Positions 1 through 64,000 of a stretch of 64,000 nucleotides of DNA are shown here, piece after piece. Position 1 is the first letter of the stretch, and every line of letters starts with the position of its first letter. Location of the stretch: assembly GCA_023053545.1 (NCBI GenBank), contig JAKZAN010000001.1:186001-250000 (forward strand). The letters are read 5' to 3'. Made by a program: the position numbers and the translations under genes. The notes beneath the pieces were generated by a model, which saw nothing but the letters and a program-made list of their open reading frames with translations, was not told the DNA's origin and ran no database searches. The stretch is from Lepidurus packardi (taxonomy: Eukaryota > Arthropoda > Branchiopoda > Notostraca > Triopsidae).

Positions 1-1329
1 GTATTAAGAGGGGAGTCAAAGGTGACTTCTTAGACAACAAGACCGGATGCCTCGCCGAAAATGTTAAAGAGGCATTCTGTATACGGCCTTTACAGCGAAG
101 AACTGAGTTGTCATCGAGAAAGAGACCGAGTTGACGAATAATTGATAGTTTCGGCTTGGAAGTCTCTCGTTTCTCCTTGAATTCTTTAACTACTTCAGGG
201 AAATTCGAAGCTTGAGCCAAACGAAAGAGCCAGTTCTCTGCTGTTTCTAGTTCTTTAGGTAGAAGGGGGCCAGTTGTCTATCCTTACATTTCAGGTTACG
301 AACAAATCGGAGAACCCAAGATAATACATTTACCGTTTTGCTCCATGAGCTAAAACGAGAAAAAATGTTGGGAAAGACCGGATCCGGGGTATCTGACTCA
401 CGGAGGGTAAGAGATCTGTTTTGGACTAAAAGGGATACAACATGACTCTGTTCAGGGTGGGTTTCGTTAAGCGAAGGTTGCTTCAGCAAATCAGGACCAT
501 GGTTCCAAAGCACAGAATGTTGTAGTCTTCCCAAGGATACACCTCGTGTGAGTAAATCGGCAGGGTTCTCGCTGGAAGAGCAATGGAGTAATCGTGCTTG
601 CAGTTTGACCATTAACTTCTGGATCTCATTAGCCCGATTTTCAAGTGCACGACGAGGGGGTCGAGTGCCGGTAGACCAATGGAGCGCAATGCGGGAGTCG
701 GTCCGAAGGTAAACGGCTGGAATGTCTTCGAAGTGAAGACTTTGGAGAACGAAGTGAGCCAAACGGCACGCCAGATTCAGAGCTAAGAGTTCCAAATGGG
801 GGAGGGTCAAAGACTTACGAGGTGCTACCCGGGATTTCGAAATGACGAACGAAGAGGAGCTTGCCGTGACTAAATAGGCAACAGCTCCGTACGCAAGCGG
901 GCTTGCGTCCGCGAAAACGTGCAAACTAACCGACGATTTAAAAGAAGAAAAGTAAAAACGTGGAATTTGAAGTAATTCTAATCCCACAAAGTCTTTGACA
1001 AATTTCAGCCAAGGGGATTTAACTGACTCAGGGAGCGGGTCATCCCAAGCAAGTTGTAGTTTCCAGACCCGTTGCATAAGCAACTTAGCTACAACAACAC
1101 AACAACAGCATAACAACAACACAACAACATAACAGCACAACAACATAACAACATAACTAAGGTATCCTAAGGGGTCGAAGATGCTACTGATCTGCTTCAA
1201 AAGAATTCTCTTCGTCATAGTTGCAACATCCATAGACAAGTTAAGAGGGGGGTAGGATAAAAAATCTTCTTTTGGGGCCCAAAGAAACTGTTGCGTCTTG
1301 CGTATGAACATTGCATGTAGTACTGCCAA
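1..1329 (-). mobile_element. BEL/Pao retrotransposon pol fragment (RNase H to integrase N-terminus)
   Basis: Minus-strand pol fragment of a BEL/Pao LTR retrotransposon. From 1329 downward it encodes the end of the reverse-transcriptase region (SIFDPLGYLS), the RNase H-like domain (VFADASPLAYGAVAYL, SRVAPRKSLTLPHLELLAL, LRTDSRIALHW, NPADLLTRG) and, after one frameshift near 250, the integrase N-terminal region, running off the left edge. A stretch of AAC/ATAAC repeats (about 1091-1159) sits inside the coding frame and adds a Val/Leu/Cys-rich run right after FDPLGYLS without closing the frame. The upstream pol domains and LTRs are absent, so this is a dead fragment. The stretch near 1285-1315 recurs at about 49378-49405, so it predates the block duplication. 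Confidence 0.85.
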
Positions 1330-1399
1330 GAGCTGTTGTACCTCTTGTGCTTTTCACGTAAAAAATGACGCCTGAGTTAAGCTATACCCAGCCTTATTA

Positions 1400-2545
1400 C
1401 CCAGTTGGTTTTACCGTGCTGTAGTCGCCAGGTTTGCTTCCAAATTCGTCTCCGTATGCGCCGTCTAGTATCCAGACGCTGGTGAAAGGCCTGTCTTTCC
1501 GGTCGTCGTATGCGTCTTTAAATTTGGCTGCGCAGCGAAGAAGTTCAGTCCCTGGATCCGGCCCGTCTATTTTTTGAATCTCAATGTCGATTACTTGTTT
1601 AAAAAAGGCAGCCCTTGTAGCGTAAGAGGAAGTTATTAGTATTACGACGAAACGGCTTCAACATTTGACTTAGTTTCTGCTGTGTTTCATTGAAGCTATG
1701 TTCTGATGTGATACAGCTGAATGGGAGTTCAATATTGCATGCATAACCCTGAGTTTGTTTGATACCTACAAAAGGTTCAGAAAGCCCAGTGTAAAAACCA
1801 GCGGCGAAGCAGTGCCCCCCCCTTGGCTACGTGACGGAGAACTCGTTTCCCCATAATACACGAGTAAATGGTGTGTGTAACTAGTAAACATTTGGAGCAT
1901 TTGGATACATTTGAGATGACTACCATTTGAATACCAACTTTCGCTGAAAAAATGCCGTCTGCCAATAGTAAGAGGTCCGAATCGTCACATTGGTTTTCTT
2001 CATAACCAGACTTCTGTCCTATACCTTTTTAGTTGTAAACTAGGTACGGAATGAAACTTCGGTCGTACCCAGCGAACATAATTAGACGGCAGCATTCCAC
2101 CTAACGCACTACAGCTCTCGGAAACATCAGCCAGTTCTTTCGTCTTGATAATAGATAGATGCAATACTCCACGCCAGCTTTGCCATGCCACTGATCTTCT
2201 GGCCTGTCGAAAAGTGGTATCTCGTCAAGTTCCCTCGGCAATTGACTAACCTTGGTCTTGGTGGTAATCTGGGTCGATCGAATGGGTTAGCAAGGTAACG
2301 GGACGAAAGCTTCCAAGTTGTTGTGAATCCTTCCTAAATCGAAGAGGCCCTTTTATATCTTTTCAAATGACTTCCTCTGTTGATTTCAGGATCGTGTCTT
2401 GAACACTTTTTTACCTTTGCTGGTCTTGGCATTGAAACCGATGATGGACCTTTCGTTTCTGATCCCACATGCTGTCTCAAATGGAAGGCCGTGAATAGTA
2501 GAAAATAGGAGCAACTATGGGAATTGAATTCCATTTCCAACTACT
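1400..2545 (-). pseudogene. Ectodomain-type gene, copy A (C-type-lectin-like / secreted region), partial
   Basis: Minus-strand exon series nearly identical to 49430-50641. It has a hydrophobic leader-like segment (CSYFLLFTAFHL, about 2490-2520) followed by a GT donor after PRPAK, then a segment with ELADVSESCSALGGMLP that resembles the core of a C-type-lectin-like fold. Next come a Ser/Tyr-rich stretch and an exon with IDIEIQKIDGPDPGTELLRC that ends at a GT donor near 1405. The lectin-like segment needs a frame change near 2150-2170 that both copies share. The exons present at 48430-49215 in the other copy are missing here, where the BEL fragment begins instead. The product is probably a secreted or membrane ectodomain, but the family assignment is weak. 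Confidence 0.45.
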
Positions 2546-2599
2546 TGGAAACAAACTGAACTACGCTTATGAAACCTACGCACTGAGTTTGGACTTTCT

Positions 2600-3754
2600 T
2601 ACTAATTTCCTTTCCCGAAACTGTCACCAAAGGCAACACAACGCTCTAAAACAATAGAACAAAATAGTGCGCAGTCTTTTCTTTCTTGACGAAATAAAAT
2701 GGTTAATTTTTTTTTTTATCTAATCTTCTGGTTTTATCTAATCTTCTGGTTCTAATTTTCGGTTTGATTTATGGAATTGGTAACAATCCAGTATTCGTTT
2801 TCAAAGGAGGTAAAACGAACAGGAAAATGGTCAGAGTCTTTTCTGCAAAGTAGAAACACGAAATACTGATCAGAAAACATTACCTAAAGCTGGGGTTCCA
2901 AGGAATCTAGATAACTAGTCCTTGGTATCCGCTTATGTTGTTACTAACTTTAGTGAACGCAGCCTTCGTGCTGTAAGGAACTTAGACTGTATTGGAGTAA
3001 CGTGAAAGGAAGACTGCGGCTTAGCGACTTACGCTACAAACAAAAGGGTACGAGGGGCAAAAAAGGGGTGGTACAACAAAAACTGAAACTCCCAACGTTT
3101 CCGAATTTCGGACTCAATACATCAGCTTATATTGCCTATGTGGGCATCAGGGCGATGAGTACGGAACCGATGAACTAAACTGGCGAAAGTATCTTGAAAC
3201 TGGTGCATCTCATTGGTCTTGCCATATTTCTTCATACAAAGTTTGTTGACGATTCTTTAAACGGTGGCAAATGTTGGGTTATTTTCTATAAGACGGCACA
3301 AAAAACGAAAATCGGATTTTTACCATCCACCAATTGTCAATGACTCTTGTCTTGTCATACACTTATTTTTGAAGAAACAGCAGACAAAAAGATGGATTTT
3401 AGAATTCAAATCTCTTTCAAATTTCCTACGATTAACTAGAATTGAATTACAGCTGGAAAAAGGAGCCAGGAAAGATACTAGCGCCATCTCTTTTCAGGCC
3501 ATAAAACTAGATTGTGTTATGGTTTGTCTTTTGGAAACAATTGTACAATAGAAGTATCTTTTGAAAATGTAACGTTTAATAAAATCAATTCAGCGGTTTT
3601 ATCACTCCAAATTGACTGATTGTAACCCTAAACATGTTCAATAACCTTTGTCTTTTTCGGAAATTGCACGCAACTTTTTTAAATTCAATTTTTACTTTCT
3701 TTTTTTACCGTGCATCGAATTCTGCATTTGTCGGTGGCGAAAGTTGTGAAAAGT
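2600..3754. repeat. Non-coding part of duplicated block (matches about 50650-51790)
   Basis: No gene is supported here. The sequence is AT-rich, with poly-T runs near 2705 and 3690, and is almost identical to about 50650-51790, so it is part of block 1 that carries NLR copies 1 and 3. The small plus-strand frame at 3264-3551 is altered in the other copy and has no recognisable domain. Confidence 0.7.
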
Positions 3755-4440
3755 TTGGGGGATCACTTTCGACAAGGAACAACAATTTAAACAGCACATG
3801 AAAAAGATGAGAGAAAGGGAAATGAAAGCTACCTTAATACTTCAAAAATTGGCAGGGACAAGCTGGGGAGCAAATATTAAAACGATGCTAACGCTTTATA
3901 AGGGACTAGTAAGCGCAAAATTAGAATATGCGGTAGTTGTTTTTAAAGACGCCAATGAGATCACGTTAAAACGCATAGAAACCATAAACAGAGCAGTAGG
4001 AATAATTCTCGGGGCAATGAAAACCACGCCCAAATCTGTGTCACTGTGCTCAACAGGACTAACACCACTCCGAGATAGCTGGGAAGAACTAGCTTTAGAG
4101 TCCTCGATCACAGGGAAAAAAGAATATATGCACAAATTAGTACATAGATAGAAGCCTACCAACTCCCGGAAAGAGAAGCAGGAAATATCTATGAGAAAAC
4201 AATCGCCCCATGGGATTTGGATGTAACAGGTCTAACTTCCGGCGAAGACATCTATAACCTGTTCAGGGGATATGTGAAGACATATCTTTCCTCCCCAGTG
4301 GAGTTTCTTAGCCAAGTTTTAAGTCTTCTTAGACTAGAAACACTCCTTTCTGCAGTAGCCGTACTGACTGGCCATGTGGCCATAACCGTAAGTAGGACAT
4401 TAAATGAGGATAAAAATGAAAGTATAAAAACCCTTCAATG
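3755..4440 (+). mobile_element. Non-LTR retrotransposon ORF2 C-terminal fragment, copy 1
   Basis: Encodes the thumb and post-RT region of a non-LTR (LINE-type) reverse transcriptase: ILQKLAGTSWGANIK, GLVSAKLEYAVVVF, RAVGIILGAMKTTP, STGLTPLRDSWEELALE. Related fragments lie at 22895-23580 and 51785-52398. This copy lost about 100 bp around the RYRNRMMERP segment that copy 3 keeps, and it carries stops before the final DVTGLTSGEDIYNLFRGY piece. It lies just beyond the 3' end of NLR copy 1 in the same duplicated unit. Confidence 0.8.
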
Positions 4441-4852
4441 AGTCCTGTAAGGTAAAGTAAACCTGCAGTGAGCATCGAAATGCTGCTTGTAAGCGGTTCC
4501 GAGAGTGAAATTCCGTTTACATATGCTATAATTACAAACGAAATGGCTGAAATTAGCAGAGCGATACTAACATTCGATAATAGCAGTACTTAGTAAGACT
4601 GTGGTGGACGGGTTAACTATACAGCTTTCTTATTCGCAAAATAAACTAACAAGGAATATTTTTTCCTCGAGGGAATTGAGACCATAGAAAACGGTTGGAA
4701 CGTACTAGAATGCTTTGGCGTTGTATTAATGAAAAAAGTAGAATGGGGTACTTAAAGGGCGGAATTTGGCATACATCAACTAGGATATACTTCTGTTGAT
4801 TAATAGCTTTCGAAATTGCTACTGGATCTTTCAACAGAATTAAATGCGCAAT

Positions 4853-7800
4853 TTACACAGGGAACCAAAACTCGTACACCCCTTCTTCTACGTACCTAAG
4901 GCGGTATTCTAGTTTTCGTTCTCTGAACACATACATAGCACGACATGCATTCTGCTTAGATAATTTATGCAGCGTTAACGAAGTATTAGATTCATTGTCA
5001 TTTGTTTTTCCTGGCCAATTTTCAGCCTTGTCTGCAATAGCATGGAATATACCAATAGTTTCACGGTCCCGAAAGGGACAAGATAAAGTTTGAAGCATAG
5101 GAACACTTAAAACTATTTTGAACAAATCCAAGACAAATTGATCGCTTTTCAAAGCTTCCTCATCACTGGAGGATAACGGAGTTGAAGGACCAGGACCTAT
5201 GGAGATCTTTGATAAATCAGATTTCTTAATTCCCAGGTAGACTTTCTTCATCCTCGGACAGCGTTGAAGGGCTTCTCGGATCGGATGCAGCATCAGAACT
5301 TCGCTGTTTTGCCAAAAGGTGCGTAATAATGACAGCTCTTCAATATTGTCTCCACTACTTCTGGTTAAGGCCTCCAACAACTGGTTGCCATAGAACAAAT
5401 AGTAATTGTTTGGAGTCATTCCACCGATTCTGCCGATGGCAAGGGTCCGCAGATTAGGTGCAGTTAGGTTCAACCAACTAAACAATTCGATTGGAAAACT
5501 GCATCCATCAAAGGTCAATTCCTCCAGGTTTAGTGCCAGATTTCTCCAAGCAAGGAGGAGCTCTTGGTTCTCATCAGCTGACGGAAGCAATCTATGAATC
5601 CCCAATGAAAAGTTCTCGAGATGAAGCCTTTTCAGACAGCATTTTTCCTTGACCGCGTACTTGCTGATTTCAGTAACCTGTAATACGAGTAAGAAGGAAT
5701 TTCTTCGTATAAACAAGGGTGAATTGTGATTGAATTATTCATGAAATGGGTGATGGCGCGAATATGAAAAGTTTTTGGGAAGTGCAGTTGTACAATTTTC
5801 TCACTCACGTCAAATTGGAAACTCATGTCTGAAAGCTTTAGCGTTTCAAGTTTACTGGCGAGCATCACTAGGTCTTCAAGCAGTACGCCTTTAGTTCCCT
5901 CGAGGTGCAGCGAAGTGAGACTGCACCCAGGCTCCGAAAGTCGTTTTAATTTTGGTTTCAACATACGACGACTAGAAAAACCTCGTTAGTTAATAGTTGT
6001 GATTACGTGGCTATTGTCCTTATACCTCATGCCCAGGTGTTGCAAGTGAGACAACCACTTCTCAGCCAATACTTCAGATAGTAGTGATGTATAATCAGAA
6101 TCTGCAATAAGAATTCAAAGAGTAAGTTGGAGTGTGTTGCTGCATCATCTTGGAGACGTCCACATGACATGACATAACGTCTGCGATCCAATAATTACAG
6201 CGCTCCCTCGTACTTACAATTTACATCGAACTCGAAACGCTTGAGACGGCAAGCTTCAGGAACCTCTTGCATGGCCTCGGTAATCGCCGTTTTTAAATCT
6301 AAGTATTAAAAATAGCCAAAATAAAATCCAGATATTTAATTTAACCTACCTTTTGAAGAGAACTGGAAGATAAAACAGCATTTACAATCCAGAAAGTTCA
6401 TTTAACATACCTTTATCAGTTGATTTGAAACTCAATTGAACAGGACAGGAAGCAGATTTAAGAAGCTCCTTAAGACTGTGAACTAATTCTTGTCGCATTT
6501 GGTCGCCAGTTATGTCGTAGTTTCCATCACATTCCAATTCATGAAGAACAACACCGGACTTGGACAAAGTCTGCAACACAACTGGTAAATTGTGTTCTAT
6601 AAAATCCACTTCCAAACTAATGGAAATGGGGCAATCCTTGGGTGATGCAAAGAGTGCGTTTGTTCTTCCAGTGTTCTTCTTGCCGAGCTCTTCAACCAGT
6701 TGAAGCAGAGTTAGGCTAGGCTCAACTGAGCTAACTGTGATTTCTGTCACATGTCTATCTGGTTCAGCTTGGGGGAACAGCTCGTTCGGCAGAGCATCTT
6801 TAAATTCGGACCAGGTACCAGCGGCACCATATTGGGTTAAATAATTTTTCATAAAGTATCTAAGACAGTCGGAAGGAAACTTAAAGACACGGAAAGCATC
6901 GACTAAACACTCGGAATTTCCCATTTCTATCATCGAAACCGCAACTTCATTGAAGCTGGCCTCTAGCCGATACAGGTCAAGTAAGTTCTGTTCCAAAAGA
7001 TTCCGGTCGGTTTCTCTACCAAGATAGTAGGCGGCTAGAAATTCTGCCGTGGTTCGATGAGGAACTTGGTAATGAGGAATCTTCTCTTTGGTGTCTTGGA
7101 TCAGAACCCCCGCCGCGATTAGTTGAGTAACTTTGACGTCGGTAGTTTCAGCCTTTGATTTGTTTCCCGTTATATCAAATAAGGTGAAGCTCATGCTGTT
7201 AGTTTTCAGACCGTCGATGCAAAGACGACCAAACTCTTGGAGGTAGCTTTCATGACCTTCTATGATCCGACTGTCGAGGACAGTCAAGTTCCAGAATTCT
7301 CCAGTTTGCTTCCTGGCTGCGCGGTAGAGGTTCCGGTTGATCATGGCAAAGTAAAGACCCGAAACAGTTGAAGGTAGTTTCCCATTCGGGCACTCGCTGA
7401 CTAAGCAGCACATCATGACGCAAAGCAGTGGACATTGAGCTAGTTCCTTGTAAGGACTCTCGTCTTCTACCTTCCGTAGGAATTGCTTGAATTGCTCCAG
7501 ACTGAGTCGTTGAGCTTCAGGCTCTAGTTCGTAAATTTCTTCAACATTTTTAAAATCATCGATTCTTGGTAGGTCATCCGACTTTCTGGAAAATAACATG
7601 TGTGGGAGATATAGTGTTCTCATGTTTAAAGTTTTAAGGTATCGTGGTTCCATGCAGCTTATAACATCGGCTTTGGTTAAGTGACCTGCCTTGATGAAGA
7701 ACTTGCCAACTGCCACTGCCACTTGTCTTTGTCCAAAGCCTTTCACTGTTACACGCAAGGGATTACCTTCGACATCATCGGACACATGTCTGCATCTCGA

Positions 7801-8676
7801 TGTGAGCACCACGTGGCACTTCATCATGTCTTCTTTCTTCATAATCCGATCTACCTCTTCCTTGGTCCTAGCATTGGCCTCATCGTACCCGTCAAGCAGA
7901 ATCAGGACCTTTTCTGCTTCACTCTCTAATACATCTTCTAGTAGCCATGTTTTTTTACCTTTCAGTTTCATCTTCTTTTTGTAGACTTTTTCCATGTAAC
8001 TCAAGATGTTTCCCTGTTGAAATTTAGGAACAAATAGAGCCTTGATGATCCACGTTTAAGTAGAGCGACTTACATCTTCACCAACGGAGCCCAGTTTTAC
8101 TATAAGCAGTAGACTAAAAGGACTGGTGTACTTGGTATGATCGTTTGAGTCGCTTTTAGACCAATCAGAAGCGATCTTAAGCATCAAGGTTGACTTTCCA
8201 TAGCCGGCGTCTCCTTCGATCAGAATGCGGTAACTACCCCCTTTCCGAAAATGTTTCTGAAATGGCCATCGAGTGCGCTAGATGAGTTTTAAGGAAATTA
8301 AAGTGCAATTCTTACCTGGCATTGTTCAAAAAGTTTTTCCACGCCAAACTTAGTTGAGTCTTCTAAGGTTAGCTCCGTGTATAATTCGTCGATGTCCCAA
8401 GTGTACTTGGGGTACCATGGCAGTGGAGACGCTTTGCACAAGGCAGTCGAATAGTACTCTTTCAAGCCTTTGCACTAGAAAAGCAAACGCGTACAGTTGT
8501 TGACATTGCTACTATCAATGAATTCGAGACTTTACTTCTAACTTATCGATGTCCACGGGTTGGTTTCCAACGTTAGTGACACCACCAATGCAAACATTTT
8601 CAGCACCATTGACGGTAACTGGACCACTGAAGGTATTAGTAGTGCTTTGTGTCCACATACGCGTCCACAACCACAT
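4853..8676 (-). CDS. NACHT-LRR (NLR-like) protein, copy 1
   Basis: Minus-strand gene of 8 exons: 8536-8676, 8316-8474, 8074-8256, 6411-8013, 6218-6298, 6026-6101, 5809-5971, 4853-5677. All introns are GT-AG, phases agree, and the product is about 1,076 residues with no internal stop. Start chosen: ATG at 8676, preceded in frame by a stop. Residues 13-40 carry the RHIM/amyloid-like motif (TFSGPVTVN, NVCIGGVTNVG). A helical linker (KEYYSTALCKASPLPW) follows, then Walker A GDAGYGKST (about 115-123), Walker B VLILLDGYDEAN (about 197-208), sensor HVVLTSRC, and winged-helix motif HRTTAEFLAAYYL (about 475-490). The C-terminus is a leucine-rich region (LTSLHLEG, LETLKLSD, LKRLHLEN, LEELTFDG, LRTLAIG). 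By family this is a signal-transducing STAND ATPase, probably an intracellular sensor. Ligand and partners are unknown. Copy 1 lacks the separate exon 1 and intron 1 found in copies 2 and 3. Confidence 0.85.
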
Positions 8677-8679
8677 CGT

Positions 8680-9927
8680 ATGTCACTTTACCGGTTGAAT
8701 TTTTCTAAGGGAAATGTTTGTTTTATACACGCATTCACAACACATAAACAAGGTAACTATCTGAAGCCCTGTCTGCCACGCCCTTTGTAGTTTACATTAA
8801 AAGCAGCAAACTGCGAACATCAGAGCCTTACTTTGCTCCAGGTGAGGCATTTTAGGTTAGAATAAGTTAGGCCATTCTTATGGTTATAAGTACCTTAAAC
8901 CGATGCAAAACATGGATAACACATGTAACTAACTGACTGACAATTTTCTATCTTTGCGTTGTTAAAGACGACAGGCGAAGTGGCACTGCATCGTCGTCTG
9001 CTGCATTGACGACAGGTGTCGCTGCCTATTCTACTCCGGCTGACTTTTTTCCGAACACGAATTGACACTATTATTTGGAGATGGGCGTGCTTAGGAAAGT
9101 GCATGTTAAAGAAAGGGGCGGAATTAAGACCGTCACCGAACATTTAAATAATACCGACTAGTCCTGTAACGCTATATATACCCCAATCACTTACCAAAAC
9201 TTGACTAAAATAAAGCCTGTAATAAACTGTGCTTTTTTATTAAACATAGTATTTCCGCTTTGCTTGCACGGGATAATTTCAAGCCAAAAGAAATGTCATA
9301 CGAAGATTGGTACACGTTCTTTTTAAACAACTTAATGTTCCCTTTCAATCATAGACATAATTTATATGGATGACAAAATCCATTTCAAGGTTATTATTAA
9401 GGTTATATGTGCTGAGTCAATATACAGATATTATGATAAAATATCTTGTTTGAAGTACGCTTATATTACTATACATAACATAATTTAAGAACTTAATATT
9501 ATTCACACAAAAGAGCGAAGTATGATTTCCACAAAAAGCAAGATAACATCAAGACCTGTAATAATTAATCGGACTTTATTATTTCACACTCCTTGGGTCA
9601 TTTCTTTTCCATGGTCTTGCTGGATTTAATCATCACAACAAGCGGTTGGTGCTTCAGATTAAGGTACTCAATCGTGTATCAACACTTACAACTCTTAAAA
9701 TACACTGGTTTCAATACTTAGAAGTTTTTCATAACATAACTTGTTTAAATTGGTTAAAACAAACGACAATCATAACCTAGTGATTACTAATTATTACGAA
9801 ACGTCAAAGCTCTTCAATAGGATTGGGTTCTATCACGACATGAGATTTTGAGAAATCAGGTACTCAGTTTTTCCAGCCATCAGGTGATTCGTTAACACAG
9901 AATTAAGGAACTGTTGGAGCCATTTCG
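8680..9927. other. Intergenic, upstream of NLR copy 1
   Basis: No gene supported. About 8680-9170 is shared with the region upstream of NLR copy 2 (27936-28330) and should contain the promoter side of the NLR gene. From about 9170 to 9927 the sequence is AT-rich and unique within the window. A TATATATA run at about 9172-9180 was seen, but nothing ties it to a transcript. Confidence 0.5.
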
Positions 9928-10881
9928 CTATGTCCCAAACTGGCCAGAACACAGACTTCCTATCTTGTCGGAAACGCATAAAAATTCAACTAAATGAGAA
10001 TTACGCTTAACAAAGAGGAGAGAAGAGAAAAGTTCTGGTTTAAGGCTCATTCTCTTAGCTGACAGAATGTCTGAAGCAGTACTAAATATGCGTTCCATGT
10101 TTGCGGTTGATGCTGGGACAGCAAACATATCCTTCGCGATTTCCGATAAAATAGGAAATCTGTATCCATTTGATTGCCAGTAGCGAAGCGGGCTAAATGA
10201 AAGGTCCACAGAAGAATTTTGGCTGACCTCTTGACTGACAGGTACTGGCTCGTTCAGGTCGGTGTCCAATTCGTTGTCTAGCTTCTCGGAGCCTTTAGAA
10301 GGCTTTCAACCACAGTACTAAAAAGCGGACGTATTTCACTGGTCTTTGGTTTCGGGTTGTTGGTGGCAGCAACGTCTGTCCCACTTGTTCCTTCCTTGGC
10401 TATGAAGAAAACAATCCCGTAACTATATATAGAGCTACTATTACGCAGGTTAAATTCTCTTACCAGCGAAAGGATGCCGAAATTCCAATTCCTGCTTCAC
10501 TAAATTGATCACTTCAGCTTGTGTCCGCCCAGACAAAGGAATCCATTTTTTCTTGAATCGAGGATCAAGCACGGTTCCTGAAACATAATCCACATCTGTC
10601 AAAAACAATCTCCATAGACTATTTTAATTAAATGATCTTACGTAAAAGGTATCATTAAGGACATATCCCAAACGTCGCTTTATGGATTCGTGAAATACTT
10701 GAGCCGTTTGACGGCAATAAAGTACCAACGTGCTGTCGGGGTTCACAGATGTATCCGAGGATGTTCTGTTAACCATATCCAAATACGCTGGTATGACTAG
10801 TCCAAGGGTTTCCGAATCCTTTTGAAAAGCATCGGTGGCAAGTTTAAAAGGTCCATGCAGAACTACAAGTTCTTTAAGCAT
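9928..10881 (-). mobile_element. hAT transposase fragment, copy A
   Basis: Minus-strand 3' half of an hAT-superfamily DNA transposase. The segment at 10642-10881 (PAYLDMVNRTSSD, YCRQTAQVFHESIKRRLG) is followed by an intron-like gap. Next is 10470-10595 (GTVLDPRFKKKWIPL, the conserved LDPRFK box), then 9928-10390 with the C-terminal dimerisation domain (PLRYWQSN, FAVPASTANMERIFSTA, SAKRMSLKPEL). The latter is the hallmark hATC motif. A one-base frame break near 10295 and an out-of-phase junction between the first two segments indicate decay. The N-terminal BED finger and catalytic start are absent. A nearly identical copy lacking the dimerisation domain lies at 28918-29614. Confidence 0.85.
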
Positions 10882-10937
10882 CTTGCAATGTAATGCTGCA
10901 AGTTGTCCGAGTTTCTTGCACGCATTCAGCTTGTTGT

Positions 10938-11043
10938 GGGTCTAAGGGTCTATCGGGTCTCTGATCGGGTCTCTGATTGGGTCTCTAATCGGGGCTCTGA
11001 TCGGATTAACAGACTTGCACTTCGATCGGGTCTCTGATCGGGT
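10938..11043. repeat. 13-bp minisatellite (GGGTCTCTGATCG), array 1
   Basis: Tandem variants of GGGTCTCTGATCG, ending in a conserved tail (TTAACAGACTTGCACTT followed by more units). Related arrays lie at 17480-17578 and 29668-29752. Each is preceded by a mobile-element end (hAT, BEL LTR, hAT) and followed by unrelated DNA. Here it joins a cuticular-protein coding fragment. Confidence 0.8.
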
Positions 11044-11272
11044 CAACTTGCCCGATGGCCGCACTCAAATCGTCAGCTACAAGGCTGACGACTACGGCAA
11101 CGTTGCTGACGTCAAGTACATTGGAGAAGCCAAGTACCCCGAAGAAAAACCCTACAGAACTGCCCCTCAATACGCTGCCCCCCAACACGATGCCCCAGCC
11201 TACAAGGCTCCCTCCTATGAAGCCCCCAAGACCTATGCCGCCCCTACCCCTATTTACAAACCAAAGTATTAA
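11042..11272 (+). pseudogene. Cuticular protein (Rebers-Riddiford type) C-terminal fragment
   Basis: Plus-strand open frame encoding the end of a chitin-binding R&R cuticular protein. It has the conserved VNLPDGRTQIVSYKADDYG block and KYIGEAKYPE, then a low-complexity tail of Ala-Pro-Tyr-Lys repeats (AYKAPSYEAPKTYAAP) ending at TAA 11270. Such proteins bind chitin in the arthropod exoskeleton. The signal peptide and first half of the domain are missing: the coding sequence emerges directly from the 13-bp minisatellite at 11042. It is therefore an orphan gene fragment, perhaps a last exon moved with a repeat. The short frame with a TTG start inside the minisatellite is not a plausible full gene. 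Confidence 0.8.
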
Positions 11273-11768
11273 GAGGTGTGATTTTTTGTAAAGCAGCTTG
11301 ACAGAAGTATATCTTTTTATTTGTATTAATTTGTTATATACTTGTATTATTGATGTCAAGTCTGGTCATGAAGAAACTAGGTTCTGAAAAGGGTATGCCA
11401 GCTTATAGTTAGTGGTCTTTCCATGGGACAAGAAGAGAAATATGGGAAAGTAAAGGTCAACTTGATCGACCTCAACCTGGATCCCCTTCACATCAGGTGC
11501 ATTCCTGTTCAGCTGAACGAGGGACTTCCATTACCTAGCCTTGAGCCACGCCAAACAGTTGACAAGCGGTTTAGCTAGCGCGGAACACTTCAGTTGGAAA
11601 CCAAACATACATGGATCCGAACATGGATCCAAAGAAAGACATTTTTGAGGATTTCGAGTCTGAGAGTGACAGCAGTGACGAAGAAGGTGAGCTAACCCTT
11701 TGTGAATGGACCTACGTCTGGGAATTCCCCAATTTCTTAGAATCACTCAACATGCTAGACAGGCCTGC
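11273..11768. other. Intergenic between cuticular fragment and BEL element
   Basis: No gene supported. It may include the 3' untranslated region of the cuticular fragment (AT-rich to about 11360). The remainder has only short frames without recognisable domains. Confidence 0.4.
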
Positions 11769-12091
11769 TGTTATATATGCGCAGGTTTAAACTGACACGA
11801 CACATATATAGGGCTAACGTCTTTATTTTCACTCTTAAAACTTCCAAACAATCAAACACACTTCAACTCGACTATACTTTCGTCCGTCTCGTCTCGCTGT
11901 TCATTCTCCGCCTTTCTTGTCTAGCGACTAAAAAAGGTCTGATTCCCTAATTCTTGAAATATCAAAAGCGTAGGTCCAGTTTTCCCTTGAACCCATAAAA
12001 CGTCACCCAGTCGAGGTCGATGTCCCATGAGTCAAGTCAGAGCAGGTCAAGTCCTTAGTCATCCCTTCCGGATTCGCATTTATCCGGAACA
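11769..12091 (-). repeat. BEL/Pao 3' LTR
   Basis: 323-bp LTR, on the plus strand starting TGTTATATATGCGC and ending ATCCGGAACA. It is colinear with 17201-17479 but contains about 44 extra bases after GCGCAGGTTT, and a few substitutions. The terminal TGTT/AACA inverted repeat is intact at both ends. Confidence 0.9.
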
Positions 12092-12197
12092 TAGCCGGCC
12101 CTGTTGCGGACGTAAACAATTCAGTCTTCAGGCTCGGCTATCTCCAGCAAACAAAGCTTCGCCGACGGTCGAACATATTCTCCATGCTTCGTTTCGA

Positions 12198-12842
12198 TCA
12201 GCGCTGTTCGTACGAAGCCATCAGGTCCGGGGTAAACTTGGACCACTTGGACCCGAGAGGCCAGAGACCTCTTGGAGTAGTTTCTTCGATCAGCAGCACG
12301 GCATCATCAGGCTGTAGGTTTCGGTTCGGCCTAACCCATTTCCTGCGTTCGATGATGGATGGTACATACTCCCGCAACCATCGGCGCCAGAACCGCTCCG
12401 TGATGGCTTGTGAAGCTCTCCAACGTTTGCGCGCGTTGAGGTCTTCGTTGGTTACCACTGCGATCGGTAGGTTTGGGTTAGCCCGGCCCAGCAAAAGGTG
12501 ATTCGGAGTCAGTGGCTCTGGGTCATCAGGATTCACGCTGATCTGTGTCAGAGGTCTACCATTCAGTAGCGATTCCACTTCAGCCATGACGGTTACCAGT
12601 ACTTCATCGGTGACGGTCTGATTACGCAACGTGTACCTAAGAGCGATTTTAGCCGAGCGAACGAGGCGCTCCCAAACTCCCCCGAAATGCGGGGATGCAG
12701 GAGGGGAGAAATGCCAATTGACGTCCCGCCGGGCTAACTCGCCCCTGATTTGGGTTTCGTGCCAGGCTTTCAAGCACTGCCGAAGTTCCTTTGCACCAGC
12801 GGTTAAGTTCGTCCCATTGTCGCTAAAGACATGCGTCGGGGT
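12198..12842 (-). CDS. BEL/Pao integrase C-terminal half and DUF5641-type domain
   Basis: Encodes the end of the integrase catalytic core, including the glutamate-bearing segment (SPPASPHFGGVWERLVRSAK), then NGRPLTQIS, LTPNHLLLGR and the C-terminal domain with FWRRWLREYVP and LQPDDAVLLIEE, which is characteristic of BEL/Pao integrases. The Asp-bearing FSDNGTN block can be read in this frame just upstream (about 12800-12842) but not in the frame of the preceding ORF. The integrase is therefore split by a frame break near 12845-12866. Confidence 0.85.
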   Translation of the reverse strand, partial: TPTHVFSDNGTNLTAGAKELRQCLKAWHETQIRGELARRDVNWHFSPPASPHFGGVWERLVRSAKIALRYTLRNQTVTDEVLVTVMAEVESLLNGRPLTQISVNPDDPEPLTPNHLLLGRANPNLPIAVVTNEDLNARKRWRASQAITERFWRRWLREYVPSIIERRKWVRPNRNLQPDDAVLLIEETTPRGLWPLGSKWSKFTPDLMASYEQR

Positions 12843-13615
12843 CTATGATGTCTATCTTCTGCATCTGTATCCAGAGAGTGCGCCACTTCCAAGTGGACCG
12901 CACGAGTAACTAAACAAGTAATGAGACATACGTAACGCTTGTGAACCCTGCGGTGTATGACAACCGCGAATGGACCAAAGTAGTCCACGCCTATGTTCGA
13001 AAAGGGTGGACTAAATGCCTCCAGGCGTTGTCGAGGCAAAGCCGACATCAACGGAACGTTCGGCTTCACTCGATAACGTTTACAGGTGAAACAATTATTT
13101 GCCATCTTGTTGACAGCCGCTCGTCCACCCGTTACCCAGTGCTGGAGACGTAGATCAGCGAAGGTCCGCTCGGTTGATCCATGAGCGAGCCTTTCGTGGG
13201 CTTGACGGATTAAGAGGGTGGTTAGCGGGCTGGTAGGGCTCAATAGAATTGGGTGCTTGACGTCGGATGGGAGATCAGCGTGTTGGATTCTTCCACCAAC
13301 TCGCATTAAGCCTCCTTCGTCAAGGAAGGGGGTGAGCTTCAGAAGTTTCGAGTTACGCGGAAGCAGACGTTCAGCCTTCAGGGCGGCATAATCAGACGAA
13401 AAAAGACGTCTTTGTTCCAGTTTGATGAACTCTACGGAAGCGTCTCTGCATTCGGCAACTGTCAGGGGCCCCCTCAACACCGGAAACTTAGAAGGGCGCG
13501 AATTCTTGATAAAACGAAGAACCCATGCCAGGGTCCGCTTCAGTCTATGTAAGTCCGACGTGCTTCTCAGAACTTCAAGCGGCTCACTCCGATCTATTGT
13601 AATATTGGCTATCAT
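12803..13615 (-). CDS. BEL/Pao integrase N-terminal half
   Basis: Encodes the pre-integrase region (LAWVLRFIKN, FLDEGGLMRVGGRI, HPILL), the H2C2 zinc-binding domain (RQAHERLAHGSTERTFADLR, CFTCKRYR) and the first catalytic Asp block (GVDYFGPFAV, YVCLITCLVTRAVHLEVAHS). After HSLDTD the frame changes and part of the expected core is replaced by a short stretch copied from gag (see findings), so this ORF ends in 24 unrelated residues. Confidence 0.85.
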   Translation of the reverse strand: MIANITIDRSEPLEVLRSTSDLHRLKRTLAWVLRFIKNSRPSKFPVLRGPLTVAECRDASVEFIKLEQRRLFSSDYAALKAERLLPRNSKLLKLTPFLDEGGLMRVGGRIQHADLPSDVKHPILLSPTSPLTTLLIRQAHERLAHGSTERTFADLRLQHWVTGGRAAVNKMANNCFTCKRYRVKPNVPLMSALPRQRLEAFSPPFSNIGVDYFGPFAVVIHRRVHKRYVCLITCLVTRAVHLEVAHSLDTDAEDRHHRPRRMSLATMGRT

Positions 13616-14469
13616 CAGTGGTAAAACTTCGGGATCGGTATTGTCAGGTTCGTCTTGAACTTGCGCGGCGGGCCACTCTGGGGGCGGGCGCTGGAGGAAG
13701 GCCGGCCCGTTGAACCATCGGTTCGGTGGAAACCTGCCTCTAACCCTCGGGAACAGTCGTCAGCTGGGTTCATCCTTCCCGGAACATGTTTCCACTGGCT
13801 GGCCTTAGTTAATTCCAGGATCTCGGTAACCCTATTGGCCACAAAAGTTTTAAATTTGCAGGTCTTCGAGTAAATCCAACTTAAAACCGTAGACGAGTCA
13901 GTCCAAAAATGAATCTCGTCAAGCTTTAGTCTTAGTTCCGTGGAAGCCCTGTGGGCCATTCGGGCGGCTAGCAGGGCTCTTCGGAGTTCGAGGCGAGGAA
14001 TAGTAAGCTGCCGCAAGGGTGCCACACGGGATTTAGCTGTAACAAAGCTAGTTGTGATCTCGGTTGAGCCTGAGACGCGTAAGTAAGCTACGGCCCCAAA
14101 GGCAAGCTCCGACGCGTCAGCAAATACGTCAAGTTGGACGGAATGGGGGTTGAGCACGGGTTGCAGGCATCGCGGGATAGTAACAGCTTCCAGTTTTCGG
14201 ATGTCGGACAGCCAACAACTCCAACGTGCAGCTAGGCCTTCGGGAATTTCGTCGTCCCACTGCAGCTCTTGCAACAGGGTTTTGGCCGTCAAGGTGATTG
14301 GAACCAGGAATCCGATAGGATCAAACACGCTCGCCACAGTGCGCAGTATTTCCCGCTTTGTCGACTTCGCGGGCATATGCTTTACGCGGGATGCAAAGCT
14401 GTCTGTCCCAGCATTCCACCCGACGCCAAGAGTCCTTTCTACGGGCAGTCGGTCTAAATCAAGGTCCAT
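13615..14469 (-). CDS. BEL/Pao RT tail and RNase H region
   Basis: Begins in the RT-RNase H connection (GVGWNAGTDSFASRV, ILRTVASVFDPIGFL) and continues through RNase H (DVFADASELAFGAVAYL, KSRVAPLRQLTIPRLEL, FWTDSSTVLSWI, VPGRMNPADDCSRG). The catalytic RT motifs that should precede it are absent: upstream DNA goes straight to the protease region. Confidence 0.9.
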   Translation of the reverse strand: MDLDLDRLPVERTLGVGWNAGTDSFASRVKHMPAKSTKREILRTVASVFDPIGFLVPITLTAKTLLQELQWDDEIPEGLAARWSCWLSDIRKLEAVTIPRCLQPVLNPHSVQLDVFADASELAFGAVAYLRVSGSTEITTSFVTAKSRVAPLRQLTIPRLELRRALLAARMAHRASTELRLKLDEIHFWTDSSTVLSWIYSKTCKFKTFVANRVTEILELTKASQWKHVPGRMNPADDCSRGLEAGFHRTDGSTGRPSSSARPQSGPPRKFKTNLTIPIPKFYH

Positions 14470-14505
14470 ATTCGGGTCAACGCGGTCTTCAGCCGGGAAG
14501 GAAGC

Positions 14506-15507
14506 TTATGTTTCCGATATCATCTTGCATGTTGTGGGTGTAACTCCTAGTGATTCGGTCGTCCAAAAGGACTTGACGCTCTCATGAAGGTCATCGACAG
14601 TTACGTTCATGATATGCCGCTTGGTGTGGAACACAGACTCGACTTGGACTGGTCCCCTCAGGCTCCATCCAAAAGGAGTAAACAGCGCGCGTGGCCCTCT
14701 GACTCCAGGAGGCGGTTTATCATCAAAATGAAGAGCTTCTGGTACGTCAGTGCCAATGAAAACGGTTACCTCGCCAGGCTCAGCTTGGTTCAATGGCAGA
14801 TCTTGCAAGTGCGGCCAGACTTTCTTAAGATGGGGAATATTCCTCTTGCGGAAGGTCGATACCAGCGTCGGAACTGCCGTAGCTTCATCAGCTAAAAAGA
14901 CGTGTTTCCCATCTAGCGAGGCGATAAGAAATCCACCGTTGGGACCATCATGGAATCGCGCCCCTTGAACGTCTTGAGGTCTGCTTCTTCCATCGGGCCC
15001 TTCAGGTTCAGTTTGCGGGCCATGTCTTGGTGGATAAGCGTTCCATCGCATCCGGGGGTCTAGAAGGGCGAACGTGTCGATTCTTCTACCATTAGCTCGT
15101 AGTTGGACTGGTACGATACAAAGTAGAGACACCTTGCGGCGCTTCAGCCATGGAGGATAGTCTTCGTTCTTGTGGCAGCTCACGTTGTTCACAGCAATGG
15201 AGTCTTGGCTAGATGTCGCTGGGATCTTGGCTTCGCCTTTTCTGGAGTACCTAGGGGTTCGGTGAAGTAAAATGTGGTGCTTGGCTTTGCACCCGGCCTC
15301 TCCACAAACAGCCTTCGCAGAGCAATCCTTGGCCAGGTGTCCATCTCCCAAGCAGCGGAAACAAAGTCCTTTGTCCTTCGCTTGACAGGCCCGTTCTTCT
15401 GCCGACAGCGCGGCGAAGGACCTACAAACCGCAATTTCGTGCTTAGGGTTTTTACAATAAGCGCATTCAGAATTATCTTCGCGGCCAGTAGCAAGTACGT
15501 TGACCAC
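14506..15507 (-). CDS. BEL/Pao zinc knuckles and remnant aspartic protease
   Basis: Starts with two CCHC-type knuckles (CAYCKNPKHEIAVC, CFRCLGDGHLAKDC) and a Cys/His tail (CGEAGCKAKHHILLH). The A17-type protease follows: FALLD is seen, but the next residues are in a wrong frame, so the usual Gly-Ser after the catalytic Asp cannot be read and about 30 residues are garbled before homology resumes at FLIASLDG. It continues to WSLRGPV and ends where the RT should begin. Confidence 0.8.
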   Translation of the reverse strand: MVNVLATGREDNSECAYCKNPKHEIAVCRSFAALSAEERACQAKDKGLCFRCLGDGHLAKDCSAKAVCGEAGCKAKHHILLHRTPRYSRKGEAKIPATSSQDSIAVNNVSCHKNEDYPPWLKRRKVSLLCIVPVQLRANGRRIDTFALLDPRMRWNAYPPRHGPQTEPEGPDGRSRPQDVQGARFHDGPNGGFLIASLDGKHVFLADEATAVPTLVSTFRKRNIPHLKKVWPHLQDLPLNQAEPGEVTVFIGTDVPEALHFDDKPPPGVRGPRALFTPFGWSLRGPVQVESVFHTKRHIMNVTVDDLHESVKSFWTTESLGVTPTTCKMISET

Positions 15508-16418
15508 CCTGGGGTCTTCGACTTCCGTGATCCGCGCTTAGATTTCGCCTTGTGGCTATCCTTCTCGTCGTCGGAATCGTCGGTATCGGGCCATGTGCGG
15601 ACGTTGCTTGCAGACTCCACTTTGGTCTCCAGCCAGGAGTCGAAATCCAGAAGATGCGCAGGTCGTGGCTTGAGCCTTTCGATCTCCTCTCCCCATTGGC
15701 TCATCAGTGTCAGCTTGTCCTTCAGCTGTTGCACCAACAGTGCAACAGTTGCAACAGTTGCACCAACTGTGGACTTGAACTCGTTGTCGTGACCAGAAGC
15801 GATAAGGGTGTCTACGGCATTATGAAGCTCTTCGGAGAACCCTTCCAATGCCTCAAAATCGTTTTCTTTGAACTTGGCGTACTTCAGCGCGCTTCGCAAA
15901 CAGGCATTCGTGACCTTTTGCGGGTGGCCGTATTTCCGGTGGAGCTTCTCCAAAGCTCTTCGGTAAAGCACCGGGTTGTTTAGAGCTCCCCGGACGGTTT
16001 TCCGCACCTTCGGGTCGAGTAATTGTCGGAGAACCGCCATGCGTTGGTCATCAGGTTCCAGTACGTCGTGGACCATGGACTTAAACGTAGAGATGAACAA
16101 TGGCCAGTCTTTAGGGTTCGCGGAGAAAGGCATGATGTCTATCTTCTGCATTTGTGCGGCCCTGCAGCTATGGGACGGCTTCGAAGGAGGTGTTTCCGAG
16201 GAATAAATCCAAGCCTCGTTTGGGGTTATGGGTGGCAAGGCAATCAGGTAATTCGTAGAAGACGGCACGCTTAAGGGCAGCGACGAGGTTACCATGGGCT
16301 GTTGATTCGTAGCAGTCAAGGCCGAGCTTACAGCAAGGTTAAGGACAGGCGGAGGATTGCCAACTGGATGGGGAATAGAGGTGTTGGGACTAACTTGCGT
16401 ATTGGGTTCAGGGTTCAA
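15189..16418 (-). CDS. BEL/Pao gag (DUF1759-type)
   Basis: Gag region with the conserved DUF1759-type segment: DIMPFSANPKDWPLFISTFK, VHDVLEPDDQRMAVLRQLLD, RALEKLHRKYGHPQKV, then a predicted coil (QQLKDKLTLMSQWGEEIERL) and a basic stretch (HKAKSKRGSRKSK). Towards its end it overlaps the zinc-knuckle ORF in another frame, so one frame break separates gag and knuckle. Confidence 0.85.
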   Translation of the reverse strand: MNPEPNTQVSPNTSIPHPVGNPPPVLNLAVSSALTATNQQPMVTSSLPLSVPSSTNYLIALPPITPNEAWIYSSETPPSKPSHSCRAAQMQKIDIMPFSANPKDWPLFISTFKSMVHDVLEPDDQRMAVLRQLLDPKVRKTVRGALNNPVLYRRALEKLHRKYGHPQKVTNACLRSALKYAKFKENDFEALEGFSEELHNAVDTLIASGHDNEFKSTVGATVATVALLVQQLKDKLTLMSQWGEEIERLKPRPAHLLDFDSWLETKVESASNVRTWPDTDDSDDEKDSHKAKSKRGSRKSKTPGWSTYLLLAAKIILNALIVKTLSTKLRFVGPSPRCRQKNGPVKRRTKDFVSAAWEMDTWPRIALRRLFVERPGAKPSTTFYFTEPLGTPEKAKPRSQRHLAKTPLL

Positions 16419-17166
16419 GGATCAAAGATGCAAGTGCAAGATGCAAGTGCTTCTCGATCAAATCTTGAAGCTCTCGTTGTTTCTTCCTCTTCAGCAACTC
16501 CTGCCGCTCGATCTCAAGCTCCCTAAGTCTCCTCTCCTCAGCTGCTTCCTCCCTGGCATTCCTTTGGAGTTGGTTCAGCTCAAGCTCTGCTAATTGCCGT
16601 TCTTGTCGCACAAGCTGCAGCCTGGAAGAATGAGAGGTGTTGGTGCTACCTCTTGACATTTGCGAGCGTTGAGACGGGGCTATCGACGCTGCTGAGCTGC
16701 CGGCCCGTGAGAGAATATATTTGTCAATAGCCACATAGCAACTGTTGACTGAGGCTTCCACGTCAGCGATCCAACTTAAGCGGTCTTGTCCGAAAATCAT
16801 GTGCTCAGCTTCCGCTTGGACAAGTCTTTCGTTGAGCTCTGTACATTCTTGAAGACGCTCTACGAGTTGCGTTCGGTAGTCTTTGATAAGCGACCGGGAC
16901 GATTTTTCGTCGATTGCTTTGTGGATTTTGTTCAGAAGTCTGGTTGTTTGCGCCTTCGATTGGGTTCGAAGCGCTTTTACGACATGCGGTTCTTCAGGAA
17001 CGCCATGTTCTTCATCACTGGAATCTTCGGCTTGTCTACTTAAGATCTCTCTGGAAGGTCCGGGATGAGGAGGATCAGCCACAACACGACTTTCAGTGCG
17101 CTGATCTTCTTGCCTTCCTCCTGCGGGAAGAGCTCTCGCGGTCTCCGTAAGTGCGTTTTTCGACAT
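16408..17166 (-). CDS. BEL/Pao gag N-terminal ORF
   Basis: First ORF of the element, beginning with ATG at 17166, 14 bp downstream of the primer-binding site. It is rich in Glu/Arg/Gln with a long predicted coiled coil (LAELELNQLQRNAREEAAEE and RELEIERQELLKRKKQREL), typical of BEL/Pao gag N-termini. It overlaps the next ORF by 11 bp in another frame. Confidence 0.8.
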   Translation of the reverse strand: MSKNALTETARALPAGGRQEDQRTESRVVADPPHPGPSREILSRQAEDSSDEEHGVPEEPHVVKALRTQSKAQTTRLLNKIHKAIDEKSSRSLIKDYRTQLVERLQECTELNERLVQAEAEHMIFGQDRLSWIADVEASVNSCYVAIDKYILSRAGSSAASIAPSQRSQMSRGSTNTSHSSRLQLVRQERQLAELELNQLQRNAREEAAEERRLRELEIERQELLKRKKQRELQDLIEKHLHLALASLILEP

Positions 17167-17179
17167 AATTACTTCAGAT

Positions 17180-17197
17180 TCCCGGGTTTCGGCACCA
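17180..17197 (-). promoter_or_regulatory. BEL/Pao primer-binding site, tRNA-Phe type
   Basis: Immediately inside the 5' LTR. The plus strand reads TCCCGGGTTTCGGCACCA, identical to the 3' end of a eukaryotic tRNA-Phe including CCA, so the element strand is its 18-nt complement. Three bases separate it from the LTR end. The tRNA assignment relies on recalled eukaryotic tRNA-Phe sequence. Confidence 0.8.
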
Positions 17198-17200
17198 AAA

Positions 17201-17479
17201 TGTTATATATGCGCAGGTTTTAAAACTTTCAAACAATCGAAACCCACTTCAACTCGACTATACTTTCGTCCGTCTCGTCTCGCTGTTCGTTCTCCGCCTT
17301 TCTTGTCTAGCAACTACAAAAGGTCTGTCTTCCCTAATTCTTGAAATATCAAAAAACATAGGTCCAGTTTTCCCTTGAACCCATAAAACGTCACCCAGTC
17401 GAGGTCGATGTCCCATGAGTCAAGTCAAAGCAGGTCAAGTCCTTAGGCATCCCTTCCGGATTCGCATTTATCCGGAACA
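17201..17479 (-). repeat. BEL/Pao 5' LTR
   Basis: 279-bp LTR matching 11769-12091 apart from the 44-base segment and scattered substitutions. It starts TGTTATATATGCGC and ends ATCCGGAACA (plus strand). The outer flank is directly the 13-bp minisatellite. Confidence 0.9.
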
Positions 17480-17578
17480 CGGGTCTCTGATCGTGTCTCT
17501 AATCGGGTCTCTGATCGGGTCCCTGATTGGGTCTCTGGTCGGGTTAACAGACGTGCACTTTGATCGGGACTCTGGCGG
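17480..17578. repeat. 13-bp minisatellite, array 2
   Basis: Variants of GGGTCTCTGATCG with the same conserved tail (TTAACAGACGTGCACTTTGAT) as arrays 1 and 3. It abuts the BEL LTR on the left. Confidence 0.75.
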
Positions 17579-18411
17579 GAATCTTACTCTGCGTTTGTCA
17601 TCATGAATTGAAAATTCCACAAATAATTAATTTTGTCATTTAGCTTATTTAAAGTCGGGCCGGAAAATCAGGTCAGGGGAAAAAACCGGCAAGAGAAAAC
17701 TCAGCATGTCTGGCCAAGCCTTTAGGGATCCTAAATGGGCAGTTGTACATCCTCAAAGAAGAAACGGTGCAATGACGAGTCGCGCCACTGAAATTAGCCT
17801 TGACGATCAGCGATGGCTCTCGAGGAGAGTTTGTTATCAAGGCAGGAACCTTTTTTACTTTCACACGAATGTCTCAAATGAATCCGTCCACAATCCGTAC
17901 AAACGACTCGTACTATAAGAAAAGATGCTCAAGGAACCTGTGGGACATTTCTGGCAAGCCTTGGGATTCTTGGTCTAGAAACTGGGCAGCGACACTGCTG
18001 CTGTCGAAAATACACGAGCAATGCTGGATAAGGTGACGGAAAAGTTCGTTGCATCACTGCAGAGGACTATGACTTGGTAAGTTGTAAAATTAAATAATAG
18101 ATGACGTTATAAATTGAGGGAAATATATATTAAAGTCTTTTGCTACGAAACCATTCTGACAGGTACTATATTTCAGCCTTTTTGCGCAACAAAAACTGAG
18201 ATCAATGTTTTGCGGGGAACTTATCTTTTGCTTGCTTTTGAATATGTTATCCTCTAGTTTTTTCTCCTTTCTTTGTGGAATGTTTTCTCGCTTAAAGTTT
18301 GCGCAACATTGTTAAGTTTAAACTGTCCGGGACTTGCACCGCCTCCAGTTTAATACTCGACGGACCAGTTTAACACTCGACAGTTTAATACTTGACAAGA
18401 TCACAACAGCA
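17579..18411. other. No gene recognised
   Basis: Short frames only (for example 17706-17918). An AT-rich part at about 18080-18330 is followed by three imperfect CAGTTTAATACTCGAC-like repeats at about 18350-18398, just before the first FN3 exon. Confidence 0.4.
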
Positions 18412-20320
18412 ATTCATATGTTCTCAAAGATTTAGAAGAGTTCGCAAGCTACGAAGTCACAGTAAAAGCCTTTAACGACGTCGGAATGTCCTTCGCCAGT
18501 CCAGTTGCCAAAGAACGCACCCGAGAAGGAGGTAAAAAACATTTCCTTTATCAAATCATTCATTAAAGCAACATTTCATTTACAAAAATGTTCAATATTT
18601 ATCATTAAGTTAAAGTTCCAAGCGCTGGGCCGAAATCCGTAAGAGCCAATGCAACCTCATCCACCACTGTCGTAGTGAGTTGGGACCAAATCCCCGAAAA
18701 CTTGCGAAATGGAGGGATTCTGGGCTACAAAGTCTACTATGGAGCTGCCAACTTCCGATTTAGGGTACTTTTAACCTTTTAAAATGCCTCTAAAGCACTA
18801 AAAACTGATTTTTTGAATTAGAATAAGGAAGTTCTGGGAAATACGACACTGACAACGACCTTAACAGAGCTCAAAAAGTGTACCAGTTACCAAATCCAAG
18901 TGCGAGCGTACACCAAAATGGGCGATGGCCCCCTCAGTACCGTTCCTGTGATCGCCCAAACCTGGGAAGATGGTAAATTCCTCAAATATTCAATAAAAAG
19001 AGTTCAGATCTCATCCAGTTGTCTTGAATGTTCATAGTTCCCGGCCCTCCTTCGAACGTTTCGTTCCCTGATGTCTCTCTAACGAGCGCTCGAGTCGTCT
19101 GGGACGTTCCAGATGAAGCTAACGGCCAAGTGTTGGCCTATCGCGTGGCGTACGTCATGGAAGGACGCAATGAGAAGCAATCCACAGACTTTACGCCCAT
19201 GGATCGCACCTACCGCGTCACCAACATGGATGCAGAGCAGTTTTATATCTTCCAAGTCTCGGCACAGACCAGTCAAGGTTGGGGACAAGTTGCTTTAGCT
19301 ACACTACGAATAGTCTACACTAGACACAATACAATAGTCTACACTACGAATAGCAGGGAAAGGCCCCAAGCGCCCTCTGCCCCCTTTATTAGCAGCTCGC
19401 AGATCTAAGCGAGGCAAATCACCTTCAATTGGACGCCTGGACGCGATGGTTATGCCCCTTGAAGGTGAAAAAATGACCAAAATTTCAATCGAAATGAAGT
19501 TTTCATTCGATTTTTTTATCATTTAAAGGTATTACACGGTGGAATATAGAGAAGGATTACAAGCACCGTGGGTAACTGCATCAGAACGTGCAGATCCAGC
19601 GCAAGCTTCGTATACGGTCCACGGTTTGAAGCCATTTACGAACTACCAAGTCCGTTTACGGGCGGTAAACGACATGGGTCCTTCGAATTGGTCGCCCAAT
19701 TCCGAGATCTTTCGCACTTTGTCGGCTCCGCCGGCATTGCTGGTACCTAACGTGAAAGTTGTACCCATAACGACCACGAGTGTGCGAGTTTCATGGACAA
19801 TCCTTAGCGAATCCGCTTGGAATGGAGATTCGGGTACTGGCATGTATCTGGTGGAGTACCGGCAGATGGGCGAGTTCCCTGTACTCTCCCAAAACAGCCA
19901 GAAGGAAGAAGTTATGGGAGTTAAGGTAGAAATCATTCCCAATTTTATTTACTATTTTATTTTATTTATTGTTTAATTAACTTTTAATAGGATTGTTTTC
20001 CTTTTTAGACATCGTATATAGTACTGGAAGGGCTTGTGAGGGATCACAACTACGAGGTGACAGTAACCGCAGCTAATTCACAAGGAAAAGGACCGCCTTC
20101 TCCACCAGCGACAGTATTTGTAGGCGAAGCAGTTCCTACGGGAGAACCGCGGAATCTGACGTTGGTTTCAACGTCGCCAACGGAATTAAGACTCACTTGG
20201 GCAGCTCCAGGGATAAACGAGCAAAATGGGGATCTTTTAGGGTACAAGGGCTTGTATTTGGCCCAAGGCGAAGGACTCGAAAAGGAGGAAATGGAGGTGG
20301 TACCAGCCTCTGCCACTTTG
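18412..20320 (+). pseudogene. sdk-like: Sidekick-like FN3 exon cluster, decayed and truncated
   Basis: Six plus-strand exons (about 18412-18531, 18616-18764, 18822-18972, 19038-19464, 19529-19925, 20009-20320) with mostly intact GT-AG borders. They encode consecutive fibronectin type III domains: YEVTVKAFNDVG, VVVSWDQIPEN, YQIQVRAYTKMGDGP, SARVVWDVPDEANG, ITFNWTPGRDGYAP, TNYQVRLRAVNDMGPS, YEVTVTAANSQGKGP. Pattern and wording match the FN3 array of Sidekick, a synaptic and tricellular-junction adhesion protein; I recall this family rather than having aligned it. Disablements are an in-frame TAA near 19407, a frame break near 19455, and a short tandem duplication near 19305-19350. The last exon stops at the block S breakpoint (20317). 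Ig domains, membrane span and cytoplasmic tail are absent. Confidence 0.75.
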
Positions 20321-22534
20321 GTGAGCTTTCTTCAATTCCGCGGTGTTTTCAAGCTTGTCTACCGAAGACGATGTCAAATTTGGAAGTCGAGCTAACTTTT
20401 TCGTTTCCCCCAAATAACTGTTATGACTCGTTTGTATAAGTTCCGACTAACTTTTTTCCCACTTCTGTGTTTGTTTTGTAGGACCTCCGTAATGGAGACT
20501 GCAGAAAGAGGGTGGAACGGAATCCTTTTGGGGCTGCGAAACTCGTCCAATGTCTCGAAGCGAAAAGATGTGAATAAGTTGACTTGGCCAACGACTCAAT
20601 CGTCTGGAACTTTAACTCTTTCTTGTCTTATTCACCGAGTGTTAACAAAAGGTACAAACGCCGAATACTCTAAATTGGAGCGTCTTTCATAGTGGTTAAT
20701 ACTGGTTGTTTTCTCTTTTCTTCTAGTTCTCGGAGCCAAAATGAAGCTACAAATGTGAAGCAAAGCATCATCCACTTTAGAAAAAGACGAAGATTCTTGT
20801 GAGCTGCCGTTGTTAAATTCACTAGTTTTGTCCATGGCGTTTATAACGAAAGGTAATGTGTTTTAATGATAAATGAACTCAATTTCCCGAAATTAATATC
20901 TGCTTGATTGTGTAGGCTATTGTTGGCTTGAGATGGAACTCCATTTGCGCTAATATTCCGTCTCGACAAATTTGTGAGCTGGTCCGACCATTTGGAAAGG
21001 TTCTTTGAAGGGTAAGTTGGTCCTTTGATAATATCACTCTAAAAGGAGTTTTCTGTAGTGGAAGTTTTTCATTCATTCGTAGGGTTTTCTCATTCCTCTT
21101 TGCTCTAGGCTTCCGTTTTTGAGCCCCTAGTGTTCTTTCCTCGCTATTTAGTAGCGCAGGCATTGCTAAAGAAGGTTATCCGTGCATCTATGGCGATTTC
21201 TCCAGCTGCAATACCGAAGATCGCCGTCATCATCAGCTCTTCCCTCAACCCTTGCCTTTGAACGCCGTCCGAGCTGATCCCGCTGATCGTCTTTACGTCG
21301 CCTTTGATTCGGATTCGCCCTTTCTTGTGATGGAACTAGGAAACCCAGAGGGCACCAGGTATGCTAGGAGGTTTGGTTGCGGTAAATCGCCTAAAGATTT
21401 GCTGCAGTTTAACCTTCTGGGGGGCAGAAAAGCTTCCGTTGCTCCATTATGCGTTAGGTCTTCGCGTATTAGGTCTTTAAATGGTAGCAACGGAGCTTGG
21501 GCGCCTAAACAACCATATCCGATAAGAGAACTCGGAGCTTGGGCGCCTTCTTTCTCCTTCGGCCGTACAAGCGAGACAATCAAAATGTACCAATTTCATT
21601 ATTAATGTGTTGTTGGGGTTGGGAACCTATAATGAGACATCGGTATTTACTTGAATACCTGATCCCCCCTTAAACCTCGTAAAGTATAGTTGCCTACTTC
21701 CAGCTTCCGCGCTTTTCTTTTCTGAGGTGTGGTCGATCTGCGAGAAAGAAGAGTTTGCGAAACACTTTGCAAAAGTTCAAGCGAGCTACAACTACAGACG
21801 AGCAAGGGGAATGAGGACAGGAAACGATTCTTAGACAGCAGGTAGAACAATTTATACGAGGAAGTAGCAGGTGGAAAGAATTGGAAAGGCCGTTCACTAA
21901 ATGGGAGTTTAACGAAATGTTAACAAGATTACCCAGCTCTAGCCAACGGAGGGACTTCACTACAAAATAATCAGTAACTTACCAAACAACTTCAGAGAAG
22001 CTTTGTATAACATCTAGAACCTGATACTAAGAGTAGGCCAAGTACCCAAAGAGTGGAAAAACGCAACGGTAATTCCGATATTAAAACAAGGGAAAAGCGC
22101 AGAAAAAGTTGAATCATATAGACCCATTGCTTTGCTCTCGTGTCTAGCGAAAATTTTTGAACGTTGACTAGTAAAAGGATTAAATTGGATAACTGAAACG
22201 TATAACATAATGTCAGTATATCAAACGGGGTTTCGACCAGGAAGAAGTACAATAGATCAACTAGTCAGAGTGAAGGAGGCTGAATCTATCCAGGCGGAAG
22301 ACTGTACAGCTATACTCCTACTAGATCTTTAACATGACTCGGTTTGGTCAAGCAAACTATTAGCAAAATTATTGGAAGGAGGCTTTAAAGGAAAAATATT
22401 ACAGATTGTGCAGGACTTGCTTACGAACAGGACAATGGAAGTCAGAATAGGTGCGACGACATCAAGAAAAGTAAATTTAAGTATACCACAGGGACCAGTT
22501 TTGAGTCCATGGCTCTTGAATAGTATGATTAGTG
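20317..22534. repeat. Duplicated block S, copy 1 (matches 44319-46554)
   Basis: Long stretch nearly identical to 44319-46554, from TTTGGTGAGCTTTC to the start of a break in a non-LTR RT (GATTAGTG). It contains mostly non-coding sequence (20320-21600), a hairpin-bearing repeat (about 21416-21505), a relic of an NLR exon 1 (about 21640-21745) and a non-LTR RT fragment. Differences from the partner are scattered substitutions and short indels. Confidence 0.85.
21640..21745 (-). pseudogene. Relic of NLR gene exon 1 / intron 1 / exon 2 start
   Basis: Minus strand: the end of NLR exon 1 (reading HTSEKKSAEAG), its GTAGGC donor, the roughly 71-bp intron ending TCTCATTATAG, and the first bases of the next exon. 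This matches 27770-27880 and 56725-56830. The rest of the gene is gone: the upstream side is replaced by non-LTR ORF2 and the downstream side by unrelated DNA. It marks a lost NLR paralog. Confidence 0.7.
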
Positions 22535-23580
22535 CCAGATTTGGATAGTATATTAGTATATTATAGTATATATTAGAACATTTTATAGTATATTATAGTA
22601 TATTATAGTGATAGTTATGATAGTTGATTTGGATAGTAGGATTAGTGACAGATTTGTATAGAATGAACACCTCGATCTATGGAGATGATATGGCCATCTG
22701 GACAAGGGACAACACTTTAGACAATGCTATGAGAAGAATAGCTAACTCAGCGAAAGAGGCAGACATATGGTGTGATAGGAACGGTTTTGAAATCGCAGCC
22801 GAAAAAACGAAATGACTAGAAACATAACAAAGAAAAGAAAGACAGAAACAAAAGTTAAAGTCAAAATCAGAGGAACGGAATAGACAAAATAAAGGAAGGA
22901 AAGTTTGGGGGATCACTTTCGACAAGGAACTGCAATTTAAACAGCACATGGAAAAGATGAGAGAAAGGGGAGTGAAAGCTACCTTAATACTTCAAAAGTT
23001 GGCAGGGACAAGCTGGGGAGCAAATATTAAAACGCGTAATAAGGGACTAGTGAGCGCAAAATTAGAATATGCGGCACTAGTTTTTAAAGACGCCAATGAG
23101 ATCATGTTAAAACGCATAGAAACCCTACAAAACAGAGCACTAGGGCAATGAAAACCACGCCCATATCTGTGTCACTGTGCTCAACAGGACTAACACCACT
23201 CCGAGATAGCTGGGAAGAACTAGCTTTAGAGTCCTAGATCACAGGGAAAAAAGAATATCTGCACAAATGAGTACATGGATAGTGTTATGTATGACCAGAC
23301 TAACACCCTCGCCCCATTCGTAACTGGCTTCGCAGCCTATATACCAGACCCCAGAGATGTAGAACACCAGTCGGTGTTAGACCTACCAGCTCACTGGTTA
23401 GCTTTCATAATACAATTGTAGCCCAGACATAACAGATAGAAGCCTACCAACTCCCGGAAATAGAAGCAGGAAATATCTATGAGAAAACAATCGCCCCATG
23501 GGATTTTGATGTAACAGGTCTAACTTCCGGCGAAGACATCTATAACCTGTTCAAGAGATATGTGAGGACTGCTTTGTATT
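21746..23580 (+). mobile_element. Non-LTR retrotransposon ORF2 (RT) pseudogene, block S copy 1 / block 2
   Basis: Plus-strand LINE-type RT, 5'-truncated. It carries a pre-RT segment, then KEWKNATVIPILKQGKSAEK, SYRPIALLSCLAKIFER, SVYQTGFRPGRSTIDQLV, the PQGP turn, and after an AT-rich interruption (about 22545-22650) the catalytic YGDD box (22678-22689: SIYGDDMAIW), followed by the thumb (about 22895-23150). There are stops at several points (for example after AKIFER and in LLDL) and frame breaks, so it is inactive. No 3' poly-A tail was recognised. Confidence 0.85.
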
Positions 23581-24123
23581 GAAAGGAGAGCTAATCCTGT
23601 AAGTCTTTCCTCCGCAGTGGAGTTTCTTAGCCAAGTTTTAAGTCTTCTTAGACTAGAAACACTCCTTTCTGCAGTAGCCGTACTGACTGGCCATGTGGCC
23701 ATAACCGTAAGTAGGACATCAAATGAGAAAAAAAATGAAAGTATAAAAACCCTTCAGTGAGTCCTGTAAGGTAATGTAAACCTGCAGTGAGCATCGAAAT
23801 GCTGCTTGTAAGCGGTTCCGAAAGTGAAATTCCGTTTACATATGCTATAATTACCAAGGAAATGGCTGAAATTAGCATTCGATACTAGCAGTACTTAGTA
23901 AGACTGTAGCGGACGGGTTAACTATACAGCTTTCTTATTCGCAAAATAAACTAAGAAGGAAGATGTTTTCCTCAAGGGAATTTGAGACCATAGAAAACCG
24001 TGCTTTGGAGTTGTATTGTAAAGGGCGGAATTTCTTATTGTCATACATCCACTAGGGTATACTTCTGTTGATTAATAGCTTTCGAAATTGCTACTGGATC
24101 TTGAGCATAATTTAATGCACAAT
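23581..24123. other. Spacer between non-LTR tail and NLR copy 2
   Basis: No gene supported. Shared with about 4250-4850 and 52400-53003, so it is part of the duplicated NLR unit and presumably holds the NLR 3' untranslated region on the minus strand. Confidence 0.5.
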
Positions 24124-27100
24124 TTACACCGGGAACCAAAGCTCGTACACCCTTTCTTCTACGTACCTAAGGCGGTATTCTAGTTTTCGTTCTCTGAACA
24201 CATACATAGCACGACATGCATTCTGCTTAGATAAGTTATGCAGCGTTAACGAAGCTTCATAGTCGTTTGTTTTTCCTGGCCATTTTTCAGCCTTGTCTGC
24301 AATAGCATGGAATATACCAATTGTTTCACGGTCCCAAAAGGAAAACAATACAGATTGAAGCATAGGAACACTTAAAACTATTTTGAACAAAGCCAAGTAC
24401 ATATTACTGCTTTTCAAAGCTTCCTCATCAATGGAAGATAGTGGACTTGAAGGACCAGGACCTATGGAGATCTTTGATAAATCAGATTCATGAATGTACA
24501 GGTTGACTCTCTTCATCCTCGGACAGCGTTGAAGGGCTTCTCGGATCGGATGCAGCATCAGAACTTCGCTGTTTGGCCCAAAGTTGTATCCTAATGACAA
24601 GTCTTCAATATTGTCTCCACTACTTCCGGTTAAGGCCTCCAACAACTGGATGGCATAGGACTCCCTGTCATTGTTTGGAGTCTTTCCATAGATTTCGCCG
24701 ATGGAAAGGGTCCGCAGATTAGGTGCAGTTAGGTTCAACCAACTAAACAATTCGATTGGAAATTTGCATCCATCGATGGTCAATTCCTCCAGGTTTAGTG
24801 CCAGATTTCTCCAAGCAAGGAGGAGCTCTTGGTTCTCATCAGCTGACGGAAGCAATCCATCAAGCTCCAATGAAACGACCACAAGATGAAGCCTTTTCAG
24901 ACAGCATTTTTCCTTGACCGCGTACTTGCTGATGTCAGTAACCTGTAATACGAGTAAGAAGGAATTTCTTCGTATAAACAAGGGTGAATTGTTATTGAAT
25001 TATTCATGAAATGGGCGATGAAAAGTTTTTGGGAAGTGCAGTTGTACAATTTTCTCACTCACGTCAAATTGGAAACTCATGTCTGAAAGCTTTAGCGTTT
25101 CAAGTTTACTGGCCAGCATCACTAGGTCTTCAAGCAGTACGCCTTTAGTTAACTTGAGGTGCAGCGAAGTGAGACTGCACCCAGGCTCCGAAAGTCGTTT
25201 TAATATTGGGTTCAACACACCATAACTAGAAAAACTTCGTTAGTTAATAGTTCTGATTACGTGGCTATTGTCCTTATACTGTAAGCTCAGGTGTTGCAAG
25301 TGAGACAACCACTTCTCAGACAAGACTTCCAATAGTAGTGATATATCATCATAATAATCTGCAATAAGAATTTAAAGAGTAAGTTGTAGTGTGTTGCTGC
25401 ATCATCTTGGAGACGTCCACATGACATGACATCAACGTCTGCGATCCAATAATTACAGCGCTCCCTCGTACTTACACCTTAGATCGAACTCGAAACGCTT
25501 GAGACGGCAAGCTTCAGGAACCTCTTGCATGGCCTCGGTCACGGCCAGTATTGAATCTAAGTATTAAAAATAGCCAAAATAAAATCCAGATATTTAATTT
25601 AACCTACCTTCTAATTCGAATGTGAATGTCAATTGAACAGGACAGGAAGCAGATGTAAGAAGCTCCTGAAGACTGTGAGCTAATTCTTGTCGCGTTATGT
25701 TGTATCTTCCATTACATTGCAATCTATGAAGAACAACACCGGACTTGGACAAAGTCTGCAACACAACTGGAAAATTGTCTGACATAAAACCCCCTTTAAA
25801 AAAAATGGAAATGCGGCAATCCTTTGGTGATGCAAAGAGTGCGTTTGTTCTTCCAGTGTTCTTCTTGCCGAGCTCTTCAACCAGTTGAAGCAGAGTTAGG
25901 CTATGCTCAACTGAGCTAACTCCGAGATATCCCTCTTCTTCTGTATGTTCGAGGTATAGCTCGTTCGGCAGAGCATCATTAAATTCGGACCAGGTTCTAG
26001 CGGCACCATATTGGGTGAAACAATTTTTCATAAAGGTGAGAAGACAGTCGTGAGGAAACTTAATGTCACGGAAAGCGTGGACTAAACACCTCCACTTTCC
26101 CATTTCCATCAGGGAAACCGTAACTTCATCGAAGCTGGCCTCTAGCCGATACAGGTCAAGTAAGTTCTGTTCCAAAAGATCCGGGTCGGTTTCTCTACCA
26201 AGATAGTAGGCGGCTAGAAATTCTGCCATGGTTCGATGAGGAACTTGGTAATGAGGAATCTTCTCTTTGGTGTCTTGGATCAGAACCCCCGCCGCGATTA
26301 GTTGAGTAACTTTGACGTCGGTAGTTTGAGCCTTTGATTTGTTTCCCGTTATATCAAATAAGGTGAAGCTCATGCTTTTAGTTTTCAGACCGTCGATGCA
26401 AAGACTACCAAACTCTTGGAGGTAGCTTTCATGACCTTCGCTGATCCGACTGTCGAGGACACTCAAGTTCCAGAATTCTCCAGTTTGCTTCCTGGCTGCG
26501 CGGTAGAGGTTCCGGTTGATCATGGCAAAGTAAAGACCCGAAAGAGTTGAAGGTAGTTTCCCATTCGGGCACTCGCTGACTAAGCAGCACATCATGACGC
26601 AAAGCAGTGGACATTGAGCTAGTTGATTGTAAGGACTCTCGTATTCTACCTTCCACAGGAATTGCTTGAATTGCTCCAGACTGAGTCGTTGAGCTTCAGG
26701 CTCTAGTTCGTAAATTTCTTCAACATTTTTAAAGTCATCGATACTAGGTAGGATCGAGTCATGCAGTTCGCTATCGGAATCCGACACTCCGAGCGGTCTA
26801 TCGAAATAATTTATCACATCGGCTTTGGTTAAGTGACCTGCCTTGATGAAGAACTTGACAACTGCCACTGCCACTTGTCTTTGTCCAAAGCCTTTCACTC
26901 TTACAAGCAAGGCTTTACCTTTGACATCATCGGGCACATGTCTGCATCTCGATGTGAGCACCACGTGGCACTTGCTCATGTCTTCTTTCTTCATTACCCG
27001 ACCTACCTTTTCCTTGGTCTTAGCATTCGCCTCATCGTACCCGTCAAGCAGAATCAGAACTTCTGCTCCTTTACTTTTTAGTACATCCTTTACTTCCATT

Positions 27101-27935
27101 CCTATCTTCTCGTCGTAGATTGATTCCATGTAACTCAAGATGTTTCCCTGGTTGAAATTTGGGAACAAATAGAGCCTTGATGATCCATGTTTAAGTAGAC
27201 TTACATCTTCACCAACGGAGCCCAGTTTTACTACAAACAGTAGACTAAAATCACTGGTGTACTTGTTTGAGTCGCTTTTAGACCAATCAGAAGCGATCTT
27301 AAGCATCAAGGTTGACTTTCCATAGCCGGCGTCTCCTTCGATCAGAATGCGGTAACTACCCCCTTTCCGAAAATGTTTCTGAAAGTGCCATCGAGTGCGC
27401 TAGATGAGTTTTAAGAAAATTAAAGTGTAATTCTTACCTGACATTGTTCAAAAAGTTTTTCCACGCCAAACTTTGTTGAGTTTTGTAAGGCTAGCTCCGT
27501 ATAGACTTCGTCGATGTCCCAAGTGTGCTCGGGGTACCATGGCAGTGGAGAAGCTTTGCACAAGGCAGTCGAATAGTACTCTTTCAAGTCTTCGCACTAG
27601 AAAAGCAAACGCGTACAGTTTTTGACATTGCTACTATCAATGAATTCGAGCCTTTACTTCTAACTTATTCATGTCCGCGGGTTGGTTTCCAAGGTTAGCG
27701 ACACCACCAATGCAAACATTTTCAGCACGATTGACGGTAACTGGACCATTGAAGGTATTAGTAATGCTTTGTTGGGAACCTATAATGAGACATCGGTATT
27801 TAATTTTAACCCCTCATACCCCTTAAACCTTGTAAAGTATGGTTGCCTACTTCCAGCTTCTGAGCTTTTCTTTTCTGAGGTGTGGTCCATCGTGCCAGTA
27901 TTCTCCTCCACTTTCGATCTCTTTGACGGCCACAT
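24124..27935 (-). CDS. NACHT-LRR (NLR-like) protein, copy 2
   Basis: Minus-strand gene of 9 exons: 27851-27935, 27658-27779, 27438-27596, 27205-27378, 25608-27147, 25476-25556, 25280-25358, 25063-25225, 24124-24942. Phases agree throughout and the product is about 1,073 residues. Start: ATG at 27935 (MWPSKRSKVEENTGTMDHTS), with an in-frame stop upstream. The RHIM/amyloid-like segment is at about 37-60 (TFNGPVTVN, NVCIGGVANLG). Walker A GDAGYGKST, Walker B VLILLDGYDEAN, sensor HVVLTSRC and HRTMAEFLAAYYL follow, then LRRs (LTSLHLKL, LETLKLSD, LEELTIDG, LRTLSIG). Compared with copies 1 and 3 it lacks three residues after SDSN and has an unrelated segment (RPLGVSDSDSELHDS) after the LTKADVI helix. 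The intron at 27148-27204 is 57 bp and stop-free in frame. Role is by family: STAND ATPase, likely immune sensor. Confidence 0.87.
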
Positions 27936-28330
27936 CTTATGCGTGATGTCACTTCACCGGTTGAATTTTTCTAAGGGAAATGTTTGTTTTATACACGCAT
28001 TCACAACACGTAAACAAGGTAACTATCTGAAGCCCTGTCTGCCACGCCCTTTGTAGTTTACATTAAAAGCAGCAAACTGCGAACGTCAGACGACAATCAA
28101 GATAAAGACGACGATAAAGACGACAGGCGAAGTGGCACTGCATCGTCGTCTGCTGCATTCACGATAAGTGTCGCTGCCTATTCAACTCCGGCTGACTTTG
28201 GTCCGAATACAAATTGACACTATTATTTGGAGATGGGCGTGCTTAGGAAAGTGCATGTTAAAGAAAGGGGACGGAATTTAGACCGTCACCGAACATTTCA
28301 ATAATACCGACTAGTCCTGTAACGCTTACG
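27936..28330. promoter_or_regulatory. Upstream region of NLR copy 2
   Basis: Non-coding sequence shared with about 8690-9170 upstream of copy 1. Both contain the stretch TGTCTGCCACGCCCTTTGTA and a block near 28128-28325. Promoter function is inferred from position only. No TATA box or initiator could be assigned. Confidence 0.35.
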
Positions 28331-28365
28331 TCATCAACTAAAAATGACTGGGCTAAAAATGGCTT

Positions 28366-28700
28366 TTATTCTGAAAGATTGCCAAAACCCAGTACGTTCT
28401 CGAGCTCAAATTCGATTCCCTCTTGTATCATTTTATTCTTGCGTATTTCCCGTCCAAATGAGTGGTACAAGCATTCCGTAATCTCGAGTTCCACCGTATC
28501 TTCCCTCTCTCCACACCTATCACACGTGCTATTTCTTTTTCGATTAAATCTGTACCTGTTTTTCCGTGTCCACATCAGTCGCAAAAGAGCAACGCATACT
28601 TTCCTGTTTTGTGTAATAACCTGTCTGGTATGACTTTGAGTCTTAAATCTGGTACTAAGATTTCGTGTATTGAACTCTGCATGTGGCACAAAAAGCTAAT
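28366..28700 (-). mobile_element. Non-LTR retrotransposon ORF2 C-terminal zinc-finger fragment
   Basis: Minus-strand frame with RLMWTRKNRYRFNRKRNS followed by CDRCGEREDTVELEITEC, the Cys-rich knuckle typical of the extreme C-terminus of many LINE ORF2 proteins (CxxCG, then E-T-x-E and EC). It ends at about 28366. Upstream parts of the element are missing. A CT-rich microsatellite lies at about 28733-28745. Confidence 0.65.
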
Positions 28701-28917
28701 GATGGTGACTGCAGACGCTCAACTCTTACTGCTCTCTCTCTCTCACCTTTCCTAACTGACCTCTCACCGAGCCTAACTGCCCTCGAGGTCGCATTCCAAT
28801 TGAGGGCAGGTAGATCAGTGCTTTTTTTTCGCCGGATCTTAGATCCTTACCGATCATTCGCATTTATTGCCGATCAGATCAGATCTGATCCTGCAAATCT
28901 TCGGAAAGTTTAGATCC

Positions 28918-29614
28918 GGAGCGGGCTAAATGAAAGGTCCACAGAAGAATTTTGGCTGACCTCTTGACTGACAGGTACTGGCTCGTTCAGGTCGGTGTCC
29001 AATTCGTTGTCTAGCTTCTCGGAGCCTTTAGAAGGCTTTCAACCACAGTACTAAAAAGCGGACGTATTTCACTGGTCTTTGGTTTCGGGTTGTTGGTGGC
29101 AGCAACGTCTGTCCCACTTGTTCCTTCCTTGGCTATGAAGAAAACAATCCCGTAACTATATATAGAGCTACTATTACGCAGGCTAAATTCTCTTACCAGC
29201 GAAAGGAAACCGAAATTCCGATTCCTGCTTCACTAAATTGATCACTTCAGCTTGTGTCCGCCCAGACAAAGGAATCCATTTTTTCTTGAATCGAGGATCA
29301 AGCACGGTTCCTGGAACATAATCCACATCTGTCAAAAGCAGTCTCCATAGACTATTTTAATTAAATGATCTTACGTAAAAGGTATCATTAAGGACATATC
29401 CCAAACGTCGCTTTAAGGATTCGTGAAATACTTGAGCCGTTTGACGGCAATAAAGTACCAACGTGCTGTCGGGGTTCACAGATCTATCCGAGGATGTTCT
29501 GTTAACCATATCCAAATACGCTGGTATGACTAGTCCAAGGGTTTCCGAATCCTTTTGAAAAGCATCGGTGGCAAGTTTAAAAGGTCCAAGCAGAACTACA
29601 AGTTCTTTAAGCAT
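28918..29614 (-). mobile_element. hAT transposase fragment, copy B
   Basis: Nearly identical to 10195-10881 (copy A): PAYLDMVNRTSSD, YCRQTAQVFHESLKRRLG and the LDPRFKKKW box are present. The C-terminal dimerisation domain is cut off at about 28918. Only a few residue differences from copy A are visible, so the duplication is recent. Confidence 0.85.
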
Positions 29615-29667
29615 CTTGCAATGTAATGCTGAAAGTTGTCCGAGTTTCTTGCACGCATTCAGCTTGT

Positions 29668-29752
29668 GGGTCTAAGGGTCTATCGGGTCTCTGATCGGGG
29701 GTCTGATCGGATTAACAGACGTGCACTTTGATCGGGTCTCTGATCGGGTCTC
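29668..29752. repeat. 13-bp minisatellite, array 3
   Basis: Same unit and same conserved tail (TTAACAGACGTGCACTTTGAT) as arrays 1 and 2. Left flank is hAT copy B; right flank is unrelated unique DNA. Confidence 0.8.
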
Positions 29753-31222
29753 CAGACAGTGGCAAAGGAAGGAAGGAGCATGTCAGGATTTCTAACGACA
29801 TAAGAGTATTGTTTAACAGTCCAATCAGCTATATATCTAGACATAATGCAGATATGGATAAATTTCTTCATGCTATACCTTACTATGTGTGTTTATGCAT
29901 GCGGAAACAAGGGAAGGGACGCGAGTTCTTAAGAGATGGGGGAAAAAATTAATCAAAAAATCCATTTGACTTTGAAAAGATTCCCACTTTGAAGGCAAAG
30001 AAAGGAAGATATGTAACCAAACACGGAAAGAACACAAATGTAAATTCAATTAGATGAAAGACGTATTGTTGAATACATGAATAGAACTGGCCGAAACTGT
30101 CGTGTGGCGTTTTATAGGATTATTCAATCATCTGTATATATTATCATTTTCTAATTTAACTGGTTTATCGTAAATTTTATCAGAAATATTGCTATTTTTC
30201 GGCAATGCGACATAAGGACGACTCGAAACATGGACTCTGTGTTACCCGACACAAGGACGCCGGGTCCCGACACAAGGACGACGAGTCCCGACAGAAGGAC
30301 CTAGGCCCCGACAGAAAGCGATTAAGCCAATTAGTATGTGGAATTAGAAAGTGATTAAGCCGCATTAAAGGACATGTCACAAGGCTAGGTTGGGTTACGA
30401 TAGGTTAGGCGTCTTTCTGTCGGTGTCCCGAATCCTTGTGACGTATTTTTCAATATGGTTCAAGCACTTTCTAATCCCTCTTGTGCTTAACGAATGAGCA
30501 GAGACTGTTTGAACTCGAAATTCTATTGGTCCCTTAAAAGATTATGGACCTGGCGTCCTTCTGTCAGGACCACAAGTCCTTGTGTCTGCTTCCCAATTTT
30601 TCCAATTTTTTTCTGATTTTCTAATTAAAAGATACCAGCTACCATAACTGTTTTAGCAGTGGGGAAGTTGTTTGTCTGTATTGTATAGAATTTATTTTTC
30701 TTGGAAACTAATGAAATTGGCGTTCTTAAAAGTTTGTTTCCTCTTTAGTCAAAACCAAAATCTAAAAACGAGACCTCGCCAAACCAAACTAATCATGTTT
30801 GCGCAATTGCAAAGCTAGCATAGAAAAGGCTGGCTTCTAATGCCAACAAAAGCCTTACAATTGTATGCATCTAAGCCTTTCTTTTTGATTCAAGTACTTC
30901 GTTCAACAAGCCCAAGTTTCCTAGTTTTCCGTAAAAACCTATACGTTTCCTTCAGACTGCAAACGTTGTCGGTTCCAAAGCATTAGTTAATCTTACAAAG
31001 AACGTAAATCCTGAGTGTGAATGTTTAAAGGTTTCAAGAGATTTCGGATACTTTCTGATCCACGAAACAATTATAAAGTTAAATGCTAATTGTCCAAAAG
31101 TAATGCTAATAACCCAAGTGTTTATGAAGGAGCTGTTTGGAATCTAAAGTTTGAAAAAGTGATTTACTAAAGCCCCGAGCAGTTTTCCGTTTAGTATGTA
31201 CTGTAAACTTTCTTTGGTTTAG
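29753..31222. other. No gene recognised; short tandem repeats
   Basis: AT-rich sequence with no convincing coding region. About 30235-30310 contains short repeats built on CCCGACACAAGGACGACG-like units, with reverse-complement-like echoes (CCTTCTGTCAGGACC, TCCTTGTGTC) near 30555-30590. The last part before 31222 ends in a polypyrimidine/AG acceptor used by the receptor exon. Confidence 0.4.
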
Positions 31223-31415
31223 GTACTGGGCAGTAACAAGTATTGATTACGTCCAAAAACGGACCCGGGAGCGAGTGCTGCTTATAGTCGCAGGCGTATG
31301 GTGTGCCTCATTGTTAATTTCACTCGGTCCAATGTTTGGTTGGAAAGACTCGAAATGGTATGAGCGTGTGTTGGTCTTCAAGATGTGTCTGGTGAGCCAA
31401 GACGTCGCATATCAG
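31223..31415 (+). CDS. Serotonin (5-HT1-like) receptor, single internal exon
   Basis: Plus-strand exon with AG acceptor before 31223 and GT donor after 31415. It completes the R of the DRY box from the previous exon, then reads YWAVTSIDYVQKRTRERVLL, TM4 (IVAGVWCASLLISLGPMFGW), KDSKWYERVLVF, and the second extracellular loop CLVSQDVAYQ. The IDY, FGWKD and C-x-VSQDV-x-YQ motifs are typical of insect 5-HT1-type biogenic-amine GPCRs. The split at DR/Y and after YQ is plausible for that family. No partner exons were recognised: the downstream acceptor near 31619 opens a frame that does not clearly resemble TM5. It may be an isolated exon of a gene with large introns or an orphan copy. Confidence 0.75.
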
Positions 31416-31981
31416 GTACTTTTGCCAGTCCTATTTTCCTTATACTAATCCTGTATTTCAATCATTCCGTTTCTTATTAGTTTAGTCTAATACGATTCTA
31501 TAAACTAAAATAATGTTATGATTATAAACACTCGAATAATGTAAGATATAAAATAGCACTGGCTCTTTAACTCAGCTTTTATTTCTCTTTACAATTCTTT
31601 CCATTTTCTTCTCTTAGATTAAAGTATTCATGTTGCTTGTATACTACTATACATTTGGCAGAATAGAGTTATACAAAGCGGGCTTAGACCCATGCGACTT
31701 TGAGACCCAATATCGAAGGAGGACTGTTCTCGAGTCCTTTGAACTTGAAAGGGTTTTAAGGGATACGAAACTTGAAAGTAACTCTAGAAGCTGTAGAAGA
31801 GGACAGATAGAGCTGACAAAGAGTCAAAGTTGGAGCCGTTAGAGCAAAAACACCGAAGAACAAAATCCCATTTGTCTTCCTGTTTGGTCGGAATAAAATC
31901 GAAGTTGTTTACTGTTCTACCTTCATCTGTCCCTATCCAACCAAAGCTATACCCGATCAGCTTCAGTGACGTCATCACAGT

Positions 31982-32694
31982 ATGGAAACGTCTGATCCAC
32001 AACCTCCAACCGGTTCAACCTGCACTATAAACCAACCTGACAACACCGACCAAGAAAATGGCCAAAACATGGATACACATAATCCAAAGGTGATAACCTG
32101 CGGAGGCTGCAATGAACCCTTGAGAAAGACCACGCGAGAGCCAAAACCTGCCCATCCTGCAGAAATGAAGCCGCAACCAAAAGAACCAGAACACACTCAC
32201 CAGGAGGAACCGTCAGGGTTACACGAACTCGCTCATCTTCAGTTGAGAAAGCAAATGAGGATAAGTTCGAATACGTAGCAAACACCATCCGAAACATCCA
32301 AGAAAACCAAATGTTATTAATCCAAGAAGTGGCCAAGCTCACGGATACCATCCAGACACAAAGCACATGGGTCCAGAATCTGGAAAAGGAGCTCAGTTCA
32401 CTACAACACCAAAGAGAAAACACAATTTCCGATGAAGCTTCATGGACACAAGTCGTGAAACGTGCCCGAAAACCCCCAAGAATACCCAAAGTTGACGTCC
32501 CTACCCCCGCTAATGTAGGAGTCACCAACAGCAATGTTAACAAAGCTACCCCAAGGCCCCATCAAGAGTACGAAAATGTACTGGTAATTCAACAGCAAGA
32601 CGTCTCAAAACGGAACCTTACAGTCGCAAGGAGAGACCTGTTAACTCTTGTCGAACAAGATATTGTTATAGACCAAGGTCAAGGTTAGGCGGCC
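31982..32694 (+). mobile_element. Non-LTR retrotransposon 1, ORF1 5' part
   Basis: Plus-strand ORF1 start (METSDPQPPTGS) in one frame to 32278, then in a second frame from about 32311 (coil-forming LTDTIQTQSTWVQNLEKELS, then ASWTQVVKRARKPP). It is broken off at 32694 by the gypsy insertion and resumes at 37149. At least one frame break is present, so it is inactive. The N-terminal coiled coil plus distal CCHC knuckles is the usual ORF1 layout of Jockey/I-type LINEs. Confidence 0.75.
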
Positions 32695-32871
32695 TGTAGG
32701 GAACGATAGTTGAGCCACCACTGACCTTGCTGTTTGTTGTGTTGTTAATTGGTTGTCTTAACGCTGGGCAAACGTCTACTCGGGGAAGGGTATAAAACAC
32801 CGATGTTCCCAGTTAATTGGCAGTAGAGCACAGACTTGAATACAAGCCAGAAAACTAAGCCGTCCGTGACA
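32695..32871 (+). repeat. Gypsy 5' LTR
   Basis: 177-bp candidate LTR, from TGTAGGGAACG to CCGTGACA. Assigned from the TG...CA ends, the adjacent primer-binding site and the 4-bp flank. It includes TATAAAAC at about 32790. No second copy exists in the window, so the 3' LTR has been lost. Confidence 0.65.
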
Positions 32872-32874
32872 TTT

Positions 32875-32892
32875 TGGTGTCAGAAGTGGGAT
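32875..32892 (+). promoter_or_regulatory. Gypsy primer-binding site, tRNA-Leu type
   Basis: TGGTGTCAGAAGTGGGAT starts three bases after the LTR. Its complement matches the 3' end of eukaryotic tRNA-Leu (ATCCCACTTCTGACACCA) as I recall it. Confidence 0.7.
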
Positions 32893-32969
32893 CTGAACTT
32901 ATAACTTTTCATCAATTACAGTATCCCTGATTGTGAGTCTAGTGAGAATAACGTCTACGCGTCCTAGCC

Positions 32970-34404
32970 ATGGAGAATTTTTCGGAAACGACAGCATCGA
33001 CTACCACTCCCAAAGTTCATGTTGTTTTTGACTCGTCTGTGATTAGCCAGCTGATGCAAAGCTTTTTCGACTCCCAAAAAGCACTAGTGGAATCGTTCAC
33101 AAAGAAGATCGGTGAGGGAGCTACGAAGCTAAGCGGACATAGCCTGAGCGGTATACCCATATTTTCTGGGCAGAAGGAAGAGGACGTGCTCGTATGGATC
33201 GAGACCTTGGAACGCATGGGGAAGGTGGAAGGCTGGACGGAAGAACTACACCTTTATTGCGGCATTAAGCAAGATTGCTGGCGCTGTTGTGAATTGGCAA
33301 GACACACGCGGATACCTCTTTACTGACTGGAAGGATTGGAAGAAGGAGCTTCGATGTGCCTTTGGGAAACCTCTGACCCTGGAAGAATGGAGCAGTCAAA
33401 TTCAATCCAGAGTCCCAGAACCTGATGAGCCCACTACGACGTATCTGTACGGTAAATGGCGCTTGGTCAAGAAATGCCCCGTACAACTTACACCAGAAGA
33501 GCAGATTCATCGGATAGCGCGTGGTCTACGACATTCCGAACTGGCCATAGCAGTACTTGCCCAGAAACACACCTCTGTCGAACAGTTCATCGAAACAATA
33601 ACCCAGATGGAACGCATCTCTAGCCCTGTGCCAACAAAGCCCATCGCAGTTGTCCATGAACAGCCTCCTCCCCTTTACGCGAACCCGCCAGATCCTTCGG
33701 TCAGCGGCATGAAGACCCTGATCAGCTCCCTCGACGAGGTTGTAAAACGTCTTGCCGTTTTGGAAAAGTCAGTCAAAAACTCCGAAGGTCGCCAGACCGT
33801 ATGCTACTACTGCCATACAAGTGGACATTTCGGTCGAGATTGCCCAGTAAGGACCCAGAGAAGAGACAGGAGCCCCCGGGACCTCACGGATACAACTTGC
33901 TTTCATTGCCAGAAGAAAGGCCACATCGCCCGTCTCTGTCCAGAACTCCCAAGCCGGCTCGTAAGGGCAGAGTCGGCTGAAGATTCCAAAGTCCCCATGG
34001 CCGCTACAGTACCGTCCGTTTTACCCACCATCGCAGTCACTTTGAAAGGGATCGGGACTATTATAGCACTCGTCGACTCAGGAGCAGCCCTTACGCTCAT
34101 ACGAAGGGACGTCTTGGCGGGAGACAATTTCGCCATCAAACAGTATTACGGGATACCGTTAGCTAGTGCTGGTGACAGTCCGGTTCCGGTACTCGGAGAA
34201 CTCAACTTGGAGATTTCGCCACAGGAGATCGACAGGAATATCTGCCAACGAATGCTAGTGGTTCAGTCTGCGCCTTTTCCACTTATTCTTGGTGTCGGTT
34301 GGATGATTAGTGTCATCACATCACTGATTAGTGTCATCACATCACTGATTAGTGTCATCACATCAATGCTAGTGTCATCACTATGGGGACTTCTGTCAGG
34401 GTAA
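32970..34404 (+). CDS. Gypsy gag, CCHC knuckles and aspartic protease
   Basis: Gag starts at 32970 (MENFSETTASTTTPKVH) and changes frame near 33290-33325. The second frame continues with the capsid-like region (DWKDWKKELRCAFGKPLT, RIARGLRHSELAIAV) and two CCHC knuckles (CYYCHTSGHFGRDC, CFHCQKKGHIARLC). The protease active site is VDSGAALTLI, followed by LILGVGWM. After that the frame enters a 21-bp tandem repeat (three units, about 34304-34375) and ends at a stop. Confidence 0.85.
34304..34375. repeat. 21-bp tandem repeat in gypsy pol
   Basis: Three near-perfect units of ATTAGTGTCATCACATCACTG directly after the end of the protease domain. They interrupt pol and introduce a divergent tail before the stop at 34404. 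Confidence 0.8.
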
Positions 34405-34539
34405 TGGTTGATTTGGAGAAGTCCTTGACATGTACAACGTTGTATGAATCAGTTACTGACCATACTCCTCCCTCCCCCTAAATACACCGTTTTCGAACAC
34501 TTACTCAACTGCTGAACTCCCCGAACGACGACATAGACA

Positions 34540-35220
34540 TTGACGGTGGCCACGGTAACGATTCCTCCAAAGTCCCTGTGTTTTGTAGAAACTAGTGTCC
34601 CAGTGTCAGTTCAAGGCACACTGCTTACTCAGACAACCCTGAAGTCCACGCCCGGGAAAGAATGGTTTAGTCCGGCAAGCGTCATAGAAGGATCGGAGGG
34701 GCGAGCCATGATTCCTGTCATCAACTTCAATGATGGACCGTTATTACTTCAAGGGAAGCAGCCGTTAGTGAAAGTAGAAGCAGTCGACACCGTCACCAAC
34801 TTTGATACATCTGCCAGACCAATTGTCGCCACTGCCCTTCCAACCCAATCTACCATACCGAGCCTGGAATTTCGGGACCGGCAGATTGGAGAACATCTAA
34901 CCGAATCGGAACGCGCCGACCTTGTGGGACTACTGGGGAAATATAGGCCCTCTTTCTCTTGCGGTCAGTTATCGTCCCACGGAACTAAGCTCGTCCAACA
35001 TGCTGTCGACACTGGTGAGCATCGCCCTATTCATGTTCCTCCGAGGAAAATATCCCCACAAGGACGCATTATCGTCTCAGAGCAAGTAGCGAAAATGACG
35101 GAACAGGGCATTGTAACCGCTTCCCAGAGTCCGTGGTCATCTCCTGTCGTGCTGGTTCGCAAGAAGACCGGTGAATACCGATTCTGCGTAGATTATCTTA
35201 CGATTATCTACGCAGATTAG
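34540..35220 (+). CDS. Gypsy protease-RT linker and RT N-terminus, truncated
   Basis: Reads through the linker and the start of RT (PIHVPPRKISPQGR, GIVTASQSPWSSPVVLVRKK, FCVDY), then enters palindromic filler and stops. The RT palm with its catalytic aspartates is missing. Downstream, 35265-35552 resumes at the RT thumb and connection (TFQEHQERLSPVLF, KCSFAQDEVTFLGHRVS, KELKRFLGMVGY). Confidence 0.8.
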   Translation: MTVATVTIPPKSLCFVETSVPVSVQGTLLTQTTLKSTPGKEWFSPASVIEGSEGRAMIPVINFNDGPLLLQGKQPLVKVEAVDTVTNFDTSARPIVATALPTQSTIPSLEFRDRQIGEHLTESERADLVGLLGKYRPSFSCGQLSSHGTKLVQHAVDTGEHRPIHVPPRKISPQGRIIVSEQVAKMTEQGIVTASQSPWSSPVVLVRKKTGEYRFCVDYLTIIYAD

Positions 35221-35560
35221 ATTATCTACGCAGATCTATCTTCTGCGTAGAATTATATGATGTATTGGTTTTCGGACGCACCTTTCAAGAACACCAAGAG
35301 CGTTTAAGCCCTGTCCTCTTTACAATGGAGTCCGCCAACTTAATCTTGAATGTTGATAAATGTAGCTTTGCACAGGACGAAGTAACTTTTCTTGGTCATC
35401 GCGTTAGTCGTTTTGGAACCGGACCTGATCCATCAAAAGTCGAAGCCATCTCCGATTACCCTGTACCTGCGAATACCAAGGAGTTGAAACGCTTTTTGGG
35501 GATGGTTGGGTACTTGGTTGGGTACGTTTTGCCCGAAACTTCGCCACCATAGCCAAACCT

Positions 35561-36019
35561 TTGTACAGCCTGCTCAAGGAATTCTCTCGCTGGGCTTGGG
35601 AAGCTCTCCAAGAAGAGGCGTTCACGAGATTAATCCATACCGATGCAAGTTACGAGGGACTGGGAGCTGTGCTAATCCAAAGACGTGGCAGCGAGGAAGT
35701 CACCGTGGCATATATCAGTCGGCGCCTCTCCCCTTCGGAAGCGAAATATCACAGCAACGAGTTGGAGTGCCTCTGCGTCGTTTGGGCTGTCCAGAAACTC
35801 CGTTCCTACGTTTTTGGACGACCGCTTATCGTAGTTACCGACAGCACGGCTGTCACCTACATTTTCAACAAGCAAGACGGCAACGCCAAGTTCTGTCGGT
35901 GGGCTCTGGCTCTTCAAGAATTCGACATTACTTATGAGCACCGGAGGGGGAAGTTAAACGTTGTTGCCGACGCCCTTTCACGGGCACCGAACAGTCAACC
36001 CACGTCCCTGAGTTCATGA
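35561..36019 (+). CDS. Gypsy RNase H domain
   Basis: RNase H of the Ty3/gypsy type: IHTDASYEGLGAVLIQ, SRRLSPSEAKYHSNELECL, FGRPLIVVTDSTAVTYIF, VVADALSRAP. About 25 residues expected between the RT connection (WEALQEEAFT) and IHTDAS are missing, indicating another internal deletion. Confidence 0.85.
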   Translation: MYSLLKEFSRWAWEALQEEAFTRLIHTDASYEGLGAVLIQRRGSEEVTVAYISRRLSPSEAKYHSNELECLCVVWAVQKLRSYVFGRPLIVVTDSTAVTYIFNKQDGNAKFCRWALALQEFDITYEHRRGKLNVVADALSRAPNSQPTSLSS

Positions 36020-36610
36020 CAGTATGCCCTGCCGTTGCCAAAATACCGGCTGAAGAATTGGTAACTGAACAGTATGCAGACGGAATTCTAGCCCGGATAC
36101 TGAACACTCTGACCAATCCTGAGCAAGAAGACCCAAGCAACTTCCGGGAACGGTTTACGACGAACCGCGGAGTATTCGGTAGACGAAAGAGCGGGACCGG
36201 TAGACCATTGCAGCTTGTATTGCCCCGGGCTCATCGACGAAAGCTACTCCACGCCTTCCATGACGGTCCCGATGGGGGTCACTTGGGCTATGCAAAAACC
36301 CTGGAAAAGATTCACGCGCAATACTGGTGGCCCGGTATTCATAGAACAGTTCGTCGCTATGTGAGAGCTTGTGTCCGTTGTCAACAGTCCCACCTGGTCG
36401 CCCGCTTGGTTTATTGCAGCCTATCGCACCGTCGATGCAACCCTTTGAGAAGATCGGCATAGACCACGTCGGTCCATTGCCATTGTCCTCAAAACGAAAC
36501 AGACACTTGTTGGTAGCAATAGACTACCACAGCCGATGGGTCGAGGCACGTGCGGTCCCCGATACTGGCTCTGCGCAAGTCTGCCGCTTTCTTAAAGAGC
36601 AAATTCTCAC
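36016..36610 (+). CDS. Gypsy integrase N-terminal part
   Basis: H2C2 zinc-binding domain (HAFHDGPDGGHLGYAKTLEK, YWWPGIHRTV, CVRCQQ), then after a frame break the first catalytic block (IGIDHVGPLPLSSKRNRHLL, IDYHSRWVEA). It ends at KEQIL (about 36605), where the DNA switches into the inverted segment. Confidence 0.85.
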
Positions 36611-37100
36611 CCACACGATATCCCCTGGATGGTATTCCGGGGACAGTACGTTCCATTGCCGTCTGTCGTATAGCTTCAACCCGATCAACAAATTGCGCAA
36701 AGGATTCGGCTGCTTCTTCAGGCCACGGGAATAGGGTATCTTCCGGTAACGTCGGGACCCGCCCGTACACAATTTGAAACGGACCGAGTCTGGTCGTTTC
36801 TTGAACCGCTGTATTCAAGCAAAAGACCGCGTCGTGTATAAAGCGATCCCAATGTTTCTGATCACCGTCGACCAATCCTGCGACTATTTCCCTCAGAGTA
36901 CGGTTGACGCGCTCGCAAAGCCCGTTGGCCTGAGGATGGTAGGCGGCGGTCATGGAATGGTGGATATCCCAGTTGTCCAAGAATTCTTCGAGCTGCTGAG
37001 CGGTGAAACCGGTCCCTCTGTCGCTGACGATACTTGTGGGAACTCCGTGTTGGGAGATGCCCGAAGTTCTCGCCCAAGTACATTGGCCCTCTCCAAATCG
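36600..37100 (-). CDS. Gypsy integrase C-terminal part, inverted
   Basis: Minus-strand continuation of the same integrase: HGVPTSIVSDRGTGF (second catalytic Asp; about 37005-37050), then YHPQANGLCERVNRTLREIV (catalytic Glu), FQIVYGR, and the C-terminal SRGYRVGENLLFKK segment. Direction is opposite to the rest of the element, so this piece has been flipped in place. Confidence 0.85.
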
Positions 37101-37148
37101 TCCGCCGAGTTACCGACGTAACTTAGCATGTCCAGGATTTACCAGGCC

Positions 37149-37808
37149 GAGAAACACGGACGAGACTCCGAATCTTCCCGGTACATGTGAGCCAGATACA
37201 AAAATACCAGTCCAAAAGGCAAATGAAATGATGGAAACTGGAAATCTTTTAAAAGAAACTACACTTTCCCAACTCGGATCCGTAAAGACTGTCGTGAGAG
37301 AACGTAACCGGAAGATAGTTATTCACCAACTTCCTCGCGACCTCGACCTGAACACTATTTGTACCCATGTGTCAGAGAAAAACTCAGCACTCGGCGTACC
37401 TTTTGTAGCAGACCAAGCGAAATGGCTGAACCCGAGCAGCACGAAAAAGTTTGGCTCAATCTGGTACATCTGCTCAACAACAGAGGAAAAAAGCAAACTT
37501 CTCCACGCAGCAGCGCTCCTCGCCTTTAACAGGTTGTACAGATCGAGGACGTGAGACATTCACCTCTAATCCAATGTTTTAATTGCCTCGCTTTTGGACA
37601 CATTGCCTCAGCTTGCAAACGCCTAATCCCCACCTGCGCAAAATGCGCATCAGCAGAGCACTCAACAAACGCCTGCCACGTCAAAGAACTGAAATGTGCG
37701 AACTGCCGCCGCAAACACGAAGCCTTTGACCGTTCATGCCCAGCTAGGATTGCTGCTCTCGAAAAACTGACAAATAACCCGACGGCAACGACATCGTCAC
37801 AAACATGA
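37149..37808 (+). mobile_element. Non-LTR retrotransposon 1, ORF1 3' part
   Basis: Resumes ORF1 after the gypsy insertion. It contains an RRM-like/gag-like region (IVIHQLPRDLDLNTICTHVS, KKFGSIWYIC) and, after a small frame break near 37550, three CCHC-type knuckles (CFNCLAFGHIASAC, CAKCASAEHSTNAC, CANCRRKHEAFDRSC). It ends at TGA 37808, overlapping the ATG of ORF2 by 4 bp. Confidence 0.85.
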
Positions 37809-40475
37809 AACGCACGACTAGAAGTGACGCTCAACAAACAACTGACGTAAACCAACCTGACCAACAACGAAACAACGGAGGAATAAGCATCATCTTTCAT
37901 AACATACGGAAAAGCTTTTTCCAACTTGCAGAGACTCTGAGAGAAGCAAACATCCAAGAAGCGAAAGCAGTCTTCATACTAGAACCACCTACAAAGATGG
38001 CGAATCAATCTCAACAGGGCTGTGACCTAATTATGCCTCCGACGGAGTATACAGGGGTGGTCTGTTTCAAGAGACCAAATACGTTCCATTTTCAAATCCA
38101 ATCAGTACAAGAATTGTACTCCATTTCAAAAGTACAACCGGAGAGTCTACCTTCCATAACACTTGCATGCATCTACAGAAGGCAAACCAATGATCCACTC
38201 AAACTACTCACCGAGATGTGGCACCAGTTCAACGACACCACCTCTCCCATCATTCTATGCGGCGACCTTAACGCACATCACTGGTATTGGGAAAACAAAC
38301 CTCCAGACGGACCGGGTTCACAGTTGTACGATTTTGTCACGGAGAAAAACAGGGTCCTTGTAAACGAATGGAACACGCCCACCTTTCAAAAGGAAAGAGG
38401 AGATTCCTCAACAATAGACCTCGTCTTTGCCTCACCGAAGATCGCAGAAAGCATGCAAATGATACCCCTAAATAACAACTCTTTCCCCAACTCGTCGGAT
38501 CACAACGCTTTCTCCTTACGGATACGTACACCTGTTGAAGAATTCTCCCCGCCATTTTGGAACTACAAGAAAGCCGATTGGAAATCACTTAATGAAGACC
38601 TTTCCAATAAATGAAATGAAATGGAAAAGACAGTGACACAACTCAACTCTACCGAGCAACTTGATAATGCAGTTGGCCGTCTATCCGCTATTCTCGCAGA
38701 CACCGCTTCAACGGTCATCCCGAAAGTAAGTTTATCGAACCAAAACAATCCTTGGTGGAATTCTACACTCAAATCCTTAAAGAAAGATGTAGCTAAGAAA
38801 CTAAGAACGTACCGCTCCTACCCAAATGCTAACAACGATAGAGTCTGGAAGGACGCTAGACACGAATACACTAGTCAATGCCGAAAAGCCAGGGAGAGAT
38901 ACTGGGAAGACAAAATGTCTACCTCAGACACAAAGTTGCTATGGAACTTGGACAGGAAAGCACGGAAAACGGCCACAAATAGCTCACTTGACCTTCTTCT
39001 CGACTCAAACCGGAAAACTTTCCAAAACGAAACGGAGCAACTAAATCACCTCGCAGTGAAACTACTGGAAGCAGACCTTAGCCCACCCATAAACAACCAA
39101 CCTAGGAGGATGCAACCAGATGTAAGTGAACGGCCGAAATGCAGACATGAAGTTCAGCACAAAATTTCACACGCTGAAATTACAACTATTGTGGACCACC
39201 TCCCACCCCTAAAAGCTCCCGGCACAGACCTTGTACAACCAACTCTTGTAAAAAACACGTGGAAATTGATTGGACCTTATAGAACTGGATTTTTCAACGC
39301 AAGTGTAAAGCTAAAACACTTCCCAACCCCCTGGAAAACCGATCTTCCCCATCCCAAAACCTGGTGAAACGGACTACTCCACCTATAAGAGTTTTAGACC
39401 AATTGCCCTTCTATCGTGCCTGGGAAAAATACTGGAAAAAATCATAGCAAACAGGATTATAACCCACCTCGAAACCAATAACTTACTATCCTCAAATCAA
39501 TCGGCCTTTCGCACAAAGAAGTCAACAACAAACTCGCTAATCACGCTGTCGGACAAAATCCTAAACGGTTTCGACAAAACGAAAGTGACATCTGCTCTCC
39601 TTCTAGACATCGAGGGAGCTTTCGACAATGTTCTACACGGAAAACTCCTCCAGAAAATGAGAAAGAAAAGATTCCCAACCTACATGTCTGAATGGGTACG
39701 AAGCTTTCTTGAGAACCGTTCAGGCTTCGTAATACACGGCCCATCTTTCAGTGATACCTTCATCATGCTTAAAGGTGTACCACAGGGCTCTCCCCAATAC
39801 TCTTTCTCCTCTGTATAGACGACGCACTCCACCTGCTCAAACAAAAACGTATCACCACAATTGCGTACGCCGACGACCTGCTCCTCGCGGTGACAGGCTC
39901 ATCTAGCAAGATCAACGTTAAAATTCTTCAAAATGCCCTTAAAACGTTGGAGAAATGGAGTAAGAATCTAGGCTGTATTTTCTCAAAAGGCAAGACGGAA
40001 CTCATACACTTGTCGAGGAAAAGAAGGGACGAAACTTAACCTGGAATGAAGACGTTATATGCCCCAAAGACAGCGTTCGCTCTCTTGGCCTAATTTTCGA
40101 CACGCACTTGAACTGGTCAAAACAAGCTGCTCATCTTGCCTCAAAAGGGCATCACACAATTAGCAGACTACGCCAATTAATCACCTTCCTACCAACTATT
40201 AAAGTCAACCAACTAAGAACGCTGGTCCTGAGCCTCTACTCGACAATTCTGTACGGTCTTCCAGCCTGGTCTAACACTAAGCTACCCTCCCTTGCCCCTG
40301 TACGAACACTACATAGACAAGCCCTGCTTCTTATTACCGGTGCACTCAAAACTGCCCCCACTTCAGCTCTTGAAGTTGAAACAGGCATTCCTCCTTTAAA
40401 CCTCCTCTCGCTCGAAAGAACTCTAAGATTCAGCCACAACAACTCGACTATCCCAAACGCCATCGCATTTGGTTA
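37805..40475 (+). mobile_element. Non-LTR retrotransposon 1, ORF2 (endonuclease and RT)
   Basis: Plus-strand ORF2 in several frames. The endonuclease domain is at 37805-38614 (FHNIRKSFFQLAETL, ILCGDLNAHHWYW, STIDLVFAS, SDHNAFSLRI). RT follows from 38621: PLKAPGTDLVQPTLV, then FRPIALLSCLGKILEKII, TSALLLDIEGAFDNVLHGKL, GVPQGSP, and the catalytic box AYADDLLLAV at about 39863. The post-RT region at 40108-40460 includes LGLIFDTHLNWSKQA and LYGLPAWSNTKLP. There are frame breaks near 38612, 39360, 39810 and 40035. The 3' end is replaced by an inverted ORF1 fragment of another element at about 40476. An acidic RNase H was not found. Confidence 0.85.
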
Positions 40476-41230
40476 CAATCCCGTGTTGCAGAAACTTAGG
40501 TTTGGTTATCCTGGCCTGAACTTTTATTTCCCCTATCTGTTTTATCTTTAGTAATCTATCCGTTTCGTCCTAATTGGTCGGGAAAACCAACAGTTCTCCT
40601 GCACGCAGATTTTGCAGATTTTGGGTCAATTTCTCTTCTCGCGTCTGGTTTTGCTTTTGGTTTAAATCTACTTCTTGGTTCCAAATCGATCATCTCGACC
40701 TGCTTTTCCTTCCTAGCTCGGCTGGACCTCCTCTTAGACGTATTTTCTGCGATTTTTTGTGATTTTCCCGGAGTATTCTGCGATTCACGACCAGATTGGG
40801 TTCTAACTTGGGGTGTTTTCACATCTTTGCCAGGACGGGAAGTGGATCTGTCCTTTAAATTGTAGGGACAGTCTGCAACGGGTACCGAAACTACTTTACC
40901 TGCAACAGAAAAAGAGATTAAATTCAGTAAAAGTGGCTTTTCCAAAATCAAAGGGAGATTCTCAGACCCAAAACGTCAGAGTCTGGCGGACAATGGGTTG
41001 CCGTAGGTAATTCCGTTCGGCGCTTCTTCAAAAGGCGCTTTTCTGACACCGGAGGACCAGCTTCAGGCTCGGATCCGAATCCCGAGCTGGCCGGCCAGGC
41101 CAAAGAGTTGGAATTCGAGCTTCTTGACAAGGAATTCTCGCGTGATTCGGACGGAGTGAGAAGAATGGTTCCTTGTCCTAACTTTGCAGTCGAAATTCGC
41201 TCCGCGCGATCTCTTAGCACCGTTCCCTTA
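40476..41230 (-). mobile_element. Non-LTR retrotransposon 2, ORF1 fragment
   Basis: Minus strand. 40476-40602 is the reverse complement of about 63185-63318 (LLKIKQIGEIKVQARITKPK). Upstream on the minus strand is a basic, Ser/Arg-rich ORF1 N-terminal part (KRRSSRARKEKQVEMIDLEP) unlike the acidic N-terminus at 62770, so it is a different subfamily or a recombinant. Frame breaks separate 40948-41220 from 40556-40951. Confidence 0.6.
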
Positions 41231-44200
41231 ATAGAAACATCGTGAAGGGCAGAGCTTGAAGTCCGGGTGTCAACGAAGTTCGCTTTAAGTAAGTTGTTAG
41301 AGACGGTAGCTGGAGGAACGTTTTCTAGTGGAATTTTAAAATTTTTATTGACTGGGATGCATTCCGAGTGGGTTTGTTTGACGGGTCGATATTGTCATAA
41401 ACCCTCATGATTGTACAGCCTCCCCAGTCCCATCTCTCCGTTTCTTGGTATACCTCTTCTCCAACCCTACGTTGTAGTCGTAGTAAGTGAAAGCTATCTC
41501 CCAGTAAATCGTCTAGAGGACGTTCTTTAAGAGAAACCGAGTATAAAAAGGGGCCGATTGGATATGTAGGGGGCAGAGAGCGAGAGAGAGAGAGAACGTG
41601 TAGCCGTGGAAGATTTAAATACAGTGAAATGGCTAAATGTAAACGTATTCCCACAATATTTAATCCATTCAGACATCTTTTAAAGCAAATGTATGTAAGC
41701 TAATTATTGCAAATAATGTATGTATGTAGTTTAATCTGCAAATGTGGCTACGAGGCGGAGACTCCACAATTCGTTGTTTACTTACTTACCAATATTTTAA
41801 TTTTTTTTCTTTTACAAAAATCATTGAATTTTGTATTCAACATGTGTAAAACGTATTGTTAAGACGCCAAATGCCAGAATACGGAATATATAGAAAACCC
41901 GGTGCCCAATCACGCTGCTCGTTGCTAATGTTGCCATGGCCCTTGGATACAGACCTTTGTTTATATAGGCACTTGCCGCCACTTTGCGTAGACGACGGAA
42001 TTAGAGAACCCAAGCCATATTGTGAACAGACGCCCAGTGTAGCACACGTCAGGTAATTTGCTCCCGTTTTATTTTAAATGTATCGACTCCATCCGACTTT
42101 GATTAAACTGAATGCAATCAAAGCTTAACTTTTAAGCAAGCCGCGTGCATATTTTCACATTTTGTTAATTAAATGCGTCATTACTGAATATTTTCGAATT
42201 ATTCCTGCGTCACTAGGTTTTCGAACGTATTCACGTTTGTTCGCTCCCACTGGCTTTATAATGCCATTAACTCGCTTAACAATAAGTCTCAAGTTCCCGT
42301 ACACTGCTTTTCGTTTCCTTCAATGAGACAAAAATTATTTCTCCAATTAAAAAAATCAAATCTGATTTTAGCCATAGTCAAATTTCACTTAATTCATCAA
42401 GTCTCGTAACTACCAACAAAGATACACTGCCGGGGGAAAATCCCGTGTTTAAAATAAAGAAAATATGAGTGGAAACCAATTTTTCAAATTTTTCGGTCGA
42501 AAAAGGTAATACGAAATATTCCCCAGCAATGGCCGCCATAGCCGGCACCGCGTCCGAAGCGAGCGTAGCGAACAATTTGCTGTCTTTGTTCCGTGCCGCT
42601 CAACGCGAGAGCATTCGCATACACGGCTGGTCCGCCAGGTTTCGGTTTGTCAAGTCGGGTGGGATGACGTGCTTTTTCCGTCACTCAAATGAAACTTGTT
42701 AAAGCTGAAGACCTTACTAAGTTGTGTTTAAACATGAACAGTATTACTAAGAGTTGTTCCTTTTCTATTTATTAGGTGGTGACAAATTTCACAAACAGTT
42801 TGCAAGTGTTCAGTGTGTGGTCCTTTCTCTCTTCCCGTTCCGCTCAGCCAACTTGATCACCGTGCGTTTTGCCATCCTTTTGGAGACGAAAAAGACAAAC
42901 GCAACTGTATCTGCTATTTATCTGCAAAGCTGAGGCTGCGTGGAGACAGCTATTATTCACCTTCTGATGGGACCTGCCAGGAGAACCAGAAGGAAAGGTA
43001 TGCCAGGAATTCAAAGTGTTGTGGCCGGTTAGGTCTTTTGCTGCAACATTTGAATTTCCTGGGGGACAGAAAAGCTTTCGCTGTGCCATGCAATAGGTCT
43101 TAAATGGCAAAAGCAGCGAAAACTTTTCTGGGGTCAGGGGTCAAACGGGTGGTGGGAGCCTCGACTGAAGAACGCGAAGACGTCGACAAACAAGGGTAAA
43201 AGTTTCGTCTGTGGACATTTCTGGCTGAGTACATTATTTTCTATTCAGTTTTAATGTTGGAAACACGTTAGTAACTAAACCTTCATCTCTTTTACAGGCT
43301 TTCCCTCCATTTAGCGCTCCGTCTGCTATTTTGCCGTGTTTTCAAGATTGTTTGCTGTTCTGGGGGCCGGATAAGAACTTTTCAGAAGAGGTAAGAGCTT
43401 ATTTTTATTTTTTCCAATGTGGTTTTTTGGTTTCTTTCCCTAGCCGAGACGTTCACTTTATGTTTGAACATATTGGTAATAGGTTCAGAGAAGGTAGACT
43501 CATTTTCAAGTGTTTCAGTAGCTGAGTTTTAGCGTTTTTATTCCTATTTTACCGTTTTAATTCTTGTTCCTTTTTTTTTTTCTAGGACGCTCATGAGACC
43601 ACGAGAGAAAAGAACTCTCGAAGGCTCTGGGTTGCAACAACTAAGAAAAAGGGGAGTAGAACCAGCACCTGGTCAACTTCTGAAAAATTGTCGTCTTTCC
43701 TACCCTTGCTACGTCTAGAGGCGGGGGAAGGGACACATTGGAGTCTTTTCGGAAAGGGGAGTACATTTCGTGTATTACTCTCTGCTTTCGTCTGTGTTCG
43801 TCTTTTTGGGCAAGTCAAACTTATTTTTGTAAACAAATTCGGTAACTTCTTGAGTTTGTGCAGGGAAAGCTTCACTTATGCTAGCCCGGGCAAAGCTTTT
43901 GGGTTTGAAAGAAGGAAAGCAGTTCTTGGTCAGTGTTTTCTTTCTTTCAAACTGATCGCATTTTGTCATTTTTGAAGGAGATTTTATCTCAGTTTAGGAT
44001 AATTTCTTGTAAATTTCTGAGAAAACGCCCGGAAGAGAACTGAGCTGATCGCATGACGGGTTAGTTACAACTATATTAATATCTTTTTATTTAGTTATTT
44101 AGTTTTTCCCTTCCAATAAGCAATCCTTGGTCTTGGGGTTCAGATGACCTTGAGCTCCTGACTCGAGCTGAGTGGACATGGGACATGGATTTTCTGTACT

Positions 44201-44318
44201 GACGGTATTACGTTTGACATTAAGTTGAATGCCTCTTCTGTGCTAATTTTCCCCAATAGGGTTTGGAAAGAAGGAGCGCTTTGTATTGGACCATGCGTAA
44301 TCCCTGTGGTCTGGTTCC
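41231..44318. other. Mostly non-coding; short (GA)n and a diverged hairpin repeat
   Basis: No gene supported. There is a GA microsatellite at about 41577-41603. The part at about 42955-43130 resembles the repeat in block S (21330-21505) at lower identity. At 42464 an ATG opens a 14-residue frame ending at a possible GT donor; no matching downstream exon was recognised. Poly-T tracts at 43570-43585 may reflect old polypyrimidine tracts or retroposed tails. Confidence 0.4.
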
Positions 44319-45649
44319 TTTGGTGAGCTTTCTTCAATTCCGCGGTGTTTTCAAGCTTGTCTACCGAAGACGATGTCAAATTTGGAAGTCGAGGTAACTT
44401 TTTCATTTCCCCCAAATAACTGTTATGACTCGTTTGTAATCGTTTGTATCTCGTTATGACTCGTTTGTATAAGTTCCGACTAACTTTTTTCCCACTTCTG
44501 TGTTTGTTTTGTAGGACCTCCGTAATGGAGACCGCAGAAAGAGGGTGGAACGGAATCCTTTTGGGGCTGTGAAACTCGTCCATTGTTTCGAAGCGAAAAG
44601 ATGTGAATAAGTTGACTTGGCCAACGACTCAATCGTCTAGAACTTTAACTCTTTCTTGTCTTGTTCACCGAGTGTCGACAAAAGGTACAAACGCCGAATA
44701 CTATAAATTGTTTCATAGTGGTTAATACTGGTTGTTTTCTCTTTTCTTCTAGTTCTCGGAGCCAAAATAAAGTTGCAAATATGAAGCAAAATTTCATCCA
44801 CTTTAGAAGAAGAAGAAGATTCTTGTGAGCTGCCGTTGTTAAATTCACTAGTTTTGTCCATGGCGTTTATAACGACAGGTAAAGTGTTTTAATGTTAAAT
44901 GAACTCGATTTCCGGAAATGAATATCTGCTTGATTGTGTAGGTTACTGTTGGCTTCAGATGGAGCTCCGTTTGCGCTAGTATTCCGTCTCGACAAATTTG
45001 TGAGCTGGTCCGATCATTTGGACAGGTTCTTTGAAGGGTAAGTTGGTCCTTTGATAATATCACTCCAAAAGGAGTTTTCTGTAGTGGAAGTTTTTCATTC
45101 ATTCGTAGCGTTTTCTCATTCCTCTTTGCTCTAGGCTTCCGTTTTTGCGCCCCTAGTGTTCTTTCCTCGCTATTTAGTAGCGCAGGCATTCCTAAAGAAG
45201 ATTATCCGTGCATCTATGGCGATTCCCCAGCTGCAATACCGAAGATCACCGTCATCATCAGCTCTTCCCCCAACTCTTGCCTTTGAACGCCGTCCGAGCT
45301 AATCATCTGTACGTCGCCTTTGATTCGGATTCGCCCTTTCTTGTGATGGAACTAGGAAACCCAGAGGGCACCAGGTATGCTAGGAGGTTTGGTTGCGGTA
45401 AATCGCCTAAAGATTTGCTGCAGTTTAACCTTCTGGGGGCAGAAAAGCTTCCGTTGCTCCATTATGCGTTAGGTCTTCGCGTTTTAGGTCTTTAAATGGT
45501 AGCAACGGAGCTTGGGCACCTAAACAACCATGTCCGATAAGAGAACTCGGAGCTTGGGCGCCTTCTTTCTCCTTCGGCCGTACAAGCGAGACAATCAAAA
45601 TGTACCAACTTCATTATTAATGTGTTGTTGGGGTTGGGAACCTATAATG

Positions 45650-45755
45650 AGACATCGGTATTTACTTTAATACCTGATCCCCCCTTAAACCTCGTAAAGT
45701 ATAGTTGCCTACTTCCAGCTTCCGCGCTTTTCTTTTCTGAGGTGTGGTCCATCTG
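45650..45755 (-). pseudogene. Relic of NLR gene exon 1 / intron 1 (second relic)
   Basis: Same minus-strand fragment as 21640-21745: exon 1 end (HTSEKKSAEAG), donor, intron and acceptor, then cut. It lies in block S copy 2 and is joined to the 5' end of a truncated non-LTR ORF2. Confidence 0.7.
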
Positions 45756-46554
45756 CGAGAAAGAGTTTGCGAAACACTTTGCAAAAGTTCAAAGCGGGGT
45801 ACAACTACAGACGAGCAAGGGGAATGAAGGACAGGAAACGATTCTTAGGCAGCAGGTAGAACAATTTATACGAGGAAGTAGCAGGTGGAAAGAATTGGAA
45901 AGGCCGTTCACTAAATGGGAGTTTAACGAAATTTTAACAAGATTACCCAGCTCTAGCCAGGGGAGGGACTTCACTACAAAATAATCAGTAACTTACCAAA
46001 CAACTTCAGAGAAGCTTTGTATAACATCTAGAACCTGATACTAAGAGTAGGCCAAGTACCCAAAGAGTGGAAAAACGCAACGGTAATTCCGATATTAAAA
46101 CAAGGGAAAAGCGCAGAAAAAGTTGAATCATATAGACCCATTGCTTTGCTCTCGTGTCTAGCGAAAATTTTTGAACGTTGACTAGTAAAAGGATTAAATT
46201 GGATAACTGAAACGTATAACATAATGTCAGTATATCAAACGGGGTTTCGACCAGGAAGAAGTACAATAGATCAACTAGTCAGAGTGAAGGAGGCTGAATC
46301 TATCCAGGCGGAAGACTGTACAGCTTTACTCCTACTAGATCTTTAACATGACTCGGTTTGGTCAAGCAAACTATTAGCAAAATTAGGGGAAGGAGGCTTT
46401 AAAGGGAAAATATTACAGATTGTACAGGACTTGCTTACGAACAGGACAATGGAAGTCAGAATAGGTGCGACGACATCAAGAAAAGTAAACTTAAGTAAAG
46501 GTACACCACAGGGATCAGTTTTGAGTCCATGGCTCTTGAATAGTATGATTAGTG
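45756..46554 (+). mobile_element. Non-LTR retrotransposon ORF2 (RT) pseudogene, block S copy 2
   Basis: Plus strand: pre-RT region (EFAKHFAKVQSGVQLQTSKG, FTKWEFNEILTRLPSSSQGR), then EWKNATVIPILKQGKSAEK, YRPIALLSCLAKIFER and GTPQGSVLSPWLLNSMIS. In-frame stops match those of the copy at 21746. The RT ends before the catalytic box because of the junction at 46554. Confidence 0.85.
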
Positions 46555-47951
46555 ATTTCCCACGGTTTAAAGTCGTTTTATTCGCTCGACTCACGCCGAT
46601 CCCCTTTGGCCTGCAAAACGCCGTCTTCGCTGTAAGCTCAACTTTCAGTTCTATTCAAAGAAAGGGACAAAAGCTACTTACTACCACTACTTCTACCTAA
46701 TAATCGTTGTTATTGTGTTGACCATTTTACTAAAGGAAATGGAATTAATCTCGGTTTTTCTTTCGACAGCTTAGTCTGGGACAGTATATGGTAGCTACAG
46801 CCCTAGGGCTTTTGCCAACACAGATCATTAATGTATACCTGGGCAGCACGTTAAGATCTATGCAAGATGTCTTGACAGACGAGACAACAGCCACTACAGG
46901 TTACATTGTCTTCGCTATCCAAGTATGTATAGAAGTCTCTAAAATGGTTTTGTAAAGTTGTCCCTAAAGTGGGCTTGAACGTCGTCTAATTCAGCTTAAA
47001 AGTCGGCTCGGAAGTTTACTAGAAAGGCCGCTTAGAAGTGGGCTTCCAAGTCGCCTAGAAAGACGTCTTGGAAGTTAGCTGGAAAGTCGACTAGACAGTA
47101 GACTTGGAAGTCGACTCGGAAGTTGGCTTAAAAGGTGACTACGAAGTCCGCTTGGAAGTTGGCTTGCAAGGCAGCTTAGAAGTCTACTTCCAAGTCGACT
47201 TGAAAGTCGTCTCAGAAGTACGCTTAAAAGGTAGCTCGTGAGTTGACTGGGTAGTGGGCTTGAAAGTCGACTCAGAAGTCGGCTTGAAAGGTAACTAGAA
47301 AGTCAGCCTGGAAGTCGGCTTGGAAGTTGGCTTGAAAGGATGCTTTGTAGTCTCTGAAGTTGCGAGAATTGGATAGTTTTTGAAGCCTATATAATTCATA
47401 ATAGACTTTCGGCTGTTTAAAAACTGTCCAAGACGCCTTGCAAGCATATAACTTCAAAACAAGCGTAATTAAAAAATTACCAAAGTAGAATGTAGTAGAG
47501 TGTTTCAATTTATAGACGCTTGATGATTCATTACTGTTTGTTTTAATTGGTCTGAAGCTGGAACTCCTAAAAGTCAAAACTTCAGCCATAACAATTTTTT
47601 AAAAAAAAAGTTTAAACGTTCTCAAACGGACAGATGGCCACAGATTTCCAAAAGCTTACGTTTTAGAAGATATAAACAAAAAAGGTTTCGAACTTTCATT
47701 CCCAAACTTTTGTGTGGAGATGTTTGTTGTAAGTGAAAACATACGAAAGCTTTTAAAAGTCAAAGCAAACCACTGTGTTTGATTTCACCTATTTAACTTA
47801 GCAAAGCAATTCAAAGCTAGCTAAAAATAGAAAGCCAAACTTGTAACGCTTTCGTTGGTTGATTTTTCAGATTTTGATTAGTGTGGCAGTTATGGCGTAT
47901 GTGGTACATCGCGCGCGTAGAGAACTCCAAATACTCATGCTGCATGAATAA
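46555..47951 (+). CDS. TMEM64-like: TMEM64-like (VTT/SNARE-associated) protein, three 3' exons
   Basis: Plus-strand exons 46555-46631, 46770-46922 and 47871-47951 with good GT-AG borders and phase 0 junctions. They read FKVVLFARLTPIPFGLQNAV, then LSLGQYMVATALGLLPTQII and NVYLGSTLRSMQDVL up to GYIVFAIQ, then ILISVAVMAYVVHRARREL and stop. LARLTPIPFGLQN and LLPTQ-x-x-N-x-YLG-x-TLR are diagnostic of TMEM64-type multi-pass ER/Golgi proteins (VTT domain); the C-terminal helix ends in YVVHRA as in the family. The first exon is cut at 46554, where non-LTR sequence replaces the 5' part; upstream exons were not found. Three residues expected at the first splice junction are absent. It is a 5'-truncated gene or pseudogene. 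Confidence 0.8.
46967..47342. repeat. 12-bp minisatellite (CTTGGAAGTCGG) in TMEM64-like intron
   Basis: About 31 tandem 12-bp units, consensus CTTGGAAGTCGG, each diverged by a few bases, lying in the last intron. The period is exact for long runs. It has no relation to the 13-bp arrays. Confidence 0.8.
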
Positions 47952-48429
47952 GCCAAGAACAATAACTTGTTATATTCCAAGGATGCTGAAATGGAGAAGA
48001 ACAGTCACTTGAATCTGACCAGCACCTTTGTGGTTTAGAAAAGAACAACTTCAAAATACGGGGAACGATGGAAACTTACTTGTGCATATATTCTTACTTG
48101 ACCAGTTTGCCCTTCTGCGTTCCAAGCCTGGGTATATGCAGCACAGAACATGAAAAAATTGGGAACGAAAGTTGAATTCAAGTAACTTACCTGTACCGGC
48201 CCCCAATAAGGTACACGATTAACGTCGCGGATACATGTCCGCTGTACTAAAGAACCGTTTCATACACACAACCTTCTCGAGACAACGTCGTCCTGTCGTA
48301 AGGTGTTTCGACCCACGACAAATTGCCCAATGGACGTCCGCCTTCTAAGGGGAATCTATTGCATGGCAGACGCAGAAAGCTCTGGAGCAGTTCTATGCAT
48401 AAAGTTGGAAAAAGCTAGAAGCGCAGTCA
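47952..48429. other. No gene recognised
   Basis: Presumed 3' flank of the TMEM64-like gene and end of the ectodomain gene. A short frame at 48356-48450 continues the ectodomain gene past a GT donor and is probably intronic. Confidence 0.4.
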
Positions 48430-50641
48430 TTTCTGATAGCAATGTTCTTACTTGTTTTTCGGAGAAAGGTTCTACCCACTGAGCTCCAAAAACGGTTGAC
48501 CCACTACAGGTTCGAGTCACCGGATTGCTGCTTTCATCAAGGCAAATCTGGGGAGGTGTGACGTCAAGCTTGGTTGGACTCTTTGACCAACTCCCCCAGC
48601 CCAGAAGTACGACGCACTCCTTTCCAGGGAACACCGATCCGCTGCGAAGAATTGTGCCCCACTCAAAGTGCCGTCTCTAGTACGGTTTACGAAGAAACTG
48701 ATAGCTTCCAGTGTGTTCCTTATAAAAGGCGACTGCTTAGTGGAACTGCCACTCAGGAGTGCGTTGAGTGACTCGATCTCCGTCTCGTAGCAAGTCATAT
48801 TTTCCAGGTCTCTGCCCTTGAAAGTTTCACTTAACATGGAGACAGTGATAAGCAAATCAGAACCATTCTGTTCATACGAAATGTCTTTGCCCACAAGGTA
48901 AACGCTCGAAGCATAGACAAGTCTTAGGTCGAAGGTTCTCGGGTCATTGTTCATCTCCATTACGAGCTATAACTATAAAAGGCCTAAAATCAATTTTCTG
49001 CATCTATCTTTAGTAAGAAAATACCTTTCTTAGCGGCTGATCGTAGTCTAAAGATGAAGTAGGAAAAGCCGCGTTGCGAACCCGAATGAGCAAGCCCAGT
49101 TTGCCCATAGATAGCGTAGCTACTTGAATCTCTTGCGAACGGTTACCGTAGCAGGACCCCAAGTACCTTACTTGACATGCGTTTTTGGGTGAATTCTCAT
49201 CCATTCTCAGCACAGGAATGGTCTAAAAGTGCAGAGAAACTTGGTAACTGAAATACATGTTTGCTTATAGACTCGCGTATAGCTCAGCTTGTTACACCCA
49301 AGCTACAACTACAAGGAGGCTGCATTTCAATTTACATGTCTCAATTCAGTGAAGACAGAAATTAAAAACTGTTGCGTCTTGCGTATGAACATTGCACATA
49401 TTACTGCACGTAAAAAATGACGCCTGAGTTAAGCTATACCCAGCCTTATTACCCAGTTGGTTTTACCGTGCTGTAGTCGCCAGGTTTGCTTCCAAATTCG
49501 TCTCCGTCTCCGTATGCGCCGTCTAGTATCCAGACGCTGGTGAAAGGCCTGTCTTTCCGGTCGTCGTATGCGTCTTTAAATTTGGCTGCGCAGCGAAGAA
49601 GTTCAGTCCCTGGATCCGGCCCGTCTATTTTTTGAATCTCAATGTCGATTACTTGTTTCAGAGGCAGCCCTTGTAACGTAAGAGAAAGTTATTAGTATTA
49701 CGAGGAAACTGCTTCAACATTTGACTTAGTTTCTGCTGTGTTTCATTGAAGCTATGTTCTGATGTGATACAGCTGAATGGGAGTTCAATACTGCATGCAT
49801 AACCCTGAGTTTGCTTGATATCTACAAAAAGTTCAGAAAGCCCAGTGTAAAACCCAGCGGCGAAGCAGTGCCCCCCCTTGGCTACGTGACGGAGAACTCG
49901 TTTCCCCATAATACACGACTAAATGTTGTGTGTAATTAGTAAACATTTGGAGCATTTGGATACATTTGAGATGACTACCATTTGAATACCAACTTTCGCT
50001 GAAAAAATGCCGTCTGCCGGCCTCCCAATAGTAAGAGGTCCGAATCGTCACATTGGGTTTCTTCATAACCAGACTTCTGTCCTATACCTTTTTAGTTGTA
50101 AACTAGGTACGGAATGAAACTTCGGTCGTACCCAAAGAACATAATTAGACGGCAGCATTCCACCTAACTCACTACAGCTCTCGGAAACATCAGCCAGTTC
50201 TTTCGTCTTGATGATAGATAGATGCAATACTCCACGCCAGCTTTGCCATGCCACTGATCTTCTGGCCTGTCGAAAAGTGGTATCGCGTCAAGTTCCCTCG
50301 GCAATTGACTAACCTTGGTCTTGGGGGTAATCTGGGTCGATCGAATGGGTTAGCAAGGTAACGGGACGAAAGCTTGTTGTGAATCCTTCCTAAATCGAAG
50401 AGGCCCTTTTATATCTTTTCAAATGACTTCCTCTGTTGATTTCAGGGTCGTGTCTTGAACACTTTTTTACCTTTGCTGGTCTTGGCATTGAAACCGATGA
50501 TGGACCTTTCGTTTCTGATCCCACATGCTGTCTCAAATGGAAGGCCGTGAATAGTAGAAAATAGGAGCAACTATGGAAATTGATTATTCCATTTCCAACT
50601 ACTTGGAAACAAACTGAACTACGCTTATGAAACCTACGCAC
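48430..50641 (-). CDS. Ectodomain-type gene, copy C (lectin-like plus HormR-like)
   Basis: Minus-strand exon series. About 50440-50620 is a leader-like exon (CSYFLLFTAFHL). About 49990-50330 holds ELADVSESCSELGGMLPSNY and a Trp/Ser-rich stretch. About 49463-49910 includes IDIEIQKIDGPDPGTELLRC. About 49020-49225 has IPVLRMDENSPKNACQVRYL and MGKLGLLIRVRNAAF. About 48450-48965 has DLRLVYASSVYLVGKDISYE, then, after a frame break near 48600, a Cys/Trp-rich module (QICLDESSNPVTRTC, GAQWVEP). That last pattern (C...P-V-T-R-x-C...GA-x-W) resembles the hormone-receptor (HormR) motif of adhesion-type GPCR ectodomains. No seven-helix region was found. It looks secreted or truncated; frame breaks make functionality doubtful. 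The gene is co-duplicated with NLR copies 1 and 3. Confidence 0.45.
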
Positions 50642-50644
50642 TGA

Positions 50645-51784
50645 GTTTGGACTTTCTTACTAATTTCCTTTCCCGAAACTGTCACCAAAGGCAACACAAC
50701 GCTCCAAAAGAAATAGAACAAAATAGCGACCAGTCTTTTTTTTCCTGACGAAATAAAATGGTTCATTTTTTTTTCTAATCTTCTGCTTTTATCTAATCTT
50801 CTGGTTCTAATTTTCGGTTTGATTTATGGAATTGGTAGCAATCCAGTATTCGTTTTCAAAGGAGGTAAAACGAACAGGAAAATGGTCAGAGTCTTTTCTG
50901 CAAAGTAGAAACACGAAATACTGATCAGAAAACATTACCTAAAGCTGGGGTTCCAAGGAATCTAGATAACTAGTCCTTGGTATCCGCTTATGTTGTTACT
51001 AACTTTAATGAACACACAACGCAGCCTTCGTGCTGTAAGGAACTTAGACTGTATTGGAGTAACGTGAAAGGAAGACGCGGCTTAGCGACTTACGCTACAA
51101 ACAAAAGGGTACGAGGGGCAAAAAAGGGGTGGTACAACAAAAACTGAAACTCCCAACGTTTCCGAATTTCGGACTCAATACATCAGCTTATATTGCCTAT
51201 GTGGGCATCAGGGCGATGAGTACGGAACCGATGAACTAAACTGGCGAAAGTATCTTGGAACTGGTGCATCTCATTGGTCTTGCCATATTTCTTCATACAA
51301 AGTTTGTTGACGATTCTTTAAACGGTTGTAAATGTGGAGTTATTTTCTATAAGACGGCACAAAAAACGAAAATCGGATTTTTACCATCCACCAATTGTCT
51401 ATGACTCTTGTCTTGTCATACACTTACTTTTTAAGAAAAAGCAGATAAAAAGATGGATTTTAGAATTCAAATCTCTTTCAAATTGCCTACGATTATCTAG
51501 AATTGAATTATAGCTGGAAAAAGGAGCCAGGAAAGATACTAGCGCCGTCTCTTTTCAGGCCATAAAACTAGATTGTGTTATGGTCTGTCTTTTGGAAACA
51601 ATTGGACAATTGAAGTATCTTTTGAAAATATAACGTTTAATAAAATCAATTCAGCGGTTTTATCACTCCAATTGACTGACTGTAACCCTAAACATGTTCA
51701 ATAACCTTTGTCTTTTTCGGAAATTGCACGCGACTTTTTTAAATTCAATTTTTACTTTATTTTTTACTGTGCATCGAATTCTGC
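50645..51784. repeat. Non-coding part of duplicated block (matches about 2600-3754)
   Basis: Near-identical to the segment left of NLR copy 1. No coding potential recognised. Confidence 0.7.
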
Positions 51785-52398
51785 ATTTGTCCGTGGCGAA
51801 AGTTGTGAAAAGTTTGGGGGATCACTTTCGACAAGGAACTACAATTTAAACAGCACATGGAAAAGATGAGAGAAAGGGGAATGAAAGCTACCTTAATACT
51901 TCAAAAATTGGCAGGGACAAGCTGGGGAGCAAATATTAAAACGCTTAATAAGGGACTAGTAAGCGCAAAATTAGAATACGCGGCACTTGTTTTTAAAGAC
52001 GCCAATGAGATCATGTTAAAACGCGTAGAAACCATACTAAACAGAGCACTAGGAATAATTCTCGGGGCAATGAAAACCACGCCCATATCTGTGTCACTGT
52101 GCTCAACGGGACTAACACCACTCAGAGATAGGTGGGAAGAACTGGCTTAAGGTATCGCAACAGAATGATGGAACGTCCTTATGAAGACGAGGTAGTATTC
52201 AGAGTCCTCGATCACAGGGAAAAAAGAATACATGCACAAATGAGTACATGGATAGAAGCCTACCAACTCCCGGAAAGAAAAGCAGGAAATTTCTATGAGA
52301 AAACAATCGCCCCATGGGATTTTGATGTAACAGGTCTAACTTCCGGCGAAGACATCTATAACCTGTTCAGGGGATATGTGAGGACTGCTTTGTATTGA
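51785..52398 (+). mobile_element. Non-LTR retrotransposon ORF2 C-terminal fragment, copy 3
   Basis: Best preserved of the three tails: ILQKLAGTSWGANIK, GLVSAKLEYAALVFKDANEI, LNRALGIILGAMKTTP, STGLTPLRDRWEELA; then, after one frame break at about 52145, RYRNRMMERPYEDEVVFRVL and FDVTGLTSGEDIYNLFRGYV to a stop at 52398. It gives the natural C-terminus of the element. Confidence 0.85.
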
Positions 52399-53003
52399 AA
52401 GGAGAGCTAATCCTGTAAGTCTTTCCTCCGCAGTGGAGTTTCTTAGCCAAGTTTTCAGTCTTAGAATGGAAAAACTCCTTTAAGCGGTAGCGGTGCCAAG
52501 TGGCCATAACCGTACGTAGAACAGAAACATGAAATGAGAATGAAAATGAAAGTATAAAAACCCTTCAATGAGTCCTGTGAGGTAATGTAAACCTGCAGTG
52601 AGCATCGAAATGCTGCTTGTAAGCGGTTCCGAGAGTGAAATTCCGTTTAAATACGCTATAATTACAAACGAAATGGCTGAAAGTAGCAGAGCGATACTAC
52701 AATAACATTTGATTAGCAGTACTTACCTACTAAGGCTGCAGCGGACGGGTTAACTATACAGCTTTCTTATTCGCAAAATAAACTAAGAAGGAAGATGTTT
52801 GCCTCGAGGGAATTTGAGACCATAGAAAACCGTTGGAACGTACTAGAATGCTTTGGCGTTGTATTAATGAAAAAAGTAGAATGGGGTACTTAAAGGGCGG
52901 AATTTCTTATTGGCATACATCCACTAGGCACTAGGGTATACTTCTGTTGATTAATTGCTTTCGAAATTGCTATTGGATCTTTCAACAGAATTAAATACGC
53001 AAT
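52399..53003. other. Spacer between non-LTR tail and NLR copy 3
   Basis: No gene supported; shared with 4442-4852 and 23581-24123. Probably the NLR 3' flank. Confidence 0.5.
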
Positions 53004-56000
53004 TTACACAGGGAACCAAAGCTCGTACACCTCATGTTCTACGTACCTAAGGCGGTATTCTAGTTTTCGTTCTCTGAACACATGCATAGCATGACATGCA
53101 TTCTGATTAGATAAGCCATGCAGCGTTAACGAAGTATTAGATTCATTGTCGTTTGTTTTTCCTGGCCAATTTTTAGCCTCGTCTGCAATAGCATGGAATA
53201 TACCATTTGTTTTATGGTCCCAAAAGTCACAAGATAAAGTTTGAAGCGTACGAACACTTAAAACTATTTTGAACAAAGCCAAGACAATATTACTGCTTTT
53301 CAAAGCTTCCTCATCACTGGAGGATAATGGAGTTGAAGGACCAGGACCTATGGAGATCTTTGATAAATCAGATATCTTAATTCCCAGTTCGACTTTCTTC
53401 ATCCTCGGACAGCGTTGAAGGGCTTCTCGGATCGGATGCAGCATCAGAACTTCGCTGTTTGGCCAAAAGTTGTATCCTAATGACAACTCTTCAATATTGT
53501 CTCCACTACTTCCGGTTAAGGCCTCCAACGACTGGTTGCCATAGAACTCCTCGTCATTGTTTGTCTTTCCATAGATTCCGCCGATGGCAAGGGTCCGCAG
53601 ATTAGGTGCAGTTAGGTTAAACCAACTAAACAATTCGATTGGAAATTTGCACCAATCGATGGTCAATTCCTCCAGGTTTAGTGCCAGATTTCTCCAAGCA
53701 AGGAGGAGCTCTTGGTTCTCATCAGCTGACGGAAGCAATCCAACAAGCTCCAATGAAACGAACTCGAGATGAAGCCTTTTCAGACAGCATTTTTCCTTTG
53801 CCGCGTACTTGCTGATTTCAGTAACCTGTAATACGAGTAAGAAGGAATTTCTTCGTATAAACAAGGGTGAATTGTGATTGAATTATTCATGAAATGGGCG
53901 ATGAAAAGTTTTTGGGAAGTGCAGTTGTACAATTATCTCACTCACGTCAAATCGGAAACTCATGTCTGAAAGCTTTAGCGTTTCAAGTTTACTGGCGAGC
54001 ATCACTAGGTCTTCAAGCAGTACGCCTTTATTTAAGTTGAGGTACAGCGAAGTGAGACTGCACCCAGGCTCCGAAAGTCGTTTTAATATTGGGTTCAACG
54101 CACAACGACTAGAAAAACCTCGTTAGTTAATAGTTCTGATTACGTGGCTATTGTCCTTATACTCCAAGCGAAGGTGCTGTAAGTGAGACAACCACTTCTC
54201 AGCCAAGACTTCCGATAGTAGTGTTGTAACACCTCCATCCCCTGCAATAAGAATTCAAAGAGTAAGTTGGAGTGTGTTGCTGCATCATCTTGGAGACGTC
54301 CACATGACATGACATCAACGTCTGCGATCCAATAATTACAGCGCTCCCTCGTACTTACACTGTAGATGGAACTCGAAACGCTTGAGACGGCAAGTTTCAG
54401 GAACCTCTTGTATGGCCTCGGTCAGGGCCGATATAAAATCTAAGTATTAAAAATAGCCAAAATAAAATCCAGATATTTAATTTAACCTACCTTCTGGAGC
54501 TCTATAGAATCTCAATTGAACAGGACAGGAAGCAGATTTAAGAAGCTCCTGAAAACTGTGAACTAATTCTTGTCGCGTTGGGTCGCCAGTTATGTCGTAT
54601 CCTACTTCACATTCCAATGTATGAAGAACAACACCGGACTTGGACAAAGTCTGGAACACAACTGAAAAATTGTGTGCCTTAAAGCCCCCTCTCACAAAAA
54701 TGGAAATGGGGCAATCCTTTGGTGATGATAAGAGTGCGTTTGTTCTTCCAGTGTTCTTCTTGCCGAGCTCTTCAATCAGTTGAAGCAGAGTTAGGCTAGG
54801 CTCAACTGAGCTAACTCTGAGATATCCCCCTGTATGTTGGAGGTCCAGCTCGTTCGGCAGAGCATCTTTAAATTCGGACCAGGTTCTAGCGGCACCATTT
54901 TGGGTGAAATAATTTTTCATAAAGTACTTAAGACAGTCCAGAGGAAACTTAATGTCACGGAAAGCGTGGACTAAACACCTCCACTTTCCCATTTCCTTCA
55001 GGGAAACCGTAACTTCATCGAAGCTGGCCTCTAGCCGATACAGGTCAAGTAAGTTCTGTTCCAAAAGATCCGGGTCGGTTTCTCTACCAAGATAGTAGGC
55101 GGCTAGAAATTCTGCCGTGGTTCGATGAGGAACTTGGTAATGAGGAATCTTCTCTTTGGTGTCTTGGATCAGAACACCTGCCGCGATTAGTTGAGTAACT
55201 TTGACGTCGGTATTTTGAGCCTTTGATTTGTTTCCCGTTATATCAAATAAGGTGAAGCTCATGCTTTTAGTTTTCAGACCGTTGACGCAAAGACGACCAA
55301 ACTCTTGGAGGTAGCCTTCGTGACCTTCATGAATCTGACTGTCGAGGCCACTCCAGTTCCACATGTAAACGTCTTCTCCAGCAGCTCTGGCTTTCTTTAT
55401 GTATGCGCGGTACAGGTTCCTGTTGATCATGGCAAAGTAAAGACCCGAAACAGTTGAAGGTAGTTTCCCATTCGGGCACTCGCTGACTAAGCAGCACATC
55501 ATTACGCAAAGCAGTGGACATTGAGCTAGTTCCTTGTAAGGACTCTTGACTAGTACCTTCCGTAGGAATTGCTTGAATTGCTCCAGACTGAGTGGTTCAG
55601 CTCCAGTTTGTCGTGGGTCCTTTTCTTGAACATTTTTAAAATCATCGATACTTGGTAGATCATCCAACTTTTGGGAAAATCTCGTGTGTAGGTAATATAG
55701 TGTTATCATGTTTAAACTTTCCAGTGTTTCACTGCAGCTTATAACATCGGCTTTGGTTAAGTGACCTGCCTTGATGAAGAACTTGCCAACTGCCTCTGCC
55801 ACTTGTCTTTGTCCAAAGCCTTCAACTGTTACAAGCTGGGCATTACCTTTGACATCATCGGGCACATGTCTGCATCTCGATGTGAGCACCACGTGGCACT
55901 GCATCATGTCTTCTTTCTTCATAATCCCATCTACCCCTTCCTTGGTCTTAGCATTGGCCTCGTCGTACCCGTCCAGCAGAATCAGGACCTTTTCTGCTTC

Positions 56001-56839
56001 ACTCTCTAATACATCTTCTAGTAGCCATGTTTTTTTACCTTTCAGTTTCATCTTCTTTTTGTAGACTTTTTCCATGTAACTCAAGATGTTTCCCTGGTTG
56101 AAATTTAGGAACAAATAGAGCCTTGATGATACATGTTTAAGTAGACTTACATCTTCACCAACGGAGCCCAGTTTTACTATAAGCAGTAGACTAAAAGGAC
56201 TGGTGTACTTGGTATGATCGTTTGAGTCGCTTTTAGACCAATCAGAAGCGATCTTAAGCATCAAGGTTGACTTTCCATATCCGGCGTCTCCTTCAATCAG
56301 AATGCGGTAACTACCCCCTTTCCGAAAATGTTTCTGAAAGTGCCATCGAGTGCGCTAGATGAGTTTTAAGAAAATTAAAGTGTAATTCTTACCTGACATT
56401 GTTCAAAAAGTTTTTCCACACCAAACTTTGTTGAGTTTTGTAAGGCTAGCTCCGTATAGACTTCGTCGATGTACCAAGTGTGCTTGGGGTACCATGGCAG
56501 TGGAGAAGCTTTGCACAAGGCAGTCGAATAGTACTCTTTCAAGTCTTTGCACTAGAAAAGCAAACGCATACAGTTGTTGACATTGCTACTATCAATGAAT
56601 TCGAGCCTTTACTTCTAACTTATTCATGTCCACGGGTTGGTTTCCAACGTTAGCGACACCACCAATGCAAACATTTTCAGCACGATTGACGGTAACTGGA
56701 CCATTGAAGGTATTAGTAGTGCTTTGTTGGGAACCTATAATGAGACATCGGTATTTAATTTTAACCCCTCATACCCTTTAAACCTTGTAACGTATAGTTG
56801 CCTACTTCCAGCTTCCGAGCTTTTCTTATCCGAGTCCAT
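53004..56839 (-). CDS. NACHT-LRR (NLR-like) protein, copy 3
   Basis: Minus-strand gene of 9 exons: 56806-56839, 56613-56734, 56393-56551, 56151-56333, 54491-56093, 54359-54439, 54163-54241, 53946-54108, 53004-53825. Phases agree; product about 1,081 residues without internal stops. Start: ATG at 56839 (MDSDKKSSEAG), first ATG after an in-frame TAA; the upstream part of the copy 2 leader is closed off here. RHIM/amyloid-like segment (TFNGPVTVN, NVCIGGVANVG) at about 20-43. Linker KEYYSTALCKASPLPW. Walker A GDAGYGKST, Walker B VLILLDGYDEAN, sensor HVVLTSRC, HRTTAEFLAAYYL. LRR region: LTSLYLNL, LETLKLSD, LKRLHLEF, LEELTIDW, LRTLAIG, ending FPV. Divergent patches are ETLESLNMITLYYLHTRFSQ and the KKARAAGEDVYMWNW insertion. 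The 57-bp intron at 56094-56150 is in frame and stop-free. Confidence 0.87.
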
Positions 56840-59576
56840 CGTGCCAGTATTTTCCTCGTCTTATCCACGATGGAACTTCAGCGGTTGAATTTTCCTACTA
56901 GAAATGTTTTGTTTGTTTAAAAACATGAATTCCCAACACATAAAGAAAGCAGCAAATCGGATTTGAGCCATGTCGGAGGAGGTACCTCAGATGGGATAGA
57001 GTGAAAACGAGCTCATGTAAAACGACCGTGTTAGAGACGACCGAGCATCTAACGGCTTATATCGGAGCAGAGCTAAGAAGCCCGGGTAGGTCTCACTCGA
57101 ATCGCTTGCCCCGTCATTTTTCATGGTCGAATAAGCACTTTCAGATGTTTTTTTCAGCAATTGACAAAAGGGCTAAAATCGTTTGGATGAGGGAAACAAC
57201 ATTTAGACTTGCTCTGAACGCGCTTTAGAAAATGAACTTTTCAATTTGTCGTCTGGACACGCATAAACTATTCCCCGTACTGGGACTAAGTTAACGATCT
57301 TTAGCGTCCCGTCTAGCCTTGGGGTAGAACCCTAAACCACTTGCCACTTTTCATAGTTTGGTCTTTACATGGTATCTAATATCCACAGTGTCAGGGATAG
57401 ATTCTTCTCAGATGACTTGAGCAAATTAAAGTCGTTAAACTTACAAGAGTATCAATTGAAGGTTGAGCTAATCCAACTAAATGTTTGATTCACTCAACTC
57501 AACCTTTCGCAGTTAAATAAGGTTTCGTATGTGGCCAAGAAGCCAGACACTCGTTTGGCCTCATTGCTCTGTAAACTGGAATCTTTATCCGTAACTCTTA
57601 GCGATTCCTCCTTATCGTTATCTCTTTCGATAACCCTGTATGAACATGCCACCTTCCTCGGGGGGTCGGATCTTTCCTCCTAACTGTCGGGAATTTGTTG
57701 AATCATTTTTAAAATCGTTACGTGTTTTGTTGTCGCCAGCAGACGCGATCAAGTTCTTGTCTGCGCCATCTGTGGATGATAACATTTAACGGAGCAGGAC
57801 TCAAAAGACTCCTTTGTATCTTTCCATTTCCAGATTTTCTGCAATAATAGCACGAAATTACAAGCATTAATTACACTTTAACCAAACAATGAAAGGCGGA
57901 ATCCAGAAAATCAGACTCGAGAAGCCAAACAAAGCTTTGCATTCATTGACGCATCTTTGTTATAAACACTCATTCAATCATTTTTAATTTGCCTTCATTA
58001 GGGACTTCATTATTGTTAATTACAGTTATCGTTAGTTATTGACACTTCTCGGTTAATCAGCAAGACACTCCCTTACAGCCAAAAAATGCCTTGCAATAAA
58101 AAAAGAATATGGTACACAGGATATGACAGACCTGTCACTGACTGGGCGACGCCTATTGCGGACTTGCACCAGAAAAAAATGCGTTGTTTTCATGTGCGCC
58201 AATTCTGCTCATACTATCTGCATGACTGTCGCAGTCTTATGGTGCATTTTCCATTGAAAGCCAAATATGGAAGTAATCGTCAGAAGAAATTATAGAATTT
58301 GTCGTAGTGCGAAGCTTGAAATGAATTTCTGAGCCCCAACCTTCGGTAGAACGGATTGTGGAAATGGGCTAGGCATCGATAACTGTAGCTGTACAGATCG
58401 AATTAGTTGACAATGTCTTCCAATTTTGTAATGAGATTTCTTTTCCTTAGCCTTCGCGATTCCGTTGTGCAATACCTTTGTCCAATGCCTTTTCCTGATA
58501 TAAAACTTCTTGTTTCCAATATTACGGTTCTATTGGAAATAACGGCTACGAAAGTTGGCCTAGTGGCGGACAAAATTCTGAATCCATACTGCCGTCATTG
58601 CGGCTGCCTTGACGTTGAAAAACTCTGAATATTCTTGAAATTGAGGATGGGAAACGAACAAAAAGGCCGGCTTGGGTCTGCAGGCTAGCTTAGCAGACGG
58701 GAACATTCATTATTGGGCAACAGGAAGATTTTCCTGCGAACTTGGTAGACTTACATTCATTCTTGTCAACTGAAGCAGCTGGAGAATGATGTAAAAAAGA
58801 CTTGTAGGATTGAACACAAAAAAATGGCCCAAAATATTAAACGAAAACTGAAGTCACTACAGGCGACTCTACAGAGCTTAAAGTATTTGAACTAATTACG
58901 TCTGGAATGGCAAAGGTGAAGTGAATTACCTTTGCGATCGCGACAAATAGTAGAACTGAAATATACACATTTATTCAAACTAGAAATTATAAGGAATTAT
59001 ATACCCTATATTGCTGCTTTCAAATACGATTTTGTAAATTTATGGGGCATATATCTCTAGAAACCAACATTCTCGGAATTAAGCGTGACGTCATCATAGC
59101 GGAAGATCGCAAGCCAGTCCATTGCAAAAAGGCTGAAAACCGATCATTACAAAATGCCCCCTATTAGGCGATAAAGACTATCACATTGTCATGAGAGATT
59201 TGTGATGGATCGAGTCCGAAATTCGGAAAGAACCTTAGTTCAGCTTTTCGTTCTAGCACCCTTTTTTCTTCGGGTCTTTTGTTTAGAACGTTAGTCCTCC
59301 CTCGTTCCTCCGACAATAAAGTTCTGTTCTCGACGTTTAAACTTGTCTAGCGACATTATGACAACAGAACTAAATGGAGTAAAGTGTTGAAATAGAACAG
59401 AATTGCGTGCAATAAGTCAAGTGATTGTGGTACTAAGAAATATGAAAAAAAGTTCATTACCCTAAAGGTCAATTTTGTTTTCTAGAAATTGATCTATGAT
59501 AAGACAGACAAAATCATTTCCTAAGATTTTTTAAAATTACAAAATAGATTCCTTTTCATGTAAGACAGTCTTGTCT
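56840..59576. other. Intergenic right of NLR copy 3
   Basis: No gene supported. Homology to the other NLR units ends near 56890. A plus-strand frame at 57001-57228 contains CKTTVLETTEHLT, faintly like a LINE C-terminal knuckle, but the Cys pattern is incomplete. A frame at 58086-58295 (MPCNKKRIWYTGYDRPVTDW) has no recognisable family. Confidence 0.4.
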
Positions 59577-62318
59577 CTAAAGCCGTTCAAGCCATACACA
59601 TAAGCTGGCGAACACGTGTATGCTACTTCTATCATAATAAGCAATTATCACGTAGTCCTTGTTCGCACTCAAAAGGTCTATAAAATGAATGAAGAACTTC
59701 CCTTTTTCATCAAACGAGGAGCAAAACATTGGAAAATGATACAAAAAAGCGGGAGTGGCTTCACGCGACTGTATATACCACCAATATTCATACAACTTTA
59801 TCTGTTCAACGGTATAAGAACGACTTCGCGGAGCTTCATGGAACCGTTTCTTGTTCTTCACTGCATCAATAAGCGCTTCTAGGCCCGTCAGGGCATTTAA
59901 ACATTGCGACTATTGAACCCATGCCAAGTTTAAAAGGATTTCTTAGAATATTCAAGAAATATACCTTGCGCGCAATTAACTCTTGCATGCTCTTCAGCAG
60001 CGTCTTAAAGGCCGGGTCTTGAATACGGAGCAATTGGTTATGCTGAGGCGTCCAAAAGCAACGCTGCCCAAGCCAGCAAGTTTTCCAGGGTGGGTGCACT
60101 ATTTCTCTCAACTTTCCAACGAAACCGCCCCAAACTCGAGCAGTTTCACCACACTTGTCGTGGACCAATTTAGGCTTCGAGGAGGAAAATTTCGTTCAAA
60201 GAAAGGGCCAGTAGGACGTTGATAAACGCGGATTTGGCAGGTCAAAAGGGTAAAGGAAGATCGCAGGATATTTTCAGCGCTTCCAAATGGCTGTCGGCGA
60301 GGGGAACAACCAGCTCCAGCATTCGCACCAAGTAAACTTCGGAAACGTCTTTCAAGTAACTGAGCACGTAAAGCATTGCCTCCAGGTCCTTCTTCTCTAG
60401 CAGCATAGGGAAGATTTCGTCCGCAACCCTAAAAAGAGAATCCTTGATTACCAAACATGATTCCCTTGATTAGCATACTGAAATATTATTGAAGAGTCAT
60501 CTAGTGGGCAGGATTTAAAATAAATAACGCCCAGAGCCATCTAATGATACAAACATAGACAGAAAAATAAATCGATAGAAAATCAATCGAAAAATGGATA
60601 GAAAATAGAATAGTAACTGAATAACCAAAATAATAAAATAATAGAGAATAACAATCAAGTACAATGAATAGAATTATAAAATAACTCGAATAATAATGTT
60701 CAAATTGCCAGACTAACCTAAGAATCCTTGATTACCAAACGAGCTACATAAGAAATTAAGAGTCTTTACATGGCATGAGACAGTCCGGACTTTACCAGCG
60801 AATAAAACCTCTTCACCACATAGGTTTGCAACGATTTTCCCGCCTCGATGGGTGGTAACGGCTGAAACGCTTCATGCTCGGTTCCCCAACCCATACTTTC
60901 AGGTGCACTGACATCTGCGACTAAAACAAAAAGAAATTTCTTAGAAAATTACTGGAAAATCTCGCCCAGTATTTACCTCCATGGGCGTGTTTTCCGACCA
61001 CCGAGGCTAAAAGCGACGGTTGCCAGCGATAGGGCACCACGATTAGATTCTGCCCTACAGGCACAAACGCCCATCCTGTGGTTCCTCCTATGCGTAACCC
61101 ATAATTGGGGCGGGTGGGAGAAGACTTTCGCACAGCCGGACTTGGCAAGAATTTGAGGTCCCAGAACAAAGGACGGCTCCTTCTTCGCTGGCATCGGCAC
61201 CGTGCAACATAACGTGAGTCGAGTTGACTGCTTGAACGCAGACGGGTTGTGCAAGGTTAATTTGATGAACTCTACAGGAGGCTAAAGGTTTCATGTCGCT
61301 CGACAAGGAATACCGTGCTAACATCCCGTCTTTCCCTGCCAAAAAATAGCCAAAAATCAGTTAAACTTGTCAGTTAAGCAGACAGTTACGTTAAGCAAGA
61401 GACTGACCCACACTCTTGGCCAAGTGACACTTACACAAAACGACAACTTGTAAACATTCTCTGTCTTGACTACGGATCGTCCGGAAACTTGGTTGTGCCC
61501 GTTGGTTAAGGTTTGCATTTGTTTGTATCGTTGTATTGTTTGTATCGCTGGTTAAGGTAAACGACAAATGGCTCTCGGGTTGGCCATTATCGGCAAGTTT
61601 GAAGCAGTAAACACGAGGTTCCTCCTTTCAACCCAGAAAATATTACGTCAGTGAAAGTTTTCGGGCTCATCTTTGTTCCTTTTACTGTATGGGTCCTGGT
61701 AAATAGTATTACGAATTTCTTCCCGTTCCCGTTTTCCAGAAAGGAATGCCGCTGACGCTCGCCTGCAGCAAGAATTCTGGGCTTTTCTTGCTTCCGAGTC
61801 TGTAATGCAGCATCCAAAGACTTGCAAAACCCAGTCGAATACACCACCAACCAAGTTTCATCCTTTTGCGGCAAAACTGAGTGCAGTTCTGTCGTAAACT
61901 GAAAGGAAAATACGATAGAAAAACGTTATGAGACGATCTTTTTGTTTTTTTTTCTAACTTACGGCGTATTTTTCACCTGGTCAACGACAGACTGGTCCGA
62001 CTTCCATAGACTAATATGCTCGTAATTAAACACACATTGCTGTTTGGTGGCGTCATAGACCACTGGGCTAGTAAATTGGTTTGATTGCCGCGTACTCCAG
62101 CTTTGCAAAGGTTTCTGATCCGACAGCTGAAAGTCAAATACAATACATCGTTAGACTAAGGTTAAACAGTATAATTAACTTTTTGGAACGTTTTTTACCT
62201 TGTGGTGTACAGCAATGTTTCCACCAAGACTAACGCAAACGCAATCTTCTTCCTGGTCTGAACTGAGCCCAACTAAATTCCTTGTACCGACCAAAGGTAC
62301 GGCTTGAAATAAGACATA
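59577..62318 (-). pseudogene. NOL11-like: NOL11-like (U3 snoRNP / UTP-A component) gene with disablements
   Basis: Minus-strand exons: 62199-62318, 61963-62126, about 61647-61898, 60977-61335, 60796-60920, 59965-60428, 59577-59878. Family hallmarks: SDQKPLQSWSTRQSNQFTSP in the N-terminal propeller, VVPYRWQPSLLASVVGKHAH, IFPMLLEKKDLEAMLYVL, and a C-terminal SRSYTVEQIKLYEY resembling the terminal helix of NOL11, a nucleolar factor for pre-rRNA transcription and 18S processing. Disablements: frame break near 61160-61178 (two surplus bases before the FWDLKFLP stretch), in-frame TGA at 60242, and at least three frame changes within 59965-60230. The first coding exon was not found. Either a pseudogene or a gene with local sequence errors. 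Confidence 0.75.
60480..60720. repeat. AT-rich low-complexity stretch in NOL11-like intron
   Basis: Repeats of ATAGAAAAT/AATAATAA-type words. Coding content none. AAGAATCCTTGATTACCAAAC-like sequence occurs on both sides (about 60436 and 60720), so the stretch sits between short direct repeats. Confidence 0.55.
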
Positions 62319-62769
62319 CTGCGCAACAAATGAATAAGGGTTTGGTTATTTGATTTGTTTATAAACTGCCAAAAACCCTCCAAAATTTCCTTTGTTTAGA
62401 TGTAAACCGAACATTACCACGTGACAATTCAGAGAGTGCCAAAAAAAAGGAGAAGAGTTTCTCTGCTTGATTCCCTGGAGAAGCCTGAAAGAGTACCGTT
62501 CGGCCATCTAGTGGCGATTGAAGAAAAGCGAACTGAATTGAACATTTGTGATTCCAAACAGACAGGTTGTTCAGAATTGCAGTGCGAAAGATTGAAAGAA
62601 AAAGTGCAGCAAAACCTTTTGGAACCAGGTGACAAGTTTAGACTTACCAGTTTTGTTTTGTTTTTGCTCTCTTACACTATTTTTTTTCAATTTGTTCTTA
62701 TTTAACTTCTTCAAAAAGATAGTTTTACCCTAACGCTTTTTTCCTTTTTTCTTTCTTTTTATAAACTGT
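62319..62769. other. Upstream of NOL11-like gene
   Basis: No gene confidently supported. CCACGTGA (E-box-like) occurs at about 62418-62424. A plus-strand frame (62421-62705) has no ATG near its start and no recognised domain. Confidence 0.35.
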
Positions 62770-64000
62770 ATGGGGATGAGAGGTGGAGGGCCTAGTGAAG
62801 AGCTGGGGGACGAGCAGAGATACAATTTACCAGATTTAGAAGACGAAGAAGCGGAGATTTCGGAAAGCTCCGATATGGAGGACGAAAATCAGGATCTAGA
62901 GACGGAGAATGCAGAAAAAGATGGAGGGTTTAAAATGGTTTCCTATAGGAAAAACAAGGTAAAGAAAGTAAAGCAGGGAGCAAGCTCAGGTTGATGTAGG
63001 AAGCGAGCGTAGAAGACTACAGGTTTCGACTACGTAAACGGATCCAGAGGAAGAATTGGAGAAAGTGGAGGAGAAATACCGAACAGCAGAAAATGAGGAG
63101 AGTTTCGATAAGCAATTTCCCTTCAAAATGAATAAAATGGTGGGAGATTTGAATATGAGAGAAATGAAAATCAAAGTAAGGCGTGCAGGAGAACTGTTGG
63201 TTTTCCCGACCAATTAGGACGAAACGGATAGATTACTAAAGATAAAACAGATAGGGGAAATAAAAGTTCAGGCCAGGATAACCAAACCTAAGTTTCTGCA
63301 ACACGGGATTGTAACCCTCTACGGGGCGACTAAAAAGGAGATCGAGGAAGAGAATATCGCAGGATTCGTCGGGGTAAGAGCCCTGTACAAAGATTATAAT
63401 CTTTGTACAATCTCTATAGAGAACGGGGGGAAAGTTCAAGAGGAAAGTAGCCGTTTCCACCTTAGTTTTGAAAACGGCAAATTGCCATCCTATTGAATTT
63501 AGGATACCTAAAAATAAAAGTTCATCACTTTGAACCAAGACCCATCAGATGTTATAAGTATCCTAGATTTGGACAAATCGGCTCTGTCTGCAAGGCAAGG
63601 GATAGATGTGGGCAACAGATAGATGGTGGCGAACACGCCACGACAATCTGCGAAAACAAGAGAGAGGGAAAGGAGCCAACATGTGCAAATTGTAATAAGC
63701 AACATACTGCAGCGGATAGGAACGGTGAGTTTCTTAAACGAGCCAAAGGGAACCAAACTCAGGCAAATCGAAAAGCGGACACATTAGGCGATCAGACCAT
63801 GAAACGTAACGAGGTAGAACACGTTGAAAAGAGTCAAATATCGGTTAATAACATGACAGGAGAAATAGCAGAAAAGGAAGAAGACGGAACAGTTCAAGAA
63901 CTAATGGAAAAAGCGAAGAAAACTTTAGTAGTAGCGAAACAAAGTTACAGTGAGGTGTTACAAGGTAGGAAAAAGCGACACAAACAAATCGAGAGGAAAG
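62770..64000 (+). mobile_element. Non-LTR retrotransposon 2, ORF1 (runs off right edge)
   Basis: Plus-strand ORF1 starting MGMRGGGPSEELGDEQRYNL with a strongly acidic N-terminus (LPDLEDEEAEISESSDMEDE), stop at 62992, then continuing in other frames. These hold an RRM-like core (GELLVFPTN, LLKIKQIGEIKVQARITKPK, ALYKDYNLCTISIENGGKVQ) and a knuckle region at 63540-63720 (RCYKYPRFGQIGSVC, CANCNKQHTAADR), then a Lys/Glu-rich tail to the edge. Several frame breaks and stops. The first knuckle has Tyr and Gln where Cys and His are expected. Confidence 0.75.

Follow-up and report, generated by a model that had tools for sequence, protein, structure and literature searches.

The locus analysed here, a window of 64,000 nucleotides from Lepidurus packardi (C1:186001-250000; the genome searched comprises 108.6 Mb in 344 contigs), raises the question of whether three NACHT-LRR genes of an arthropod are working NLR-type receptors and, if so, what they might recognise and how they might signal. 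Each of the three genes (Table 1) consists, on predicted splicing, of exons separated by GT..AG introns and joined into one open frame without internal stop. These models agree with the initial annotation in the coordinates, apart from the start of copy 2 (placed there at 27935, 45 nt further upstream than our 27890), in the intact frames, in the count of eight or nine exons and in the Walker motifs GDAGYGKST and LLDGYDEAN, found in all three copies. The gene plan is one of nine exons; copy 1 has no exon 1, and its start is an in-frame ATG joined to exon 2.

Intron 4, which lies between Walker A and Walker B, is bounded by GT..AG in 21/21 aligned copies, with a length of 57 nt in 19 of them, 58 nt in one and 60 nt in one (window copy 1). 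Since it is a multiple of three and stop-free in most copies, a plain list of open reading frames reads through it. Its removal raises the NACHT score from 58.1 to 65.5 bits in copy 3 and from 61.1 to 69.3 bits in copy 2, and the divergent paralogue L001 of the same genome has an intron at the same site, as judged by eye. The initial annotation was right on this point. A model of eight exons with these 57-60 nt as coding was dropped once the stretch proved to be an intron, which also led us to reject the idea that copy 1 is a pseudogene with a frameshift between its two Walker motifs.

Table 1. Positions of the three predicted genes and of selected features within the window
Feature	Position	Strand	Length	Remarks
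NLR copy 1	4853-8676	-	1076 aa	8 exons, exon 1 absent; predicted splicing; exons 8536-8676, 8316-8474, 8074-8256, 6411-8013, 6218-6298, 6026-6101, 5809-5971, 4853-5677
RHIM-like tetrad VCIG, copy 1 exon 2	8584-8595	-		coordinates by hand
Intron 4, copy 1	8014-8073	-	60 nt	contains stop
NLR copy 2	24124-27890	-	1058 aa	9 exons; predicted splicing; exons 27851-27890, 27658-27779, 27438-27596, 27205-27378, 25608-27147, 25476-25556, 25280-25358, 25063-25225, 24124-24942
RHIM-like tetrad VCIG, copy 2 exon 2	27706-27717	-		coordinates by hand
Intron 4, copy 2	27148-27204	-		
NLR copy 3	53004-56839	-	1081 aa	9 exons; predicted splicing; exons 56806-56839, 56613-56734, 56393-56551, 56151-56333, 54491-56093, 54359-54439, 54163-54241, 53946-54108, 53004-53825
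RHIM-like tetrad VCIG, copy 3 exon 2	56661-56672	-		within GPVTVNRAENVCIGGVANVGNQ; coordinates by hand
Walker A GDAGYGKST, copy 3	56265-56291	-		coordinates by hand
Intron 4, copy 3	56094-56150	-	57 nt	inside NACHT; no stop
Walker B LLDGYDEAN, copy 3	55953-55979	-		coordinates by hand
Last exon, copy 3	53004-53825	-		LRR-like fold, model mean pLDDT 65.7

The ATPase is of NLR type, as first proposed. Stretches holding both Walker motifs match Pfam NACHT with E-values of 1e-13 to 5e-19, and a PDB search with a profile made from two array proteins and four animal homologues (NLR homologues included) returned 41 sequences, 39 of them named NLRC4, NLRP, NLR1 or NAIP and two 'Uncharacterized protein', with many matches spanning about 380-475 profile positions. 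By this search, NACHT and winged-helix region together lie nearer to NLRs than to the remaining STAND families. A single-sequence PDB search with an older copy model, which carried 19 extra residues and was also used in the first Pfam scan and the first homologue search, found no NLR structure. The NACHT and winged-helix region is thereby shared, by profile homology, with mammalian NLRC4, NLRP3 and NAIP, which likewise have the LRR behind it; in contrast to these, the window genes have no detected CARD, PYD or BIR.

The C-terminus is LRR-like, consistent with the original description: it displays an LxxLxL pattern, and its last exon was modelled, at moderate confidence, as an LRR-like fold that matched mostly LRR proteins among known structures, including NAIP, NLRC4, NLRP1 and NLRP3 entries, while a Pfam scan gave no LRR match. 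Variable sites, defined as those with four or more residue types, make up 28/77 of the positions lying 6-10 residues after LxxLxL versus 21/352 elsewhere (Fisher p=3e-11; the 6-10 offset was picked after viewing the variability track), and 0/428 circular shifts equal this clustering.

The dN/dS among paralogues, listed in the initial annotation among the checks, is above 1 in the LRR and not near it. In a set of 11 complete copies (gap-adjacent codons masked, 888/1116 codons kept), the pooled ratio is lowest in exon 3 (0.47), followed by the NACHT core (0.74) and the winged-helix part (0.91); it reaches 1.68 in the LRR and 2.36 in the linker, and is about 1.3, not significant, in exons 1-2. 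Only linker and LRR clearly differ from 1, with dN not exceeding dS in 1/2000 and 0/2000 bootstraps, respectively; the window copies alone (n=3) give an LRR ratio of 1.91. Codon models, with the best among up to seven fixed kappa values and a free tree as null, gave the LRR an omega of 2.82 (p=6e-18) and the linker one of 2.93 (p=2e-6); the value for NACHT plus winged helix was 0.91 (p=0.41). The mean distance per intron lies between 0.020 and 0.133, and the values of introns 6-8, located between LRR exons (0.020-0.045), are smaller than the masked LRR dN of 0.111. Gene conversion would distort the tree-based test, yet alone would not put changes after strands.

The genes had been taken for a small cluster, a description that is not supported: 16 copies (16 NACHT matches) occupy the first 305 kb of C1, 15 of them on one strand, and more are present elsewhere in the genome. 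A complete open frame is found in 12/16 array copies, two further ones (c283802, c299501) are open over the stretch examined, one (c252448) is frameshifted and one (c89396) truncated; at the protein level, 11 complete copies are 75-85% identical to one another. A genome search with the last exon gave 81 matches, 27 of them stop-free and covering at least 240/272 residues (counted from the table). The copy number is uncertain, because two array copies, at 22.6 and 116.5 kb, do not differ in their coding sequence and lie within a duplication of 25 kb at 99.55% identity, and because additional copies sit on two small contigs, C17 and C18, the one on C18 scoring the same as one on C1. The window genes, on their predicted splicing, are real, intact, NLR-type genes under diversifying selection, and they very probably encode NLR receptors.

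Such receptors are not new in crustaceans. NACHT-LRR genes outside insects had been considered poorly documented, an assessment not supported in view of the published shrimp LvNLRC and NLRP-like genes (passages of PMC12370184) and of an Artemia franciscana relative that NCBI already names 'NACHT, LRR and PYD domains-containing protein 4-like' (P0008). The Artemia protein shares the pre-NACHT LPW segment, the NACHT and an N-terminal VNIG with the window genes; it differs in that, among the matches listed, it aligns to just 45% of the query, with 29% of residues identical. LvNLRC, which we compared by its description in parts of PMC12370184 rather than by sequence, is likewise a crustacean NACHT-LRR protein with no recognised N-terminal domain, but is 1485 aa long. 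With NLRs of crustaceans already in the literature, the receptor type cannot count as novel; the locus holds a new array of a known receptor kind, with a variant N-terminus. At this N-terminus, CARD, PYD, Death and BIR gave no Pfam match at E 10, and an effector domain is described as missing from arthropod NLRs in a 2024 survey. Such a domain was not treated as required, because NACHT-LRR genes without one are classed as NLRC in the portion of PMC11508797 consulted.

The N-terminus nonetheless carries a short [VI]-x-[VI]-G motif encoded by exon 2 (e.g., GPVTVNRAENVCIGGVANVGN), which the initial annotation did not mention. It is present in 14/16 array copies, two being without it, and persists in otherwise divergent versions of exon 2 (IANINNCKNVSVGSFNNVGN; GPIYVHGADGVSVGGNVNIEG). 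Elsewhere in the same genome, it occurs in the divergent paralogue L001 (DVQIHGADTVIIGNHN) and, as read from unspliced sequence, at loci L005 and L034 (QVTISHSTVHIG and QVNISHSTVHIG); at locus L004 (SIYSEGGSVNIGNNFEMHG) it is weak, being one of three matches over three frames, and it was not found at L002 or in the exon region of L032. Homologue searches scored 8000, 7999 and 8000 candidates sharing most words, the third giving the best 120 of 424; Artemia and barnacle proteins were among the best relatives listed. Among the 26 relatives retrieved first (P0001-P0026), [VI]x[VI]G precedes the P-loop in six, namely the acorn worm P0001 (VIVAGAGSTVTIG), Artemia P0008 (VEAVKSRVNIGHQ), the barnacle P0011 (HVQNSNHVHVG), and P0016, P0024 and P0026, in which it looks like chance; the other 20, including amphioxus, sea cucumber and starfish, are without it. 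When 11 chosen peptides were aligned, only the Gly was invariant, the first Val being present in 10.

The RHIM core is given as G-(I,V)-Q-(I,V)-G in passages of PMC7885112, and the tetrad [VI]-Q-[VI]-G is not reproduced here, the Gln missing in 11/11 motif peptides, which otherwise keep the tetrad apart from one that has Leu first. The Pfam RHIM profile PF12721 did not match the motif-bearing N-termini, and over the whole genome gave only two sub-threshold matches, neither at an NLR locus; a PDB search with a single motif peptide returned nothing at E 10, and one with a motif profile matched no RHIM. Since the Pfam and PDB profile tests were negative, the motif is not classed as a RHIM and a RHIM-like working is treated as a hypothesis. 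An extended pattern, defined after the data were seen, has shuffle probabilities of 0.008 in array copy 2, 0.051 in L001, 0.010 in acorn worm, 0.010 in Artemia and 0.027 in barnacle, five proteins picked for having the motif. In 116 NLRs serving as controls (mostly fish proteins, taken from the best 120 of 424 homologues), it occurs in two, with 3.9 expected from shuffling, and the short pattern in seven versus 12.3 expected. No convincing motif-bearing adaptor was seen in seven Death-domain loci scanned, and no report of a RHIM-like motif in arthropod NLRs was found in titles, abstract openings and passages, a literature that mostly leaves out subscription papers and preprints.

Taken as a whole, we favour, with some reservation, a tandem NLR family with immune sensing and RHIM-like N-terminal signalling. 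On this view, the three window genes would be functional and would belong to a family of cytosolic NLRs that is specific to this lineage and has been amplified in tandem, with the order N-terminal motif, NACHT, winged-helix region and LRR. The LRR face of each copy may bind a ligand of its own, one that changes fast and is most likely a molecule of a pathogen; that the ligand is immune we consider probable. Binding would free the NACHT ATPase to oligomerise, as homology to receptors of the NLRC4/NLRP3 type suggests, and the N-termini, clustered in this way, might use [VI]-x-[VI]-G to seed a short RHIM-like beta/amyloid assembly that relays the signal to a downstream protein bearing a corresponding motif. 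We regard the motif as a possible rather than a probable signalling device, an estimate lowered slightly because the five motif proteins are a chosen set. The array represents an arthropod family of rapidly diversifying intracellular receptors and bears clear marks of an arms race in recognition; if the motif works as a RHIM-like signal, it could account for signalling by arthropod NLRs that have no death-fold domain. As this motif hypothesis is concrete and cheap to test, the N-terminal variant merits bench work.

The most serious competitor, to which we assign a nearly even likelihood, retains the same NLR family and takes the motif as a mere beta-rich linker, with the NACHT itself signalling, as proposed for LvNLRC, whose NACHT binds STING (passages of PMC12370184). 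The negative RHIM searches in Pfam and PDB and the absence of the motif from two array copies and many relatives fit such a linker, whereas the motif recurs, amid differing flanking residues, in several exon-2 versions of this genome as well as in Artemia, barnacle and acorn worm, which is less readily accommodated, as is its failure to exceed chance in the 116 controls. Recognition of self and non-self, of gametes or in development, rather than defence, appears unlikely: an omega above 1 would be compatible with an arms race over recognition of any kind, and there is a fungal NLR that was co-opted for allorecognition (parts of PMC7885112), but passages of PMC12370184 ascribe an antiviral role to the published shrimp NLR.

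Two further explanations bear on the genes themselves. Drift of recent copies as pseudogenes, or assembly duplicates, could account for the identical pair within the 25 kb duplication and for the frameshifted and truncated copies; the 12 complete frames and the significant excess of dN over dS in linker and LRR make this very unlikely. A STAND ATPase other than an NLR (nephrocystin-3, NB-ARC or TEP1-like), the alternative against which a profile check had been advised, seems extremely improbable: NPHP3_N and NB-ARC do match, but weakly and far below NACHT, an LRR-like C-terminus exists, and 39 of the 41 PDB matches are named NLRs or NAIP, even if the profile itself held animal NLR homologues.

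Short motifs comparable to that of the preferred signalling scheme are known from other systems. The fungal PNT1/HELLP system, as presented in sections of PMC7885112, also has a short motif resembling G-(I,V)-Q-(I,V)-G on an NLR; its PP motif differs in keeping the Gln core, and it stands on an NB-ARC and TPR protein with the effector gene adjacent, a kind of partner that was not identified for the window genes. Some fungal NLRs with amyloid motifs, of which the RHIM-like PP is one, cause cell death via amyloid templating (excerpts of PMC7885112 and PMC12881547), and natural tetrad variants of vertebrate RIPK3 keep much of their function, though not all variants do (excerpts of PMC12119088). 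It is conceivable, and slightly more tentative than the signalling role of the motif alone, that crustacean and acorn worm NLRs thought to be effector-less signal by an N-terminal cryptic-RHIM amyloid motif, linking fungal PP-motif NLRs, insect PGRP-LC/IMD and vertebrate RIPK signalling, and that in this genome they radiated as a rapidly evolving array of tandem copies. The cryptic RHIMs of PGRP-LC/LE, compared by their description in passages of PMC9496462, are from arthropods and, like the window motif, without the conserved Gln, but these proteins are not NLRs; in the present genome, a search for PGRPs (Amidase_2) gave one match, on contig C344.

The first bases of contig C1 of the Lepidurus packardi genome assembly (G000), C1:1-30, fall in the 3' end of an NLR gene, and the array of NLR copies found there may therefore extend past the end of the assembly. 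In two copies of this array, c133979 (C1:133979) and c252448 (C1:252448), the apparent start ATG lies 3' of the N-terminal, RHIM-like [VI]x[VI]G motif and the protein begins MAGDLDKFK..., so that, given this start, both would be motif-less receptors.

Outside the array, two NACHT loci, L034 and L005, seem to carry at their 5' end a second candidate motif-like stretch, RVLNVGGNIGN, alongside the ..VHIG motif. Another, distinct NACHT gene, L002 (C1:6689023), has a long open frame (1281 aa), and the [VI]x[VI]G motif was not found in the 1500 bases upstream of it. On C4 (11318307-11330081), two NLR last exons lie less than 12 kb from a CARD and a Death domain spaced by about 460 bp, which possibly represent a RAIDD-like adaptor gene adjoining the NLR pair.

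Locations of NACHT loci, candidate adaptor domains and other features
Feature	Location	Strand
L034	C1:13.87 Mb	
L005	C4:1.47 Mb	
NLR last exon	G000 C4:11318307	
NLR last exon	G000 C4:11323567	
CARD	G000 C4:11329143-11329382	
Death domain	G000 C4:11329845-11330081	
hAT transposase dimerisation fragment	window 9931-10305	-
Fibronectin type III exon-like fragments	window 19028-20392	+

Within the window, one of the fibronectin type III fragments shows DSCAM-type similarity. Elsewhere in the assembly, COX1 fragments with in-frame TGA are numerous (C2, C4, C1, C6 and other contigs) and have the look of mitochondrial DNA copied into the nuclear genome. The small contigs C52, C214 and C43 carry three COX1 frames without interruption, which may be bacterial.
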